From Pseudoxanthomonas broegbernensis (GTDB taxonomy: Bacteria; Pseudomonadota; Gammaproteobacteria; Xanthomonadales; Xanthomonadaceae), in contig NZ_JACHGU010000001.1 in the NCBI RefSeq assembly GCF_014202435.1, positions 682,001 to 746,000 on the forward strand: a stretch of DNA of 64,000 nt. Direction: 5' to 3'. A model generated the notes under the pieces. The model searched no databases and was not told the origin of the DNA. It saw only the letters and a program-made list of their open reading frames with translations. This document shows, in pieces, positions 1 through 64,000 of the stretch. A program made the translations under genes and the position numbers. The first letter of the stretch is position 1, and each line of letters begins with the position of its first letter.

Positions 1-2
1 GC

Positions 3-1466
3 CTGCCCAACTTCATGCGCCGGCTCTCGGCCGAGGGCTCGTTCTCCATGGCCTTCGTGCCGGTGCTGGCCGAGTACCGGCAGACCCGCGACCACGCCGA
101 GGTCAAGGAGCTGGTCGACCGGGTGGCCGGCACCCTGGCCGCGGCGCTGCTGGTGGTGACCGCGGCGGTGCTGCTGCTGGCGCCGTGGATCGCCCGCCTG
201 GTCGCCCCCGAGTTCGCCCCCGAGCAGCAGCGTCTGCTGGCCGACCTGCTGCGCATCACCTTCCCGTACGCGCTGTTCATCTCCCTGGCCTCGCTGGCCG
301 GCGGCATCCTCAACACCTGGCGCCGCTTCGCGATACCGGCGCTGTCCCCGGTGCTGCTGAACCTGTCGATGATCGCCGCCGCGCTGGGGCTGGCGCCGCT
401 GATGGGCGGCTCGGTGCTGGCCCTGGGCTGGGGCGTGCTTGCCGCCGGCATGCTGCAACTGGCGTTCCAGTTGCCCTGGCTGGCCCGGCTGGGGCTGCTG
501 CCGCGGCCGCGCTGGGGCGCCGCGCACGCCGGCGTGCGCCGGATCATGACGCTGATGGTGCCGACCCTGTTCGGTTCGTCGGTGGTCCAGTTCAACCTGC
601 TGTTCAACACCTGGGTGGCCGCGTTCCTGGCCGGGGGCAGCGTGAGCTGGCTGTACTACAGCGACCGATTGCTGGAATTCCCGCTGGGCATGTTCGGCGT
701 GGCGATCGGTACGGTCATCCTGCCGCACCTGTCCTCGCGGCACGCGGCGACCGACCCGGAAGGGTTCTCGCGCGGGCTCGACTGGGGCTTCCGCCTGTGC
801 GTGCTGATCGGGGTGCCAGCGGCGCTGGGCCTGGTCGTGTGCGCGCAGCCGCTCATCGCCACGCTGTTCCAGTACGGCCGGTTCGACGCACTGGATGCGC
901 GCATGAGCGCCTGGAGCCTGATGGCGCAGTCCATCGCGGTGCCGGCCTTCCTGCTGGTGAAGGTGCTGGCCCCGGCCTTCTATTCGCGGCAGGACACGCG
1001 CACGCCGGTACGCGCGGCGGTGGCGGCGGTGCTGGTCAACGCGGCCTGTACCGCGGTGCTGCTGGGGCTGCTGCTGTATGCCACCGATGCCGGGCGCGCG
1101 GCGCTGGATGCGGCCGGAGGCCGTATCGGCCAGGCGCTGGCCTCCCTGCAGGGGGCGCACGCGCTATTGGCCCTGGCCATCGCGATTGCCGGCTGGACCA
1201 ATGCCCTGCAACTGGCCTGGCTGCTGCGCCGGGCCGGGGTCTACCGGCGCTCGCCGGGCTGGGGGCGTCTGCTGGTCCAGGTGGCGGTCGGGGCGGCCGG
1301 GCTGCTGGCGGTGGTGCTGTGGCTGCGCGGTCTGTGGCCGGACTGGGACCACTGGGCCTGGTGGGAGCGGGGGTGGAGGCTCATGGCGCTGGTCGGCGGC
1401 GGCGCGGTGGCGTACGCGGGGTTGCTGCTCCTGCTGGGCCTGCGGCCGCGCCATCTGCGCGCTTGA
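3..1466 (+). CDS. murJ: Lipid II flippase MurJ (5' truncated by window edge)
   Basis: Flips the peptidoglycan precursor lipid II across the inner membrane. The reading frame is open from base 3, and the first visible residues (LPNFMRRLSAEGSFSMAFVP) match the end of the first conserved MurJ segment, so roughly the first 40-50 residues lie outside the window. The rest is a string of hydrophobic helices typical of the MOP/MviN fold, with conserved stretches such as FNLLFNTWVAAFL and YYSDRLLEFPLGMFG. The C-terminal pair of helices is present and the stop is at 1464-1466. It precedes ribF-ileS-lspA-ispH, the usual order in this family. The family assignment is secure; only the start is missing. 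Confidence 0.95.
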   Translation: MPNFMRRLSAEGSFSMAFVPVLAEYRQTRDHAEVKELVDRVAGTLAAALLVVTAAVLLLAPWIARLVAPEFAPEQQRLLADLLRITFPYALFISLASLAGGILNTWRRFAIPALSPVLLNLSMIAAALGLAPLMGGSVLALGWGVLAAGMLQLAFQLPWLARLGLLPRPRWGAAHAGVRRIMTLMVPTLFGSSVVQFNLLFNTWVAAFLAGGSVSWLYYSDRLLEFPLGMFGVAIGTVILPHLSSRHAATDPEGFSRGLDWGFRLCVLIGVPAALGLVVCAQPLIATLFQYGRFDALDARMSAWSLMAQSIAVPAFLLVKVLAPAFYSRQDTRTPVRAAVAAVLVNAACTAVLLGLLLYATDAGRAALDAAGGRIGQALASLQGAHALLALAIAIAGWTNALQLAWLLRRAGVYRRSPGWGRLLVQVAVGAAGLLAVVLWLRGLWPDWDHWAWWERGWRLMALVGGGAVAYAGLLLLLGLRPRHLRA

Positions 1467-1565
1467 GCCGCCCCGGCGCTTGGCGGCGGCTATACTTCGG
1501 GGTTCGGCCCCGGGCCGGCGCCGTCGTGGCGCCGCGGGGCGCCGCAACCGGTCATAAGCGAGTAG

Positions 1566-2528
1566 ATGAGCAGGCTGTTCCGTGACGTCGATGGCGGGTC
1601 GCTGTGCCCGCGCGGCAGCGTGGTCTGCATCGGCGCCTTCGACGGCCTCCACCTGGGCCACCGGGCGCTGCTGCGGCACGCGGTCGCGCGCGCGCAGGCG
1701 CTGGGCCTGCCCGCGGTGGCGCTGAGCTTCGAGCCGCTGCCGCGCGAATTCTTCGCCAGGGCCGCGCCGCCGCCGCGCCTGACCCTGCCGCGCGACCGGA
1801 TAGAGGGCCTGCTGGCCCTGGGCATCGACAAGCTCGGCCTGCTGCGCTTCAACGCCGCATTGGCGGCGATGCCGGCGGAGGAGTTCGTCCGCCGCGTGCT
1901 CGCCGGGCGCCTGGGGGCGCGCGAGATATGGATCGGGCCGGAGTTCCGCTTCGGGTACCGCCGCGGCGGCGACCTGGCGCTGTTGCGGGCGATGGGCGCG
2001 GAACTGGGTTTTGGCGCCGACCAGATCGTGCCGGTGCAGGCGCACGGCGAGCGCGTCTCCAGCACCCGCATCCGCGAGGCGCTGGTGGAGGGCGACTTCG
2101 CCCGCGCCGCCGCGTTGCTGGGGCGTCCGTACGCCATCGGCGGGCGCGTGGTGCGCGGCCGCCAGCTCGGCCGTACCCTGGGTTTCCCCACCGCCAACCT
2201 GCGCTTCCCGAAGACGCCGGCACTGTCGGGCATCTATGCGACCTGGGTGCACGGCGCCCGCGGCACGGACCGCGGCCAGCCGTGGCCGGCGGTGTCCAGC
2301 TTCGGCACCCGGCCCACGGTGGACGGCGTGGAGCCGCTGCTGGAGGCGCACCTGTTCGACTTTTCCGGCGACCTGTACGGGCGCCACCTGGAAGTGGAAT
2401 TCGTCGCCAAGCTGCGCGACGAGGAAAAATTCCCCGACCTGCCGGCGCTGACTGCGCAGATGCACCGCGACGCGGCCCAGGCGCGCCGCATCCTTTCCGA
2501 ATCCGACCGACTGCGAGCCACGGCGTGA
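1566..2528 (+). CDS. ribF: Bifunctional riboflavin kinase / FAD synthetase
   Basis: Makes FMN from riboflavin and then FAD from FMN in the cytosol. The N-terminal half is the nucleotidyltransferase, with the HxGH-type motif in [14 protein letters not shown] (residues about 22-35). The C-terminal half is the flavokinase, with the phosphate-binding motif [11 protein letters not shown]. At 320 residues it has the normal family length. The 99-bp gap after murJ holds a TATACT at 1491-1496 that could be a -10 element, but no clear -35. The stop codon overlaps the GTG start of ileS, indicating translational coupling. Confidence 0.96.
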
Positions 2529-5371
2529 GCCAGGACTACAAAGCCACCCTCCACCTGCCGGCCACGGACTTCCCGATGCGCGGCGACCTCCCCAGGCGCG
2601 AGCCGGACACCCTGGCGCGCTGGGAAGCCGACGGCCTGTACGCGCAGTTGCGCACGCACGCCCGGGGGCGGCCGCTGTTCGTGCTGCACGACGGCCCGCC
2701 GTACGCCAACGGCGCGATCCACCTGGGCCATGCGGTCAACAAGATCCTCAAGGACATCATCGTCAAGTCCAAGTACCTGGCCGGCTTCGATGCGCCGTAC
2801 ATCCCGGGCTGGGACTGCCATGGCCTGCCGATCGAGATCGCGATCGAGAAAAAGTACGGCAAGGTCGGGGTCAAGCTCGACGCCACCGAGTTCCGGCAGA
2901 AGTGCCGCGAGTACGCGCAGTCGCAGATCGAGATCCAGCGCAAGGACTTCAAGCGCCTGGGCGTGATCGGCGACTGGGACAACCCGTACAAGACCCTGAA
3001 CTTCCGCTACGAGGCCGACGAGATCCGCGCGCTGGCCAAGATCGTCGACAACGGCCACCTGACCCGCGGCGTGAAGCCGGTGCACTGGTGCTTCGACTGC
3101 GGCTCGGCCCTGGCCGAGGCGGAGATCGAGTACCAGGACAAGGTCAGCCCGGCGGTGGACGTGGCCTATGCCGCGCGCGACGCGCAGGCGGTGGGCAAGG
3201 CGTTCGGCGCGCAGGTGCCGGCCGATGTCGAGGTCGCGGTGCCGATCTGGACCACCACGCCATGGACGCTGCCCGCCTCGCTGGCGGTGTCGCTGGGCCC
3301 GGAGCTGGACTACGCGCTGGTGGAAGGCCCGGCGCACGATGGCCGCCGCCGCTGGCTGGTGCTGGCCGACGCCCTGGCCGAGCGCGCGCTGCAGCGCTAC
3401 GGCGTGGCCGGGGTGACCGTGCACGGCCGGGCCAAGGGCGCGGCGCTGGAACACCTGCTGTTCGCCCATCCGTTCTACGACGGGCGCGACATCCCGGCGA
3501 TCCTGGGCGAGCACGTCTCGGCCGAGGACGGCACCGGCGCGGTGCACACCGCGCCCGGCCACGGCCAGGACGACTACGTGGTCGGCAGGAAGTACGGGCT
3601 GATCGACAAGTACGACGCGGCCGAGCTCAATCCGGTCGACGGACGCGGCGTGTACCTGCCGTCCACCCCGGCCGCGCACGGGACGGAGCTGGCCGGCCTG
3701 CACATCTGGAAGGCCAACGACGCCATCGTCGAGGTGCTGCGCGCCGACGGCACGCTGCTGGCGGCCACCAGGCTGGAGCACAGCTACCCGCATTGCTGGC
3801 GGCACAAGACGCCGATCGCCTTCCGCGCCACGCCGCAGTGGTTCATCTCGATGGAGCAGGCCCATCTGCGCGCCGACGCGCTGGCCGCCATCGAGACCGT
3901 GAAGTGGTACCCGGAGTGGGGCAAGGCGCGCATCGCCACCATGGTGGAAGGCCGCCCGGACTGGACCATCTCGCGCCAGCGCACCTGGGGCGTGCCGATC
4001 GCGCTGTTCGTGCACCGCCAGACCGGCGACCCGCACCCGCGCAGCAGCGAGCTGATGCGCCAGGTCGCCGAGCGGGTGGAGCAGGACGGCGTGGACGTGT
4101 GGTACTCGCTGGACGCGGCCGAACTGCTGGGCGCGGAGGCCGCCGACTACGACAAGATCACCGACATCCTCGACGTGTGGTTCGACTCCGGCGTCACCCA
4201 CGAGGGCGTGCTGCTGGAACGCGGCCTGGGCAAGCCGGCCGACCTGTACCTGGAGGGCTCGGACCAGCACCGCGGCTGGTTCCAGTCCTCGCTGCTGACC
4301 GGCATCGCGATCGACAAGGCCGCGCCGTACCGGCAGTGCCTGACCCACGGCTTCACCGTGGACGAGCACGGCCGCAAGATGTCCAAGTCGCTGGGCAACG
4401 GCATCGAGCCGCAGGACATCATGAAGACCCTGGGCGCGGACATCCTGCGCCTGTGGATCGCCTCGGCCGACTACAGCAACGAGATGTCGCTGTCGCAGGA
4501 GATCCTCAAGCGCAACGCCGACGCCTACCGCCGCATCCGCAACACCGCGCGCTTCCTGCTGGCCAACCTGCACGGCTTCGAGCCGGCGCGCGACCTGCGC
4601 CCGCTGGAGGACATGGTCGCCCTGGACCGCTGGATCGTGCACCGCGCCTGGGAAGTGCAGGAGAAGATCAAGGCCGCCTACGCGCGCTACGACTTCGCCG
4701 GGATCGTGCAGGCGCTGCTGAACTTCTGCAGCGTGGACCTGGGCTCGCTGTACCTGGACGTGACCAAGGACCGCCTCTACACCATGGGCGAGGACTCGCG
4801 CGGCCGGCGCAGCGCACAGAGCGCGATGTACCGCATCGCCGAGGCCTTCGTGCGCTGGATCGCGCCGGTGCTCAGCTTCACCGCCGACGAACTGTGGGGC
4901 TACCTGCCCACCCCGGCCGGCGACGGCGGGCGCGAGGCCAACGTGCTGTTCGCCACCTGGTACGAGGGCCTGGCCCCGCTGGCGGACGACGCCGAGCTGG
5001 GCGTGGCCGACTTCGAGCGCCTGCTGGCCCTGCGCGAGCAGGTGGCCAAGGTGCTGGAGCCGATGCGCGCCAACGGCCAGATCGGCGCGGCGCTGGAGGC
5101 GGAGATCACCCTGACCGCCGGCGCCGACACTGCCGCCCACCTGCAGCCGCTGGCCGAGGAACTGCGCTTCCTGTTCATCAGCGGCGACGTGTCGGTGGTG
5201 GCGGCGCAGACCGAGGACATCTTCGTCAGCGCCCAACCCACGGACAAGGCCAAGTGCGTGCGCTGCTGGCACCACCGCGGCGACGTGGGCGTGGACCCGG
5301 CGCATCCGCAGTTGTGCGGCCGCTGCGTCTCCAACGTCGAGGGGCCCGGCGAGGAGCGCCGGTGGTTCTGA
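2525..5371 (+). CDS. ileS: Isoleucyl-tRNA synthetase
   Basis: Charges tRNA-Ile with isoleucine. The start is the GTG at 2525, which overlaps the ribF stop as GTGA. It gives a 948-residue protein beginning [19 protein letters not shown], the standard N-terminus; the frame extends further upstream only inside ribF. The class I signature HLGH is at about residues 66-69 and KMSKS at about 617-621. The long CP1 editing domain lies between them (conserved TTPWTLPAS). A C-terminal zinc-binding region (CVRCWHH, LCGRC) ends the protein. The zinc finger marks the usual bacterial housekeeping type. Confidence 0.97.
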
Positions 5372-5372
5372 C

Positions 5373-5876
5373 ATGAGTGCCTCGCCCCGGCCCAACGCGA
5401 TGGTGTGGCTGCTGCTGTCGGCGGCGGTGGTCGGCCTGGACCAGTGGAGCAAGGCCTGGGTGCTGGCCCGCCTGCCCGAGTACGTCGCCGTGCCGGTGAT
5501 CGAGGGCTTCTGGAACTGGTACCGCACCTACAACACCGGCGCCGCCTTCAGCTTCCTGGCCGACGCCGGCGGCTGGCAGGCCACGTTCTTCACGGTGCTC
5601 GCCCTGGCCATCTGCGCGCTGCTGGGCGGGTGGCTGTGGCGCACGCGCCGCGGCGACTGGCGCCAGGCGCTGCCGTACTCGCTGGTGATCGGCGGCGCGC
5701 TGGGCAACGTGATCGACCGCCTCGTCCACGGCCACGTGGTGGATTTCATCCAGTGGCACTGGCGCGGACACTACTGGCCGGCGTTCAACCTCGCCGACTC
5801 GGCCATTGTCGCCGGCGCCATCGGCATCGCCCTGTTCGGCGTGCTCGATGGCTGGAAGCGCAAGGCCGGTTCATGA
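5373..5876 (+). CDS. lspA: Lipoprotein signal peptidase (signal peptidase II)
   Basis: Cleaves the signal peptide from diacylglyceryl-prolipoproteins in the inner membrane. It has 167 residues and four hydrophobic segments. Both catalytic aspartate motifs are visible: [11 protein letters not shown] and FNLADSAI. The ATG is one base after the ileS stop, so it is very likely cotranscribed and coupled with ileS. Length and motifs are typical. Confidence 0.96.
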
Positions 5877-5943
5877 TGTCCATGCCATGCTGTCCGCCCC
5901 GGTACGCGGTGCGTCGCGCCGCCCAGAACGGTTGATTCCCTCC

Positions 5944-6909
5944 ATGGACGTCATCCTCGCCAATCCCCGCGGTTTCTGCGCCGGCGTCGACCGCGCCATC
6001 GAGATCGTCAAGCGTGCCATCGAGACCCTGGGCGCGCCGATCTACGTGCGCCACGAGGTGGTGCACAACCGCTTCGTGGTCGACGACCTGAAGAACCGCG
6101 GCGCGGTCTTCGTGGAGGAACTGGACGAGGTGCCGGACAACGCCACGGTGATCTTCAGCGCCCACGGCGTGTCCCGCGCGGTGCGCGAGGAGGCCGACCG
6201 GCGTGGGCTGAAGGTGTTCGACGCGACCTGCCCGCTGGTGACCAAGGTCCATTTCGAGGTGGCCCGCCACTGCCGCGCCGGGCGCGACGTGGTCCTGATC
6301 GGCCATGCGGGACACCCGGAGGTGGAAGGCACGATGGGGCAGTGGAGCCGCGAGAACCGGAGCGGCACCGGGCTTCATGGCCGGATATACCTGGTCGAGG
6401 ACATCGACGACGTGGCCACGCTGCGGGTCGGCCAGCCGCGCAACCTGGCCTACACCACCCAGACCACGCTGTCGGTGGACGACACCCGCGGGATCATCGA
6501 GGCGCTGCAGGCGCGCTTCCCGGCGATCCAGGGTCCGAAGAACGACGACATCTGCTATGCCACCCAGAACCGCCAGGACGCGGTGCGTGAGCTGGCGCAC
6601 CGCTGCGACCTGGTGCTGGTGGTCGGCTCGCCCAACAGCTCCAACTCCAACCGCCTGGCCGAACTGGCGCGGCGCGAGGGCGTGGAGTCCTACCTGATCG
6701 ACGGCGCGCATGAGATCGACCCGGCCTGGATCGCGGACAAGCGCCGCATCGGCCTGACCGCCGGTGCCTCGGCGCCGCAGGTGCTGGTGGATGGCGTCAT
6801 CGCGCGCCTGCGCGAACTGGGCGCCGACGGCATCAGCGAACTGGACGGCGAGCCGGAGAACATGGTCTTCGCCCTGCCCAAGGAACTGCGCCTGCGCCTG
6901 GTGGGGTGA
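5944..6909 (+). CDS. ispH: 4-hydroxy-3-methylbut-2-enyl diphosphate reductase
   Basis: Last step of the MEP isoprenoid pathway: reduces HMBPP to IPP and DMAPP using an iron-sulfur cluster. The chosen ATG at 5944 gives the family N-terminus [18 protein letters not shown]; the in-frame sequence upstream does not look like protein. The three cluster cysteines are in GFCAGV (C12), DATCPLV (C96) and ICYATQ (about C203). The 321-residue length fits. It ends the murJ-to-ispH cluster, and a convergent channel gene begins 40 bp downstream. Confidence 0.96.
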
Positions 6910-6949
6910 GCGGCCGCGCTTCTGCGGTGCCCGGGCCGCCCGGGCCGGC

Positions 6950-9277
6950 TCACAGCATGCGGATGTTGAGCCGGCGCATCCGCCGCAGGATCTCGAACAG
7001 TAGCGCGCTGCGGGTGGAGGCGGCCAACCGCGGAGTGGCGACGAAGCCGGTCGCGCTGAACACCACCCGCCCGTTGTCGATGCCGTCGATCAGGACCGAC
7101 GGGGCAGGGGCGTCGAGGATCCCGGGGTGCTCGCGGAAGGCTTCCAGCAGCAGCCCGCGCACCATGTCCGCGTCGACGGCCAGCGGCATCGGCAGGACCA
7201 CCTTCACCAGGCCTTCGGCATTGGAATAGGTGCGGTTGCGCACCGTCTTGGTGATGAACTCGGAGTTGGGCACCAGCACCGTGGTGCGGTCGCCGGTCTG
7301 GATCTCGGTGGCGCGCACGTTGATCCGGCGGATGTCGCCCTCGGCGTCGCCCACCACCACCCAGTCGCCCACCTTCACCGGGCGCTCGGCCAGCAGGATC
7401 AGGCCGGAGATGAAGTTCTGCACGATCGCCTGCAGGCCGAAGCCGATACCCACCGACAGCGCGCTGGCGATCCAGGCGATGCGCTCCAGGCCCACGCCTA
7501 TCGCCGCCAGCGCCATCGCCACCGCCAGCACCGTGCCGGCATAGCCGATCAGGGCCACCACCGAGGCGCGCATGCCTTCGTCCATCTTCGTGGTCGGCAG
7601 GTAACGGCGCGCCAGCCAGCGCCGGAACAGGTGCAGCACCCCGCTGGCCAGGACGAACACCAGCAGCGCGCGGCCGATGCTGCGCGGGCTGAGCACCAGC
7701 TCGCCCACGGTCACCCCGCGGGCCAGCTCCAGCGCGCGGCCGATCAGGTCGCCGCCGCTGGTGCCGTAGGGCGCCACCAGGACGATCAGGGCCAGCAGCG
7801 CCACGCCGGTGCGCAGCGCCATCGACAGCACCACCGCGGCCTGGTCGACCCGCTGCGCCTCGATGCCGAAGCGGACGTTGATGCGGCGCCCGGCCGCCCC
7901 GCGCGAGGCCAGCAGGGCGCAGACCAGGTCGTCGATGAAGCGCATGGCCAGCCAGGCCGTGGCCACCACCACCACCGTCCACAGCAACTGCATGGCCACG
8001 AACGCCGACAGCGCCACGTAGCCCGTCAGCAGCCCCAGCACGCAGACCGATACGCCGACCCAGCCCAAGGCCACGGCCGCGTTCATCCACGGGCGGAAAT
8101 GGAGGGTGCCGGGATCGGCCGGATCATCGCCCTGGTCGCCGGCCGCCGATTGCAGCGCGTGCCGCTGCAGGCGCTGGATGCCCAGCATCGCCGCCAGCAC
8201 CACGCCGGTGGTCAGCACCGCGCCCAGGGCGGTGATGGCCACCGTCAACGGCAGGCTGGCATTGGCATGGGCGCCGATCTTCTGGGCCAGGATCGAGACG
8301 GCGATGGCCAGCGCCGCCAGCAGGGGATAGGGGCGCAGCGTGCGCGCGCCGACGTCGGAGATGGCGGGCAACCGCCAGGAAGGCCGCGAAACGGCGAGCA
8401 GCACCGCGCCCAGGCCGGTGACGAAGGCGGCGAGCACGGACAGGCCGAGCGCCTGCGCGGCCAGCGCATCCACGCGCGGCGCGGCGGACGCCGGCAGCAG
8501 CGCACCGCGCAGCAGGGTGGCGACGAGCGCGGTGGCCAGGACCGCCAGCAACAGCCTGGCCACGGCCGGCGCCGAGCGGCGCAGCGGCCCGGCCGGAACG
8601 TGTCCGGAAACCCACTTGTGCACCCAGCCCCGGCCCAGCCAGGCGCCCAGGCCGGCCAGCAGGGCCAGCACCGCGGCCAGGCCGGCACGCGCGGGATGGG
8701 CGGCCCAGTGCGCGGCCACGGCCTGCCGGGCTTCCCCGCCGAGAACGTGCAGGCGCACGCGGTCGCGCGGTGCACTGGCCCGGAGGTCCTGCCAGAAGCG
8801 CGCCCGCCATGGCGGCGTGGTGCGCGCGGACAGCGTGTCGTGGAAGCGCTGCTGGCGCGCGCCGGCGATCCGGTCGAGCAGTTGGCCGCTCTCGATCACG
8901 CTCAGCCGCGCCTGGCGCAATTGCGCATCCAGCGCGCTGCGCTGGGACTGCAGTGCAGCGCGCTCGCTCGTCACCTCGGCGGCCTCCGTGCCGCCCGCGG
9001 CCGGGCCTTCGCCAAGCTCGGCCAGGCGCGCATCGAGGCTTTCCAGCTCCGCCGCGCGCGTGTCGATGAGGTGCTGGGCGCGCGCCTGGATCTTCAGCGC
9101 CGCCTCGCGCCCGCCCGCCAGCGCCGCATCGTCCGCACCCCTGTCGAGTTGCGCGGCGATCATCTCCAGCTCCCGGCGGCCTTGTTCGACCGAGTCGTCC
9201 TGGGCCATGGCCGGCCAGGCCGATGCCACGGCGAACAGGAGGGCCAGGATCGGGCGGGGCGGGCGGAATCGACGCAT
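6950..9277 (-). CDS. MscS-family mechanosensitive channel with N-terminal DUF3772-like domain
   Basis: Probable large mechanosensitive channel of the inner membrane that protects against osmotic downshock. The start at 9277 places a clean signal peptide (MRRFRPPRPILALLFAVASA, then WPAMAQ) at the N-terminus; the frame extends upstream without protein character. The periplasmic region (about residues 25-200) is helical and charged, as in DUF3772/MscK-like proteins. It is followed by many transmembrane helices and the MscS core near the C-terminus, with the pore-lining IGVGLERIAWIASALSVGIG and GFGLQAIVQNFISG. Total 775 residues. The family is secure; the exact subtype is inferred. Confidence 0.9.
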   Translation of the reverse strand: MRRFRPPRPILALLFAVASAWPAMAQDDSVEQGRRELEMIAAQLDRGADDAALAGGREAALKIQARAQHLIDTRAAELESLDARLAELGEGPAAGGTEAAEVTSERAALQSQRSALDAQLRQARLSVIESGQLLDRIAGARQQRFHDTLSARTTPPWRARFWQDLRASAPRDRVRLHVLGGEARQAVAAHWAAHPARAGLAAVLALLAGLGAWLGRGWVHKWVSGHVPAGPLRRSAPAVARLLLAVLATALVATLLRGALLPASAAPRVDALAAQALGLSVLAAFVTGLGAVLLAVSRPSWRLPAISDVGARTLRPYPLLAALAIAVSILAQKIGAHANASLPLTVAITALGAVLTTGVVLAAMLGIQRLQRHALQSAAGDQGDDPADPGTLHFRPWMNAAVALGWVGVSVCVLGLLTGYVALSAFVAMQLLWTVVVVATAWLAMRFIDDLVCALLASRGAAGRRINVRFGIEAQRVDQAAVVLSMALRTGVALLALIVLVAPYGTSGGDLIGRALELARGVTVGELVLSPRSIGRALLVFVLASGVLHLFRRWLARRYLPTTKMDEGMRASVVALIGYAGTVLAVAMALAAIGVGLERIAWIASALSVGIGFGLQAIVQNFISGLILLAERPVKVGDWVVVGDAEGDIRRINVRATEIQTGDRTTVLVPNSEFITKTVRNRTYSNAEGLVKVVLPMPLAVDADMVRGLLLEAFREHPGILDAPAPSVLIDGIDNGRVVFSATGFVATPRLAASTRSALLFEILRRMRRLNIRML

Positions 9278-9370
9278 GGGTCGGCGGAAGCGGGAAGGAT
9301 GGGCTAACTTAGCATCGGCCGCGTGATCGCCCGCAATGCGCCCATCGCCGGGACTGTGGCGGCGCGAAGG

Positions 9371-9399
9371 TTGGCCTGTCCTGCCCGACCCGTTAGAAT
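9371..9399 (+). promoter_or_regulatory. Probable sigma70 promoter of the host tRNA-Thr(CGT) gene
   Basis: TTGGCC at 9371-9376 and TAGAAT at 9394-9399 are separated by 17 bp. They lie 32 bp upstream of the first base of the host tRNA-Thr 5' half, a normal distance for a tRNA leader. It now reads into a truncated tRNA and then into element A. Confidence 0.6.
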
Positions 9400-9431
9400 C
9401 CGCTCCCCGGCCCGTCATCGGCCCGGGATCG

Positions 9432-9469
9432 GCCGGAATAGCTCAGTTGGTAGAGCGGCGCATTCGTAA
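9432..9469 (+). pseudogene. tRNA-Thr(CGT) number 1, host copy, 5' half (positions 1-38)
   Basis: Acceptor strand GCCGGAA, D arm GCTC/GAGC, anticodon 5' stem GCGCA and loop TTCGTAA with anticodon CGT are all present. After the loop the sequence continues GGCGTAGGTCTAGTGCC, with no T arm or acceptor 3' strand. The missing half (TGCGT stem, T arm, TTCCGGC, ACCA) lies at 35263-35300. Joined, they give exactly 76 nt with a fully paired anticodon stem (GCGCA/TGCGT). The host gene was therefore cut in its anticodon loop by insertion of 25.8 kb. Confidence 0.92.
9462..9469 (+). other. attL core of element A
   Basis: ATTCGTAA, the anticodon loop plus position 31 of tRNA-Thr, matches attR at 35255-35262. 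Base 39 is G here but T at attR, and T39 is needed to pair with A31 in the host tRNA. The crossover therefore lies within or left of this 8-bp core. The element side continues GCGTAGGTC, identical to the tRNA for nine more bases, and then diverges. Confidence 0.85.
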
Positions 9470-9517
9470 GGCGTAGGTCTAGTGCCGAAAGCCCCACGAA
9501 ATGCTGGACTTCTCGGC

Positions 9518-9550
9518 TGTTAGCAGTGCGCTAGTAAGGCTATAATAAGG
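9518..9550 (+). promoter_or_regulatory. Promoter of tRNA-Thr number 2 overlapping element A left arm sites
   Basis: TATAAT at 9541-9546 ends eight bases before tRNA number 2 begins (9555). A weak -35 candidate TGTTAG lies 17 bp upstream (9518-9523). The same bases form a pair of direct repeats, TAGTAAGG (9532-9539) and TAATAAGG (9543-9550), spaced 11 bp. An equivalent pair is found beside the integrase at the other end of element A (35118-35136). The repeats are probably integrase arm-type sites, so integrase binding could affect this tRNA promoter. Both readings are inferred from pattern. Confidence 0.6.
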
Positions 9551-9554
9551 TTTC

Positions 9555-9592
9555 GCCGGAATAGCTCAGTTGGTAGAGCGCGTCATTCGTAA
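9555..9592 (+). pseudogene. tRNA-Thr(CGT) number 2, element A copy, 5' half (positions 1-38)
   Basis: The acceptor and D arm are identical to tRNA number 1, but the anticodon 5' stem is CGTCA. The sequence leaves the tRNA after the anticodon loop (TGCGTAGCTGTTG). The matching 3' half, with stem TGATG, T arm, TTCCGGC and ACCA, is at 22747-22784. CGTCA pairs with TGATG (one G-T), not with the TGCGT that follows it here, which proves the partnership. It is the replacement tRNA brought by element A and later split by element B. Confidence 0.9.
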
Positions 9593-9594
9593 TG
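9583..9594 (+). other. attL core of element B
   Basis: TCATTCGTAATG is identical at 9583-9594 and 22737-22748, and flanking bases differ on both sides. The element-side sequence (TGCGTAG) matches tRNA number 1 better than its actual target, tRNA number 2 (TGATGAG). This suggests that its preferred target resembles the host copy already occupied by element A. Confidence 0.85.
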
Positions 9595-9698
9595 CGTAGC
9601 TGTTGCTTGGGGCCGCCCTACATTTTCCTTCAAATCAATATCTTATGCTGATTTGCGCGGGACTGGATGCCCAGTAAAACCCGGAAAATGGACAATCC

Positions 9699-9717
9699 GT
9701 TGCCACTCTGTTGCCAC
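9699..9717 (+). repeat. Element B left arm-type repeat pair
   Basis: GTTGCCAC at 9699-9706 and again at 9710-9717, spaced 11 bp. The same pair with the same spacing and orientation lies at 22669-22687, between the integrase start and attR. Matching repeats at both ends of an element with a tyrosine integrase fit arm-binding sites for its N-terminal domain. The pair also sits upstream of the tRNA number 3 promoter. Confidence 0.7.
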
Positions 9718-9753
9718 CGTAGAGCCGCACGGCTTGTTGAGGCGTATTTGTGC

Positions 9754-9783
9754 TTGTAGCAGGAAGCAGTGATCGGCGACAAT
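9754..9783 (+). promoter_or_regulatory. Probable promoter of the intact tRNA-Thr (number 3)
   Basis: TTGTAG (9754-9759) and GACAAT (9778-9783) are separated by 18 bp. The -10 ends nine bases before the first tRNA base. The match is moderate; the position is convincing because the tRNA must be expressed from inside element B. Confidence 0.5.
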
Positions 9784-9792
9784 GAAAGACCC

Positions 9793-9868
<76 letters not shown>

Positions 9869-9880
9869 GCGTCGCAAATG

Positions 9881-9905
9881 GCCCCGCGAAGTCGGGGCTT
9901 TTTTT
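9881..9905 (+). terminator. Rho-independent terminator of tRNA-Thr number 3
   Basis: Stem GCCCCG/CGGGGC around a six-base loop (9881-9898) followed by seven T residues (9899-9905), 12 bp after the tRNA CCA. The element-borne tRNA thus has its own promoter and terminator, making it a complete expression cassette. Confidence 0.85.
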
Positions 9906-10081
9906 GTTCCTGGACGCACAGCGCCCTGCCCATGTCATCGCGCCACCCGGCATAATCGAGCGGAGACTTCGTGGGGGCGATGTCCTACGCCGGCGCCGCA
10001 CGTCCGGCTGCCAGCCAGGGCACCGCTCTCGGGTAATGGACGAATGTCCGCGCCGAGCGCGGACGGAGATGCTGCGCGAAC

Positions 10082-10717
10082 ATGAGCCTAGTGAAATCCA
10101 AGCAACGCGTCGCCGACCACGGGGAGGTCTTCACTCCGCCGTGGATGGTCGAGGCGATGCTCGATCTGGTGAAGGGGGAAACCGAGCGGATCGACAGTCG
10201 GTTCCTGGAGCCGGCGTGCGGGAGCGGGAACTTCCTAGTTCAAATCCTGCGTCGCAAGCTCGCCGCCGTCGAACTCAAGTATGGCAAGTCTGACTTCGAG
10301 AAGCGCCACTTCGCACTGCACGGGCTGATGTGTATCTACGGGGTGGAGCTGTTGCCCGACAACATCATCGAATGCCGCGACAATCTGCTCGAAGTCTTCG
10401 CGGAATACCTGCGCATTGACGACACGGACGACCTGTACCGAGCGGCCAGCTTCGTGTTGTCGCAGAACCTAGTTCATGGCGATGCCCTGACCATGCTCGA
10501 CAGCAGCAAGCAGCCGATCACGTTTGCCGAGTGGGGCTACCTCGGCAAGGGCAAGTTCCAGCGGCGAGACTTCCGTTTCGACGTGCTGACGCATTCGTCG
10601 GCTTTCAGTCAGGAGGGCAGCCTGTTTGCCCACCTTGGTAAGCATGAAATCTTCACGCCAGCCAGGACGTATCCGGCGGCAACCGTTGGCGAACTTGCGG
10701 TGGGGGCCGCCATATGA
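10082..10717 (+). CDS. N6-adenine DNA-methylase-like protein lacking the NPPY motif
   Basis: 211 residues with the SAM-binding half of a type I/Eco57I-like DNA methylase. It has an FTPPWMVEAML entry region and motif I EPACGSGNFL at about residues 42-51. A second Rossmann motif follows (GVELLPDNIIECRDNL). Where the catalytic NPP(Y/F) should follow FDV, it reads FRFDVLTHSSAF (about residue 170), so it probably binds SAM or partners without methylating. It overlaps the next gene as ATGA and starts a four-gene operon on element B. It could be a truncated methylase or a deliberate auxiliary subunit; tight coupling to an intact methylase favours the latter. Confidence 0.75.
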   Translation: MSLVKSKQRVADHGEVFTPPWMVEAMLDLVKGETERIDSRFLEPACGSGNFLVQILRRKLAAVELKYGKSDFEKRHFALHGLMCIYGVELLPDNIIECRDNLLEVFAEYLRIDDTDDLYRAASFVLSQNLVHGDALTMLDSSKQPITFAEWGYLGKGKFQRRDFRFDVLTHSSAFSQEGSLFAHLGKHEIFTPARTYPAATVGELAVGAAI

Positions 10718-12330
10718 GCGAACAAGTCGGATTCACCTTGCGCGGGCGCAACCCGGACGTGTTGACTTGCATTGCGAACCTCTCGAACGATGAAGTGTTC
10801 ACTCCGCCCGAGCTGGCAAACAGGATGCTCGACACCCTTGCGGCAGATTGGGCGGCCAAGAACGATGGGGCAGATATCTGGGCCGACAAGCGCGTCAGGT
10901 TCCTTGACCCTTGCGCAAAATCGGGGGTGTTCCTGCGCGAGATCACGAATCGTCTTACTCAAGGACTTGCGCACGAAATCCCCGACCTTTCCGAGCGCGT
11001 GGACCATATCCTCACCAAGCAAGTGTTCGGTATAGGTATCACTCACCTAACGAGCTTGCTTGCGCGACGAAGTCTTTACTGCTCTAAGCACGCAAAGGGT
11101 GAGCATTCCATCGCAAAGTCATTCCAGAGTGATGACGGCAACATCTGGTTCAAACGCCAGAGGCACACATGGAGTGAAGATAGATGCACATACTGCGGGG
11201 CTAGTAAGAAATCGCTTGACCGTGGCGAAGGTGCGGAAACTCATGCCTATGCGTTTATTCACACGGACAACATCAAAGCTCGGATCGCCGAGTTTTTCGG
11301 AGGCGACATGCAGTTCGATGTAATCATTGGAAACCCCCCGTACCAGCTCGGCGATGGCGGTGGCGGCGGCGGCGCGTCGGCTACCCCAATCTATAACTTG
11401 TTCGTGGATGCGGCGTTGGCACTGGAGCCTCGTTATGCGGTGATGATTACGCCGTCGAGGTGGTTCTCGGGTGGCAAGGGGCTGGACGACTTCCGTGATC
11501 GAATGTTGCGTGATCATCGTTTTGTAAAGTTGGTTGATTTTCCGCAGCTATATGACGTGTTTCCTGGCGTAAAAATTCGGGGTGGTATCTCCTACTGGCT
11601 GTGGGGAAGAGAACATGACGGCGGGTGTGAAGTCGTCACTATGATCGGCAATGAGGTCGTCGGACAGCCCGTAGTGCGAAAGCTGGATGCCTATGACGTT
11701 CTGGTTCGCAGAAACGAGGCTGTGCGGATACTTGATAAGGTGGCGGGATACCGAGTGAAAGGCAAAGCCGAGGCGAGCCTTGGCGGGCAAGTTTCGGCGA
11801 GAAAGCCGTTTGGGCTCACGAACCAACGCGGTAAGCCGACAACAACTGGCGTCAAGAACCCTGTTCTTGTTTACGGCAATCAGATCACGTCCTATCTGCC
11901 GAGAACCGCGATCACCAACAACGCAGACTGGATTGATAAGTGGAAGGTTTTACTCGTAAAGGCTCATGGTACAAGTGGGCGTGATGACGTCACCATTCTT
12001 GGCGAGCCGGTGGTGGCTGCGCCAGGTTCGGCATGCACGGAGACGTATCTCGTTATTGGTGTTTGCAAGTCAGAGGACGAGGCGCGGAACCTTGCCGCAT
12101 ACATGAGGACACGGTTCGTGCGGTTCCTTGTTTCGCTGCGAAAAATAACGCAGAACATCACGCGAGACTCTTACAAATTCGTGCCGGCGTTGCCCATGGA
12201 TCGTGCATGGACAGATAAGGCCTTGTTCAAGCGTTATGGGATTGATGAGGACCAAATTGCTTTCATCGAGTCCTTGATCACTGAGCGGCCCGCCAATGAC
12301 GCGGCAGGCGACGAGGCTGACGATGAGTAA
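10714..12330 (+). CDS. Eco57I-like N6-adenine DNA methyltransferase
   Basis: 538 residues. Motif I is FLDPCAKSGVFLREI (about residues 63-77) and the catalytic NPPY sits in FDVIIGNPPYQLGDG (about 200-214). Between them lies a possible zinc-binding insertion (LYCSKHAKG, RCTYCGAS). The C-terminal half (ARKPFGLTNQRG, NPVLVYGNQ) resembles target-recognition regions of Eco57I-type methylases. It presumably protects host DNA by adenine methylation. The ATGA overlap upstream and the 8-bp overlap with the helicase gene downstream show one coupled operon. GC content is visibly lower than in the host genes. Confidence 0.85.
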   Translation: MSEQVGFTLRGRNPDVLTCIANLSNDEVFTPPELANRMLDTLAADWAAKNDGADIWADKRVRFLDPCAKSGVFLREITNRLTQGLAHEIPDLSERVDHILTKQVFGIGITHLTSLLARRSLYCSKHAKGEHSIAKSFQSDDGNIWFKRQRHTWSEDRCTYCGASKKSLDRGEGAETHAYAFIHTDNIKARIAEFFGGDMQFDVIIGNPPYQLGDGGGGGGASATPIYNLFVDAALALEPRYAVMITPSRWFSGGKGLDDFRDRMLRDHRFVKLVDFPQLYDVFPGVKIRGGISYWLWGREHDGGCEVVTMIGNEVVGQPVVRKLDAYDVLVRRNEAVRILDKVAGYRVKGKAEASLGGQVSARKPFGLTNQRGKPTTTGVKNPVLVYGNQITSYLPRTAITNNADWIDKWKVLLVKAHGTSGRDDVTILGEPVVAAPGSACTETYLVIGVCKSEDEARNLAAYMRTRFVRFLVSLRKITQNITRDSYKFVPALPMDRAWTDKALFKRYGIDEDQIAFIESLITERPANDAAGDEADDE

Positions 12331-14863
12331 GCCAATCGATGAAGTCCTCGCGCCTAAGCCGGCAGCACGACCACGCATTTACGCCTATTCCATCGCTGAC
12401 TCCGCGCATAAGGGCCAGTTGAAGATCGGTCAGACCACGCGCGACGTGAAGAAGCGTATCGCCGAGCAGCTCAAGACGGCGGCGATCAAGAACTACAAGA
12501 TCGAACTGGATGAGTTCGCTGAGCGGGATGACGGCAGCACCATCCGCGACTATGAGGTGCGTGCCGCACTTGTCAAGAAAGGCTTCGAGAACACAACGCT
12601 GGAGTGGGTTCGCTGCACCGTCAAGGACGTGAAAACCGTCTTGACCGAACTGCGCACAGGCCAGAAGTTCACTGGTACGCACAGCGACACCTTCCCCATG
12701 CGTAAAGAGCAGGCTGAAGCCGTTAGGCTGACGCACGACTATTACCGCTCTCGTTGGGCAGAGGACAAGCGTGCGGTTCCGCGCTTCCTGTGGAACGCGA
12801 AAATGCGCTTCGGCAAGACCTTCACGTCCTACCAGCTCGCCAAGGCAATGAAAGCCAAGCGCGTGCTGGTGGTGACGTTCAAGCCGGCAGTCGAGGACGC
12901 GTGGCAGGCCGACCTCGAGAACCACGTCGATTTCGACGGCTGGCAATACTTGTCCAAGTCGTCTGGGCGCGACCCGAATGACGTTCACGATAAAACACCT
13001 GTCGTCTATTTCGGGTCATTCCAGGACTTGCTAGGTCGCGACAAGGCGACTGGCGCAATCAAGCCCCGGAACGAGTGGCTGCATGAAGTGAACTGGGACT
13101 TGGTGGTGTTTGACGAGTACCACTTCGGCGCGTGGCGGGATACCGCCAAGGAGCTATTCGAGGGCGAAGAAGAAGCCGAGGCCAAGAAGGAGGCCAAGCT
13201 CGAGTATGCGGCCGGCCTCGAGGAGGTGAACGACGACCTTGGCGTGCTGTCGGAGAAGGAAGCCGACTTCCTGCCGATCACCACCAAGGCGTACCTCTAT
13301 CTCTCCGGCACGCCGTTCAAGGCGCTGGCGACCGGCGAGTTTATCGAGGAGCAGATTTTCAACTGGACGTACACCGACGAGCAACGGGTCAAGGAGGAAC
13401 ACGCCACCTATCATGCGGACAAGTGGAACCCTTACGGGGCGCTGCCGCAGATGCGGCTGCTGACCTACCAGATGCCCGACGAGCTCCTGGCCATTGCCAG
13501 CGCGGGCGAGTTCGACGAGTTCGACCTCAACGAGTTCTTCGCTGCTACCGGCACCGGCAAGGCGGCGAAGTTCAAGCACAAGACCGACGTCCAGAAGTGG
13601 CTGGACATCATCCGGGGCGCGTACATGCCCAAGGTGGTCGAGCACCTGAAGACCGGTACCAAGCCGCCTTTCCCGTACTCGGATAGCCGACTGCTGCCGT
13701 ACCTGCAGCATTCGTTCTGGTTCCTGCCCAATGTGGCTGCGTGCCACGCAATGAAGAACCTGCTGGCCGAGAAGCACAACGTCTTCTGGCACGACTACGA
13801 GGTGATCGCCGCAGCAGGTGCTGGAGCCGGGATCGGACTTGAAGCGCTGCCGCCCGTGCGCAAGGCCATTGGCAGCGGGTTCGATACGAAATCCATCACT
13901 CTGTCCTGCGGCAAGCTGACGACGGGCGTCACCGTGGCGCAGTGGTCGTCGATCCTCATGCTGCGCAACCTGAAGTCTCCGGAAACCTACTTCCAGGCCG
14001 CGTTCCGCGTGCAGTCGCCGTGGTCGATCAAGAACCCGAACGGCGACAACCCGAACGAGGAGGAAATCCTCAAGCCGGCGTGCTTCGTCTTCGACTTCGC
14101 GCCCACGCGCGCCCTGCGCCAACTATCCGAGTACGGGATCGGGCTGTCGCCGAACGAACCGAACCCGGAAAACGCGGTCAAGGAACTGGTGTCGTTCCTG
14201 CCGGTGCTGGCGTATGACGGCGCGAACATGACACAGATCGACGCCGGCGGCATTCTCGACATTGCGATGGCCGGCACGTCTGCAACGCTGCTGGCGCGCA
14301 AGTGGGAAAGCGCGCTGCTGGTCAACGTGGACAACGACACCCTGCGGCGAGTCTTGAACGATCCAGATGCCTTGGCAGCCGTCGAGCGGATCGAGGGATG
14401 GCGTTCGCTTGGCGACAACGTCATCGAGACGATCATCAACAAGAGCGAAAAGATCAAGGCGCTCAAGAAGAAGGCGCAGGAAGGCAAGCTGACGAAGAAA
14501 GAGCAGAAGGAACTCTCAGACGAAGAGCGGGAGTTCAAGAGCAAGCGCAAATTGATCCAGGAGAAGCTGATCAAGTTTGCCACCCGCATTCCGGCGTTCA
14601 TGTACTTGACCGATTTCCGCGAGAACACGCTGCAGGACGTGATCACCAAGATCGAGCCTGACCTGTTCAAGACGGTCACCGGATTGACGGTGAAAGACTT
14701 CCACCTGCTGGTGCGCTTGAAGGTGTTCAACACCGAGCAGATGAACCAGGCGGTGTTCGCATTCCGCCGCTACGAAGACGCCTCGCTGCGCTATACCGGC
14801 ATCGAGAGCCACAAGGGGCTGACCCACTACGGCCTGTATGACACGGTGGTCGCGAAGGAATGA
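12323..14863 (+). CDS. GIY-YIG/T5orf172-like nuclease fused to a superfamily 2 helicase
   Basis: Probable restriction or effector subunit of the operon, 846 residues. The start at 12323 overlaps the methylase stop. The N-terminus (about residues 18-50, IYAYSIADSAHKGQLKIGQT) is a GIY-YIG-like nuclease domain. The helicase follows, with motif I KMRFGKT (about 160), a DEYH box (about 263) and motif III SGTPF (about 328). The C-terminal third is highly charged (KKKAQEGKLTKKEQKELSDE). A helicase plus nuclease next to methylases is the logic of type I/III-like restriction, here with GIY-YIG in place of a PD-(D/E)XK nuclease. The exact system type cannot be assigned from sequence alone. Confidence 0.8.
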   Translation: MSKPIDEVLAPKPAARPRIYAYSIADSAHKGQLKIGQTTRDVKKRIAEQLKTAAIKNYKIELDEFAERDDGSTIRDYEVRAALVKKGFENTTLEWVRCTVKDVKTVLTELRTGQKFTGTHSDTFPMRKEQAEAVRLTHDYYRSRWAEDKRAVPRFLWNAKMRFGKTFTSYQLAKAMKAKRVLVVTFKPAVEDAWQADLENHVDFDGWQYLSKSSGRDPNDVHDKTPVVYFGSFQDLLGRDKATGAIKPRNEWLHEVNWDLVVFDEYHFGAWRDTAKELFEGEEEAEAKKEAKLEYAAGLEEVNDDLGVLSEKEADFLPITTKAYLYLSGTPFKALATGEFIEEQIFNWTYTDEQRVKEEHATYHADKWNPYGALPQMRLLTYQMPDELLAIASAGEFDEFDLNEFFAATGTGKAAKFKHKTDVQKWLDIIRGAYMPKVVEHLKTGTKPPFPYSDSRLLPYLQHSFWFLPNVAACHAMKNLLAEKHNVFWHDYEVIAAAGAGAGIGLEALPPVRKAIGSGFDTKSITLSCGKLTTGVTVAQWSSILMLRNLKSPETYFQAAFRVQSPWSIKNPNGDNPNEEEILKPACFVFDFAPTRALRQLSEYGIGLSPNEPNPENAVKELVSFLPVLAYDGANMTQIDAGGILDIAMAGTSATLLARKWESALLVNVDNDTLRRVLNDPDALAAVERIEGWRSLGDNVIETIINKSEKIKALKKKAQEGKLTKKEQKELSDEEREFKSKRKLIQEKLIKFATRIPAFMYLTDFRENTLQDVITKIEPDLFKTVTGLTVKDFHLLVRLKVFNTEQMNQAVFAFRRYEDASLRYTGIESHKGLTHYGLYDTVVAKE

Positions 14864-15798
14864 GTGGCATCCTCCATGCGACCACGGAAGAGATCATCGC
14901 CCAGAGGTTCCCTGGTCGCGTCGTCCTGTCGCCAGAGGAAGTGGCAGAGGTTTGGCGCGGTTCGCGCTCGCGGCAGGCCGTCGGTACGATCCGCAAGCGG
15001 CTCACGCGTGGGACGCTGGTTCCAGGCCTGAAGAAGAACGGCGGCAGGTGGGAAGTCCCGGTCGCAGGGCTGATCAAGGCGGTCGAGAGATTGACATCAG
15101 GCGCGGACGAGGAAGACGAAGAGGACGCAGCGCCAGTTCACCCACAGGCTGCACCGCCAAGCGGTACGCGCCGCCGCGCCATTGGTCCGCGCATGTCTGA
15201 CACGGTTGGGTTCTGGAGCGAGGTGTTCGCTGCGCTCGACCGCCTCGAGGCAGAACGGATGCGCGCAGAACTAGGCGCGACCGTAATGGGGTGGAAGTGG
15301 ATCAGAGCCGAGGAGCACGAAAGAATGGTGCGCCAGGTCATGAAGGATCCTCCCGGCAAGACTTACACGGACGACGAGCTTGCCGTCCTTGCGGGCCGGG
15401 GACTTCGCACACTGAGAAATTGGCGCAAGGCCGGAACCGGCCCCAAGCACAGCACGAAGAAGGTTACAAAAAGAGTCTCGAAGAAGCGCACGCTGGACGT
15501 GAAATACACGGAGATCATCTACACGCAGGCCGACCTTGTGAAGTGGCTGAAATCACGCGACCTCATGGAGAAGAGCGGCTTCATGATGTGGAACACGGAT
15601 GAAGCGGGGCACGTCGCCAGAACGGGCGACCGGGAGACCGGATCCCTGCTCGATCTGCTGCAATGCGAGCACGCAAGCAGTAGGAGCTTGGCATGGGCGA
15701 TGGCGCTGTATAGCCATCGGGTTGCCGATGATCTTGACGACGCGGCGTGGAGGTTGGCAGCTATGCCGCTTGAAATCGAGCAGCCACGCGTGTTCTGA
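14860..15798 (+). CDS. Winged-helix-like protein of the restriction operon, function unknown
   Basis: 312 residues, coupled to the helicase gene by an ATGA overlap. Residues about 20-75 (LSPEEVAEVWRG, TIRKRLTRGTLVPGLKK, GGRWEVPVAGLIKAVE) look like a helix-turn-helix/excisionase-type DNA-binding domain. An acidic linker (ADEEDEEDAA) follows. The middle contains a second helix-turn-helix-like segment (YTDDELAVLAGRGLRTLRNW) and a lysine-rich stretch. It may supply DNA recognition or control for the system. No catalytic motif was recognised. Confidence 0.6.
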   Translation: MSGILHATTEEIIAQRFPGRVVLSPEEVAEVWRGSRSRQAVGTIRKRLTRGTLVPGLKKNGGRWEVPVAGLIKAVERLTSGADEEDEEDAAPVHPQAAPPSGTRRRAIGPRMSDTVGFWSEVFAALDRLEAERMRAELGATVMGWKWIRAEEHERMVRQVMKDPPGKTYTDDELAVLAGRGLRTLRNWRKAGTGPKHSTKKVTKRVSKKRTLDVKYTEIIYTQADLVKWLKSRDLMEKSGFMMWNTDEAGHVARTGDRETGSLLDLLQCEHASSRSLAWAMALYSHRVADDLDDAAWRLAAMPLEIEQPRVF

Positions 15799-15803
15799 CC
15801 TGG

Positions 15804-15897
15804 CGGCAACATTCCCAGATCTGTTTATTGCTGGGCCGAAGTCCGCGAGGCTTTGGCAGACTTTTTTCCACCCACCGGCAACATTCCTCAATCTGTT
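15804..15897 (+). repeat. Two direct repeats CGGCAACATTCC-N3-ATCTGTT, 72 bp apart
   Basis: Copies at 15804-15825 and 15876-15897 follow immediately after the four-gene operon and precede the next methyltransferase gene. The outer blocks are identical and the three-base spacer differs (CAG, TCA). They are possibly operator sites for a regulator of the downstream gene; the role is unknown. Confidence 0.6.
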
Positions 15898-15967
15898 GGG
15901 ATCGAGTGCTGGGTCCACCCCGAATGATGGCGCCGACCCTCGCATTTCGCGAGCTAGGAGAACCGCC

Positions 15968-17305
15968 ATGACCAACCGTACCGCCCGCCGCTCGGCTTCG
16001 AGCACCCGCACCGCCCGCCGCTCGGCTTCGAGCGCCCGCACCACTTCGACCGCCCGCTCGGGGTTCGGGAAGGGGCGGCCTCGCCATGCCTCGCCGGTTC
16101 CGCCGGCACCCGGCTCGCTCAACCTGGGCAAGTTCCAGCTGGACACCGCCAACAAGGGCAACGGCATCACGCTGCTGCGGACGCTGCCGGAGAACGCGGT
16201 CAAAACGGCGTTCTTTGATCCGCAGTATCCGGGCGGCGTGAAAAACTGGAAGAAGCTGCGCGCGAAGGGCAACAACATCCAGAAGCGCCGCGCGGAGCTC
16301 CCGCAGATGAGCGAAGCAATCATCGAGCGGTTCTTCCGCGAGCTGGCCCGCGTCATCGCACCGTCGGGGCATGTATTCCTGTGGGTGGACAACTTCCACG
16401 CGCGCACCGGGATTTCGCACTGGATTGAGGGCACGGACTTCGAGATCGTGGACAAGATCGTCTGGGCCAAGGGTATGACGACTGCGGAGAACGGCGCTGT
16501 TGGCGGCAGCGGCAAGATGGGCCTTGGCTCGCGAGCACGGCGCAGTTCCGAGGAACTGTTCGTGCTTCAGAAGCTCCCCAAGCGGGTCGAGGGCTGCTGG
16601 ACGCGGAAGAACATCCGCGACGTGTGGATGGAAAAGGTCGATACGAAGGCGCACGTCCACGCCAAGCCGATGGAACTTCAGAAGGCGTTGATCGAAGCCA
16701 CCACGCAGCCTGGCGATCTGGTGCTCGATCCGTGTGCAGGCAGTTTCAGCGTGATGGACGCGGCGCATGCGCTTGATCGCCGCTTTATCGGCTGTGATCT
16801 GGGAGGCGGCAAGCGCCGCCCGGTCATCGCAACCGAGCAGGAGCTGGCGGAGGCCATGCGCGTCTCGAAGACGGGCACCGCAGCGAGGTGCCGCGCCAAA
16901 GCGAGGCTGATGTCGGTGAAAGCGGCCGAGACAGCGGCAGCCAAGCCGAAGCGTTCGGCGGCGGTTCGGCCGAAGCCGGTGGCGAAGCGCAGGCCCTCCG
17001 CCGCGGCCAAAAGTGCGTCGACGGTGTCGCGTGCCAGCACGTTGAAGTCGGTGGCCAAGACGCGGCGCGCAGCGCCGGCAAGGCCGAAGACAACCAGGAA
17101 GGCGGTATGCAAGGTCAGCCCTCCCCAGCTTCGGGCGTACACATTGCCCCGCGACCTCCTGGATGGCGACTCCTTCGTCCTGGTACCCATGCCGGTTCAG
17201 GTCCTCGACATGCTAGCGGCAAACCAGGCGGCGTGGTCCAGTTCCTCTACCCCGCCTGGTCGGCGTCCGGGTGCCCGGACGCTTGCGGGACCGGTCGCCG
17301 AATGA
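15968..17305 (+). CDS. DNA methyltransferase with histone-H1-like basic tail
   Basis: 445 residues. The start at 15968 was chosen as the first in-frame ATG after the upstream repeats. The N-terminus has a duplicated low-complexity unit (TARRSASS, twice). The catalytic core has the beta-class motif order: FFDPQYPGG (DPPY-type motif IV, about residue 83) before VLDPCAGSFSVMDAA (motif I, about 252). The tail from about residue 305 is rich in K, A, R, S and P (KPKRSAAVRPKPVAKRRPS), like histone H1 or AlgP-like DNA-coating proteins. It may be an orphan methylase for element DNA, with the tail giving non-specific DNA binding. Confidence 0.8.
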   Translation: MTNRTARRSASSTRTARRSASSARTTSTARSGFGKGRPRHASPVPPAPGSLNLGKFQLDTANKGNGITLLRTLPENAVKTAFFDPQYPGGVKNWKKLRAKGNNIQKRRAELPQMSEAIIERFFRELARVIAPSGHVFLWVDNFHARTGISHWIEGTDFEIVDKIVWAKGMTTAENGAVGGSGKMGLGSRARRSSEELFVLQKLPKRVEGCWTRKNIRDVWMEKVDTKAHVHAKPMELQKALIEATTQPGDLVLDPCAGSFSVMDAAHALDRRFIGCDLGGGKRRPVIATEQELAEAMRVSKTGTAARCRAKARLMSVKAAETAAAKPKRSAAVRPKPVAKRRPSAAAKSASTVSRASTLKSVAKTRRAAPARPKTTRKAVCKVSPPQLRAYTLPRDLLDGDSFVLVPMPVQVLDMLAANQAAWSSSSTPPGRRPGARTLAGPVAE

Positions 17306-17559
17306 GGTCGCGGATCGTGCCAGTCGCTCAGGATGGCGGCGCGTGGCGTCGTCATCCCTGGGCGGAACCGTGTAGCGTGAACCTTGCCGTTCCTTGCGTC
17401 AGCGGCACCACGTCGCCGAGCGCGGCCAGTGAACGACTGGCTGCGCACTCCGCAAGCGTTAGCTGCTCCACTTCGTTCCGCCCCTTCGGGTGCGGGCTGC
17501 GCCGGTCGCCAGTCGTGTGGCTGGCCCACGGCGGCGCGGTGCTGCTGCGGAGAAGCGAA

Positions 17560-18033
17560 ATGAACGGCAAGGCTCACGACACGCGGATCGACTACCTGCC
17601 CACCGAGGCTGACATTCTCGGCCAAGCGGAGAACATCCTGCGCAAGCGACTGGAACGGCTCGGCAAGATCACCGACCCGACGCAGGCTAGCGATTTCCTG
17701 CGTATGCGCCTGGGTGGCTTGGAACACGAAGAGTTCCACGTCGTGTTCCTGGATACGCGGCACGCCATCATCGCCGTCGAGGCCATGTTCCGGGGCACCA
17801 TCGACGGTGCGGAAGTCCATCCGCGCGAAGTGGCACGCGCGGCCCTGCGGCACAACGCGGCGGCGGTAGTGCTGGCGCACAACCACCCTTCGGGAAACCC
17901 CGAGCCGTCGGCGGCGGATCGCGCGCTCACGGCGCGGTTGAAGCAGGCCCTGGCACTGCTGGACATTCGCGTAATCGACCACATCGTGGTCGGCGAAACC
18001 TGCGTCAGCCTCGCGGCACGGGGATGGGTCTAG
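17560..18033 (+). CDS. RadC-family JAB-domain protein
   Basis: 157 residues, with the metal-binding JAB/MPN motif AHNHPSGNPEPSAAD and an upstream glutamate region (GAEVHPREVARAAL). The ATG at 17560 has a GGAG ribosome site nine bases upstream; the frame stays open further upstream but without protein character. The short form without the N-terminal helix-hairpin-helix domain is typical of RadC-like proteins on plasmids, ICEs and islands. Their role is unproven and may involve DNA processing. It converges with a small gene on the other strand, overlapping by four bases. Confidence 0.85.
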   Translation: MNGKAHDTRIDYLPTEADILGQAENILRKRLERLGKITDPTQASDFLRMRLGGLEHEEFHVVFLDTRHAIIAVEAMFRGTIDGAEVHPREVARAALRHNAAAVVLAHNHPSGNPEPSAADRALTARLKQALALLDIRVIDHIVVGETCVSLAARGWV

Positions 18034-18308
18034 GCCCATCCCTCCGCATGCCAGAACGGCGGCTCATTCGCGGGCAGGCGCGGGTACTCGTAGCGCAGGC
18101 CCGCCAGAAAGCCTGCACCTCGCGAAAGCAGTTCGACTGGCGACGCAGCTTCGACAAGCGTCATTGCGCCAAAGCGGCCGAGGCAGAAGACGGATCGGCC
18201 GGCGTGATGGCGGTGGAAGACGTGCGCGGGATCGGCATATCTGGTGGAGAGGACTTCAGCGATCTGTTGTGCGAGTGCGTCGAGTTGCTTTTCTGTCGTT
18301 TCGTTCAT
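18030..18308 (-). CDS. Small hypothetical protein
   Basis: 92 residues, not recognised. It begins with a helical, polar stretch (NETTEKQLDALAQQIAEVL) and ends with PFWHAEGWA. It lies downstream of the RepL-like gene on the same strand, 39 bp away, so it is probably cotranscribed with it. Coding status is supported by position and absence of a better frame only. Confidence 0.5.
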   Translation of the reverse strand: MNETTEKQLDALAQQIAEVLSTRYADPAHVFHRHHAGRSVFCLGRFGAMTLVEAASPVELLSRGAGFLAGLRYEYPRLPANEPPFWHAEGWA

Positions 18309-18347
18309 GGGTGCGTTCCTTGGTAGAGGTTGGAGCGGTTGAGGGAT

Positions 18348-18845
18348 TTAGTGCCGGGGCGGTTCCCAGTTCGGCGACATGCCGAGCTGACGCAGGGCCT
18401 CAATTCCCGCAGAGACGCTCGCGGGGTAGTTGCGTGCGACGGTATCGAGCCCTTGTTTGGTGATGATCTGGGGATTGAAGAACTGCCCCTCCGGCATGTT
18501 TAGGATGATTCCGGCCGCCTCCAGTCGCGCGAGCGCTTTCGAGACGGCGGGCTGCTTCACGCCCAAGCGCGCGGCTAGGCCGGCTTGATTCACGCTGACC
18601 AAGTTTCCGAACCGGGACAGGTCGAGCAGGAGAAACAGGAGCGCCAGCGCGGTGGAGGTCAGTTGGCGCTGCTGGATGATGGTCGAGAGTGAGCCGGTGA
18701 AGCACAGCGCAAACGGGTTGATCGGGTCGATCTGTTTGCGCTTCTTCGAGACATGGACTTGGACTGTGCCGGGGGTGTCGTCCCGCTCTTGGACGGTTTG
18801 GATGGCGCTGTCAATCTGATCGCTGGTGTTGGTATCAAGGGGCAT
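18348..18845 (-). CDS. RepL-like winged-helix replication protein
   Basis: 165 residues. The central part, LTSTALALLFLLLDLSRFGN followed by VSVNQAGLAARLGVKQPAVS, is a winged helix. The pattern (helix, GN.V, wHTH, then FFNPQIITKQG) is like that of RepL-type plasmid initiators and MarR-fold regulators. It may initiate replication of element B after excision, or regulate it. Upstream, 18846-19229 contains palindromes suited to binding sites. The family call is by pattern and moderately sure. Confidence 0.6.
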   Translation of the reverse strand: MPLDTNTSDQIDSAIQTVQERDDTPGTVQVHVSKKRKQIDPINPFALCFTGSLSTIIQQRQLTSTALALLFLLLDLSRFGNLVSVNQAGLAARLGVKQPAVSKALARLEAAGIILNMPEGQFFNPQIITKQGLDTVARNYPASVSAGIEALRQLGMSPNWEPPRH

Positions 18846-19037
18846 GGGGTGCGAGGCGTGTGGGGGTGTCTCCGTTGTAGGAAAAAGAACGAGGATGTCG
18901 AGTCGTGATGGCGTGTGTATGGAATAAGACAGAGGTTAGAAGCGTAGAAGTGAAGAACTAAGAGACAGAGGTGCAAAAGAGCAGAGAAGCGAGAAGCGCC
19001 TGCTTTCTAGGGGTTTCTCCCCGTCTCGTGGTCAGCC

Positions 19038-19087
19038 GAATATTCCCCGCTGGAATATTTGCCACGCGCATGGAGAGGAATATTCCC
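19038..19087. repeat. Three GGAATATTCC-type palindromic boxes
   Basis: GAATATTCC at 19038-19046, GGAATATTT at 19052-19060 and the perfect palindrome GGAATATTCC at 19077-19086. They lie in the 384-bp gap between the RepL-like gene and a small plus-strand gene, and may be operator or iteron sites for the RepL-like or another regulator. Apart from these and the palindrome at 19132-19150, nothing else was recognised in 18846-19229. Confidence 0.55.
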
Positions 19088-19131
19088 AACGGGGAACGCG
19101 GCCATCACGCGAGCATGGGCGGTAGCGGCGC

Positions 19132-19150
19132 GTGGACACATCGTGTCCAC
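19132..19150. promoter_or_regulatory. Perfect inverted repeat GTGGACAC-ATC-GTGTCCAC
   Basis: Two 8-bp arms around a 3-bp centre, 80 bp upstream of the small gene at 19230. The size and symmetry are those of a dimeric repressor operator. The regulator is not identified. Confidence 0.55.
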
Positions 19151-19229
19151 TGCGCACCGCCGCCAAGTGGGAGCTTGAGAATCTGGCGAGATCGGTTATT
19201 CGTGGTGCCCCAAGTACGGAGTCAAGCAC

Positions 19230-19490
19230 ATGACCGACGAAAGCAAGACCACACAAACGCTTCTGCGCGCGTTGTTGAAAGAGATGGAGAAGTCGCTCGC
19301 CAAGCCCAAGCCGTATGAGCCGGATTTGGACAACTACAAGACCCGGGTCAACGTGAATGAGTTCGAGCGCGGGCAGCGCGGAGGCAATTGGTGGGATGAC
19401 GACGAGAGCGGTGGCGGCGACGAGCCATTCGGCTTGGACCTACGCCCCACGCCGGCACCGAAGACGCGAGCGAAGCGTCGCTCGCTCTGA
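19230..19490 (+). CDS. Small acidic hypothetical protein
   Basis: 86 residues, unrecognised. It has a helical N-terminus (TTQTLLRALLKEMEKSLAKP), a central GGNWWDDDESGGGDEPFG segment and a basic tail (KTRAKRRSL). It converges with the recombinase-like gene without overlap (stop at 19490, neighbouring stop at 19491). Tight packing supports that it is real. Confidence 0.5.
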   Translation: MTDESKTTQTLLRALLKEMEKSLAKPKPYEPDLDNYKTRVNVNEFERGQRGGNWWDDDESGGGDEPFGLDLRPTPAPKTRAKRRSL

Positions 19491-20726
19491 CTACCAGCGC
19501 GGCTTCTGGGAACGACGTACCGTCGGCGCAGCTCTTGGAGCCTGGGTGGGAACACGGGCGGCGAGACGCACTGCGATCTTCGCGAAGCGCTCTGCCGCCG
19601 TCGGCGGCAGGGTCTTGATCTGCCGCACAGGGCGCGACGCCGCAGCCGCTTTGACGGCTACCGCGCCGCTTCCGCTTCGCGCGTTCCCGTAGCGCTGTTG
19701 CGTTCGATCACTCGCATGGCCCAGCCATGCCGCAACCCCCGCGCGCCCTTGCGACGCCTTCGCGTCGCTGGCGCGGGCATGGCGATATGCATAGGGCGAC
19801 AGACCTGGCTGTACTTGGCGCATGGCGCGGCGAACGGCGCCGATATCTGCTGCTGTGGCGGAGAGGTTGCCTCCCGCTTCTTCGACATGAGCACGCAGCA
19901 AAGCAACCGCCAGCGCGGACTGGCCGCGCCCCGTCGTGTCAACCTCCAGAACTCGCAACGGCTGGCCGCGTGTCGCGTCAACCTTCGCGCCAGCCACGGC
20001 GAGGCGCAGGCCGGTGCCCGTGGTGTCGAGCACGACACCACGCATAAGCTCTGCGGGACGGATGCCGAAAATCGCGATCGCGAGGCTTAGGCGCTCAACC
20101 CGGCTGCAGCGTTTCGGCTGACGCGCCAGCGCGACAAGCAACTGATCCGGCGTTGGAGCGTGCCGGCCAGCCTTCCGTTTACTCCTACTCGGCGGGCGCT
20201 TCCCGGCGGCGCGCAAGGCCGCCGCCTTGGCCGCCCAGGTAGGGCGGTTGGCGTCGAGATACAAGGCGCGAAACACGACCGCCCGCTCGAACGCCTGGCG
20301 AGTGAACTTTCGCATGGCTTCGGGTTCCTTGGCCTTCCGAGCCGCTTCGGCCAGGGAGCGCAGCCGGGCGATCTCTTCCGCCTCCACCCACCGGCAGGCC
20401 GACCGGAGCCGGTCGAAGTGGGCGCGGGTGCTAGCCACTTCCAGCGGCGTCGCACCCGCAGCCCACAGCCGCGCGTGGTCGCGCCTGTAAGCGGCACGGC
20501 TGGCCTCTGAGGGGTTGGCCCCGCTGGCGGCCGCCTCGTCCAGCACGGCGCGCACGGCGCGATCCATCGCGACCCCTGCGGGGGTACGCAGGCGTGCCCC
20601 CTCGGCCTCAGCCCGGGCGTGCGCCTCGGCCAGTGCGTCCGCGTATCGCGTCCGCAGGCCATCCGGCAGGCCCGCCCCTGGGTCTGGCTGTCGTTCGTCG
20701 GTGGTTGGCGTGCTGTCGCTCTTCAT
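19491..20726 (-). CDS. Degenerate tyrosine recombinase/integrase-like protein
   Basis: 411 residues from the ATG at 20726, which is preceded by a GGAGGGG ribosome site; an in-frame ATG lies four codons earlier. The C-terminal half has the recombinase order: FGIRPAELMRG (first Arg box), then YAYRHARASD, WLGHASDRTQQRYG with His and a candidate Tyr nucleophile. The usual H-x-x-R box reads Y-A-Y-R, so one conserved histidine is replaced. The N-terminal half is arginine- and alanine-rich and helical. It may be an accessory recombinase or resolvase for element B, separate from the integrase next to attR. Confidence 0.7.
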   Translation of the reverse strand: MKSDSTPTTDERQPDPGAGLPDGLRTRYADALAEAHARAEAEGARLRTPAGVAMDRAVRAVLDEAAASGANPSEASRAAYRRDHARLWAAGATPLEVASTRAHFDRLRSACRWVEAEEIARLRSLAEAARKAKEPEAMRKFTRQAFERAVVFRALYLDANRPTWAAKAAALRAAGKRPPSRSKRKAGRHAPTPDQLLVALARQPKRCSRVERLSLAIAIFGIRPAELMRGVVLDTTGTGLRLAVAGAKVDATRGQPLRVLEVDTTGRGQSALAVALLRAHVEEAGGNLSATAADIGAVRRAMRQVQPGLSPYAYRHARASDAKASQGRAGVAAWLGHASDRTQQRYGNARSGSGAVAVKAAAASRPVRQIKTLPPTAAERFAKIAVRLAARVPTQAPRAAPTVRRSQKPRW

Positions 20727-20750
20727 CCTCCCCTCCATCCCAGACCCACT

Positions 20751-21026
20751 GGGACGGCGTAGCCGTCCCGTGTCGCCGGGCGTTAGCCCGACGACAGGCC
20801 CCAGGCTCCCGCCTGTGGCCCGCGGTCATCGCTGGTGCGCTGACCGTCGCCCGGGTCGCTCCCGCTTCCCCCTGCGTCGCTGGGCGCGACACAGGGGCCG
20901 GGCGGCCTCTCTACGCCCCGTTGCTACGCGCCAGGACTTCGAGAGGGCACATTGTCGAGCAGTGCCACGGGTGGCACGCACCACAATGTGCTTCAGCTCG
21001 ATCTTGCGGACGGAACCCGGTCCGTC
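20751..21026. repeat. Cluster of at least six hairpins between the two recombinase genes
   Basis: Inverted repeats run almost end to end: GGGACGGC/GCCGTCCC (20751-20769); TGTCGcCGGGC/GCCCGaCGACA (20771-20796); GGCCcCAGGC/GCCTGtGGCC (20797-20820); CGGTCA/TGACCG (20823-20846); CCCCTGcGTCG/CGACaCAGGGG (20869-20897); CACATTGT/ACAATGTG enclosing GTGCCAC/GTGGCAC (20948-20990); GACGGA/TCCGTC (21009-21026). Three of them have one mismatched C at a similar place in the arm. This looks like DNA meant to fold as single strand, or a tight set of terminators. No gene is supported here. Confidence 0.7.
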
Positions 21027-22650
21027 AAGCGTCGTCGAGGATCTGGAGCGTCGTCAGTAGCGCAGTACGGTCTGCTTTCGACATGGACTTGACCAGCGCG
21101 GCAAGTTCCTTCGCGCCCTTCGGTGCGGCCTTCGCCTTGCCTGTCGAAGACTTCCTCTGCGTGGTCGCGTCCTTGTCTGCGGCTTCCAGTCGCGCGCCAG
21201 TCGAGGGGTCCAAGTGGGTGTACCGTGCGAAGGTGCGGACGTCCGAGTGCCCAGTAATCTCCATCGCCTGACCTTGCGGTAGGATCGCCGAGATCTCCGT
21301 GGTGCGTGTGTGCCGCAGATCGTGCAGCCTCGCGTGCGGCACTTCCGCGCGCTTCACGGCACGGACGAATGCTTGGTAGAGCGTGCTCCCCGAGATCGGC
21401 TTGCTGGGATTAGTAGGCGCAGGGAACACAATCCCCTCAGTCGGTGGGGGCGGCTCCAGCTTCGGTCGCTTCTTACCCTTCAACTTCTTCTCTTTGGCGA
21501 CGTAGTACCGCCATGGCTTGCCCTGGAACTCCTTCGGCGTCTGGTCGAGGTCATACCACGGGTCATACAGCCGGCGAAGGATGGGCTCCACGATCGGGAG
21601 AACTTGGATCGTACGCTCGCGGTAAGCACCACGCTTCGGCGTCTTAGTACCGACGAACACAACCTGCGGGTACTTCAGACCGTTCTCAGCCGTCGGCCAG
21701 GTGAAGTGCTCCCAGCGCAGTTTGGCGATTTCACCCTTGCGTGCGCCCGACCAGCGCAGGAACTGGATGCCTGCCCAAGTGGCGGTGTCGAGCAGCGACA
21801 TGGCGTTCTCCACCGCCTCGTACTCGGCACGGGTGAGGGCGCGAGTCATTGGCTTGCTGGTCGACTTGATCTCGTACCCCTGCCAGGGGCGCTCCTTCTT
21901 CATACCCCAGTAGAGCGTGGCGTGGTTCCAGACGCAGCCCAACAGGGCGAGAATTCGACGCTTGGTGCCGGCAGCTGCAGGCTTGTAGCGCGGCGCTGGC
22001 GTTTCGCCCACCTCCTTCGCGCGATCCACTTCCTCTGGTGTCGGTTTGATCTTGCGCCCACGCAACACCGGCAAAAGGCCGTACTGCGGGTTCACAAAAT
22101 CATCCATGCCCAGGTCCGACACCTTCTTGTCCATGACCGAGGGGCGGTTCGACGAGACTGCCACCTCGTCAGCGCGCAGGATGAGGTTGCGGATTTGGCC
22201 CGCGTCCTGGATGGCCCCTTTGCGTGGCTCCAGCGATCCTTCCGGCAGAGGATTGCCTTGCGCGTCGTGTAGCTCGCACGCTTCCCTGACCCATGCGTTG
22301 AGCATGTCGCGGAGTATCCACTGGCTGGCGACATACTCCGGCGGCTTATCGAAGTAGTGGAGGAACTGCTGCTTCTGGCCGGCGAACGCCTTGGCGTCCG
22401 CCAGCGCCCCGGCGCGATCCTTGCCCTTCCCCAGCTTCTTGGCAGAGGTCGTGTCCGGGATGTACGGGAAGATCTTGCGGATCGTGCCCGCCCTCTTCTC
22501 TGCCGGCTTGGCCTTACGGCCTCCGAGGCGGATACGCACCTCGAAGTACGGCCGGCTGGTGCCGATGTGGCGCTCGGTGATGTTGCGCGCGACCGTGCGC
22601 GTCTTTTCCTTCTTGGCCGACTGCTTGCCCTGCTTCTTGACCGCAGACAT
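21025..22650 (-). CDS. Tyrosine integrase of element B
   Basis: 541 residues. All catalytic boxes are present: SGARKGEIAKLRW (Arg I), HDLRHTRTTE (H-x-x-R), ITGHSDVRTFARYTHL (His and Tyr nucleophile). A long N-terminal arm-binding and core-binding region precedes them, with basic segments (KKQGKQSAKKEKTR). It is the first gene inside attR of element B, separated from it by 87 bp containing two GTTGCCAC repeats. It presumably recombines attP with the tRNA-Thr anticodon loop. It is longer than most integrases of this kind (about 400 residues). Confidence 0.93.
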   Translation of the reverse strand: MSAVKKQGKQSAKKEKTRTVARNITERHIGTSRPYFEVRIRLGGRKAKPAEKRAGTIRKIFPYIPDTTSAKKLGKGKDRAGALADAKAFAGQKQQFLHYFDKPPEYVASQWILRDMLNAWVREACELHDAQGNPLPEGSLEPRKGAIQDAGQIRNLILRADEVAVSSNRPSVMDKKVSDLGMDDFVNPQYGLLPVLRGRKIKPTPEEVDRAKEVGETPAPRYKPAAAGTKRRILALLGCVWNHATLYWGMKKERPWQGYEIKSTSKPMTRALTRAEYEAVENAMSLLDTATWAGIQFLRWSGARKGEIAKLRWEHFTWPTAENGLKYPQVVFVGTKTPKRGAYRERTIQVLPIVEPILRRLYDPWYDLDQTPKEFQGKPWRYYVAKEKKLKGKKRPKLEPPPPTEGIVFPAPTNPSKPISGSTLYQAFVRAVKRAEVPHARLHDLRHTRTTEISAILPQGQAMEITGHSDVRTFARYTHLDPSTGARLEAADKDATTQRKSSTGKAKAAPKGAKELAALVKSMSKADRTALLTTLQILDDA

Positions 22651-22668
22651 GCTTACCCCGGTGCGTGT

Positions 22669-22687
22669 GTTGCCACGGTGTTGCCAC
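22669..22687 (+). repeat. Element B right arm-type repeat pair
   Basis: GTTGCCAC at 22669-22676 and 22680-22687, spaced 11 bp, in the integrase leader. The same pair with the same spacing is at 9699-9717. The distance to the attR core is 50 bp. Confidence 0.7.
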
Positions 22688-22736
22688 TATTTGGCGACAG
22701 TACGCACGAAATGCAGGAAAAACGCAATACGCCGTA

Positions 22737-22748
22737 TCATTCGTAATG
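22737..22748 (+). other. attR core of element B
   Basis: TCATTCGTAATG is identical to 9583-9594. To its right the sequence continues as the 3' half of tRNA-Thr number 2. Confidence 0.85.
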
Positions 22749-22784
22749 ATGAGGTCGTAGGTTCGATTCCTATTTCCGGCACCA
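22747..22784 (+). pseudogene. tRNA-Thr(CGT) number 2, 3' half (positions 39-76)
   Basis: Anticodon 3' stem TGATG, variable loop, T arm GTAGG/CCTAT around TTCGATT, acceptor 3' strand TTCCGGC and ACCA. It completes the 5' half at 9555-9592 to a 76-nt tRNA. It is cut off from its promoter by 13.15 kb of element B. Confidence 0.9.
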
Positions 22785-22798
22785 CGCTACAGCAGGAA

Positions 22799-22826
22799 GG
22801 CCGCCCCCGAAGGGGCGGCCTTTTTG
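22799..22826 (+). terminator. Terminator of tRNA-Thr number 2
   Basis: GGCCGCCCC/GGGGCGGCC with a four-base loop (22799-22820), followed by TTTTTGTT. It lies 14 bp after the tRNA CCA. The tRNA of element A thus also came with its own terminator. Confidence 0.85.
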
Positions 22827-23105
22827 TTACCGGACCATCCGCTTGTCAGGCGGATCAGACTCGCGGCGTTGCCGCCACGTCTGCGAACTCCGACTCCACA
22901 CCACGTCGTCAGGCGTCAGCTCGCGGAACGCTTCAAGGATGCCCTTATTGATCCCCCAGTTTCGCTGGCGGTTCTTGTAGACGTGATGCTCGCCGAAGGT
23001 CATGCGTATGCCGCGCGCAGCGGACGATTGCACCAAGCGGTTTTGCCGCCGGTACTGATCGAGCATCCACCGCGCTACGGCCTTCTCATCTTCCGAAGGG
23101 GTCAT
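22827..23105 (-). CDS. Small phage-type protein (DUF6953-like)
   Basis: 92 residues with a strong GGAGGTG ribosome site upstream of the ATG at 23105. The pattern FGEHHVYKN...INKGILEAFRELT followed by VVWSRSSQTWRQR resembles DUF6953-like small proteins found beside phage-type genes, which are of unknown function. The family match is from memory of the pattern and should be treated as tentative. It is the last gene of element A's minus-strand array before the tRNA terminator. Confidence 0.65.
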   Translation of the reverse strand: MTPSEDEKAVARWMLDQYRRQNRLVQSSAARGIRMTFGEHHVYKNRQRNWGINKGILEAFRELTPDDVVWSRSSQTWRQRRESDPPDKRMVR

Positions 23106-23189
23106 ATATCACCTCCGATGGCCTGTAGAGGTGTCTTCGCCCAAGAGGGACGGGAGGGCGCCACGACGGACGCCTCCCGGGTGCTGCGC

Positions 23190-23288
23190 TTAGCCCGGAG
23201 GGCTGCGCCAATGCTGGCAGACGTACTCCAGACGGCCCTTACGGACCCGGGTATACGCGCACACATGCACCGTCTTGGCGTGGGACAT
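23190..23288 (-). CDS. Very small basic protein (32 residues)
   Basis: It reads MSHAKTVHVCAYTRVRKGRL followed by EYVCQHWRSPPG, with a GGAGGA ribosome site about seven bases upstream of the ATG at 23288. The VHV-AYTR-R and C-x-H pattern resembles very short conserved proteins seen in xanthomonad phage-like regions. It has two cysteines and a histidine but no complete zinc site. It precedes the 92-residue gene on the same strand. Too short for statistical confidence. Confidence 0.5.
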   Translation of the reverse strand: MSHAKTVHVCAYTRVRKGRLEYVCQHWRSPPG

Positions 23289-23484
23289 AAGTCCTCCTGC
23301 AAGCCGGGTTTGTGAGGGCGATATCGGTATTCCGGGTCCCAGGGGGTATACTCCCTGTGTTGTACGGGCCGCGGAATCGGCAGAGGGACACCCTCAACTG
23401 CCATGCCGTGATGCCGGTACGGAGGTTCGGAACATCGTTGTAGGCACCCTTGCCGGGGTGTTTCCAACTCCGAACCAACCGCAC
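23239..23484 (-). CDS. Ash-like leader ORF or conserved non-coding segment
   Basis: An 81-codon frame containing NTGSIPPGTRNTDIALTN, a stretch like those in short Ash-family frames of P4-type prophages. It overlaps the 32-residue gene in another frame. Such frames may be translations of a conserved structured RNA region rather than real proteins, since in P4 the immunity RNA lies in a comparable place. The region around it is rich in inverted repeats. Recorded because its position supports P4-like ancestry; coding status is doubtful. Confidence 0.3.
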   Translation of the reverse strand: MRLVRSWKHPGKGAYNDVPNLRTGITAWQLRVSLCRFRGPYNTGSIPPGTRNTDIALTNPACRRTYVPRQDGACVRVYPGP

Positions 23485-23503
23485 CAGCGTTTTGCCTACC
23501 TAG

Positions 23504-23550
23504 CGCCTCAACTCAAGCCTGTTTCGCGACGGGGAACTTGAGTTGGGGCG
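23504..23550. repeat. Long hairpin, arms 14 bp
   Basis: CGCCTCAACTCAAG (23504-23517) faces CTTGAGTTGGGGCG (23537-23550) with one mismatch and a 19-bp loop. It lies 55 bp past the stop of the DUF5343 gene, so it could terminate that gene's transcript. It could also form part of a structured leader upstream of the small genes at 23190-23484. Nothing else was recognised in 23485-23604. Confidence 0.5.
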
Positions 23551-23604
23551 TTGCTTTGTCTGGGCCACCCACGGCGGTAGTCAGCGGGCGGCCGCGATCT
23601 AATG

Positions 23605-24357
23605 TCATGACGATTCATCCTCCTCTTCCGCTTCCTCCGGGACCTCTTCGGCCATCGTGTCGCGGTAGTTCTTCAAGATGAACTCCGTCATCTTGATGAC
23701 GTTCTCCCACTGCTTCTCCGTCATCTGTCCCGGGAGGTAGATGACGCCGTCTTGACCCCCGAAGATCGGGATGGGGATGGCCACCATGTCGGCGCGCGGG
23801 GCCTTCGGCTTTGAGGACTCATGCGGGGAGTGGACCGGAGCATGGGGTGCGACGGGTGGCGTCACCGCCGCCTTCGTCTTCCGCTTCCCGTTCCCGCTGC
23901 CGGTAACAGGCGGTACCTTCGCATGAGGGCTGACAGCAATGCCTGCCTCCTTGGCCGCCGCGAGGAAGAAGGTGATCGACTTGCTGAGAGTCGATCCGCT
24001 GATCTCGTATTGGCGGAACTGGTCGGCGAGCTGTGAGGTGGTCGCGCTGCGGAGATTGAAGGTCCCGTCAGTGATAGCCCCGTAGGAAGATTCGACCATT
24101 TCCTTGAGCAGGGTCTTGGATTCCTGCTCGTCCGCCGCAATGAAGTTCTCCAAGCGTTCGGTCGGGGTGCCGTCGTCGTTGACCAGCTCGAACCATTTGA
24201 GGGTCGCAATAAGCGCGGACTTCTCCGAGCCCGAGCGCTTGCTCAGGTAGCTGCGGTCGATAGCCGAAGGCATGACGTCATGCTCCTTCAGCTCGCTCAT
24301 GAGATTCAGGAAGCTGCGGTAAGACGTGTACGGCGGCTTGACGGTCTTGTCGTTCAT
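23605..24357 (-). CDS. DUF5343 domain protein
   Basis: 250 residues. The first 130 residues match the DUF5343 pattern: PPYTSYRSFLNLMSELKEHD, IDRSYLSKRSGSEKSALIAT, LKWFELVNDDGTPTERLENF, a domain found in genes on mobile elements and of unknown function. A proline/lysine-rich linker (about 150-190) leads to a C-terminal segment (PIFGGQDGVIYLPGQMTEKQ) and an acidic tail (EEVPEEAEEEDESS). It is probably cargo of the satellite; neighbouring small genes give no further clue. Confidence 0.75.
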   Translation of the reverse strand: MNDKTVKPPYTSYRSFLNLMSELKEHDVMPSAIDRSYLSKRSGSEKSALIATLKWFELVNDDGTPTERLENFIAADEQESKTLLKEMVESSYGAITDGTFNLRSATTSQLADQFRQYEISGSTLSKSITFFLAAAKEAGIAVSPHAKVPPVTGSGNGKRKTKAAVTPPVAPHAPVHSPHESSKPKAPRADMVAIPIPIFGGQDGVIYLPGQMTEKQWENVIKMTEFILKNYRDTMAEEVPEEAEEEDESS

Positions 24358-24658
24358 AGGGAACCCCTCGTCCGTTTGAGAATTTCGGACAGGCGCAGTT
24401 CACCACAGTCCCCGGCCTCATGCAACACCCTGGGCGATGGCGGCCAAAAAGGACCAGATGCCATGAAATTCAAATTCTCGGAATCTTTCGCAAACTATTG
24501 ATGCGAAACGGTATTTCTATTATGTAATGTTTGTGCGCATCTCACTTCATGCGACAGGCGGGATTGTCCCGCCTCCGGAGAGCGGGTCTAGCTGCGCGAA
24601 ACTGCCGCCCTCCGAAGGGCGTGGCACGGTCGGAACGGCCGTTTGTATGGTGGAGTGG
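24358..24658. other. AT-rich gap in element A
   Basis: About 300 bp without a supported gene. Bases 24461-24540 are much more AT-rich than the surroundings and could hold the promoter of the leftward DUF5343 gene. A hairpin GGCGGGA/TCCCGCC lies at 24557-24573, without a clear T tract. Nothing else was recognised. Confidence 0.5.
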
Positions 24659-25114
24659 CTACGGAAAGATCCACCGCGGACTCTCGCCCAATAGGGACCG
24701 CGGCGCGAGTCGCCAGCCGCGGGAGGTCTGGATGCGCCCGGCCACGAGGCCGTCCAGCGAGTCCGGCCGCAGCCCGTGTTCCTCCCGCATTTCGAGCTTG
24801 GTTCGGGAGACAATCCGCCCGGACGCGACGTGCTGCCAGCGGTAGGTGCGTTCGTCGCGGTTGAAGCCCCGGGCGCGCTCCCGGTAGGCCGGGTCCGCCC
24901 ATCGAGCCTTCATCTGCGCGGATATGCGCACGCGGTAGTCGGGATCGGCCCATAGGCGGGCCATCGTGGCGCGGCTCGCCGCCACCTGACGAGAGACAGC
25001 TTCCCCCGGCGCGGTCGCCCCGTCACCGTCGCCTACGGCGTCATTCCCATCCGCGCCGGGGGTCGCTGGTTGGTCAGGGTGCCCCGGCGGCACGAGGCGG
25101 GCGCGACACGTCAC
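24659..25114 (-). CDS. NUMOD-like DNA-binding protein without nuclease core
   Basis: 151 residues from a GTG at 25114. After a low-complexity N-terminus, two similar units (ARLWADPDYRVRISAQMKA and ARWADPAYRERARGF) resemble NUMOD3-type helices. YRWQHVASGRIVSRTKLEMR with SLDGLVAGRIQTSRGWRL then resembles the DNA-binding tails of phage HNH homing endonucleases. No HNH or GIY-YIG catalytic motif is seen. It could be a remnant of a homing endonuclease or a phage regulator. Confidence 0.6.
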   Translation of the reverse strand: MTCRARLVPPGHPDQPATPGADGNDAVGDGDGATAPGEAVSRQVAASRATMARLWADPDYRVRISAQMKARWADPAYRERARGFNRDERTYRWQHVASGRIVSRTKLEMREEHGLRPDSLDGLVAGRIQTSRGWRLAPRSLLGESPRWIFP

Positions 25115-25135
25115 CGCCGGAACACCCCGATTCGG

Positions 25136-25258
25136 TCAGCGACCGCGGCGAGTCGTCGCCGCGCGCTTCTTCATCTTGTTGGCCGTCGCGTTGCGCTCGG
25201 CCTGTTTCTTCTCGTGGACCGCCTTCGCCTTCCGGACGTTGGGGACCGCGCCTTTCAT
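25136..25258 (-). CDS. Small very basic protein (40 residues)
   Basis: It reads MKGAVPNVRKAKAVHEKKQA and continues with lysine- and arginine-rich sequence to TTRRGR. The ATG at 25258 overlaps the stop of the preceding gene as ATGA, which supports translation by coupling. No family recognised; the charge suggests nucleic-acid binding. Confidence 0.5.
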   Translation of the reverse strand: MKGAVPNVRKAKAVHEKKQAERNATANKMKKRAATTRRGR

Positions 25259-26013
25259 GCTTCGTCCTCCTCACCCGACGCTTCGGCGATGGCCCGGGCG
25301 GCGAGCTGGTTGCTCAGATTGGCGATGGGGTCGGCCTTGCCGCGCACGAACTCGTCATTTGCCGCGCGCGCGGTGCGCTCGGCCAGCAGGACGCCCTTGA
25401 GCTTGGCCGTGACCTCGGCGTGTTGCGCGCCCCACACCCTCTCGGCAAACGCCGCCACCGAGAACGGGCGGCGATCCGAAGGGCGGCGGTCTACCACGGT
25501 CGCGACCGCGGCAGCCAGAGGCATGTCCCCGGTGGCAATCGCGGTGATCGCGGCGGTTTCCAGCTCGACCGGGCCTGCGCCTTCGAGCTGCGTTTGATAC
25601 TGCGTGCGCCGGGCATCGCCCAAGGCGACACGCCCGAGCATCTGCGCGGGCGACTGGCACAGGGTCAGCAGGAACGCGGCATCGGCGGCGACCTTCGCCA
25701 GCGGGCGCAGGAGTTCCTCCCGCTGGCCGCGGCTCGATTCCACGATGGTCAGGCGGAACTTGGCGATGCGCGAGGCGAGCTGACGGCGCGCGAACTGCTT
25801 GGCGACGGCGCGATTGGCGGAGTCCGTCTCACGGACGAGGTCGTCACCGTCGCGGCTGAAACGGTCGCGGGCGTCGGCGACCTGCTGCTGGATGTTGGCG
25901 ATGCGCGCACCAAAGGCGGTGGCGAGTTCGGCGGCGCGGTTCGCGAGCCGGTCGATGTTCTCCACGGTCAGCGGAACATCGGTGGGAATGGTCTTGAAAT
26001 TGACGTTCGGCAT
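25255..26013 (-). CDS. Phage-type hypothetical protein
   Basis: 252 residues, mostly helical and alanine-rich (VENIDRLANRAAELATAFGA, ANIQQQVADARDRF), suggesting coiled coils. A GAGGA ribosome site precedes the ATG at 26013. It stands downstream of the terminase genes, where virion genes usually lie. However, no portal, protease or capsid signature was recognised, and the size and composition do not match a major capsid protein. Function unknown. Confidence 0.6.
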   Translation of the reverse strand: MPNVNFKTIPTDVPLTVENIDRLANRAAELATAFGARIANIQQQVADARDRFSRDGDDLVRETDSANRAVAKQFARRQLASRIAKFRLTIVESSRGQREELLRPLAKVAADAAFLLTLCQSPAQMLGRVALGDARRTQYQTQLEGAGPVELETAAITAIATGDMPLAAAVATVVDRRPSDRRPFSVAAFAERVWGAQHAEVTAKLKGVLLAERTARAANDEFVRGKADPIANLSNQLAARAIAEASGEEDEA

Positions 26014-26095
26014 GGGGGCTATTCCTCAGCGTGCGGCCCAGCCAGTGGGACCGCTCGCTCCCGACCATATGGACCGGATTTGCCCCGCGCGAGTG

Positions 26096-26398
26096 TTATT
26101 TCTTGGGTCGGTTTACTTCTTCGGCTGGAAACGGCACGCAACGTATGGAATTCGTGGCCTCGTCCAATTTGCAGTCCATCCGCTCGAATCGTTGTTGAAT
26201 CTGGCGGTTTCCGTGGCCGTTCGCGCGAAACCGCGCGGGCTGCTCCACCTCGACCCGCACCGGCGGCTGCGCGCGCGGCGAGTAGGTGCCGACCTTCGCC
26301 CGCTCCAACGTCTCCCGGGCATTGAACAACTCGCGCTGCGCCGCCTGCGCGTTACCGATCACGAGGGCCAGCATCAGGTACTTGTAGGAACGTCGCAT
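26096..26398 (-). CDS. Small exported protein of element A
   Basis: 100 residues. The ATG at 26398 has a GGAGG ribosome site ten bases upstream and gives a short signal peptide (MRRSYKYLMLALVIGNAQA). The mature part is polar, with two cysteines (MDCKLDEATNSIRC) that could form a disulfide in the periplasm. It could be a spanin-like or envelope protein, but no lysis cassette surrounds it. Function unknown. Confidence 0.55.
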   Translation of the reverse strand: MRRSYKYLMLALVIGNAQAAQRELFNARETLERAKVGTYSPRAQPPVRVEVEQPARFRANGHGNRQIQQRFERMDCKLDEATNSIRCVPFPAEEVNRPKK

Positions 26399-26415
26399 CT
26401 TGGTCTCCTCCGTTG

Positions 26416-27804
26416 TCAGACCCACACCACGCGCTCATCGCGCGGCATCCGCGGTCCCGGCGTAAAGCTGGACTGCTGGACGCGCCCGCCGGACTCGCCC
26501 GCGATCGCATAGCTCGTTGCGTCCAATGCGTGATCGTTCGCCTTCGTGTCCACGTCGTCAGGGATGCGCGAATCGCGCGGCAGGCTCGGGACCGTCGCCA
26601 GCCAGAACCGGCACCGCGACGCCACGAAAAACTCGCCGTTCACCATCAACTGCTTCAACTGCTCGAAGCGCGGCACGCGCGGGCCTTTCCTCGCCGGGCT
26701 CACGCGAACACCCGCGGCCCGGAACAGGTCCGATACGCTCGCCTCCATGCGCCCAGCGGTGCGCGCCTCCGCCGCGGAGTCGATGACGCCCCGCGCGCGA
26801 ACGCCGTTCCGACGCGCCACCTCGTGGAGCTTCGGCGCGATCTGTCCCGGCGTGCGGCCCGTCCCGCGGGCGAGGTTCCGCGGATCGTATTCAACGTGTT
26901 CGTCATAGATCACCCACGCCCCGCGCGGCATCACGCGGTCATCAGGCAAGCGAACGTCCACGGCGAGCTGCCCAGCGAGAACCGCGGCCATCGGCGCGGC
27001 GCTGCCCCAGTCAATGGACAGCTTCAACGTGGCGAAGAAATCCGGCGGAACGTCGTGGTGGTCGAACACCATCTTGCCCGCGTCCCATATTCCTTGGAAG
27101 AAATCGCCGACCATTTCCTCCCACCGCCCGTACCTCATGGCCTTGTAAAGCGCCGGGTCCGTGCGCGCGAGAATCTCGAAGTTCTTGCGGTACGCGGTGG
27201 GGAGGTGCGGGTTATCGTCCAAGATGGATGGGGCGTACACCCACGTATTCCCCTCGAACTCGAAAGGCATCCACGGCTCGCGGCCCGTAACATACCGCTC
27301 GGCGAGCGCGCCGTGATTCGAGCCGCCCGGATTGGCGGCAAGCACCATGCGAAGTGGAACGCCCGTGCCGCGCAACGAAAGGCCGAGTTGGTCGATGACT
27401 TCCATCGTCGGCGCTTCGCCGCTTTCGTCGCAGCAGATGAGCGAGAAATTCATGCCCTGCGCAACGTCGGACAGCGCGGATGCGGATTCGACGTGCGCGA
27501 GCTGGATCACCGCGCCGTTCGGGAGCCGGAACACGGCATCGTTCTGGTTGTAGGCAATGTCGCGCCCATAGGCAGAGCGAAGCAGTGCGCGCAGCTCCTC
27601 GCCGAATTGGAGAAGCGACTTCAACCGGCGGCGCGTCACGAGGACCCGGGCGCGGTTCTTGTATTGGTCGCAGTGGCGGAGGATCAGGAATTGCAGGGCC
27701 ATCGACTTGCCGCCACCGCGGCCGCCGCCGAGAAAAACAAAGTGATCCTCCGGGACGGACAGGACCTGCGTCTGGAACGGCGTCGGACGAATCTCAACGC
27801 TCAT
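26416..27804 (-). CDS. Phage terminase large subunit (ATPase/nuclease)
   Basis: DNA-packaging motor. 462 residues with the ATPase first: Walker A GGGRGGGKS (residues 26-34), Walker B LICCDE (about 122-127), and a coupling motif in MVLAANPGG. The RNase H-like nuclease follows, with acidic residues in LSIDWGSAAP, GVIDSAAEARTAGR and NDHALDATSYAIAG. Full length and motifs look intact. It overlaps the small-subunit gene by 11 bp. A complete packaging motor in an element without capsid or portal genes is unusual. Confidence 0.9.
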   Translation of the reverse strand: MSVEIRPTPFQTQVLSVPEDHFVFLGGGRGGGKSMALQFLILRHCDQYKNRARVLVTRRRLKSLLQFGEELRALLRSAYGRDIAYNQNDAVFRLPNGAVIQLAHVESASALSDVAQGMNFSLICCDESGEAPTMEVIDQLGLSLRGTGVPLRMVLAANPGGSNHGALAERYVTGREPWMPFEFEGNTWVYAPSILDDNPHLPTAYRKNFEILARTDPALYKAMRYGRWEEMVGDFFQGIWDAGKMVFDHHDVPPDFFATLKLSIDWGSAAPMAAVLAGQLAVDVRLPDDRVMPRGAWVIYDEHVEYDPRNLARGTGRTPGQIAPKLHEVARRNGVRARGVIDSAAEARTAGRMEASVSDLFRAAGVRVSPARKGPRVPRFEQLKQLMVNGEFFVASRCRFWLATVPSLPRDSRIPDDVDTKANDHALDATSYAIAGESGGRVQQSSFTPGPRMPRDERVVWV

Positions 27805-28213
27805 GGGTCAGGACTCCCGGCTGCTGCTGGACCGCGATCACCTGCGCGTACTCGGCGGGCGACAGCGCCGCGTTGATGACGATGGCGACGCGGGGCGCTT
27901 CGGCGTTGCCGTCACCGCGGTTGAGCTGGAACACGCGGTCGGCGAGGAACTCGGCGGCGCGCTCGCTGCCGTCGGCCATGCGCGTCTTCATGAAGGCGAT
28001 CACGTCGCCCGCGCCGTCAGCCCGACCTTCCTCCAACGCCAGCGCGAGCGGCGACAGCTCGCCGTCGTCATCGTCGGCCTTCAACGCCTTCCATACCTTC
28101 GGCGTCAGCCCAAGCACGCGGCGGATGGTGTGTTCACGCGTTCCCTCCCGGGCGAGTATCCGCACAGCGTCAAGGTTCTGCGTGGTCAGCGCGGGGAGCG
28201 TTTCAGTGGTCAT
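27794..28213 (-). CDS. Probable terminase small subunit
   Basis: 139 residues, immediately upstream of and overlapping terL. The N-terminal 55 residues (LDAVRILAREGTREHTIRRV, LGLTPKVWKALKAD) form a helix-turn-helix as in small terminases, followed by helices suited to oligomerisation. It overlaps the resolvase stop as ATGA. Its likely role is recognition of a pac/cos site for packaging. The call rests on position and fold pattern rather than a strong motif. Confidence 0.7.
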   Translation of the reverse strand: MTTETLPALTTQNLDAVRILAREGTREHTIRRVLGLTPKVWKALKADDDDGELSPLALALEEGRADGAGDVIAFMKTRMADGSERAAEFLADRVFQLNRGDGNAEAPRVAIVINAALSPAEYAQVIAVQQQPGVLTHER

Positions 28214-28800
28214 GCTGCCATTGCCTTCTTGATGCGATAGACGACAGAGACGCCGACGCCCGTCTGCCGCACGATCCGGTTGACGGGCGTCTTTGCCTCT
28301 AGGAGTGCGACGATTTGCCGCTCAGTGGTAGGCCCCACCTTCGGACGCCCGAGACGCGAGCCGCGCCGCCGCGCACGTTCTAGGCCCAGTAGCGTGCGTT
28401 CCCGGATCAGGCCGCGCTCGAACTCGGCGAACGCGCCGACCATGTTGAACATCAAGCGCCCGACCGGCGTGGACGTATCCAGCGCCATGTTCTGGACGAA
28501 CAGCCCGACGCGGAGGGCATCCAGCTCCGCGACCATGCCGACCAGGTGTTGCAGGCTACGGCCCAGCCGGTCAAGCGCGGTCGCCGCGACCATGTCGAAC
28601 TTGCCGCGCGCTGCGTCCTTCATCATGGCGTCCAGCGGGCGCTTGTCGCGGCCCTTCGCACCGCTGATGCCTTCGTCCGTGTACTCGGCAACGACTTCGT
28701 GACCACGCGCGACAGCCCAATCCCGCAGCGCGAATAGCTGCGTTTCTACGGACTGGTCTTTGTTGGTCGAAACGCGGGCGTAGAGGGCGACACAGCCCAT
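28210..28800 (-). CDS. Serine recombinase (resolvase/invertase)
   Basis: 196 residues from the ATG at 28800. The catalytic serine is in CVALYARVSTNKDQS (Ser 11). The conserved TALDRLGRSLQHL and AEFERGLIRERTLLGLERAR follow, and a C-terminal helix-turn-helix (VNRIVRQTGVGVSVVYRIKK) ends the protein. It could resolve multimers or invert DNA. An inverted repeat lies 20 bp upstream of the gene (28820-28841), a plausible recombination or operator site. It sits between the origin-like repeats and terS. Confidence 0.92.
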   Translation of the reverse strand: MGCVALYARVSTNKDQSVETQLFALRDWAVARGHEVVAEYTDEGISGAKGRDKRPLDAMMKDAARGKFDMVAATALDRLGRSLQHLVGMVAELDALRVGLFVQNMALDTSTPVGRLMFNMVGAFAEFERGLIRERTLLGLERARRRGSRLGRPKVGPTTERQIVALLEAKTPVNRIVRQTGVGVSVVYRIKKAMAA

Positions 28801-28819
28801 GTACCGTCTCCTGTCGGAT

Positions 28820-28841
28820 CGTCTCACGATGTTGTGAGACG
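28820..28841. promoter_or_regulatory. Inverted repeat CGTCTCAC-N6-GTGAGACG
   Basis: Perfect 8-bp arms, extended by near-matching GAT/ATC flanks, just upstream of the resolvase gene. It could be a res subsite or an operator controlling the resolvase-terminase operon. Nothing was recognised between it and the iteron cluster (28842-29036). Confidence 0.55.
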
Positions 28842-29036
28842 GATCGACCATACTGGAGACGCATTCGGAAATCGACCAATAGGCGAGGTTTCAAAGTGCC
28901 TTTCCACGGGTCCATGAAAAGCCGTCTCTGCCGACGCCATTTCCGGATACGTTTTCGGAATCTTGTTGACTGGCAGCAGGGCGGCGCTGCGCCCATGCCT
29001 CCCGCCCAACGAGCGAATCGGGCTGCGGAGGGGGTC

Positions 29037-29327
29037 GGTACGTGGCCGGTACGGGGGGCGGTACGCTTTCGAGCCACGTAGTAGTGGGAAAGTACCGACC
29101 GTACCGACCGTACCTACTACTTTAGGAAAGATAGAGAAAAGCGGTCGGTCGGCGCGCTCACCCTCTGGGCAGGGAGTAGGGTCGCGGGCATTTTCGCCGC
29201 CGGTCGAACTTCTGGGCGGTTCGGTGGGTACGGTCGGTACGTTTCCACGAAAACCCCATAGAAACGGGGCTCCCGGACGTACCGCCAACGTACCGACCCC
29301 GGTACGTTTGCAGAAGGGGCCGGTACG
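29037..29327. repeat. GGTACG iteron cluster, candidate replication origin of element A
   Basis: Eleven copies of GGTACG in either orientation in 291 bp. The forward copies are at 29037, 29048, 29060, 29227, 29236, 29301 and 29322; the reverse copies (CGTACC) are at 29100, 29109, 29278 and 29289. Two groups flank a middle part with an A/T-rich patch (29111-29140). Some are spaced 9 or 11-12 bp. The cluster is non-coding and lies about 330 bp beyond the primase-helicase gene. This is the layout expected for a satellite origin bound by its own replication protein. Confidence 0.7.
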
Positions 29328-29418
29328 TCTCACATAGGGGGTGCGCCTACGTGGTCGGCGCGGCGTCTCGAATCGCGGTGGCGACTTCGCCGAGGGCTTC
29401 GCGGAGGCCGTCGAACGT

Positions 29419-29643
29419 CTAGCCCTGCAAGGGGTGGTCGGTGCGGAGCGTGTCTTCAAGCCCGCCGACCGTCTCGGCGAGGGTGAGTGTGTGCTGCGCG
29501 ATGGCGAAGGTGGCCGCAGCCCGGGTCAGTTGCAATGCGGTTTCGTCGCTATTCTGTTCACCCGCCTTCTTCAGCGCCTTCTTGATTTCGATGAAGGTGT
29601 GGACGGCCACGGTAGCCGGATTGTCGTCGGTGCCAATTTGCAT
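29419..29643 (-). CDS. Small hypothetical protein next to the primase
   Basis: 74 residues from the ATG at 29643, which has GGAG six bases upstream; an in-frame ATG at 29655 is possible. It is helical (VAVHTFIEIKKALKKAGEQN, LTRAAATFAIAQHTLTLAET) without known motifs. It starts about 15 bp after the primase stop, probably in the same transcript. Confidence 0.5.
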   Translation of the reverse strand: MQIGTDDNPATVAVHTFIEIKKALKKAGEQNSDETALQLTRAAATFAIAQHTLTLAETVGGLEDTLRTDHPLQG

Positions 29644-29658
29644 GGTTCGCTCCATTTC

Positions 29659-32094
29659 TTAAAAGGGCGGCTTCTCGTCGTCGCCGCGGCTCGGGGGTGC
29701 AACATCGAGTTCATTCTGCTGTGGGATCGTCTCGGATTCAGCGACCGCAGGCCACGTCGCCGGGAACTTCGCGGCGTCCCACTTGGTGCGCATCGCCGCG
29801 AGCGAGGGCAGTAGGAACCCGCGTCCGCCGCCACCGCCGCGCCGGTACTTTGTCGCGCCGAGCATGGTCATCAGTTCGCTCACGTCGTTACCGGAGACGT
29901 GTTGTTCACCGTGGCGAGAGCGGAGCCAGACCGATGCGGCTATGCGAAGGCTGTCCGTCGAGACAAACGGCCCCTTCTCCGGCAGGTTCTTAAGCTCGGG
30001 GAATTCGCCCACGCAAAGTAGGTCGTACAGGTAGGCGTCGAGTCCGGTCAGGCTGGCGACCTTCTGGCGCATCAGCGCATCCGTCTGCGGGACGCTCCGG
30101 CGTGGATGCCAGTCGCGCAGATCCATCGCGAGGAGGTCGAACAGCATTGCGGCGAGTCCGCCGCCGTCGAGTTCGGCGACAAGCGCGTTCCAGTAGGCCT
30201 GGTCGCCTTGACGCGCGCCGGATACGTCGAAGACAGCGAAGCGGCGTTCGTCGTCACCGGCAGGTACAACCCATTTTTCGTTGGACGCCATGACGATATG
30301 GAGGTAGTTCGGCGACATGACCGCGTTTTCGCCCTTGCCTTCGATCAACAGTTGCGGCTCCGTGACGAGCCCCTTGAGCCGCGATTCCGCAGCCTTGTCG
30401 CCGGGCGCAATCGCTTCGTCCGCGAACATCAGGCAGCAGTCGCGCAGGTGAAGGTTGAAATCGCCGGTGAGGTGCTTTGAACTGCGGATGTGGAGGCCGT
30501 GTTGCCCGAATAGGTCCTTGACGGCGCGCGCGAAGATGCCCTTGCCGACGCCCCGACCACCGCGGAAGACAAGCGCCACTTCGGCCTGACGCGCCGGGTT
30601 CTGGACCGCCCACGCCGTCCAGCGCAGGATGTAGTCGGCGTGTTCGTCGTTACCGTTGGCAAGGACAGCGCGGACGTGTTCGCGCATCTTCGACCAGTCG
30701 CCCGGCTTCGGCTCCATTGCCCATCCGCGCCATAGATTCTGGAAGCCGTTGATCTCGGCCTCTCCACCGGGGCGGAAGACCAAGCCGCGAATCTCGCGGC
30801 GGTGTTCGTGGTCAAGCCACCAGTCACCGCGCTTCATCAGCTTGGGCTTGCCGTTGTCGGAGAAGCCGACCACGACAGTCTTGTTCCGGTAGCGGTTGCG
30901 GAAATCCTCAAACGATTGCAGGTCAACGACCAGCCGCCCGGCGAGGTCGGAATGCTCATCGTCCGGCTCCACCTTCACCCACGATAGGACACGGACCTTG
31001 CCTTGTACGACAACGGCGTGGAGGCGATTCATTTCCTCCAAGATGGTGTCGTTGTCGGCAGCGTCGGCTTCCGCTTCGACTTCAGCGCGGGCCTTGCGTA
31101 CCTGCATCCATGCGTAGGCCGTCGGCTTCTGCTGGCGGTGGACATGCGCCGCGCCGCCGTTGTTCTTGTCGAGGATGGCGGCTGCGATTAGTTCATCAGG
31201 GACCCCGGCACGGGCAAGCCCGCAGCAGACCGCCCACGTCGCCTCCGATCCGGACCGATAGATGCGCTGGCCGTTGTCATCGGTCAATTGCTCGCCGTGT
31301 ACCAGCGCCTTGAGGGCTGCGCCCGGGAGCACCTTCCCGTTGGTCGTCGCCCACGCTTCGAGTTCGGCGACACCGTAGGGGCCAGCCGGGACCGGGACGG
31401 GCTTCTGCGTGGCGCGAGGGGCCTTCCTGCTGGCGGGGGCTTCGGCGCGTGCGGTCGGGGCCTGCTTGAAGGCGGCGAGCGGATACGGCTCCGCAGCGTG
31501 CCAGTCATACAACCTCGTCGGAGCCGGTTCGCGCCCCTTCGCCCGCTTCTTCGCGTTCGGCCAATTCGTCAGCCCGCCGGGAAGGCGCATTATCCTGTCG
31601 ATGTTGTGCGTTGCGTCGCCGCCGAGCTTGCGGGCGAGTTCGATGTTGTAGCGTTCGGCGTCTTCGACCTTCGCCGGGTCGCCGTTCAGTTCGATGGGCT
31701 CCGCAAGTCGCCAAAAGGCCTGCCATCCGCCGCCGCTGTCGATGATGAAAGACGGCGTCGGGATGCCGTCGGCGGCGAGTGAGCCGTTCAAGCGCTTGCG
31801 GATGCGCTCGCGCTCGGTGGCGAGGTCTTCCCCGGCGCGCGGGTCAAGGTCCACGTACAAGAATTCAACGCGGGCAATGTCGGCCTTCGTCGCCTTCTTG
31901 TCGATTGGGCGAATCGTGGGGTTTGGCGACCAATAGATATTCTTGGTCTTGTTCTCGTCTCTCGCCCATTGTGCGGCGTCGGCGGCGCTGACGAGTGTTC
32001 GCCCGGTGGTTTTTCCCGTAGCAGGATGAATCGAAACAAGTAGCCACGGACCACCGGGACGCCACAGGTTCAAGAAGTCTTCAAGCTCACCCAC
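29659..32094 (-). CDS. Replicative primase-helicase (RepB-like primase plus DUF5906 helicase)
   Basis: 811 residues from the GTG at 32094, which lies inside the end of the upstream HTH gene (8-bp overlap) and gives the natural start GELEDFLNLW. The N-terminal archaeo-eukaryotic-type primase has VEFLYVDLDPRAGED, PSFIIDSGGGWQAFWRL and RIMRLPG. After a linker, the SF3-type helicase has Walker A FRGGRGVGKGIF, Walker B CCLMFADEA and the conserved EPQLLIEGKGENAVMSPNY. This is the P4-alpha-like replication enzyme of satellites and prophages. It presumably acts on the GGTACG cluster downstream. Confidence 0.9.
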   Translation of the reverse strand: MGELEDFLNLWRPGGPWLLVSIHPATGKTTGRTLVSAADAAQWARDENKTKNIYWSPNPTIRPIDKKATKADIARVEFLYVDLDPRAGEDLATERERIRKRLNGSLAADGIPTPSFIIDSGGGWQAFWRLAEPIELNGDPAKVEDAERYNIELARKLGGDATHNIDRIMRLPGGLTNWPNAKKRAKGREPAPTRLYDWHAAEPYPLAAFKQAPTARAEAPASRKAPRATQKPVPVPAGPYGVAELEAWATTNGKVLPGAALKALVHGEQLTDDNGQRIYRSGSEATWAVCCGLARAGVPDELIAAAILDKNNGGAAHVHRQQKPTAYAWMQVRKARAEVEAEADAADNDTILEEMNRLHAVVVQGKVRVLSWVKVEPDDEHSDLAGRLVVDLQSFEDFRNRYRNKTVVVGFSDNGKPKLMKRGDWWLDHEHRREIRGLVFRPGGEAEINGFQNLWRGWAMEPKPGDWSKMREHVRAVLANGNDEHADYILRWTAWAVQNPARQAEVALVFRGGRGVGKGIFARAVKDLFGQHGLHIRSSKHLTGDFNLHLRDCCLMFADEAIAPGDKAAESRLKGLVTEPQLLIEGKGENAVMSPNYLHIVMASNEKWVVPAGDDERRFAVFDVSGARQGDQAYWNALVAELDGGGLAAMLFDLLAMDLRDWHPRRSVPQTDALMRQKVASLTGLDAYLYDLLCVGEFPELKNLPEKGPFVSTDSLRIAASVWLRSRHGEQHVSGNDVSELMTMLGATKYRRGGGGGRGFLLPSLAAMRTKWDAAKFPATWPAVAESETIPQQNELDVAPPSRGDDEKPPF

Positions 32095-32425
32095 GCACCA
32101 CCCCCTCACCACCAACAAGGCGACGGCGGAAGCGGAGGCGGTGCGCAGCGTCGAGGTCATCGACCGCCGCAGCGAAGTCGCGCGTGAAGGCAAGGCTTGG
32201 CTTGGCAGCGAGTTGGTTGGTCAGTTCGCGCTTCCGTTCGTGGATCAGCATCGCCGATACCTCGGCGAGCCTGGTGAGCCATTCAAGCGGAACCGTCGGA
32301 CGGCGCGTCCATGTGTTCAACGTCGAGACGCGAACGCCCATCGCTTTTGCGACGCGCGTCTGTGTACCGGCGGCAAGGAGGGCGGCAACAAGCAACGGGT
32401 GCGGTTCGGGGCGGCGCAGGATCAT
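32087..32425 (-). CDS. Cro/YdaS-like helix-turn-helix protein
   Basis: 112 residues. Residues about 11-50 (LVAALLAAGTQTRVAKAMGV, RVSTLNTWTRRPTVP) form a helix-turn-helix with the spacing of Cro/YdaS proteins. The C-terminal half is helical and basic. It overlaps both neighbours (ATGA with the upstream gene, 8 bp with the primase), so the early genes are one operon. Probable regulator. Confidence 0.7.
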   Translation of the reverse strand: MILRRPEPHPLLVAALLAAGTQTRVAKAMGVRVSTLNTWTRRPTVPLEWLTRLAEVSAMLIHERKRELTNQLAAKPSLAFTRDFAAAVDDLDAAHRLRFRRRLVGGEGVVRG

Positions 32426-32718
32426 TTCGCCCCTCCAGCCTTCGCAACCGAAGCGGCGGCGGCATGTTCGTGGTTGTTACTCGCTCCCCACTGATCCAGC
32501 TTCGCCTTGTTGTAGCGGATCAGACGCCCGAAGGTGGAAAACTCCGGTCCACCGCCATCCTTGCGGAGCAGGTCAAGGTTCTGCGGCGACATGCCCATGT
32601 AGTCGGCGGCTTCCTCGCGCGTCATCCACTCTTTCGGCGCCACGCGAGCGAGCACCGCGGCTTTCAGGTCAGCGAACTGCTCATCAGTCAGCAGGGCGCG
32701 CACGGCATCAGTCGTCAT
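32422..32718 (-). CDS. Excisionase/AlpA-type helix-turn-helix protein
   Basis: 98 residues. MTREEAADYMGMSPQNLDLL followed by RKDGGGPEFSTFGRLIRYNK is the classical HTH_17 (excisionase/AlpA) pattern. Such proteins direct excision or activate the integrase in P4-like elements. It overlaps genes on both sides. Confidence 0.8.
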   Translation of the reverse strand: MTTDAVRALLTDEQFADLKAAVLARVAPKEWMTREEAADYMGMSPQNLDLLRKDGGGPEFSTFGRLIRYNKAKLDQWGASNNHEHAAAASVAKAGGAK

Positions 32719-33061
32719 CGCCGTCCGCCTCCATCTGGGCGAGCTTCAACGCGACGCGCAGCCGGAACTCGAACACGGACATGCCGTGGACGATCCACCA
32801 TGCACGGTCGAGGTCGAGCAGCTTCTCAATCCACTTCGGATTGCCGATGCTGGTCGCGGGATCGTTGGCGCTTTCCAGAACTTCGATGTAGCGGCGCTGG
32901 GCCTGTTCTTGCGCTTCGTATTCGATGCGCGAAAGCAAGCCGCCGGGAATCGCGTCGCCGCGAATCCACGCCAAGACCTTATTCACTGGAAGCCCGAAAA
33001 TCTGCGCGAGCTTCGGAGGTTCGCCGCCCGCGAGAATGTAGGCGGATAACAGCGGGTTCAT
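32708..33061 (-). CDS. Small hypothetical protein with possible HTH
   Basis: 117 residues. The N-terminus (LAQIFGLPVNKVLAWIRGDA) could be a helix-turn-helix; the rest is helical with tryptophans (LDRAWWIVHGMSVFEFRLRV). It overlaps the excisionase-like gene by 11 bp and has an 81-bp gap upstream. Unrecognised. Confidence 0.55.
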   Translation of the reverse strand: MNPLLSAYILAGGEPPKLAQIFGLPVNKVLAWIRGDAIPGGLLSRIEYEAQEQAQRRYIEVLESANDPATSIGNPKWIEKLLDLDRAWWIVHGMSVFEFRLRVALKLAQMEADGDDD

Positions 33062-33142
33062 GGTGCTTCCCGTCCATCGAAAAGTGCGATGGAGGGGAAG
33101 TTAGAGGCCGAGAAAATACCGAAAAAGCCCCCGCGAATTAGA

Positions 33143-33826
33143 TTATTTCCCGACTGCTGCTCGCTGCTTGGCGGCCACGTTCCGTAGCCACTGCTTGGCT
33201 ACGGACTTTTTGTAGATGGTATCCACAATGCGCCATACGATTTCAGCCGCAGCCGCAGCCGCAGCCGCAGCCGCAGCCGCAGCGGAGTATTCGGGTGCGG
33301 CGCGATACTTGCGACCGCCTGCCCCGTAGCCGACAGCGAGCATCAACGACATTAGCCATGCGCCCATCATGGCGCCGGGGCTCGCTGGGCGTCCGGCAGG
33401 TTTGCTGATGCGGGCGAGGATTACTTCCAGCCTAGCCGTTAACGTGTCGTGCTCGTCATCGGACACGATACCGTCAGCGTAGAGGGCGTTCAGCTCGGCG
33501 ACGGCGGCGCGCAGACTGCTACCGCGCGCGTTGTTCTCGTCATCTGCGTAGCCTGCAGTCGCGAGTTCCGACAAGTTGACTTCGGGGTTAGAGCCGGACA
33601 CGGTCAAGTAGTCGATGACTTGTCGCGCCATTTCTGAAGCGCGGCCCGGCTTGATGCCGAACTCGGCGTGCGCCTCCGCCCAAAGCTCAAGGCGCGCGGC
33701 GCTGCCCGGTATCGCGGCGGCGGCGGCTTCCACCTGGTCCAGCAGCTCGGAGAGGTCCGCCGGTGCGGATGCCTGCCGGGCAATGTCGCGTTTCGCGGAT
33801 TCGCGGGCCTGTTTCCGGGCGTCCAC
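33143..33826 (-). CDS. Hypothetical protein with hexanucleotide-encoded polyalanine tract
   Basis: 227 residues from the GTG at 33826, one base after the integrase stop and preceded by AAGGCGG. It has charged helical segments (DARKQARESAKRDIARQASA, SLRAAVAELNALYADGIVSD). A hydrophobic stretch (GAMMGAWLMSLMLAVGYGAG) could be a membrane helix. A run of about 13 alanines follows, then IVWRIVDTIYKKSVAKQWLR. The alanines come from a CAGCCG hexamer repeat at 33244-33285. Function unknown; it is the second gene of element A's operon. Confidence 0.6.
   Translation of the reverse strand: MDARKQARESAKRDIARQASAPADLSELLDQVEAAAAAIPGSAARLELWAEAHAEFGIKPGRASEMARQVIDYLTVSGSNPEVNLSELATAGYADDENNARGSSLRAAVAELNALYADGIVSDDEHDTLTARLEVILARISKPAGRPASPGAMMGAWLMSLMLAVGYGAGGRKYRAAPEYSAAAAAAAAAAAAAEIVWRIVDTIYKKSVAKQWLRNVAAKQRAAVGK
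33244..33285 (+). repeat. Hexanucleotide tandem repeat (CAGCCG)6 plus one imperfect unit
   Basis: Six perfect CAGCCG units (33244-33279) and a seventh CAGCGG. Inside the gene at 33143-33826 it encodes polyalanine. The unit is a multiple of three, so slippage would change protein length by two residues at a time without breaking the frame. Confidence 0.85.
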
Positions 33827-33827
33827 G

Positions 33828-35102
33828 TTATGCCGCCTTCTTCGCTGGGGCGTGCCTCTTCCCCGTGGGCTTCTCGCCACAGAGAGACAGCAGCTTGTCG
33901 GTGACCTGCTGCATCGGCTTCCGGAGGCGTTCGACTTCGGCGGAAATGTAGCCCGCGGTCACGTCCTGCTTGTCGGGTAGCGAGTGATTGACCAGCATTT
34001 TGATCGCATACGGCGAGAGGTCGAGCGATTCGGCGACGGTGATGAAAGTGTTGCGGAGCCCGTGAACGGTGAAAGGGACCGGAAGCACTTTGACCGTTTC
34101 GCCCTCCTTGTTCTTCTTGGGCTTTTCCGGTTCCGCGATGTGCCCGTGCTTCTTCTTGCTGTTCGCAGGGAACACCCAGCCCGACGCGGGATACAAAGCC
34201 TTCGCGTGTTCGCAGTCCCGGCGGCGCTTCAATAGGGCCAGCAGGAAGTCGGACAGTGGCAGGTAGAACGGTTCCTGCGACTTGGGCAGCGGGACAAGGA
34301 TGGCCTTGTTCGCGAAGTCCACGATGGGCGCGCGGGGGAATGCCGGGTCGGGCTCCCACCGGACGGCCTCGGCGTCAGACCGACGTAGCCCAGAGAACAG
34401 GACGAACAGATGCCAGTCGCGCCGGATTGGGTCTTGAAGGTCGTTGATATAGCCGTACCACGTCGATAGTTGGGCGCTCGGGATCGCGGCCTTGCGCCGC
34501 TTCTCCTTGTATCTGTCCACAGCAATGACGGGGTTTACGCCCAAGTCCTCGTGAACCTTGAGGGCGGTGTTGTAGACGGCGCTGAACACCCGGAAGGTGT
34601 GGTTGGCGACATAGGGGCCGTTCTCGGTGCCGATCTTCTTGTGCCGGTCGCGGCAGTCGGCCCGGGTGATTTCGCTCAGGGGGCGCTTGAGCCAGTCGGA
34701 AAGATACTGTTCGGAGAGGTAGCGGTAGTCGCTTGCCGTCCGCGGTGCCAACCCCCGGTTCGATGTGAGATGCGTTTCAAGGGCGTCGCCGTAGGTGACC
34801 GCACCCGGCTTCCGGCGCTCCTGATTCGGGTTGATGCCCTTCGTCATCTGGAAAAGGAGGGCGCGGGCCTCCTCCGTCGCCTGCTTCACGGTCAGGACGC
34901 CGTAGCGGCCCACTGTAGTCCGCACCGTCTTCCCATTCACGTCGCGCTGGACAAAGAAGGTCTTGGCCTTCGCGCCGACTAGGAGGCCGAAGCCCTTGAG
35001 GTCGGTGTCGAAGTAGAGGCGTTGGCGTTTCGCGTCCCCGGGCTGGACGAGGGGAAGCGCGGACACAGAAGACTGGGTGAGGCGTAGAGCGCTGGAGGTC
35101 AT
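33828..35102 (-). CDS. Tyrosine integrase of element A (P4 type)
   Basis: 424 residues. The N-terminal DUF4102-like arm-binding domain reads RLYFDTDLKGFGLLVGAKAK and TFFVQRDVNGKTVRTTVGRY. The catalytic boxes are SGLRRSDAEAVRW (Arg I), VHGLRNTFITVAE (H-x-x-R), VNHSLP and AGYISAEVERLR (Tyr). It is the first gene inside attR of element A. The 150-bp leader contains TAGTAAGG repeats matching those at the left end. It targets the anticodon loop of tRNA-Thr(CGT). Confidence 0.94.
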   Translation of the reverse strand: MTSSALRLTQSSVSALPLVQPGDAKRQRLYFDTDLKGFGLLVGAKAKTFFVQRDVNGKTVRTTVGRYGVLTVKQATEEARALLFQMTKGINPNQERRKPGAVTYGDALETHLTSNRGLAPRTASDYRYLSEQYLSDWLKRPLSEITRADCRDRHKKIGTENGPYVANHTFRVFSAVYNTALKVHEDLGVNPVIAVDRYKEKRRKAAIPSAQLSTWYGYINDLQDPIRRDWHLFVLFSGLRRSDAEAVRWEPDPAFPRAPIVDFANKAILVPLPKSQEPFYLPLSDFLLALLKRRRDCEHAKALYPASGWVFPANSKKKHGHIAEPEKPKKNKEGETVKVLPVPFTVHGLRNTFITVAESLDLSPYAIKMLVNHSLPDKQDVTAGYISAEVERLRKPMQQVTDKLLSLCGEKPTGKRHAPAKKAA

Positions 35103-35117
35103 CGGGCACCACCGGAT

Positions 35118-35218
35118 TAGTAAGGCAGTAGTAAGGGCCGCGGTTAGGCCCGGATAGCCGCCCTACTAACTCTATAGGGCGGAAACGCCGTAACCATAGT
35201 GGCTCTCATGCCTTATTA
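35118..35218. repeat. Element A right arm-type repeats
   Basis: TAGTAAGG at 35118-35125 and 35129-35136, spaced 11 bp and matching the left-end pair at 9532-9550. An inverted copy CCTTATTA (TAATAAGG on the minus strand) is at 35211-35218, and a near-copy CCCTACTA at 35161-35168. They probably bind the N-terminal domain of the element A integrase. Confidence 0.7.
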
Positions 35219-35254
35219 AAACCCTTTAGGTCGCCGTAGAGGCCGGGGCTAAGG

Positions 35255-35262
35255 ATTCGTAA
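35255..35262 (+). other. attR core of element A
   Basis: ATTCGTAA, identical to 9462-9469, followed by the host tRNA continuation TGCGTAGGTCG. Confidence 0.85.
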
Positions 35263-35300
35263 TGCGTAGGTCGTAGGTTCGATTCCTATTTCCGGCACCA
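35263..35300 (+). pseudogene. tRNA-Thr(CGT) number 1, host copy, 3' half (positions 39-76)
   Basis: Anticodon 3' stem TGCGT, T arm, acceptor TTCCGGC and ACCA. It pairs with the 5' half at 9432-9469 in both the acceptor and anticodon stems. It is followed by the host terminator at 35308-35344. Confidence 0.92.
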
Positions 35301-35307
35301 GTTCAAC

Positions 35308-35344
35308 GACAAGGGCAGCCCCATGGGCTGCCCTTGTCGTTTTT
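35308..35344 (+). terminator. Host terminator of tRNA-Thr number 1
   Basis: GACAAGGGCAGCC/GGCTGCCCTTGTC with a four-base loop (35308-35337), followed by GTTTTT. It marks the return to host DNA. Confidence 0.85.
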
Positions 35345-35386
35345 GCCGTTACCCCGGACGTGCAGGGTACGTCGTCGCCGCTCAGG

Positions 35387-35653
35387 TCACAGGCGGCTCT
35401 TGGACGGCGAGGCGTTGGCCGGCCGCGGCGGCGGGGATGCCTCGTCGTTCGGGACGATCTTCTTCAGGGCCTGGGTGACGCCCAGCACCTCGATCTTCCC
35501 GCCGGACTTGCGGAAGGCGTCGAGGTCGGCCGCGATGCGCTCGTGGGTGAGGGTGGAACTGTCCTTGCTCTTGCGCGGCGCGAAGGCGCGGTTCGTCTTC
35601 GATGCGACCGCTGGCGACGGAGGAGTGGGCTTGGCGTTCTTCGGGCTTGACAT
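35387..35653 (-). CDS. Small hypothetical host protein
   Basis: 88 residues. Basic, proline-rich ends surround a conserved-looking core (HERIAADLDAFRKSGGKIEV, LGVTQALKKI), which recalls short gammaproteobacterial proteins that carry an alanine-/glycine-rich SGGKIEVLG-like segment. Function unknown. It is the first host gene right of element A, on the minus strand downstream of the YkgJ gene. Confidence 0.6.
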   Translation of the reverse strand: MSSPKNAKPTPPSPAVASKTNRAFAPRKSKDSSTLTHERIAADLDAFRKSGGKIEVLGVTQALKKIVPNDEASPPPRPANASPSKSRL

Positions 35654-35665
35654 GTGAATCTCCGG

Positions 35666-35983
35666 TCAGCAGAGCCGCAGCGGGATGCCGCGGGTATTGC
35701 AGTCGAGGTAATCCGCGCGCACCGCGCGGCAGTAGGGGCCGGACATCACGAACCGGCGGCAGACCTGCGGGCGCGTCTCGTAGATCGAGCACCGCATGTG
35801 CGCCGAGTCCACCGCCACGCACCAGCCTTCCGGGTCGTGCGCCATCACTTCCAGTCCGGCCTGGGTGATGGATGTGAGGTGCGTCGGGATGCGGTCTTCC
35901 GGCTGCAGCACGACCGTGAGCCGGCAGCAGACCGCATCGCAGCGGCCACACAGGGTGGTCCTTTCCGCAACGGCGGCGCTCAT
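35666..35983 (-). CDS. YkgJ-family cysteine-cluster protein
   Basis: 105 residues with CGRCDAVCC near the N-terminus and later cysteines in RCSIYETRPQVCRRF, PYCRAV, DCN and the C-terminal C. This is the YkgJ zinc/iron-binding pattern; the biochemical role is not established. It overlaps the methyltransferase gene by four bases (ATGA), so the two are cotranscribed. Confidence 0.88.
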   Translation of the reverse strand: MSAAVAERTTLCGRCDAVCCRLTVVLQPEDRIPTHLTSITQAGLEVMAHDPEGWCVAVDSAHMRCSIYETRPQVCRRFVMSGPYCRAVRADYLDCNTRGIPLRLC

Positions 35984-36642
35984 GCGGCCGGTCCGCGCGT
36001 GTAGTGCAGCATCCGGCCGCGATGTGGCGGCGGATCGGTCTCATCCATCGGGCAGCGCCGCGCCTTCATCCCGAACCCGCGCGCGGCGAGCATGCGGCTG
36101 AAGCGCGAGCTGTTGCCGCGCCCCGGATCGGCCACCACCACTTCGGCCAGGGGCAGCGCGTGGCGCTCGACGACCGTGTCGATCAACTCGGCATGGCCGC
36201 GCTCGTACAGCACGTCGCTGGCGATGATCGCGTCGAAGCGGCCGAGCGTGGGCAACGGCGTGTCCCAGCGCAGTTGCCGGTAGTGCAGCGCCGGAAGGTC
36301 GTTGAGCGCGGCGTTGTAGGCCAGGAACGCCTCGGCCAGCGGATGCGCGTCGGAAGCGATGACGTTCGCGCCGCGTTTCTGCAGCACCAGGCTGGCCAGG
36401 CCTATCCCGCAGCCCAGTTCCAGGATGCGCTTGCCCTCGATGTCGAAGCGCTGCATCGCCTGCGCCAGCAGCAGGCCCGCCGGCCACACCTGGCCGAACA
36501 GGCTCCACTGCGCGGAAGAGATGCCGATGCGTTCGCCATGGCCGTCGGGATCGGCGAACTGCTGGGTATCGCTGAGCACGCGCAGGAGATACACATGGCC
36601 ACCCACGGCGTGTTGTACCTTGCGAACCCGGTAGCCCGGCAT
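35980..36642 (-). CDS. Class I SAM-dependent (protein) methyltransferase
   Basis: 220 residues from the ATG at 36642 (GGGAG eight bases upstream). Motif I is ILELGCGIGLASLVL, followed by an acidic post-I residue in VIASDAHP, FDAIIASDVLYE (the D-V-x-Y box of lysine methyltransferases of the METTL21/ETFB type) and VVVADPGRG. It probably methylates a protein lysine. Coupled to the YkgJ gene. Confidence 0.82.
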   Translation of the reverse strand: MPGYRVRKVQHAVGGHVYLLRVLSDTQQFADPDGHGERIGISSAQWSLFGQVWPAGLLLAQAMQRFDIEGKRILELGCGIGLASLVLQKRGANVIASDAHPLAEAFLAYNAALNDLPALHYRQLRWDTPLPTLGRFDAIIASDVLYERGHAELIDTVVERHALPLAEVVVADPGRGNSSRFSRMLAARGFGMKARRCPMDETDPPPHRGRMLHYTRGPAA

Positions 36643-36853
36643 GATCGCTCCCAAAGGGGCACCGTCCCGAGGATCGGGGGGGATGCGTGAAGGAAAGCGC
36701 AGCGAGCGACGGTGGAAGCGGTCGGATGGGACGCGCGCGACAACGAAGTTGGACGCCTATCCTACGCGATGGCAGCGTAATGGATCGTTACCGGCGGAAA
36801 TCACCGCTCGGCGCGGGTTTGGCGCATACTCGGGTGCCTGGTGGAGCGCTTTC

Positions 36854-37123
36854 ATGTCCAAGCAACAAATCGCACTGTTCACCTTCACTTTGCGCAGTGG
36901 AGGGAGCATCGGGCCGGCGGCGTTGCGCGAAATATGGAAGCGCGCGAGCGGCACGGACGATGTGAGCGTGGGGCGCAAGGTCCTGCACGGAAACGAAGGC
37001 AAGCCCGTCTATACCTTGTACGCCTCGCAGGGGCTGGCCGACCTGCGCGCCGTGGAAATGCGCCTGCGCGGCTTGCTGGAAGCGGCGCACCTGAATGCAT
37101 CGCTGAACGTATTGCACGCCTGA
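36854..37123 (+). CDS. Small hypothetical protein
   Basis: 89 residues starting MSKQQIALFTFTLRSGGSIG at 36854 with GGAG ten bases upstream. It has a mixed alpha/beta pattern (KVLHGNEGKPVYTLYASQGL) and no recognised family. It lies between the divergent methyltransferase gene and a membrane-protein gene on its own strand. Confidence 0.55.
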   Translation: MSKQQIALFTFTLRSGGSIGPAALREIWKRASGTDDVSVGRKVLHGNEGKPVYTLYASQGLADLRAVEMRLRGLLEAAHLNASLNVLHA

Positions 37124-37274
37124 TCGCCGTCTTGCGGGCTTGAGCCAGGCGCACGCGCGCACGCCGCCCGCCCTCCCCCTGCAGGACTTCGCGCCCATGG
37201 CTGGCAGGTGGCGTCTCATCGCCTGCTACGGCCCTGCGTATCGTGGGCAATCCGATCCGCACGCCCACATCGCC

Positions 37275-37977
37275 ATGCATTCCCTATCGCGGAAGAACGA
37301 GATCCTGTCCGTCCTCCAACGCGAGGCCGGCCGGCTCGGAGTGAAATCGTTCGACGAGCCGTGGGCCGATCGCGCCGAACGCCTGGCCTGGCGCCTTTAC
37401 CTGGCCGGCCTGTCGCTGCTTCCCGTGGGCGTGTGGATGTACGGGTTCGGCGGGCGGTTCCTGCCGTTGCTGCTCGCCGTGACGGTACAGATTCTCGGGT
37501 TGGCGGGTCTGCTTGCCGGTTTGGTCGCCGATGTCCTGCGGATGGCGACGCTGTCCCGCGCGGAAGTGCATTCGATCCTGGCGCGGCATGACGCGATGGC
37601 GCGCAAGGCACGCGCGCTGGCGGCCCGTTTCCCCGGTTTCGACGACTGGGACGTGCTGCACGCCGCCGTGCTCTCCTGGAAGGACCATCAGGTCCATCGG
37701 CTGGGTTTCGTCCTGGCGGTGCTCGGAATCGTGCTGTCGTTCTGCCTGTCCATGGCGTCCCAGGTCCGCGGCTGCGATGCGACCGGCCCGTTCGATGCGA
37801 TGCGCATATGGGTGATGCAGCAGGGGGCGGCGTGTTCTTGGCATGGCGCGGGCGCGCTACTCTTCTGCAGCGGCCTGGCCGGCGCGCTTCTCGCGTACAG
37901 GCGGTGGCGCCGCGCCGCCACGATGGCGGAGATCCTCGGCCAGACGAAAGAACTGCATCCACAGGCAGGTGCCAAGC

Positions 37978-37997
<20 letters not shown>
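37275..37997 (+). CDS. Hypothetical inner-membrane protein
   Basis: 240 residues from the ATG at 37275; the frame is open upstream to 37140 but without membrane or protein character. It has two closely spaced transmembrane helices (LAGLSLLPVGVWMYG; LPLLLAVTVQILGLAGLLAG). A soluble loop with RAEVHSILARHDAMARKARA follows, then two more helices (GFVLAVLGIVLSFCLSMASQ; GALLFCSGLAGALLAY). It overlaps the radA start by about 20 bp. Function unknown. Confidence 0.65.
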
Positions 37998-39369
<1,372 letters not shown>

Positions 39370-39406
39370 GCGATGCGCTTCTGGGCCGCGCTACGGGTGC
39401 CGCGCC

Positions 39407-39736
39407 TCAGCCGTTGTGCCGGAACGCCCACGCCGCCGCCAGCAGGGCCATCAGGCCGGCCAGAACGAGCAGGCCGAAGCGCAGGCGGAAGGGAATCGGG
39501 ACTCTGCCCAGGCTGCGTTCCATCGTCCTGGTGTCCAGCCGCCAGCCGTGGCCGCACTGCGGGCAGGCCAGTTCGTAGCGCTTGCCGTAGGTGAAGCCGA
39601 ACAGCATGTCGAAGCTGCCGTACTGGTAGCGCAGCCGGGGCTGGAAATCGGTGACTTCGCCGCAGCGCGGACAGTGCTGCGGCTCCGGCGGGCCGACGGG
39701 GACGATGCGCTCACCCCGCCCGACCAGGAACATCAT
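39407..39736 (-). CDS. Zinc-ribbon membrane protein
   Basis: 109 residues with two CxxC pairs (HCPRCGEVTDF and ACPQCGHGW) forming a zinc ribbon, followed by one C-terminal transmembrane helix (FGLLVLAGLMALLAAAWAF). Its ATG overlaps the stop of the CcsA-like gene, so the two form an operon. Function unknown. Confidence 0.7.
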   Translation of the reverse strand: MMFLVGRGERIVPVGPPEPQHCPRCGEVTDFQPRLRYQYGSFDMLFGFTYGKRYELACPQCGHGWRLDTRTMERSLGRVPIPFRLRFGLLVLAGLMALLAAAWAFRHNG

Positions 39737-40533
39737 GCCGATGCGACGCGCTTGAGCACCAGTTCGAGCACGAACTTGCTGCCGAAGAAGGCCAGCAGCA
39801 GCAGCGCCATCGCGGTCAGGGTCCAGTGCACGGCGCGGCTGCCGCGCCAGCCGTAGCGCCAGCGTCCCAGCAGCAGGCCGCCGAACACCAGCCAGGACAG
39901 TGCGCTGAGCACGGTCTTGTGGATCAGGTGCTGGGACAGCAGGTCCTCGACGAACAGCACGCCGGTCAGCAGGGTCAGGGTCAGCAGTGCGAAGCCCATC
40001 GCGATGGTGCGGAACAGCAGCGTCTCGAGCTCGGTCAGCGGCGGAAGCGCGCGCAGCCAGGCGTGGAATTCGCGCCGGCGCAGCGCGCGCTCCTGCAGCC
40101 ACAGCATCACCGCCAGCAGTGCGGCGATGGCCAGGGTGGCGTAGGCCAGCAGCGCCAGCCAGGCATGCAACTGCAGCCGCCAGTCCAGCGGCGGCGACGG
40201 CGCGTGGCCGGTGCGGCTGTAGACTGCCAGCAGCAGCGCGGCCAGCGGGAACGCAAACACGCCCAGGGCGGCCATGCGTCCGCGCGCGCCCACGGCGGCG
40301 GTCATCGCGGCCATGCCCAGGCTCACCAGCGACAGTGCGGAGAAGAAATGCATGTCCGCCCCGCCAGCGGTCCGCCACGCCACCACCAGGTGGTAGCCGC
40401 CGTGCAGCACTACGCCCAGCAGCGCCGGCGCCAGCCAGCCACGCATCTCCGTCGCGCGCGCCGGCGCCAGGGAGTGGAGCAGCAGCAGGGCGGCGGCCAG
40501 GTAGGCGGCGACGGCGATGAGAACGATTGTCAT
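39733..40533 (-). CDS. CcsA/YpjD-family cytochrome c assembly-like membrane protein
   Basis: 266 residues, eight or so transmembrane helices. It has the CcsA-type segment LQLHAWLALLAYATLAIAAL and later HLIHKTVLSALSWLVFGGLL, with conserved histidines suited to haem binding. Proteins of this type (YpjD) lie beside ffh in many gammaproteobacteria, as here (divergent, about 150 bp apart). The exact role is unproven. Confidence 0.85.
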   Translation of the reverse strand: MTIVLIAVAAYLAAALLLLHSLAPARATEMRGWLAPALLGVVLHGGYHLVVAWRTAGGADMHFFSALSLVSLGMAAMTAAVGARGRMAALGVFAFPLAALLLAVYSRTGHAPSPPLDWRLQLHAWLALLAYATLAIAALLAVMLWLQERALRRREFHAWLRALPPLTELETLLFRTIAMGFALLTLTLLTGVLFVEDLLSQHLIHKTVLSALSWLVFGGLLLGRWRYGWRGSRAVHWTLTAMALLLLAFFGSKFVLELVLKRVASA

Positions 40534-40642
40534 CGGATGAGTGTCGCATACGTGGCCGAGGCAGAGGAATGGAGGCTCGGAGGCATCGGTTCCGGGGGCA
40601 CCGGCGCCCGGCCGCGGCGGCGGCCGGATGTGGCCCGCGGGC

Positions 40643-40648
40643 TATAAT
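40643..40648 (+). promoter_or_regulatory. -10 element upstream of ffh
   Basis: A perfect TATAAT 34 bp before the ffh ATG, in otherwise very GC-rich DNA. No good -35 is visible at 17 bp. Confidence 0.5.
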
Positions 40649-40682
40649 CCTCGGCCGTTTCCCCCCGTCCTGGCCCGCCTGC

Positions 40683-42062
40683 ATGTTCGAATCCCTGACC
40701 CAGCGCCTGTCCGGCACCATGGAGCGCCTGCGCGGCCGTGGCCGGCTGACCGAGTCCAACATCGGCGAGGCCGTGCGCGAGGTGCGCATCGCCCTGCTGG
40801 AGGCCGACGTCGCCCTGCCGGTGGTCCAGGCCCTGATCCAGCGGATCAAGGTGCGCGCGGTCGGCCAGGAGGTGCTCAAGTCGCTGACCCCGGGCCAGGC
40901 GCTGATCAAGGTCGTGCGCGACGAGCTGACCGCGGTCATGGGTTCGCAGGCCAGCGACCTCAACCTCAACGTCCCGGCCCCGGCGGTGATCCTGATGGCC
41001 GGTCTGCAGGGCGCCGGCAAGACCACCACCGTGGGCAAGCTGGCCCGGCACCTGAAGGACAAGCGCAAGAAGAAGGTGATGGTGGTCAGCGCCGACGTGT
41101 ATCGTCCGGCCGCGATCGAGCAGCTCAAGACCCTGGCCGAGCAGGTCGGCGTGCTGTTCTTCCCGTCCGATGCCGGGCAGAAGCCCGAGGACATCGTCCG
41201 CGCCGCCATCGCCGATGCGCGCAAGTCCTTCGCCGACGTGCTGATCGTCGACACCGCCGGCCGCCTCGCCATCGACGAGGCGATGATGGGCGAGATCAAG
41301 GCCCTGCACGCGGCGGTCGACCCGGCCGAGACCCTGTTCGTGGTCGACGCCATGACCGGCCAGGACGCGGCCAACACCGCCAAGGCGTTCGCCGAGGCGC
41401 TGCCGCTGACCGGCGTGGTCCTGACCAAGACCGACGGCGACGCCCGCGGCGGCGCGGCGCTGAGCGTGCGCTACATCACCGGCAAGCCGGTCAAGTTCGT
41501 CGGCACCGGCGAGAAGAGCGACGGCCTGGACGTGTTCCATCCCGATCGCGTGGCCGCGCGCATCCTGGACATGGGCGACGTGCTGTCGCTGGTGGAGCAG
41601 GTCGAGCAGAACGTCGACCAGGAGAAGGCCGCCAGGCTCGCCGCCAAGGTCGCCAAGGGCAAGAAGTTCGACCTCAACGACATGCGCGACCAGCTTGAGC
41701 AGATGCAGAACATGGGCGGCATCGCGGGCCTCATGGACAAGCTGCCGGGGCTGGGCCAGGTGCCCGAGCACCTCAAGCAGCAGGTCTCGCAGGGTCGCGA
41801 GGTGCCGCGGATGATGGCCATCATCGGCTCGATGACGCCGAAGGAGCGCCGCAACCCCGGCCTGCTCAACGGCTCGCGCCGCGCCCGCATCGCCCGCGGC
41901 TCGGGCACCACCCCGGCCGACGTCAACAAGCTGCTCAAGCAGTACCAGCAGATGGAAAAGATGATGTCCAAGATGGGCCGCGGCGGCATGAAGGGCATGA
42001 TGCGCGGCCTGCAGGGAATGATGGGCGGCATGGGCGGGCGCGGCGGCCTGCCGTTCCGCTGA
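40683..42062 (+). CDS. ffh: Signal recognition particle GTPase Ffh
   Basis: Protein part of the signal recognition particle. 459 residues beginning MFESLTQRLSGTMERLRGRG. N and G domains: G1 GLQGAGKTTTVGKLA (about residues 107-121), G3 DTAGR, G4 TKTDGDARGG. The methionine-rich M domain with the RNA-binding segment (GSRRARIARGSGTTPADVNK) and a glycine/methionine tail ends it. Normal length. Confidence 0.97.
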   Translation: MFESLTQRLSGTMERLRGRGRLTESNIGEAVREVRIALLEADVALPVVQALIQRIKVRAVGQEVLKSLTPGQALIKVVRDELTAVMGSQASDLNLNVPAPAVILMAGLQGAGKTTTVGKLARHLKDKRKKKVMVVSADVYRPAAIEQLKTLAEQVGVLFFPSDAGQKPEDIVRAAIADARKSFADVLIVDTAGRLAIDEAMMGEIKALHAAVDPAETLFVVDAMTGQDAANTAKAFAEALPLTGVVLTKTDGDARGGAALSVRYITGKPVKFVGTGEKSDGLDVFHPDRVAARILDMGDVLSLVEQVEQNVDQEKAARLAAKVAKGKKFDLNDMRDQLEQMQNMGGIAGLMDKLPGLGQVPEHLKQQVSQGREVPRMMAIIGSMTPKERRNPGLLNGSRRARIARGSGTTPADVNKLLKQYQQMEKMMSKMGRGGMKGMMRGLQGMMGGMGGRGGLPFR

Positions 42063-42180
42063 GCCGGGCGACGGACACGCCAGTGGGCGCCGCCAGGAAG
42101 ACGCGCAGGCCGGTCCGGTCCGCACCGCGTGCGGGCAGCGCTTCGCTGCGGGCGCGTGGCGAAGCGGCCGCGGCCGAGGG

Positions 42181-43008
42181 ATGGCGATGAGCCCGGGCAT
42201 GCCGACGCTGCTGCTCAATGGCGCACCGGCCGACGCCGATGGCGATGCCCTGCGCGCGCTGGCCCAGGTCAACTACGGCCACTTCACCTCGCTGCAGGTG
42301 CGTGCCGGTGCGGCGCAGGGACTGGAACTGCACCTGGCGCGCCTGCGCCAGGGCAGCGCCGAACTGTTCGACGCCGCGCTGGACGAGGCCGCGGTCCGTG
42401 GCTGGATGGCGCTGGCCGCGCACGAAGCCGGCGGTGATTGCTCGATGCGGGTGACCGTGTTCGCACGCACGTTCGACCACCGCCAGCCGCTGCGCGAGGT
42501 CGTGCTCGACGTGCTGGTGGCGGCGACCGCGCCTCTGCCCCCGTCCACGCGCACGCTGCGGGTGCAGACCCGGCACTTCGTCCGGCCGGTGCCGCAGCTC
42601 AAGCACGTCGGCACCTTTCCGCTGTTCCACCAGCGTCGCCAGGCGATGAAGGCCGGCTACGACGACGCGCTGTTCGTCGATGGCATCGGCGGCGCTGCGC
42701 AGGTGTCCGAAGGCTCGGTCTGGAACATCGGCTTCTGGGACGGGGAGAGCGTGGTCTGGCCGCAGGCGCCGGCCCTGCGCGGCACCACCGAGCGCCTGCT
42801 GCAGTCCGGGCTGGCCGCGCAGGGAGTGGCGCAGCAGGTGCGCGCGGTCGCCGTGGACGAGCTGCATGGCTTCCGCGCCGCCTTCGCCACCAACGCCAAC
42901 GGCCTGCAGTCGATCCGCGCCATCGATGGAATGGATTACGCGCCGGATGCCGGGCTGCACGCGATGCTCCAGTCCGCACTGCACCCCGCGCCCTGGCAAC
43001 CCCTGTAG
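42181..43008 (+). CDS. Aminotransferase class IV (4-amino-4-deoxychorismate lyase-like)
   Basis: 275 residues. Fold-type IV PLP enzyme pattern: candidate PLP lysine in VPQLKHVGTFPLFHQRRQAM, then DDALFVDGIGGAAQVSEGSV with the conserved glutamate and asparagine of SEGSVWNIGFW. A cofactor-binding FATNANGLQSIRAIDG segment lies near the end. The sequence is divergent from classical PabC and IlvE, so the substrate is uncertain. An alternative ATG lies two codons in. Confidence 0.75.
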   Translation: MAMSPGMPTLLLNGAPADADGDALRALAQVNYGHFTSLQVRAGAAQGLELHLARLRQGSAELFDAALDEAAVRGWMALAAHEAGGDCSMRVTVFARTFDHRQPLREVVLDVLVAATAPLPPSTRTLRVQTRHFVRPVPQLKHVGTFPLFHQRRQAMKAGYDDALFVDGIGGAAQVSEGSVWNIGFWDGESVVWPQAPALRGTTERLLQSGLAAQGVAQQVRAVAVDELHGFRAAFATNANGLQSIRAIDGMDYAPDAGLHAMLQSALHPAPWQPL

Positions 43009-43138
43009 GAGCCGGCTCCAGCCGGAGCCGGGAATGCACCGGCTGGCGGTCGCCGGCCATACCCAACTCCTGCAACGGTGGGCTGTGCCGCTGCCTTTTG
43101 CAGGCACCGGCTTCAGTCGGTCGGCGACCCGGCTCCTA
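43004..43138. repeat. Xanthomonad-type REP pair in inverted orientation
   Basis: TGTAGGAGCCGGCTCCAGCC starts at 43004, and an inverted, imperfect copy (CCGGCTTCAGTCGG then CCGGCTCCTA) ends at 43138. This GTAGGAGC(C)GGCT sequence is the abundant intergenic palindrome of Lysobacteraceae. It separates the aminotransferase from the efflux operon. Confidence 0.7.
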
Positions 43139-46100
43139 TGCCGAGGCCCGGGCGCCGTTCCGGGCGCGCGCGCGCAACCGGGCCAGGGCCAGGAACACCG
43201 CCGGGGTGGTGTACAGCGTCAGCCACTGGCTGACCAGCAGGCCGCCGACGATGGCGATGCCCAGCGGCCGGCGCATTTCCCAGCCCTCGCCGGTGGCCAG
43301 CATCAGCGGCAAGGTGCCCAGCAGCGCGGCCACGCTGGTCATCAGGATCGGGCGGAAGCGCAGGCGCGCCGCGTCCAGGATCGCCGCCTCGGCGGCCAGG
43401 CCACGCTCGCGCTGCGCGGCCAGGGCGAAGTCCACCATCAGGATGGTGTTCTTCATCACCACGCCCACCAGCAGGAACAGCCCCAGCAGCGAGATCAGGT
43501 TCAGCTCGCTGCCGAAGGCCAGCAGCGCCAGCAGCGCGCCGATGCCGGCCGAGGGCAGGATCGACAGGATCGCCAGCGGCTGCAGGAAGCTCTCGTACAG
43601 CACGCCCAGCACCAGGTAGACGGCCAGCACCGCGCCCAGGATCAGCCAGAGCTGGCGGTCGCGCAGTTGCTGCAGGCTGCCGGCCGCCTCGCCCAGCTTG
43701 CCGCGAACCTCGGTGGGCAGCATCAGCCGGGCGACGGCCTGGTCGATGGCCGCGGCGGCCTCGTCCAGGCTCACGCCCGGCGCCAGGGCGAAGCTGACCC
43801 GGGTGGCGACGAACTGCTCGCGGTGCTGGATGCGGTCCTGGGCCATGCCGTAGTCCCAGCGGGCGAAGGCCGCCAGCGGCACGCGCCGGCCGTCGGCCCC
43901 GATCGCGTGCACCTGCTCCAGGGTGTCCGGGGTCTGGGTGTAGCGCGGGTCCAGCTCCATCACCACGCGGTACTGGTTGAGGCTGTCGTACAGGGTGGCG
44001 ACCTGGCGCTGGCTGAAGGAGTTGTTGAGCACCGTGGCCACCGTGCGCATGTCCACGCCCAGGCGCGCGGCGGCCTGGCGGTCGATCTCCAGCCGCACCT
44101 GGCGCATGCCCTCGTCGCCGCTGGAGTCCACGTCCACCAGTTGCGGCAGCGCGGCCAGCGCCTCCCGCACCTTGGGTGTCCATTCGCGCAGCGGGGCGAT
44201 GTCGCCGGACAGCAACTGGAAGTCGTAGTTGCCGTCGTCGTTTCCGCCGCCGATGCGGATGTCCTGGTCCACCCACAGCCACATCACTCCGCCGGGCACC
44301 TTGGGCATGTTCGCGCGCAGCCGGTCGATGACCTCGCGGCTGGAGGCGCGGCGCTCGGACAGCGGCTTCATCTGGATCATGATGAAGGCGTTGTTCACCC
44401 CGGTGCCGCCGCCGATGTAGCCGACGATGTCGGCGATGGCCGGGTCGGCCATCAGCAGTTCGCGGTAGGCCTGGATCTTCGGCTGCATCACCTGGAACGA
44501 CAGGCCGTCGTCGCCGCGGGCGAAGCCGCGCAACTGGCCGGTGTCCTGCTCGGGCACCGTACCCTTGGGCACCTGGGTGAACAGCCAGGCATTGAGCGCC
44601 ACCGTGGCCAGCAGCACGGCCAGGGCCAGCGGCATGCGGCGCAGGGTGGCGCCCAGGGTATGCAGGTACAGGCCGCGCAGGCCCTCGAACAGCATCGCGC
44701 CCAGCCGCGCCCACGGCCGCACCACGGCGGTGGGGTCGTGCGCGCGCAGCACCCGTGCGCACAGCGCCGGGGTCAGGCTCAGGGAGACCAGCAGCGAAAC
44801 CGCCATCGCCGCCACCAGGGTCAGCGAGAATTCGCGGAACAGCTTCTCGACGAAGTCGTCCAGGAACAGGATCGAGACGAACACCACCGCCAGGGCGAGG
44901 TTCATCGACAGCAGGGTGGCGCCGACCTCGCCGGCGCCGCGCAGCGCCGCCTGCAGCGGCGAGAGGCCGGCGCCGATGTGGCGGGCGATGTTCTCCAGCA
45001 CCACGATGGCGTCGTCCACCACCAGCACCGCGGCGACGATCAGCGCCATCAGCGACAGCGTGTTGAGCGAGAACCCGGCCAGCCAGATGATCGCCAGTGC
45101 GCCGAACAGCGACACCGGGATCGCCAGCGAGGGCACCAGCGCCGCGCGCCAGCTTCCCAGGAACAGCAGTACCACCAGCACCACCAGCATCACTGCCAGC
45201 ACCAGGGTGGCCTCGGCCTCGTGCAGGGTGGCGCGGATCACCGGCGAGCGGTCCATCACCACCTTCATGTCGATGGCGCCGGGCAGCAGCGCCTGCAGCG
45301 TGTCCATCTGTGCGTGAATGGCATCGACGGTCTGGATGATGTTGGCGCCGGGCTGGCGGCTGACCACCAGCAGCACCGCGGCGCGGTCGTTGTGGAAGCC
45401 GGTGGCGTAGCGGTTCTCGGTGCCTTCGCCGACCTGGGCCACGTCGCGCAGGTGCACCGGGCGGCCGTCGCGCCAGGCCACGATCAGGTCGCGGTACTCG
45501 GCGGCGGTGCGCAACTGCAGGCCGGCCTCCACCTGCCACTGGCGGTCGTCGCGGGCCACCTGGCCCAGCGGGCGCAGCGCGTTGGCGTTGCGGATCGCGC
45601 CGGCCACCTCGTCCAGGGCGATGCCGTACTGGTTCAGCGCGCCGGGGTTGAGCGAGACCCGCACCGCCGGCAGCGAGCTGCCGCTGGCCTCGACCTGGCC
45701 CACGCCCGGGATCTGCGCGATCTTCTGCGCGATCACGGTGGAGGCCACGTCGTAGACCTGGCCGGGCGTGAGCGTGGCCGAGCTCAGCGCCAGGGTCATG
45801 ATCGGCGCCTGCGAGGGATTGATCTTGCGGTACTGCGGCATGCCCGGCATGCCCGCCGGCAGTTGCGCGCGCGCGGTGTTGATCGCGGCCTGCACCTCGC
45901 GCGCGGCCTCGTCCACGTCGCGGTCCAGCGAGAACTGCAGGTCGATGCGGCTGCTGCCCTGGCTGCTGGCCGAGGTCAGCCGGGTGATCCCGGGGATGCT
46001 GCCCAGCGCGCGCTCCAGCGGCGTGGCCACGGTGGCGGCCATCGATTCGGGGCTGGCGCCGGGCAGGCCGGCGTAGATCTGGATGGCGGGGTAGTCCACC

Positions 46101-46231
46101 TGCGGCAGCGGCGCCACCGGCAGCCGCGCCAGCGCCAGCAGGCCGCACAGCACCACCGCCACCGCCAGCAGCACGGTGGCGACCGGGCGGTGGATGAAGA
46201 CCTGGGAGAGGTTGACCCGTTCCGGCTGCAT
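43136..46231 (-). CDS. mdtC: RND multidrug efflux transporter, MdtC-like
   Basis: 1031 residues, inner-membrane proton/drug antiporter subunit. N-terminal helix (VFIHRPVATVLLAVAVVLCG), porter-domain LPQVDYPAIQIYAGLPGASP, and helix 4 with the proton-relay aspartates in VAAVLVVDDAIVVLENIARH. Twelve transmembrane helices are expected. It follows the MdtB-like gene with a one-base gap. In the MdtABC system the two pump subunits form a B2C heterotrimer exporting bile salts, novobiocin and similar compounds; substrate here is inferred from homology. Confidence 0.9.
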   Translation of the reverse strand: MQPERVNLSQVFIHRPVATVLLAVAVVLCGLLALARLPVAPLPQVDYPAIQIYAGLPGASPESMAATVATPLERALGSIPGITRLTSASSQGSSRIDLQFSLDRDVDEAAREVQAAINTARAQLPAGMPGMPQYRKINPSQAPIMTLALSSATLTPGQVYDVASTVIAQKIAQIPGVGQVEASGSSLPAVRVSLNPGALNQYGIALDEVAGAIRNANALRPLGQVARDDRQWQVEAGLQLRTAAEYRDLIVAWRDGRPVHLRDVAQVGEGTENRYATGFHNDRAAVLLVVSRQPGANIIQTVDAIHAQMDTLQALLPGAIDMKVVMDRSPVIRATLHEAEATLVLAVMLVVLVVLLFLGSWRAALVPSLAIPVSLFGALAIIWLAGFSLNTLSLMALIVAAVLVVDDAIVVLENIARHIGAGLSPLQAALRGAGEVGATLLSMNLALAVVFVSILFLDDFVEKLFREFSLTLVAAMAVSLLVSLSLTPALCARVLRAHDPTAVVRPWARLGAMLFEGLRGLYLHTLGATLRRMPLALAVLLATVALNAWLFTQVPKGTVPEQDTGQLRGFARGDDGLSFQVMQPKIQAYRELLMADPAIADIVGYIGGGTGVNNAFIMIQMKPLSERRASSREVIDRLRANMPKVPGGVMWLWVDQDIRIGGGNDDGNYDFQLLSGDIAPLREWTPKVREALAALPQLVDVDSSGDEGMRQVRLEIDRQAAARLGVDMRTVATVLNNSFSQRQVATLYDSLNQYRVVMELDPRYTQTPDTLEQVHAIGADGRRVPLAAFARWDYGMAQDRIQHREQFVATRVSFALAPGVSLDEAAAAIDQAVARLMLPTEVRGKLGEAAGSLQQLRDRQLWLILGAVLAVYLVLGVLYESFLQPLAILSILPSAGIGALLALLAFGSELNLISLLGLFLLVGVVMKNTILMVDFALAAQRERGLAAEAAILDAARLRFRPILMTSVAALLGTLPLMLATGEGWEMRRPLGIAIVGGLLVSQWLTLYTTPAVFLALARLRARARNGARASA

Positions 46232-46232
46232 C

Positions 46233-49200
46233 TCAGGCCGTCGCGGTATCGCCGTCGCCCGCCGCCGGCACCGGCTCGTGGCGCACGAAGCGGTCGAAGA
46301 ACAGGTAGACCACCGGCGTGGTGTAGAGGGTCAGCACCTGGCTCACCAGCAGGCCGCCGACCATCACCAGGCCCAGCGGCTGGCGCAGCTCGGCGCCCGA
46401 GCCGCTGGCGAACATCATCGGGATCGCCGCGAACAGCGCCGCCAGGGTGGTCATCAGGATCGGGCGGAAGCGCAGCAGCGCCGCGCGATGGATCGCCTGC
46501 CGCGGCGGCATGCCCTGCTCGCGCTCGGCCTCCAGGGCGAAGTCGATCATCATGATCGCGTTCTTCTTGACCAGGCCGATCAGCAGGACGATGCCGATCA
46601 CCGCGATCAGGTCCAGGCTGCGCCCGCTGATCAACAGCGCGGCCAGCGCGCCGACCGTGGCCGAGGGCAGGGTGGACAGGATGGTGACCGGGTGGATGAA
46701 GCTCTCGTAGAGCACGCCCAGCACGATGTACATCACCAGCACCGCGGCCAGGATCAGCCACAGCGTGCTGGACAGCGAGTTGCGGAACGCCTGCGCGGCG
46801 CCCTGCAGGCGCAGCTCGACGCTGGCGGGCATGCCGATGGCTTCGCGCACCCGCTCGATCGCCGCCACCGCCTCGCCCAGCGCCGCGCCGGGGGCGAGGT
46901 TGAACGAGACCGTCGCCGCCGGGAACTGGCCCAGGTGGCTGACCTGCAGCGCGGCCGGCCGCGTGTGGACGGTGGCGATGCCCGACAGCGGCGTCTGCCG
47001 GCCATCGGCGGTGGCCACGTGGATGCGGCCGATGGCCTCGGGGCCGAGCTGGAAGCGCGGGTCGGCCTCCAGCACCACCCGGTACTGGTTGGCGTGGGTG
47101 AAGATGGTGGAGACTTGGCGCTGGCCGAAGGCGTCGTAGAGCGCGTCGGCCACGGCCGAGACCGGAATGCCCAGGCGCGCGGCGGCATCGCGGTCGATGT
47201 CCACCCAGGCCTGCAGGCCCTGGTCCTGCAGGTCGCTGGCCACCTCGGCCAGCGACGGCTCGGCGCGCAGCGCCCGCAGCAGGCGCTCGGTCCAGGCGGA
47301 CAGCTCGGCCGCGTCCGGCGTGGTCAGCGCGAACTGGTACTGGGTGCGGCTGACCCGGTCCTCGATGCTCAGCTCCTGCACCGGCTGCAGGTACAGGACG
47401 ATGCCGGGGATCTCCGCGGCGCGGCGCTGCAGCCGGGCGATGACTTCCTGCGCCCCGGCGCCGCGCTCGGCATGCGGCTTGAGCTCGATCAGCAGGCGGC
47501 CGCTGTTGAGCGTGGCGTTGCCGCCATCCACGCCGATGAAGGAGGACAGGCTGGCCACGTCCGGGTCCTCGAGGACGGCGGCGGCCAGTTCCTGCTGGCG
47601 CCGGGCCATGGCCTCGAACGAGATCGATTGCGGCGCCTCGCTGATGCCCTGGATCAGGCCGGCGTCCTGCACCGGGAAGAAACCCTTGGGCGTGAGCACG
47701 TACAGCACCACGGTCAGGGCCAGGGTCGCCACGGTGGCGCCCAGCATCAGCGGCTGCCGCGCCAGCACCCAGCCCAGGCTGCGGTCGTACCAGGCGATCA
47801 CCCGGTCGAACATGTCGCCCTGCGCGCCGGCGGCGTGGCCGTGCGCGCCGCCGTGGCCGGCCTTGAGGAAGCGCGCGCACAGCATCGGCGTCAGCGTGAG
47901 CGACACCACCAGCGAAATGGCGATGGCCACCGCCAGGGTGATGGCGAACTCGTGGAACAGCTTGCCCACCACGTCGCCCATGAACAGCAGCGGGATCAGC
48001 ACCGCGATCAGCGACAGGGTCAGCGAGATCAGGGTGAAGCCGATCTGCCGGGCGCCCTTGAGCGCGGCCTCCATCGGGCCCTCGCCGTCCTCCATGTGCC
48101 GGGCGATGTTCTCCAGCATCACGATGGCGTCGTCGACCACGAAGCCGGTGGCGATGGTCAGCGCCATCAGGGTCAGGTTGTTGAGCGAGAACCCGGCCAG
48201 CAGCATCACCCCGAAGGTGGCCACCAGCGACAGCGGCACGGCGATGGAAGGAATGATGGTGGCCGGCAGCGTGCGCAGGAACACGAAGGTCACCCCCACC
48301 ACCAGGGCGATGGCCAGCAGCAGTTCGTGCTGCACGCCCTGGATCGAGGCGCGGATGGACTCGGTGCGGTCGCTGAGCACGTCCACCTGCACCGAGGCCG
48401 GCATGGCCGCGCGCAACTGCGGCAGCAGCGCCTGCACCCGGTCCACCACCTCGATCACGTTGGCGCCGGGCTGGCGCTGGATGTTGACCAGGATCGCCGG
48501 CATCGGCCCGGACCAGGCCGCCAGGTGGCGGTTCTCCGGCCCCTGCTCGACCGCGGCCACGTCGCCCAGGCGCAGCGGCGCGCCGTCGTTCCAGGCCAGG
48601 ATCAGGCGCCGGTATTCCTCGGCCGAGCGCATCTGGTCGTTGGCGTCGAGCATGATCGCCCGGGCCGGGCCGTCGAAGCTGCCCTTGGGCATGTTGACGT
48701 TGGCCGCGGCGATGGCGCGGCGGATGTCGCCCATGCCCAGGCCGGTGGCGGCCAGCGCCTGCGGGTTGACCTGGATGCGCACCGCCGGCCGCTGGCCGCC
48801 GGCCAGGCTCACCAGGCCCACGCCCGGCAACTGCGACAGCCGCTGGGCCATGCGCGTGTCGACCAGGTCGTAGACCTCGGGCAAGGCCATCGTCTGCGAG
48901 GTCACCGCCAGGGTCAGGATCGGCGTGTCGGCCGGATTGACCTTGCGGTACACCGGCGGCATCGGCAGGTCGCCGGGCAGGAAGCTGGAGGCCGAGTTGA
49001 TCGCCGCCTGTACCTCCTGCTCGGCCACGCCCAGGTCCACTTCCAGCGAGAACTGCAGGGTGACGACCGAGGCCCCGCCGGAACTGGTGGAGGACATCTG
49101 GTTCAGCCCGGGAATCTGGCCCAGCCGCCGCTCCAGCGGCGCGGTCACCGCGCTGGTGGTCACCGAGGGGCTGGCACCCGGGTACAGGGTCAGCACCTGG

Positions 49201-49334
49201 ATGATCGGGTAGTCCACCTGCGGCAGCGCCGACACCGGCAGCAGCCGGTAGGCGAACAGCCCCGACAGCAGCAGCGCCAGCATCAGCAGCGAGGTCGCCA
49301 CCGGGCGCAGGATGAACGGGCGCGAGAGGTTCAT
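46233..49334 (-). CDS. mdtB: RND multidrug efflux transporter, MdtB-like
   Basis: 1033 residues. [20 protein letters not shown] at the N-terminus, [20 protein letters not shown], and the double-aspartate helix [40 protein letters not shown] near the C-terminus is family-typical. Its ATG overlaps the adaptor stop (ATGA). The order adaptor-MdtB-MdtC is that of enterobacterial mdtABC. Confidence 0.92.
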
Positions 49335-50536
49335 CGCGACGATGCCGCGCTATCGGCTCCATCCGCGCGCACGCTGGCGTCGGCGTCCGGGTCCACGACC
49401 TCGACCTGGCTGCCCTCGTACAGCCGGTCCAGGCCTTCCAGCACCACGCGTTCGCCGGCCTCCAGGCCCTCGGCCACCGCCACGCGGTCGCCGTGGCCGA
49501 TGCCGAGCTTGATCGGGCGCACGCTGGCGGTGTCGTCCTTGCCGATCACGTAGACGTAGTTGCCCTGGCTGCCGAACTGCACGGCCGCGTCCGGGATGGC
49601 GATCACCTCGTCGCTGCCCAGGCCCAGACGGACGTTGACCGACTGGTTCGGGAACAGCGCGTCGTCGGCGTCGTCGAACAGTGCGCGCAGGCGCAGGGTG
49701 CCGGTCTGGGTATCGATGCGGTTGTCCAGGCTGGACAGGGTGCCGGTGGCCAGCAGCCGGCGTTCGTCGCGGTCCCAGGCCTGTACCGACAGCGCGGTGT
49801 CGCCGCCACGGCGCATCGCCGTGGCGACCGCGGCCAGGGCGGTTTCCGGCACGGCGAAGATCACGCTGATCGGCCGGGTCTGGGTGATGGTGACGATGCC
49901 GCCCTCGTCGCCGGTGCGCACCAGGTTGCCGACATCGACGCTGCGCAGGCCGACGCGGCCGTCGATCGGCGCGACGATGCGGGTGTAGTCCAGTTGCATC
50001 CGGGCCTCGTCGACGGCGGCCTGGTCGCTCTCGCGGCGGCCTTCGAACTGGCGCACCTGCGCCTGCAGGTTGGCCACGTCCTGGGCCGAGACGTAGTTGC
50101 CGCCGGCCAGGTCGCGGTAGCGCTGCAACTGGATGCGGGTGTTCTCCAGTTCGGCCAGGTTCTGCTTCTGCTGGCCGGTGACCTGGGCCAGCCGCACCTG
50201 GAACGGGGCCGGGTCGATCTGCGCCAGCAGTTGGCCGGCATGGACCCGCTGGCCCTCCTCGAAAGCCACGCGCATCAGCTCGCCTTCCACCCGCGAGCGC
50301 ACCGTGACCGTGCGCAGCGGCGTCACCGTGCCCAGTGCCTTGAGTTCCATCTCCAGCGGGCCGCGCTCGGCCACCGCCACGCGCACGGGCGTGGGCGGGC
50401 GCTCGCCGCCGCCCCAGCGGCCGCCGCCGTTCTCGTCGGCCTCCGCGCCGCCGCTGCATGCGCGCCAGGCCAGCAGCAGGACCAGGCACAGGCCGAGCAG
50501 GACGAGGGATTTGACGAAACGGGACATGCGGGTCAT
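49331..50536 (-). CDS. mdtA: RND efflux periplasmic adaptor, MdtA-like
   Basis: 401 residues, membrane-fusion protein linking the pump to an outer-membrane channel. An N-terminal anchor ([17 protein letters not shown]), the lipoyl half-motifs ([40 protein letters not shown]), a helical hairpin and beta-barrel domains are present. An alternative start lies three codons in. No TolC-like gene lies near, so an outer-membrane partner must be encoded elsewhere. Confidence 0.92.
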
Positions 50537-50905
50537 CGGCAGGAAGTCGGAATGGGCAAGGAGGGCAGGGACGGCATCGAGTGGCCGGCAGCGCGGGTCG
50601 GCGCTGTCGCGGGCGGCATCGCCGGAGGCACGTAGGGAGTGGAGGCCCGCGGGCCGGGCGCGATCCCGGCAGGTGGAAAACGGGTTAACGCAATCATACG
50701 AGAACCGTTCCCACCTACAGCGTGACTTTGGTCATGGGCGGCCGGTATCCGGCTCCCAGATCGGCAATCTAGTAGAGAGGGGGTGTGGTGCGCGGAGCAG
50801 GGCGCTGGCCCCGGAAGAGGCCCGGGTTTCCTTCGCTTCCCCCGTCCGCTAGAATCGCAGGCTTACCTCGCCATCCTGGCGACTGGGCAACACCGAAAAA
50901 CCACC
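50537..50905. other. Gap between divergent mdtA and rpsP
   Basis: About 370 bp, no supported gene. It must hold the leftward mdtABC promoter and the rightward rpsP promoter. TAGAAT at 50850-50855 is a plausible -10 for rpsP (51 bp before its ATG). The stretch around 50690-50740 is more AT-rich than its surroundings. No clear operator was recognised. Confidence 0.45.
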
Positions 50906-51166
50906 ATGGTCAAGATCCGTCTCACCCGCGGCGGCGCGAAGAAGCGCCCGTTCTACCACATCGTCGTCACCGACTCGCGCAGCGCCCGCGATGGCCGCAA
51001 CATCGAGCGCGTCGGCTACTACAACCCGGTCGCCCAGGGCGCCGAGGCGCGCGTGGTGCTGGACATCGCACGCGTCGACCATTGGGTCGGCCACGGCGCG
51101 CAACTGACCGACAAGGTCCGCAACCTGTACAAGGAAGCGACCCAGGCCCAGGCCTCCGCCGCCTGA
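50906..51166 (+). CDS. rpsP: 30S ribosomal protein S16
   Basis: 86 residues, [20 protein letters not shown] followed by [11 protein letters not shown], the invariant S16 N-terminus, then RVGYYNPVA. First gene of the rpsP-rimM-trmD-rplS operon. Confidence 0.97.
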
Positions 51167-51180
51167 TCCGGCCGGCCGCC

Positions 51181-51744
51181 ATGTCCGGCGGCCCCGGTTC
51201 CGCTTCCGGCGACATGAACGACGCAGGCACCCCCTCCTCGCCGCAGAAGCGGATTCTGCTGGGCCGGGTGATGGGTGCCTTCGGCGTGCGCGGCGACGTC
51301 AAGCTCGAGTCCTGGACCGAGCCGCGCGCGCAGATCTTCCGCTACCAGCCCTGGGTGCTGCGCTCGCCGTCGGGTGCCGAGCGCGAGATGAACGGCGCGC
51401 GCGGCCGCGACACCGGCAAGCACGTGGTCGCCACGCTGCCCGGCTGCGAGGATCGCGACGCCGCCGAGGCCCTGCGCGGCACCGAGGTCTGGGTTCCGCG
51501 CCAGGTGCTGCCGCCGCCGGCGCCGGGCGAATACTACTGGGTCGACCTGGAGGGCCTGCGCGTGGTCACCGTCGAGGGTGCGGCCCTGGGCGAGGTCTCG
51601 CACCTGCTGTCCACCGGCGCCAACGACGTGATGGTGGTGCGCGGCGAACGCGAGCGCGTGCTGCCGTTCGTCCAGCCCGATTACGTCAAGGCGGTCGACT
51701 TCGGCACGGGTACGATCACGGTCGACTGGGACCCGGAGTTCTAG
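51181..51744 (+). CDS. rimM: 16S rRNA processing protein RimM
   Basis: 187 residues from the ATG at 51181; a second ATG at 51214 would also leave a complete core. It has [20 protein letters not shown] (N-terminal barrel binding S19) and the PRC-barrel segment [20 protein letters not shown], ending with [14 protein letters not shown]. It assists 30S maturation. It lies 14 bp after rpsP. Confidence 0.95.
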
Positions 51745-51841
51745 GGCAGCCGGCGCCTACAATGGAGCGCATCGTCGATCCGGGAGCCGGCCGCCGCCGC
51801 TTCCCGCGCATCCCGATTCCCATCCCTCCTCCCGGCTTTCA

Positions 51842-52603
51842 ATGCGCATCGACATCGTCAGCCTGTTCCCCGAGTTCGTCGACCAGTGCGCCGGTTTCGG
51901 CGTGGTCGGCCGCGCGCGCGCGCGCGGGCTGGTGGAGCTGCACGGCTGGAACCCGCGCGACCACGCCGAAGGGAACTACCGCAAGGTCGACGACCGCACC
52001 TTCGGCGGCGGTCCCGGGATGGTGATGCTGGTCGAGCCGCTGCGGCGCTGCCTGGTCGCCATGCGCCAGGCCGATCCGGCGCCGGCGCACGTGGTCTACC
52101 TCAGCCCGCAGGGGCGCCGGCTGGACCAGGCCCGGGTGCGGGAACTGGCTGCGCTGCCGCGGCTGGCGCTGCTGTGCGGCCGCTACGAAGGCATCGACGA
52201 GCGCCTGGTCCAGGCCGAGGTGGACGAGGAATTGTCCATCGGCGACTACGTCCTGTCCGGCGGCGAACTGGCCGCGGCAGTGGTGGTGGACGCGGTGGTC
52301 CGGCTGCAGGAGGGCGCGCTGAACGACGCGGACTCGGCCCTCCAGGACAGTTTCGAGGACGGGCTGCTGGACTGCCCCCACTACAGCCACCCGGTCGAGC
52401 ACGCCTATGGCACGGTGCCGGAGGTGCTGCGCTCGGGCAACCATGCCGCGATCGCCCGCTGGCGCCGGCAACAGGCGCTGGGGCGGACCTGGCAGCGGCG
52501 TCCGGACCTGCTCGCCGGCCGCGAACTTTCCCGGGCCGACCGGGCCTTGCTCGACGCCTGGCGCCTGGAGCGGGGCGACGGGGAAGGGGCCGGGGACGAC
52601 TAG
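51842..52603 (+). CDS. trmD: tRNA (guanine-37-N1)-methyltransferase
   Basis: 253 residues. [14 protein letters not shown] start, the trefoil-knot SAM-binding segments [22 protein letters not shown] and [14 protein letters not shown], and the catalytic C-terminal region. Methylates G37 of tRNAs, preventing frameshifting. It is 97 bp from rimM, within the conserved operon. Confidence 0.97.
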
Positions 52604-52624
52604 CCCCGCATCCCGGAATCCGGG

Positions 52625-52630
52625 TAGAAT
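52625..52630 (+). promoter_or_regulatory. Possible -10 element upstream of rplS
   Basis: TAGAAT 127 bp before the rplS ATG, directly after a short palindrome (CCCGGAATCCGGG). It suggests an internal promoter in addition to operon read-through. Confidence 0.35.
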
Positions 52631-52757
52631 GCCCGGTTCCTGCGGGCCACCGGCCCTTGCTGACCCAGAACAACAATACGCGCAGCGCGATCCTGCGACT
52701 GCGTCAGCCCGAAGTTGTCGAGACGACACGCCCACCCGAACCATAGAGTCGGTCACC

Positions 52758-53156
52758 ATGAGCAAGCTGAACAAGTCCATCGTCGCGGAGTTCGAGTCCG
52801 CCCAGATCACCCGCGAACTGCCGAAGTTCGGCCAGGGCGACACCGTCGTGGTGAACGTCAAGGTCAAGGAAGGCAGCCGCGAGCGCGTGCAGGCCTACGA
52901 GGGCGTGGTCATCGCGACCAAGAACGCCGGCCTGAACTCCTCCTTCACCGTGCGCAAGATCTCGCACGGCCATGGCGTGGAGCGCGTGTTCCAGACCCAC
53001 AGCGCCACGATCGACTCGGTCCAGGTGAAGCGCCGCGGCAAGGTCCGCGCCGGCAAGCTGTACTACCTGCGTGGCCTGGAAGGCAAGGCCGCCCGCATCA
53101 AGGAAGACCTGGCCGCCGTGGCCAAGGCCAAGGCCGAGAAGGCCGCCGCCGGCTGA
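52758..53156 (+). CDS. rplS: 50S ribosomal protein L19
   Basis: 132 residues with the L19 signatures [40 protein letters not shown] and [20 protein letters not shown]. An alanine/lysine-rich tail ends it. Last gene of the operon, with a terminator directly downstream. Confidence 0.97.
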
Positions 53157-53181
53157 TCGCCGCTTCTTCCGGTGCCTTCGC

Positions 53182-53205
53182 AACGGCCGCCTTCGGGCGG
53201 CCGTT
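53182..53205. terminator. Terminator after rplS
   Basis: AACGGCCGCC/GGCGGCCGTT around TTCG. It lies between rplS and the convergent MATE gene, so it can end transcripts from both sides. Confidence 0.65.
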
Positions 53206-53238
53206 CGCATTTGCGGCCCAGGCGAAGCCGCGGGGAAA

Positions 53239-54708
53239 CTACGCTCGCCCGCTTCCGAGGCTGCCACCGATATCACCGGTATCGGCCACCGGCGCGGGCG
53301 GCTGCGCGGGCACCTCGGCCGGCACCGCCACCCCGTCCGCCGGCGCCAGCATGCGCGCCTGCCGCCAGCGGCCCCAGCGGTAATAGGCCAGCGACATCAG
53401 CATCGCGCAGATGGCGCTGACCGGGAAACTCCACCAGATCGCGTCCGCGTCCAGCCGCGGCTGCAGCAGTTCGGCGAACGGCACGCGGATGCCCCACAGC
53501 GACGCCACCAGGATCAGCAGCGGCGGGATCACCGCGCCGGTGGAGCGGATCACCCCGGACAGCACGAAGGTCACGCCGAAGAACAGGAACGACCACACCG
53601 CGATGTGGTTGAGGTGGCGGGCGATCTCCACCGATTCGCTGCCCGCCGGCAGGAACAGCGCCAGGGTCCAGCGGTCGAGCAGGATCAGCGGTGCGATCAA
53701 CGCGCCGGTGAGCAGGAAATTGCACAGCACCCCGGTCCAGGCGGTGGATTCGACCCGGTCCCAGCGCCGCGCGCCCACGTTCTGCGCGGCCATCGAGGAG
53801 CATGCCGCGCCGATGGCCATGGCCGGCATCTGCACGTAGGTCCATAGTTGCAGCGCGGCGCCGTAGGCGGCGGCGGTGGCGGTGCCGAAGCCGTTGACCA
53901 TGGTCATCATCGCGATCATCGCCAGCGAGATCAGCACCATCTGCAGGCCCATGGGCACGCCCTTGACCACCAGCGCGCGCACGATGCGCAGGTCCGGGCG
54001 CAGCAGCGCCGCATCCTTGCGCCCCAGCCACAGCACGTGCCGGCGGTGGCGCAGGTACAGCAACAAGCCGGCCAGGGCCAGGCCCTGCGACAGCAGCGTG
54101 GCCCAGGCGGAGCCGGCGATGCCCAGGCGCGGGAACGGGCCGATGCCGAAGATCAGCAGCGGGTTGAACGCCACGTCCATCGCCACCGCCAGCACCAGGA
54201 AGCGGAACGGCGTGCGCGAGTCGCCGGCGCCGCGCAGCGCCGCGGACAGGAAGGCGAACGCGTACAGCGCCGGCATCGCCAGGAAGATCACCCGCAGGTA
54301 GGCCTCGGCCAGCGGCAGCGCGGCCGGCGGCGTGCCCATCCAGTGCAGCAGGTGCCGCGCCAGCCACCATCCGGCCGCGGCGATGAGCACCGACAGGCCG
54401 ATGAAGAAGGTCGCGCTGGAGCCCATCACCCGGCGCGCCTGCGCGGTGTCGCGCGCGCCCATCGACTGCCCGATCAGGATGGTGGCGGCCATGCCGATGC
54501 CGAACACCGAGCCGATGAGGAAGAACATGATGTTGTTGGCGTTGGCCGCCGCCGTCAGCGCGTCCTCGCCGAGGAAGCGGCCGATCCATACCGCGTTGAC
54601 CGAGCCGTTGAGCGACTGGGCGACGTTGCCGCCGAGGATGGGCAGGGCGAACAGCAGCAGGTTGCGGCCGATCGGGCCGGTGGTCAGGTCGCGTGGAGGG
54701 GGGGTCAT
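53239..54708 (-). CDS. MATE-family multidrug/toxin exporter
   Basis: 489 residues from the ATG at 54708 (GGAGGGGG just upstream). Twelve hydrophobic helices with the MATE signatures LFALPILGGNVAQSLNGSVN, NANNIMFFLIGSVFGIGMA, ILIGQSMGA and AAQNVGARRWDRVE in the second half. The C-terminus is proline- and alanine-rich. Exports cationic compounds using an ion gradient; substrate unknown. Confidence 0.92.
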   Translation of the reverse strand: MTPPPRDLTTGPIGRNLLLFALPILGGNVAQSLNGSVNAVWIGRFLGEDALTAAANANNIMFFLIGSVFGIGMAATILIGQSMGARDTAQARRVMGSSATFFIGLSVLIAAAGWWLARHLLHWMGTPPAALPLAEAYLRVIFLAMPALYAFAFLSAALRGAGDSRTPFRFLVLAVAMDVAFNPLLIFGIGPFPRLGIAGSAWATLLSQGLALAGLLLYLRHRRHVLWLGRKDAALLRPDLRIVRALVVKGVPMGLQMVLISLAMIAMMTMVNGFGTATAAAYGAALQLWTYVQMPAMAIGAACSSMAAQNVGARRWDRVESTAWTGVLCNFLLTGALIAPLILLDRWTLALFLPAGSESVEIARHLNHIAVWSFLFFGVTFVLSGVIRSTGAVIPPLLILVASLWGIRVPFAELLQPRLDADAIWWSFPVSAICAMLMSLAYYRWGRWRQARMLAPADGVAVPAEVPAQPPAPVADTGDIGGSLGSGRA

Positions 54709-54779
54709 GCTGGCACCGTCCGGAGGCGCGGAGCACACTAGCATTGAGCCCGTGGAGGGCGCGCGACACGATCGACACG

Positions 54780-55199
54780 ATGCAGACCGAAGCCATGCAA
54801 TCCGCAAACCCGCAGGACACCGTGCGACTGGACGTCTGGCTCTGGGCCGCGCGCTTCTTCAAGACCCGCAGCCTGGCCAAGCAGGCGGTGGACACCGGCA
54901 AGGTCGAGGTGGCTGGCCAGCGGCCCAAGCCCTCGCGTGCGATCCGCATCGGCGAGACCCTGCGGGTCGTCCGCGGCGAGGAGGCCTTCGACCTGGCGGT
55001 GCGCGGCCTGAGCGAGGTGCGCGGCCCCGCGCCCGTGGCGCAGGCGCTGTATGCGGAAACCCCGGAATCGAAGGCGCGGCGCGAGCAGCAGCGCCTGCAG
55101 CGCGCGGCCATGCGCGACGGCTACCGCCCGCCGGAACACAAGCCCGACAAGCGCGCCCGGCGCCTGATCCAGGCCCTGGGCGACATCGACGCGTCCTGA
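54780..55199 (+). CDS. hslR: S4-domain RNA-binding heat-shock protein Hsp15
   Basis: 139 residues. The S4 domain reads VRLDVWLWAARFFKTRSLAK, QAVDTGKVEVAGQRPKPSRA. A basic tail (PPEHKPDKRARRLIQAL) is typical of HslR, which recycles stalled 50S subunits carrying nascent chains. Divergent from the MATE gene. A second ATG lies five codons in. Confidence 0.9.
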   Translation: MQTEAMQSANPQDTVRLDVWLWAARFFKTRSLAKQAVDTGKVEVAGQRPKPSRAIRIGETLRVVRGEEAFDLAVRGLSEVRGPAPVAQALYAETPESKARREQQRLQRAAMRDGYRPPEHKPDKRARRLIQALGDIDAS

Positions 55200-55377
55200 C
55201 GGGCGCATCCGGCATTCGCCATGACCGGCATGGCAGCGATTTCGGAGCGCGGAAGCGGCCGGTCGCCTCGCGGCCGCCGGCATCCGCCACTCGGGAGCCG
55301 GGGCGGGTGTCCGGCTGTGCCGTGATTCCGGATCGTCGCGGGAAAACAGCCGGCCGCCCCTTCGAGGCGGCGGTCGC

Positions 55378-55406
55378 GGTCCGGAGCGCCCCGGGCGCCC
55401 CGGACC
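55378..55406. terminator. Hairpin downstream of catalase
   Basis: GGTCCGG (55378-55384) and CCGGACC (55400-55406) enclose a further GCGCC/GCGC pairing. It lies ten bases past the catalase stop, so is probably its terminator, although a T tract is lacking. Confidence 0.5.
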
Positions 55407-55415
55407 GTCCCTGGC

Positions 55416-56927
55416 TCAGCGTACCGGTTCTTCCTCGCCCAGGCTGTTGGGCGAGGTGGCCCCGGCCAGGCCGCCGAGCTTGCGCAGCGCCGCCGCCACC
55501 CCCGCGCCGTAGGCCGGGTCGGCCTTGGTGCAGTTGTCGACGTGCCGCTGCTTGATGAAGTCCGGCGCATCGCCCATGGCCCGGGCCGTATTGTCGAACA
55601 GCACCTGCTGCTGCGCCGGGCTCATCAGCCGGAACAGGTCGCCGGGCTGCTTGTAGTAGTTGGCGTCGTCGTCGCGGTAGTTCCACCAGTCCGCATCGCC
55701 GCTGATCTTCAGCGGTGGCTCGCGGAACTGCGGCTGCTCCTGCCACTGGTGGAAGCTGTTGGGCTCGTAGTGCGGCAGGCTGCCGTAGTTGCCGTCCACC
55801 CGGCCGGTGCCGTCGCGGTGGTTGCTGTGCACCGGGCAGCGCGCGGCGTTGACCGGGATCTGCTGGTAGTTCACGCCCAGGCGGTAGCGCTGCGCGTCGG
55901 CGTAGTTGAACAGGCGCGCCTGCAGCATCTTGTCCGGCGAGGCGCTGATGCCCGGCACCAGGTTGCCCGGGGCGAAGGCGCTCTGCTCGACGTCGGCGAA
56001 GAAGTTCTCCGGGTTGCGGTTGAGTTCGAACTCGCCGACCTCGATGAGCGGGTAGTCGCCCTTGGGCCAGATCTTGGTCAGGTCGAACGGATGGTAGGGC
56101 ACCTTTTCCGCGTCGGTCTCGGGCATGACCTGGATGTACAGCTTCCACTTCGGGAAGTCGCCGCGCTCGATGGCGTCGTACAGGTCGCGCTGGTGGCTCT
56201 CGCGGTCGTTGCCGATGATCTCGGCGGCTTCCGCATCGGTGAGGTTCTTGATGCCCTGCTGGGTGCGGAAGTGGAACTTGACCCAGAAGCGCTCGCCCGC
56301 CGCGTTCCAGAAGCTGTAGGTATGCGAGCCGAAGCCGTGCATGTGCCGGTAGCTGGCCGGGATGCCGCGGTCGCTCATCACGATGGTGACCTGGTGCAGG
56401 GCCTCGGGCAGCAGCGTCCACCAGTCCCAGTTGTTGGTGGCCGAGCGCAGGTTGGTGCGCGGGTCGCGCTTGACCACCTTGTTGAGGTCCGGGAACTTGC
56501 GCGGGTCGCGGATGAAGAACACGGGGGTGTTGTTGCCCACCATGTCCCAGTTGCCTTCCTCGGTGTAGAACTTCAGCGCGAAGCCGCGGATGTCGCGCTC
56601 GGCGTCGGCTGCGCCGCGCTCGCCGGCCACGGTGGTGAAGCGGGCGAACATCTCGGTCTTCTTGCCGACCTTCTCGAAGATCTTCGCGCGCGTGTACCGG
56701 GTGATGTCGTGGGTGACGGTGAAGGTGCCGAAGGCGCCCGAGCCCTTGGCGTGCATGCGCCGCTCGGGGATCACCTCGCGCACGAAGTTGGCCAGCTTCT
56801 CGTGCAGCCACACGTCCTGCGCCAGCAGCGGGCCGCGCGGGCCGGCGGTCAGGCTGTTCTGGTTGTCCGGCACCGGGGCGCCGAAGTCCGTGGTCAGGTG
56901 GGTGGGCTTGTCGGATGGCTTGCTCAT
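55416..56927 (-). CDS. Monofunctional haem catalase (small-subunit clade)
   Basis: 503 residues; decomposes hydrogen peroxide in the cytosol. Active-site His in [17 protein letters not shown], Asn in [12 protein letters not shown], and the haem-ligand Tyr in [14 protein letters not shown]. No signal peptide is seen. A strongly AT-rich upstream region contains an OxyR-like box (57014-57028), suggesting peroxide induction. Length fits clade 3 catalases. Confidence 0.95.
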
Positions 56928-57010
56928 GGCGGGCGCTCCCTCGGTATGGAATGTCAGCCACTACCATACCGGGTGGATTTAAATAGTAAAATCAAACTTT
57001 AAGGTGGTTA

Positions 57011-57031
57011 TTGATAGATTTTGACTATCAA
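57011..57031. promoter_or_regulatory. OxyR-like binding site upstream of catalase
   Basis: TTGATAG-N7-CTATCAA: it contains ATAG-N7-CTAT (57014-57028), the half of the OxyR consensus, extended as a perfect inverted repeat. It lies 84 bp upstream of the catalase ATG inside the only AT-rich stretch of the neighbourhood. The second ATAG-N7-CTAT element of a full site is not present. Confidence 0.65.
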
Positions 57032-57235
57032 TATTTCGGGTATTGCCGCCAACGAGGGGGGCGGCACCCCAGTAAAGACGAAATGGGGCCCGTGAAGGCG
57101 ACCGCATCCCGGCCTTCCGAAGAAATCCTTGCACGCGCAGGCGCGCGCGGCCCAGGCCACGAGCAACCGGGCCTATGCCCGGCCGGTCCGTGCGGGGACG
57201 CCAAGGACGCCCCGCCCCGCGCCGCCCGCAGGCGA

Positions 57236-57865
57236 TCAGCGCTTGCCGCCGAGCAGGCCGCCGCCGATCTTCAGCAGGTCGCCGAGGCCGAGCTGGCCGT
57301 CGCCGTCCTGGTCGAGCACCGCGCCAAGCAGGCCGCCGCCAAGGCCGCCCTGCTGGCGGACCTGCTGCTGCTCCTGGCCCAGGATCGAGCCGAGCAGGCC
57401 GGCGCTGGGGGCGGACCGGGCATTGCCGGCCGGGCCCTGGAACACCTGCTTGGCCAGGAACGCCAGCACGATCGGCGCGAGGATCTTCAGCAACTGCCCG
57501 GCCTTGTCGCCGCCCAGGCCGGTGGCCTGGCCCAGCGCGGCCTCGGCACGCGGCTGCTGGCTGCCGAGGACGTGGCCGAGGATGCCGGCGCCGTTGGTCT
57601 GGCGGCTCTGCGCGCCGCCCAGGACCGCGCCGAGCAGGCCGCCCAGGTCGCCGGCGCCGGAGAAGTCCTTCTGCAATGCGCCGAACAAGGCTTCCGCGCC
57701 CTGCGGCTGGCCGGCATTGCGGCCGAGTACGCCCAGCAACAGCGGCAGCGCCGCCCCCACCGCGCCGGTGGTCTGGGCCTGGTCGAGGCCGAGCTGCTGC
57801 GAGATCTGCTGCAGGGGAGCGCCGGACAACTGGGCGAACAACTGGTCGGTGAGGGTGTTGCTCAT
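57236..57865 (-). CDS. DUF937 domain protein
   Basis: 209 residues from the ATG at 57865 (AAGGA upstream). TDQLFAQLSGAPLQQISQQL, LGLDQAQTTGAVGAALPLLL and GVLGRNA are the DUF937/YidB pattern. Glycine-, leucine- and glutamine-rich, with an EF-hand-like DQDGDGQLGLGDLL near the end. Function unknown; found in many proteobacteria. Confidence 0.88.
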   Translation of the reverse strand: MSNTLTDQLFAQLSGAPLQQISQQLGLDQAQTTGAVGAALPLLLGVLGRNAGQPQGAEALFGALQKDFSGAGDLGGLLGAVLGGAQSRQTNGAGILGHVLGSQQPRAEAALGQATGLGGDKAGQLLKILAPIVLAFLAKQVFQGPAGNARSAPSAGLLGSILGQEQQQVRQQGGLGGGLLGAVLDQDGDGQLGLGDLLKIGGGLLGGKR

Positions 57866-58005
57866 CTGGGATTCCTTCGGGACGGGACGCGCATCATGCG
57901 GCCGGCTAATGTAGCGCGGCCGCTTCCGCCGGACGAGCCGCGCCACGACCTCTCCCGCCGCGTGGCGGCGGGCCGATGCCGCATGGCGCCGGTGCGGTGC
58001 CGCGT

Positions 58006-59062
58006 CTACTCCGGGCGCGGCGTGGCGGCGGTGCTCGCCGGCAGCAGCGGATGCTCGACCCGCGGCTGTCGCCCGGTCAGGGTATGCAGGAAGCGGGCGA
58101 TCGCCTCCACCTCCCGCGCATCGAGTTCGTGGCCCAGTTGGCTGTTGCCCATGATCGCCACGGCCTGGCGCAGGTCCCAGACCTGGCCGCTGTGGAAGTA
58201 GGGCGCGGTCAGCGCCACGTTGCGCAGCGGTGCGGCGCGGAACACGTATTCGTCGCTGGCGGTCTGGGTGACCGTGAAGCGGCCCTTGTCGGTCGGCGGC
58301 AGGACGTCGGCACCGGGGCGCTCGACCACGCCGAACGGGAAGTAGGCCTGGCCGCCCAGGTTGACCCCGGCATGGCAGGCGATGCAGCCCTTGTCCACGA
58401 ACAGCGACAGCCCGTGCAGTTCCTCCGCGTCCAGGCTGTCCTGGCCGGCGAGGAGGCGGTCGAAGCGCGAATCCGGCGTGGTCAGCGTGGCCTCGAACGC
58501 CTCGATGGCGCGGGCCATGTTGTCGAAGCTGACCGGTTCGCGCTCGCCGGGGAAGGCGCTGCCGAAGGGCCTGCACGTAGCCGGGCATGCTGCGCAGCGT
58601 CGCCTCCACCCGCTCCGGGGTGTTGTTCATCTCCACGCTGGCCTGCACCGGGCCCTTGGCCTGCTCCATCAGGTCGGCCGCGCGGCCGTCCCAGAACTGG
58701 GCGATGTTGAACACCGCGTTGAGCACCGTCGGCGAATTGCGCGGCCCCTTCTGCCAGCCGTGGCCGATGGAAACGGGTACGTTGTCCGCACCGCCGGTGC
58801 CGACGTTGTGGCAGGTGTTGCAACTGATGATGTGGCTGCGCGACAGGCGCGGATCGAAGAACAGCCACGTGCCCAGTTCGATCTGCTCGGCGGTGATGGC
58901 CTGGCCGCGCACTTCGCGGACCTCGCCGGGCACCGGCTGGAACAGGACCCTGGCGGTGGCGCGCAGCGCCTGCGCATCGGACGGGGCGGAAGGCGCCTGC
59001 GCCGGCGTGGCGCCGGTGGCGAGCGCGAGCGTGCAGGCGAGGGCGAGGGTGCGTGGCTGCAT
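58006..59062 (-). pseudogene. Di-haem cytochrome c peroxidase / MauG-like protein, frameshifted
   Basis: The N-terminal part (start 59062, signal peptide MQPRTLALACTLALATGA) contains the first haem site CNTCH and typical WQKGPRNSPTVLNAVFN. It leaves the frame after SMPGYVQA near 58570. The rest, from about SAFPGEREPVSFDNMARAIE, lies in the next frame and contains the second haem site CIACH and PYFHSGQVWDLRQAV, ending at 58006. Removing one G from the GGG at 58567-58569 joins both parts seamlessly. It is either a recent pseudogene or a sequencing error; both halves look well conserved. Confidence 0.88.
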
Positions 59063-59162
59063 GGCGGGCCTCACGGCTGGCGGTGGTGCCTCCTTTATGC
59101 GGCCTGTGCGCCGGACCGGCATTGATCGCAATCAAAGGCCGCCATGCCGCTGCAACGTGCCG

Positions 59163-61775
59163 CTACAGCAGCGACTTCAGCCGGTACAGCGCTTCCAGCG
59201 CCTGCTTCGGGGTCAGCTCGTCCGGGTCCAGCGAGGCCAGCGCCTCCTGCGCCGCCGAGGCGGCGGGCGTGAACAGGCCGATCTGCTGTGGCGCGTCCAG
59301 CGCTTGCGGCGCCATCTGCGAGGCATGGCTTTCGCGGCCACGCTGTTCCAGTTCCGACAGCCGGCGCCTGGCCTGCTGCAGTGTGGTCCTGGGCAGGCCG
59401 GCCAGCGCCGCCACCTGCAGGCCGAAGCTGCGGTCGGCCGCGCCCTCCTTGACCGCGTGCATGAACACCAGCGTCTCGGCGCCGCTCCGGTCGCGATGTT
59501 CCACCGCGTCCAGGTGCACGTTGGCGATGCCGCTGCCGGGCGTGGCCAGCGCGGTCAACTCGAAGTAGTGGGTGGCGAACAGGGTCCAGCAGCGGTTGAC
59601 CGTGGCCAGGTGCCGGGCCACCGCGTCGGCCAGGGCCAGGCCGTCGTAGGTGGAGGTGCCGCGGCCGATCTCGTCCATCAGCACCAGCGACTGCTCGGTG
59701 GCATGGTGCAGGATGTAGCTGGTCTCGGCCATTTCCACCATGAAGGTGGACTGGCCGCGCGCCAGGTCGTCGCCGGCGCCTATACGGGTGAGGATGCGGT
59801 CGATCGGGCCGATCACCGCGCGCGCGGCGGGCACGAAGCTGCCGATGTGGGCCAGCAGCACGATCAGCGCATTCTGGCGCATGTAGGTGCTCTTGCCGCC
59901 CATGTTCGGGCCGGTGATCACCAGCATCCGCCGCGCCCCGCCCTCGCGGTCGCCGTGCAGGTCCAGGTCGTTGGGCTCGAACGGCTCGTCGCGCACGGCC
60001 TCCACCACCGGGTGGCGGCCGCGCTCGATGCACAGGCACGGCGCCTGCGACAGTTCCGGCCGCGCCCAGTCCAGCGCCTGCGCGCGTTCGGCGAAGGCGG
60101 CCAGCACGTCCAGCTCGCTCAGCGCGGCGGCGCAGCGCTTGAGCGGTTCGAGCGCGGCGTTGAGCGCGTCCAGCAGCCCTTCGTACAGGCTCTTCTCGCG
60201 CGCCAGTGCGCGCTCGCGCGCGGACAGTACCTTGTCCTCGAAGGACTTCAGCTCCTCGGTGATGTAGCGCTCGGCGCCGGTAAGGGTCTGGCGGCGGGTG
60301 TAGTGCACCGGCGCGCGCGACGCCTGCGCCTTGCTGATCTCGATGTAATAGCCGTGGACGCGGTTGTAGCCGACCTTGAGCGTGGGGATGCCGGTGGTCT
60401 CGCGCTCGCGCGTCTCCAGGTCGACCAGGAACTGGTCGGCATGGGTGGACAGCCGGCGCAGTTCGTCCAGCTCGGCGTCGTGGCCATCGGCGATCACGCC
60501 GCCATCGGCCAGCTTCAGCGGCGGCTGCGGGGCCACCGCATCGGCGAGCAGGTGCGCGGTCTCGCCGTGCTCGCCCAGCTCGGCCGCCAGCGCCGCCAGC
60601 CGCGGCGAGTCGAGCGGTTCCAGCAGCGCGCGCAGCGCCGGCAGCAGGGCCAGGCCGTCGCGCAGGGTGGACAGGTCGCGCGGGCGCGCCGAGCGCAGGG
60701 CCACGCGGGTGAGGATGCGCTCGACGTCGCCCAGGCTGCGGAAGGACTCGCGCAGGTCGGCATCGCCGCCGTGCTCGATGAGTGTCGATACCGCGTGGTG
60801 GCGCTCGCCCAGGACCCGGCGGTCGCGCAGCGGGCGATGCAGCCAGCGCCGCAGCAGGCGCCCGCCCATGGGCGTGACCGTGGTGTCGAGCACGCCCAGC
60901 AGGGTGTGCCGGGTCTGGCCGTCCACGCGCGTGTCCAGCTCCAGGTGGCGTCGGGTGGCCGCGTTCATGGCGATGGCGTCGCCCGCGGTCTCCACCGCGA
61001 TGGAAGTCAGGTGCGGCAGCCGCTGCTTCTGGGTTTCCTCGACGTAGCCGAGCAGGGCGCCGGCGGCGGCCACGGCCAGCGGCTTGTCCTCGATGCCGAA
61101 GCCGCTGAGGTCGTGCAGCGCCTGCCCGCTGCCGGATGCGGCGCCGAAGAAGCGCAGCAGTTGGCGGCGGCCGCTGTCCGGGTCGAACAGCCACGGCGCC
61201 CGGCGGCGGCTGGCGCCGGAGAAGCCCAGCACGGGCCAGCCGTCCTCGTCGGGCAACAGCAGCTCGGCCGGTTCCAGCCGCGCCAGCTCGGCCTGCAGCG
61301 CGTCCTCGCCATCGACCTCGTTGACCATGAAGCGGCCGCCGGCCAGGTCGGCCCAGGCCAGGCCGTAGCCGCCCTTGCCGCGGGCCACGGCCATCAGCAG
61401 GGTGTCGCGGCGCTCGTCCAGCAGCGCTTCGTCGGTCACCGTGCCGGGGGTGACCACGCGCACCACCTTGCGCTCGACCAGCCCCTTGCTGGCGGCCGGG
61501 TCGCCGATCTGCTCGCAGATGGCCACCGATTCGCCCAGCGCCACCAGCCGCGCCAGGTAGCCCTCGTAGGCATGCACCGGCACCCCGGCCATCGGGATCG
61601 GGGCACCGCCCGAGCTGCCGCGCTGGGTCAGGGTGATGTCCAGCAGCCTGGCCGCCTTGCGCGCATCGTCGTAGAACAGCTCGTAGAAATCGCCCATGCG
61701 GAAGAACAGCAGCAGGTCCGGGTATTCGGACTTGGCCGTGAAGAACTGGCGCATGAGCGGGGTGTGGGATTCCAT
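59163..61775 (-). CDS. mutS: DNA mismatch repair protein MutS
   Basis: 870 residues from the ATG at 61775, giving [20 protein letters not shown]. The mismatch-reading Phe-x-Glu is in [12 protein letters not shown]. ATPase Walker A is [14 protein letters not shown], Walker [21 protein letters not shown], and FATHYFELT follows. Complete and of normal length; recognises mismatches and small loops together with MutL. Confidence 0.96.
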
Positions 61776-61998
61776 GCCCGCCTTGCTGTTGTGCGTTTCT
61801 GTGGTGGACAAACCGTTCGGCCCCGATGCGCCCCGGCAATCCGGGACGTCGGTTCCCATTTTGCCCGAGGTCGGGGCGGTTTCGTGCGCCGCCACCGCCC
61901 GTCTGGCCGGGTTTCGCGGTCGAGCGGGCCGGGGAAGTCTGGGAACCCTGTGTGAGTCCGGGCTGCGAGTCCGGTCAGTGGACGTGGCGTGCCACGTC

Positions 61999-63174
61999 TT
62001 ATGCGTCCCGTGGCGTCAGTTTCAGCAGCCAGCCCTCGCCTTCGCGGGTCCCGTCTTCCAGCAGCCAGAGGGCGCCGTCCGGGCCTTGCTCCACCTCGCG
62101 GATGCGCCGTTGCATGTCGAACCGCTGGGCCTCGCGTGCGTTCTCTCCTTCGAACTCGATGCGCACCAGCGACATCGACGACAGGCCACCGATGAAGCCG
62201 TCGCCCTTCCAGTCCGCGAAGAGATCGCCATCGTAGACGATGAAGCCCGCCGGCGAGATGACCGGGGTCCAGGTGATCACCGGTGCGCGGAACTCCGGGC
62301 GGGTGTCGTGGCTGGGGATTGGCGTGCCGTCGTAGTGGTCGCCGTTGGAGACGATCGGGTAGCCGTAGTTGGCGCCTTTTTCGATGCGGTTGAGTTCGTC
62401 GCCGCCCATCGGCCCCATTTCGTGCGCCCAAAGCCGGCCCTGGGCGTCGAACGCCAGCCCCAGGATGTTGCGGTGGCCCAGCGTCCAGACCTGTGCGCCC
62501 ACGTCCGCGCGGTCGGCGAACGGATTGTCGGCGGGCACGCTGCCGTCGTCGTTGAGGCGCACGATCTTGCCCAGGTTCGTGTCCATGTCCTGCGCGGGGT
62601 CGAACTCCTTGCGCTCGCTGGAGCCGATCCACAGCTTGCCGTCGGCGTCGAAGGCGATGCGGTAGCCGAAATGCCCGTCGCCGCTCTTCTTCGGGGTCTG
62701 GCGCCAGATCGCTTCGAGGTCCTGCAGGGCGCCGCCGCCGTTCTCGTCCAGCGCCAGCCGCGCGCGCGCGACCACGGCGCCCAGTCCGCCGTCGCCCGGC
62801 TCGACGTAGCTGAGGTAGACGAGGCGGTTGCTGGCGTACTGCGGGTGCAGGACCACGTCGCCCAGTCCGCCCTGGGCCACGTGGACGACCTCCGGCACAC
62901 CGCTGACGGTTCCGGTGCGGCGGCTGGCGGGGTCGAACAGGCGCAGGGTGCCGGCCATCTCGGTCACCAGCAGGCGGCCGTCCGGCAGGAAGGTCATGGC
63001 CCAGGGTGAATCGAACTTCGTGACTTCGGCCACCGCGAACGCTGCGCCGGGCGTGGCCGTGGGGTCCTCCGCCACTGGCGCCACGGCCTGCGTGCCGGTG
63101 TCCGTCGTGTTGCCGCAGGCGGACAGCAGCCCGACGACGGCGCCCAGGACCAAGGGATACCCGAACTGGATCAT
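61999..63174 (-). CDS. PQQ-dependent aldose sugar dehydrogenase-like lipoprotein
   Basis: 391 residues. The start at 63174 gives a lipoprotein signal with lipobox LSAC ([20 protein letters not shown]). The body is a six-bladed propeller of the YliI/soluble glucose dehydrogenase type: [71 protein letters not shown]. Oxidises aldoses in the periplasm if PQQ is available. Membrane-anchored on the periplasmic side. Confidence 0.9.
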
Positions 63175-63577
63175 GGCGACATCTCCTGAAGATGGGTCGG
63201 TGCGAATCCTGCGAGGCGATATCCGTCGCCGCCGGCTGCCGCGGTGGATGGATTCCTGGAAGGGTCCGACGGCGGCCCGGTCCGGCATCGAAACCCCAGC
63301 ATAGGCTCGATCGCCGGGCCGCCGCGTGAACCCCGAGCCTGGCCGGTATCTGCGACCCGGCCATGCTGGCGACCATGTCGAACGCAAGGCGCTCGTGCAG
63401 CCCTGGTCCGGCAGAGGCATGCAATCTTCCAGCCGGCGTGCGCCGATTTCCGGGCCATCGCGCCCGCCGTATTCGCTTTGCAGCCGGGCTGCGCGGGAAG
63501 GCGCTCTTCACGCCTGTACATGTCGTGGGGCGCATGATCGAGGCACGATGGCCTTCCGGTCGTGCAGGTGATCATCC
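63175..63577. other. Gap between divergent sugar dehydrogenase and glucan synthase genes
   Basis: About 400 bp without a gene I can support; open frames here lack protein character. It presumably holds both divergent promoters. No clear operator or repeat was recognised. Confidence 0.4.
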
Positions 63578-64000
63578 ATGCCTCTCTACTGGAGGATGCT
63601 TCGTTCCAGCGTCAAGTCGAAGATGCAACGCCTGCGCTTGCGGCGGACCCGAATCGCCGCGTCCGGGAAGGGGCCCGCCGACCGCGAACCGTTGCGGGCC
63701 ACGCTGTTCGGCGCCGAGCAGATGGAGCAGCACGGGCGTGCGCTGGCCGCGGCGCACACGATCAGCCAGGCGCCATCGGGCAGCCGGCTCCTGCTGCAAC
63801 TGAAGAGCAACGAGGCGCAGCTCGATGCCGCCGCGGCGATGCTGGCGCGGATGATGCAGGACGAGGTGCGGATCAATCCCGCCGGCGAGTGGCTGCTGGA
63901 CAACTACTACCTGGTCGAGGAGCAGGTGCGCATGGCGCGCCGCCACTTGCCCGCCGGCTACAGCCGCCAGTTGCCGAGCCTGGCACGCGGGGCCTCGGCA
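63578..64000 (+). CDS. Probable cyclic beta-1,2-glucan synthase (NdvB-like), N-terminus only
   Basis: Frame open from the ATG at 63578 to the end of the window (141 codons, no stop). The segment SPAGEWLLDN-type motif is present as INPAGEWLLDNYYLVEEQVR, followed by MARRHLPAGYSRQLPSLARG. This is the conserved start of the very large NdvB/GH94-GT84 proteins that make periplasmic cyclic glucans. The first residues are basic (SSVKSKMQRLRLRRTR). The true protein would be over 2,500 residues, so only its beginning is seen. A later Met is a possible start. Confidence 0.82.
   Translation, partial: MPLYWRMLRSSVKSKMQRLRLRRTRIAASGKGPADREPLRATLFGAEQMEQHGRALAAAHTISQAPSGSRLLLQLKSNEAQLDAAAAMLARMMQDEVRINPAGEWLLDNYYLVEEQVRMARRHLPAGYSRQLPSLARGASA

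Follow-up and report, generated by a model that had tools for sequence, protein, structure and literature searches.

The question raised by this locus is how a genome comes to hold two broken copies of one tRNA gene, their halves set one pair inside the other, around a third copy that is whole. The reading we prefer, at a probability of roughly 0.87, is that two nested integrative elements (A and B) each split a tRNA-Thr(CGT) gene at the anticodon loop, and that each carried a complete gene, a likely replacement, just inside its left end. The window analysed is the whole 64,000-nt stretch of DNA, in which ARAGORN finds a tRNA-Thr(cgt) as the sole intact tRNA (Table 1).

Two split tRNA-Thr(CGT) genes surround an intact copy

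The anticodon-loop sequence ATTCGTAA occurs on the + strand at 9462, 9585, 9823, 22739 and 35255, and a search of the opposite strand of the window found it absent. The half at 9432 joined to that at 35255 gives a 76-nt gene, as does the half at 9555 joined to that at 22739, and ARAGORN identifies both as tRNA-Thr(cgt). Base pairs in the acceptor, anticodon and T stems (maximum 7/5/5) number 7/5/5 in both true pairs and 7/2/5 in both crossed pairs, while orphan halves crossed with the intact gene give 6/2/5 or 6/3/5. Chance pairing of the halves was rejected on the counts for true and crossed pairs. The left and right junctions have the loop core alone in common and both target genes remain split; in each element a 5' and a 3' half are displaced, accompanied by a whole gene distinct from the split one. 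In the whole of its own genome, the 5'-half pattern occurs at three places only, all in the window (9432, 9555 and 9793), and the intact gene is the sole complete copy by pattern.

An earlier note, made from the sequence, had described two split genes in nested order, each pair rejoining to 76 nt with its own anticodon stem, and these tests bear it out. It placed the 3' halves at 22747 and 35263; the halves exist, but those positions are the first bases after ATTCGTAA. Both of its 5' halves are likewise present, and a third 5' segment, which it did not count, lies in the intact gene.

Table 1. Features of the nested elements, with the basis of each assignment
Feature	Position	Strand	Basis
Native promoter-like site of the tRNA-Thr(CGT) gene, TTGGCC-17-TAGAAT	9371..9399	+	Consensus scan
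5' half of native tRNA-Thr(CGT) gene, attL of element A	9432..9469	+	Rejoining and stem counts
Left end of element A	9470..9554	+	Read from sequence
5' half of the tRNA-Thr(CGT) gene brought in by element A; left junction of element B	9555..9592	+	Rejoining and stem counts
Left end of element B	9593..9792	+	Position between junction and intact gene
Whole, unsplit tRNA-Thr(CGT) gene of element B	9793..9868	+	ARAGORN
Terminator-like hairpin and T run 3' of intact gene	9880..9899	+	Terminator-like by scan
Cargo of element B: DNA methylases, Eco57I-like and helicase proteins, RadC-like protein	10082..18033	+	Restriction-modification-like
IntB, tyrosine recombinase of element B	21025..22650	-	Pfam PF00589, PHROG integrase, conserved catalytic residues
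3' half of the tRNA-Thr(CGT) gene of element A; attR of element B	22739..22784	+	Rejoining and stem counts
Terminator-like hairpin 3' of that half	about 22799-22820		Read from sequence
Terminase large subunit-like protein, element A	26416..27804	-	
P4-family-like primase, element A	29659..32193	-	
IntA, tyrosine recombinase of element A	33828..35102	-	Arm-DNA-bind_3, PHROG integrase, conserved catalytic residues
3' half of native tRNA-Thr(CGT) gene, attR of element A	35255..35300	+	Rejoining and stem counts
Hairpin 3' of native 3' half	35305-35341		

Each right junction has a tyrosine recombinase gene beside it, the start codon of IntA lying 153 bp and that of IntB 89 bp from the junction. Element A resembles P4-like phage satellites in its P4-family-like primase, its integrase and an excisionase-like HTH protein, but additionally has a terminase large subunit and a resolvase. 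An 87-bp stretch of its left end has a counterpart in Arenimonas (L165) that is 79% alike. IntB is a distant tyrosine recombinase. The genome contexts of its relatives (n = 20) were sought and none could be placed in a genome, so the mode of element B rests on this one example.

The earlier note also gave each replacement gene its own promoter. A TATAAT at 9541-9546, eight bases 5' of the gene carried by element A, suggests one for that copy; for the gene of element B the consensus scan gave none, and it listed the native site alone. A sequence resembling this native site also lies upstream of the native gene in relatives of the genus.

A model of whole-gene replacement

In the model that we propose, recombination by the integrase would join a short attP core, some 8-18 bp long around ATTCGTAA, to the anticodon loop of the gene already resident. 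With no more of the gene than this in attP, the target would not be rebuilt; the tRNA would come instead from the whole gene adjoining attP, transcribed either from a promoter of its own or from the native one remaining upstream. As the replacement gene retains the same loop, it would offer a fresh target: element A would have entered the native gene, and element B would then have used the gene of element A. Precise excision would restore the split gene.

The layout recurs in other genomes

Species genomes were scanned for two tRNA-Thr(CGT) 5' halves 81-141 bp apart, the 3' half of the last gene not being included in the pattern. This yielded 79 stretches, in 74 of which the last gene is intact after one or more broken 5' halves; in four of the 74 (L104, L130, L136 and L139) two to four broken halves precede it. 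Dozens of distant bacteria share the layout, among them Devosia sp. Root436 (L111) and Mesorhizobium sp. Root554 (L104). Of 29 fetched loci (25 of them chosen for a second 3' match within 20 kb), all but L168 yielded an orphan 3' half, and in all 28 cases it rejoins with the orphan 5' half. In L155 an inner 3' half was sought and not found. Crossing with the carried gene fails in 15 of the 28 elements, as it does in the window, and in the remaining 13 the carried gene is too similar to the target for the crossing test to discriminate. Fifty loci, drawn from a set of 66, were also surveyed for 3' matches: 26 genomes have at least two on one contig and strand, 19 have one, three have two on different contigs and two have none. 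The 5' halves are spaced 123 bp apart in element A, as they are in Arenimonas and in two viral contigs; many Rhizobiales have 134-137 bp, and many Beta/Gamma loci 153-155 bp. Together with the rejoining tests, the 74 stretches ending in an intact gene uphold the claim that the target is destroyed and a whole gene supplied.

The carried gene might have nothing to do with repair. If tRNA-Thr(CGT) were dispensable, the copy could be a landing site for later elements, a tRNA that evades anticodon nucleases, or mere cargo. ACG is probably also readable by tRNA-Thr(TGT), element B has restriction-modification-like genes, and stacking is seen in the window and in the four loci with several broken halves, all of which speak for this explanation. 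We nevertheless think it unlikely: the 74 stretches end in an intact gene even though its 3' half lay outside the search pattern, the carried gene was, over the range that the search covered, always near the broken 5' half, and several long frames of the window commonly use ACG for threonine.

Two probable modes of integration in the IntA family

A relative of IntA is present in 26 of the 29 fetched loci (E 6e-60 or better) and was absent from L148 and L168. Islands of the kind that the earlier note had proposed to look for, with an intact gene beside a split one and an integrase, occur in these loci. In a tree where the whole-gene loci were represented by the window plus 22 of their 26 IntA-family integrases (L152, L154, L156 and L157 left out), the whole-gene rows cluster, with 2 changes compared to 10.3 when shuffled. 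As an independent test, two viral contigs that were found by IntA alone and reach the far end both have the layout.

Textbook islands, in which the target is rebuilt from a 3' half present in attP, would explain the locus if the extra halves were decayed copies from older islands. That mode exists in the family, being found in 9 of the 18 IntA relatives whose far end was inspected (a blunt search for separate 5' halves covered 16 of these 18 far ends). IntA relatives on other tRNAs use it, as does one on tRNA-Thr(CGT), and it is found at this same gene in L173-L175 and in a Legionella fallonii plasmid. It predicts one displaced fragment, however, and not 5' and 3' halves that pair mutually but not with the intact gene; crossing fails in the window itself and in 15 of the 28 elements, and we regard this mode as very improbable here.

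The native site in the genus

A single intact native tRNA-Thr(CGT) gene is kept in 14 of 16 other Pseudoxanthomonas genomes, and the remaining two have a single-level version of the arrangement. The neighbours of the empty site match the window at 7960-9322 and 37999-39284. The empty locus that the earlier note had suggested seeking in related genomes exists, and with the rejoining tests the empty and single-level sites support its claim that element B lies inside the tRNA gene carried by element A. An assembly error, or an old tRNA-Thr tandem disrupted by rearrangement, is the least credible explanation of all, for although the 79 stretches include one ordinary tandem in which all genes are whole (Selenomonas, L129), the genus relatives have one gene, the 5'-half spacing tracks the element type, and the layout is present in many unrelated assemblies, some of them complete.

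A version with large serine recombinases in Clostridia

The same layout in Clostridia (L181, L182 and L183) is accompanied by large serine recombinases, one of them from Flavonifractor, with Resolvase and Recombinase domains (Pfam). The joined element ends, from which attP was deduced, form an inverted repeat about GGTC, matching at 16 of 20 positions in L182 (0 of 20,000 random pairs as good) and at 12 of 20 in L181 (21 of 20,000); on shorter arms L181 matches at 7 of 15 (1,186 of 20,000). The 3' half of L183 was sought and not found. The Clostridia elements are like Firmicutes large-serine-recombinase elements in their Resolvase, Recombinase, zinc-ribbon and DUF4368 domains and in a deduced attP that is an inverted repeat centred on a short shared core, but differ in targeting a tRNA gene and carrying a whole one. 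The likeness in layout would be convergence, with recombination at tRNA-Thr(CGT) by the serine enzyme predicted from sequence.

Relation to known islands

Islands in tRNA genes are described, in a database paper and a review, as restoring their target. The elements of the window share with the Islander class a tyrosine integrase, crossover at the anticodon loop and flanking tRNA pieces, but nothing is restored from an attP fragment; instead, the two halves stand displaced and the element brings a whole gene. Candidates under 2 kb are discarded by Islander, so that a 5' fragment 123-155 bp from a gene would presumably be passed over. Islands that restore the 5' half (the Islander 5'-fragment class, archaeal pTN3-like integrases, L170 and L171) also have an orphan 5' half upstream of an intact gene. 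In L170 and L171, however, 14.6 and 16.7 kb separate that half from the intact gene, which is at the far end, and a search for an orphan 3' half found none, whereas in the window the whole gene adjoins the broken half and a 3' half closes the element. Tycheposons are elements with an integrase and a tRNA gene at their end.

Taken together, the rejoining, the genus sites, the recurrence and the recombinase types make whole-gene target replacement look like a real and repeatedly evolved mode that permits stacking. The idea of a general strategy in the earlier note gains from this, since three recombinase types use the layout, that of element B on its single example. We hold it fairly probable that this is a third mode in addition to restoration of the 3' or the 5' half, with at least three origins (the IntA family, the IntB type and, in Clostridia, large serine recombinases, which as a class are considered not to use tRNA genes), that such elements stack, and that the tRNA-Thr(CGT) of many bacteria is an element-supplied gene turning over with islands. 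Such replacement would break the restoration rule, and the usual island signature would pass over or misread these elements. It would account for stacked islands and orphan tRNA halves, extend tRNA targeting to serine recombinases, make a core translation gene swappable by mobile DNA, and point to recombinases that require just a short tRNA-loop core.

Stems of the element type also occur in host genes beside ispH, which might have originated by deletion between two 5' halves.

Nested split tRNA genes in the window

ARAGORN called a single tRNA in the window, an intact gene, and the loop ATTCGTAA was present five times, on the + strand only (see table). The native 5' half joined to the outer 3' half, and the 5' half carried by element A joined to the inner 3' half, each gave a 76-nt gene that ARAGORN called as tRNA-Thr(cgt). 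The true pairs matched at 7/7 acceptor, 5/5 anticodon stem and 5/5 T-stem positions, versus only 2/5 of the anticodon stem in the crossed pairs. As true pairs match and crossed pairs fail, the order along the + strand is nested: 5'A, 5'B, whole gene, 3'B, 3'A. The earlier note's description of nested elements that split two tRNA-Thr(CGT) genes, rejoining to 76-nt tRNAs with an anticodon stem of their own, was therefore correct. A search with 5' and 3' patterns found no further tRNA-Thr(CGT) copy in the genome.

Features of the tRNA-Thr(CGT) region (window positions)
Feature	Position	Loop ATTCGTAA at	Remark
Mechanosensitive-channel-like gene	7960-9322		neighbour in relatives
5' half A (native gene)	9432	9462	pairs with 35255
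5' half B (gene carried by element A)	9555	9585	pairs with 22739
Whole tRNA-Thr(CGT) gene	9793-9868	9823	intact (ARAGORN)
3' half B	22739	22739	pairs with 9555
3' half A	35255	35255	pairs with 9432
Segment between tRNA and RadA-like gene	35350-37999		~2.6 kb
RadA-like gene	37999-39284		KaiC-type ATPase and ChlI domains

Element A encodes a P4-family-like primase, a terminase large subunit, a resolvase, an excisionase-like HTH protein and the tyrosine recombinase IntA; element B encodes DNA methylases, a helicase-like protein, a RadC-like protein and the tyrosine recombinase IntB. The catalytic residues of tyrosine recombinases are R-K-H-R-H-Y, and they are kept in both IntA and IntB across aligned relatives. 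The distance from start codon to right junction is 153 bp for IntA and 89 bp for IntB. Each carried tRNA gene had been credited with its own promoter and terminator. Terminator-like hairpins do follow both genes (terminator scan for B, sequence reading for A), and TATAAT lies eight bases ahead of the start of element A's gene, but element B's has no clear promoter. A native promoter-like site lies upstream of all three 5' segments.

The empty site in the genus

We compared the locus in 16 other genomes of the genus, including Pseudoxanthomonas sp. BIN6. The empty tRNA-Thr(CGT) site, for which the earlier note had proposed a search, was found: 14/16 genomes have just one gene, intact and with the native stem, indicating that a plain tRNA gene stands in relatives where the islands sit in the window. 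The other two (G008 and G009) harbour a one-level version, in which a whole gene lies 147 or 155 bp beyond the native 5' half and a 3' half ~12 kb further. The mechanosensitive-channel-like neighbour was present at 11 of the 14 single-gene loci (67-72% identity) and the neighbour on the other side, which we take to be RadA, at 10 (89-92% identity). The segment ahead of the latter was present in the window only versus its genus relatives; its four frames had no Pfam match, and it is possibly the remnant of a further insertion.

In seven loci (L004, L006, L008, L009, L013, L014, L037) the native tRNA-Thr(CGT) faces the mechanosensitive-channel gene, and in six (L005, L007, L015-L018) it points away. 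L009 and L018 have a common upstream promoter region, yet are opposite in orientation relative to the flanks.

Recurrence of probable whole-gene replacement

GTDB species genomes were scanned, for this tRNA only, for two tRNA-Thr(CGT) 5' halves 81-141 bp apart, a range outside which element B's own spacing falls. The scan found 79 stretches: by record title, 39 Alphaproteobacteria, 13 Betaproteobacteria, 10 Gammaproteobacteria, 2 other Proteobacteria, 14 Firmicutes-like (one only 'uncultured bacterium') and 1 Bacteroidota. Islands with an intact gene beside a split one, also proposed for searching, were recovered: stem pairing classed 70 stretches as broken plus whole, 3 as two broken plus whole, 1 as four broken plus whole, 1 as two broken, 3 as cut by the stretch end and 1 as an ordinary tandem.

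Among 50 of these genomes, 26 had at least two 3' matches that share a contig and strand (nearest distance 2.6 to 27 kb); two matches lay on different contigs in 3, a single match was found in 19 and none in 2. We fetched 29 loci (L141-L169), from 25 of the 26 two-match genomes plus G008, G009, G142 and G065 (window's family). The orphan 3' half was located in 28/29, at 2.8 to 19.7 kb from its 5' counterpart; in L168 it was absent from the 19 kb fetched. It rejoined with an orphan 5' half in 28/28 (minimum pairing 6/7 acceptor, 4/5 anticodon stem, 4/5 T stem). Crossing with the whole gene failed at least once in 15/28 (acceptor <6 or anticodon stem <4); in 13/28, carried and target genes were too alike for crossing to discriminate. 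Four viral contigs picked by IntA alone served as an independent check. Two had two 5' segments 123 bp apart at the far end, one broken and one belonging to a whole gene, and at the integrase end lay a 3' half with which the broken half rejoined; the other two, which may be fragments, had no match.

The arrangement, in its anatomy, pairing, nesting and association with recombinases, is real and recurrent, and its best explanation is site-specific integration in which a whole gene replaces the target. Recombination would occur at the anticodon loop, the carried gene would be used in place of the broken target, integration would be reversible, and stacking might bring some advantage. A review of archaeal recombinases states that integration reconstitutes an intact gene, and describes restoration of the original gene as true of all integration events (PMC8371274). 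No description of the window's layout appeared in the available parts of papers on the archaeal tRNA disruption model (PMC3293823), partial tRNA genes (PMC9897764), S. meliloti hot spots (PMC11476347, whose reference list cites a conference paper of 2020 about tRNA-Thr islands in S. meliloti) or Mesorhizobium elements (PMC8627217). None of the titles and abstract openings returned by literature searches described whole-gene replacement, although an earlier description may exist.

In L155 (Mesorhizobium sp. Root554) a whole gene accompanies two broken 5' halves, but of the 3' halves just the outer one is present; part of the outer element may have been lost through recombination between two right ends. 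The broken copy in L117 (a Bacteroidaceae genome) is damaged only at the 3' acceptor strand, placing its break near the T stem, a different site.

Recombinase families and target modes

IntA relatives (E 6e-60 or better) were encoded in 26 of the 29 fetched loci, with an IntA-like fragment in L169 (1e-21) and none in L148 or L168. The integrase start codon lies 171-172 bp from the junction in seven Beta/Gamma elements; in the alphaproteobacterial elements (n=16) the gene is internal, and in 9/16 the right end has TACGAAAAACA ahead of ATTCGTAAT. In a tree of 54 integrases, flagged for long branches (the intruder L208 among them), the 23 whole-gene rows gave 2 label changes versus 10.3 when shuffled (0/500 as low), which is not proof of one origin.

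Across the class, 21/369 genomes (own included) had an IntA relative, and a tRNA 3' segment, of several tRNA types, lay near the integrase start in 20/23 places. Of 18 far ends examined, nine had an intact same-amino-acid tRNA and, by a blunt scan, no separate 5' half, the textbook layout in which an attP fragment rebuilds the target; the other nine were assigned to neither mode. A Legionella fallonii plasmid encodes an IntA relative (34%) and has an attP with the 3' half of tRNA-Thr(CGT), the textbook mode on the same gene. Since restoring IntA relatives exist, only part of the IntA family carries a whole gene, a trait linked so far to tRNA-Thr(CGT). In the window's family, the integrases of two islands that restore this gene are more distant (L173, 1e-8 to IntA; L175, no IntA match).

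A protein search returned 20 IntB relatives (38-87% identity), including one in Stenotrophomonas maltophilia. Among 348 genomes of the order IntB was found in its own only, so element B's mode is documented in the window only.

A third layout at tRNA-Thr(CGT) was present in L170 and L171, where an orphan 5' half adjoins an integrase not matched by IntA and the intact gene lies downstream at 14.6 or 16.7 kb. L172 resembles a remnant, 930 bp long, in which the promoter is duplicated. In further genera of this family (L040, L042, L043, L046-L050, L052), the resident tRNA-Thr(CGT), preceded by what is presumably ispH (motif), has element-type anticodon stems and no scars; there, copies brought by elements may have taken the host gene's place.

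A serine-recombinase version in Clostridia

Of the 79 stretches, 15 (13 Firmicutes-like, L079 and L117) have a broken half that spans the complete anticodon arm and reaches GGTC. Three Clostridial loci from three of these genomes, L181, L182 and L183, encode large serine recombinases (identity to the L182 enzyme 49% for L181 and 83% for L183). The L182 locus (Flavonifractor) has the 5' half, whole gene, recombinase and 3' half in a span of 11.3 kb, and its two inner ends give a deduced attP that forms an inverted repeat around GGTC (16/20 positions, 0/20,000 random pairs as good). The deduced attP of L181, whose left half lacks the D-arm part, matched at 12/20 (21/20,000), and at 7/15 with shorter arms (1,186/20,000). 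The attB control gave 7/20 (4,531/20,000). The 3' half was not found at the L183 locus. In large serine recombinases, attP and attB share almost no sequence; a carried fragment could therefore hardly rebuild the gene, and a whole tRNA gene would be the natural solution for such elements.

Clostridial arrays of left-end scars were also observed, in L177 (226-1361) and L180 (920-1630, reverse strand). L177 has four broken halves in a row, and there are also copies with the D-arm part swapped for other sequence while the anticodon arm is kept.
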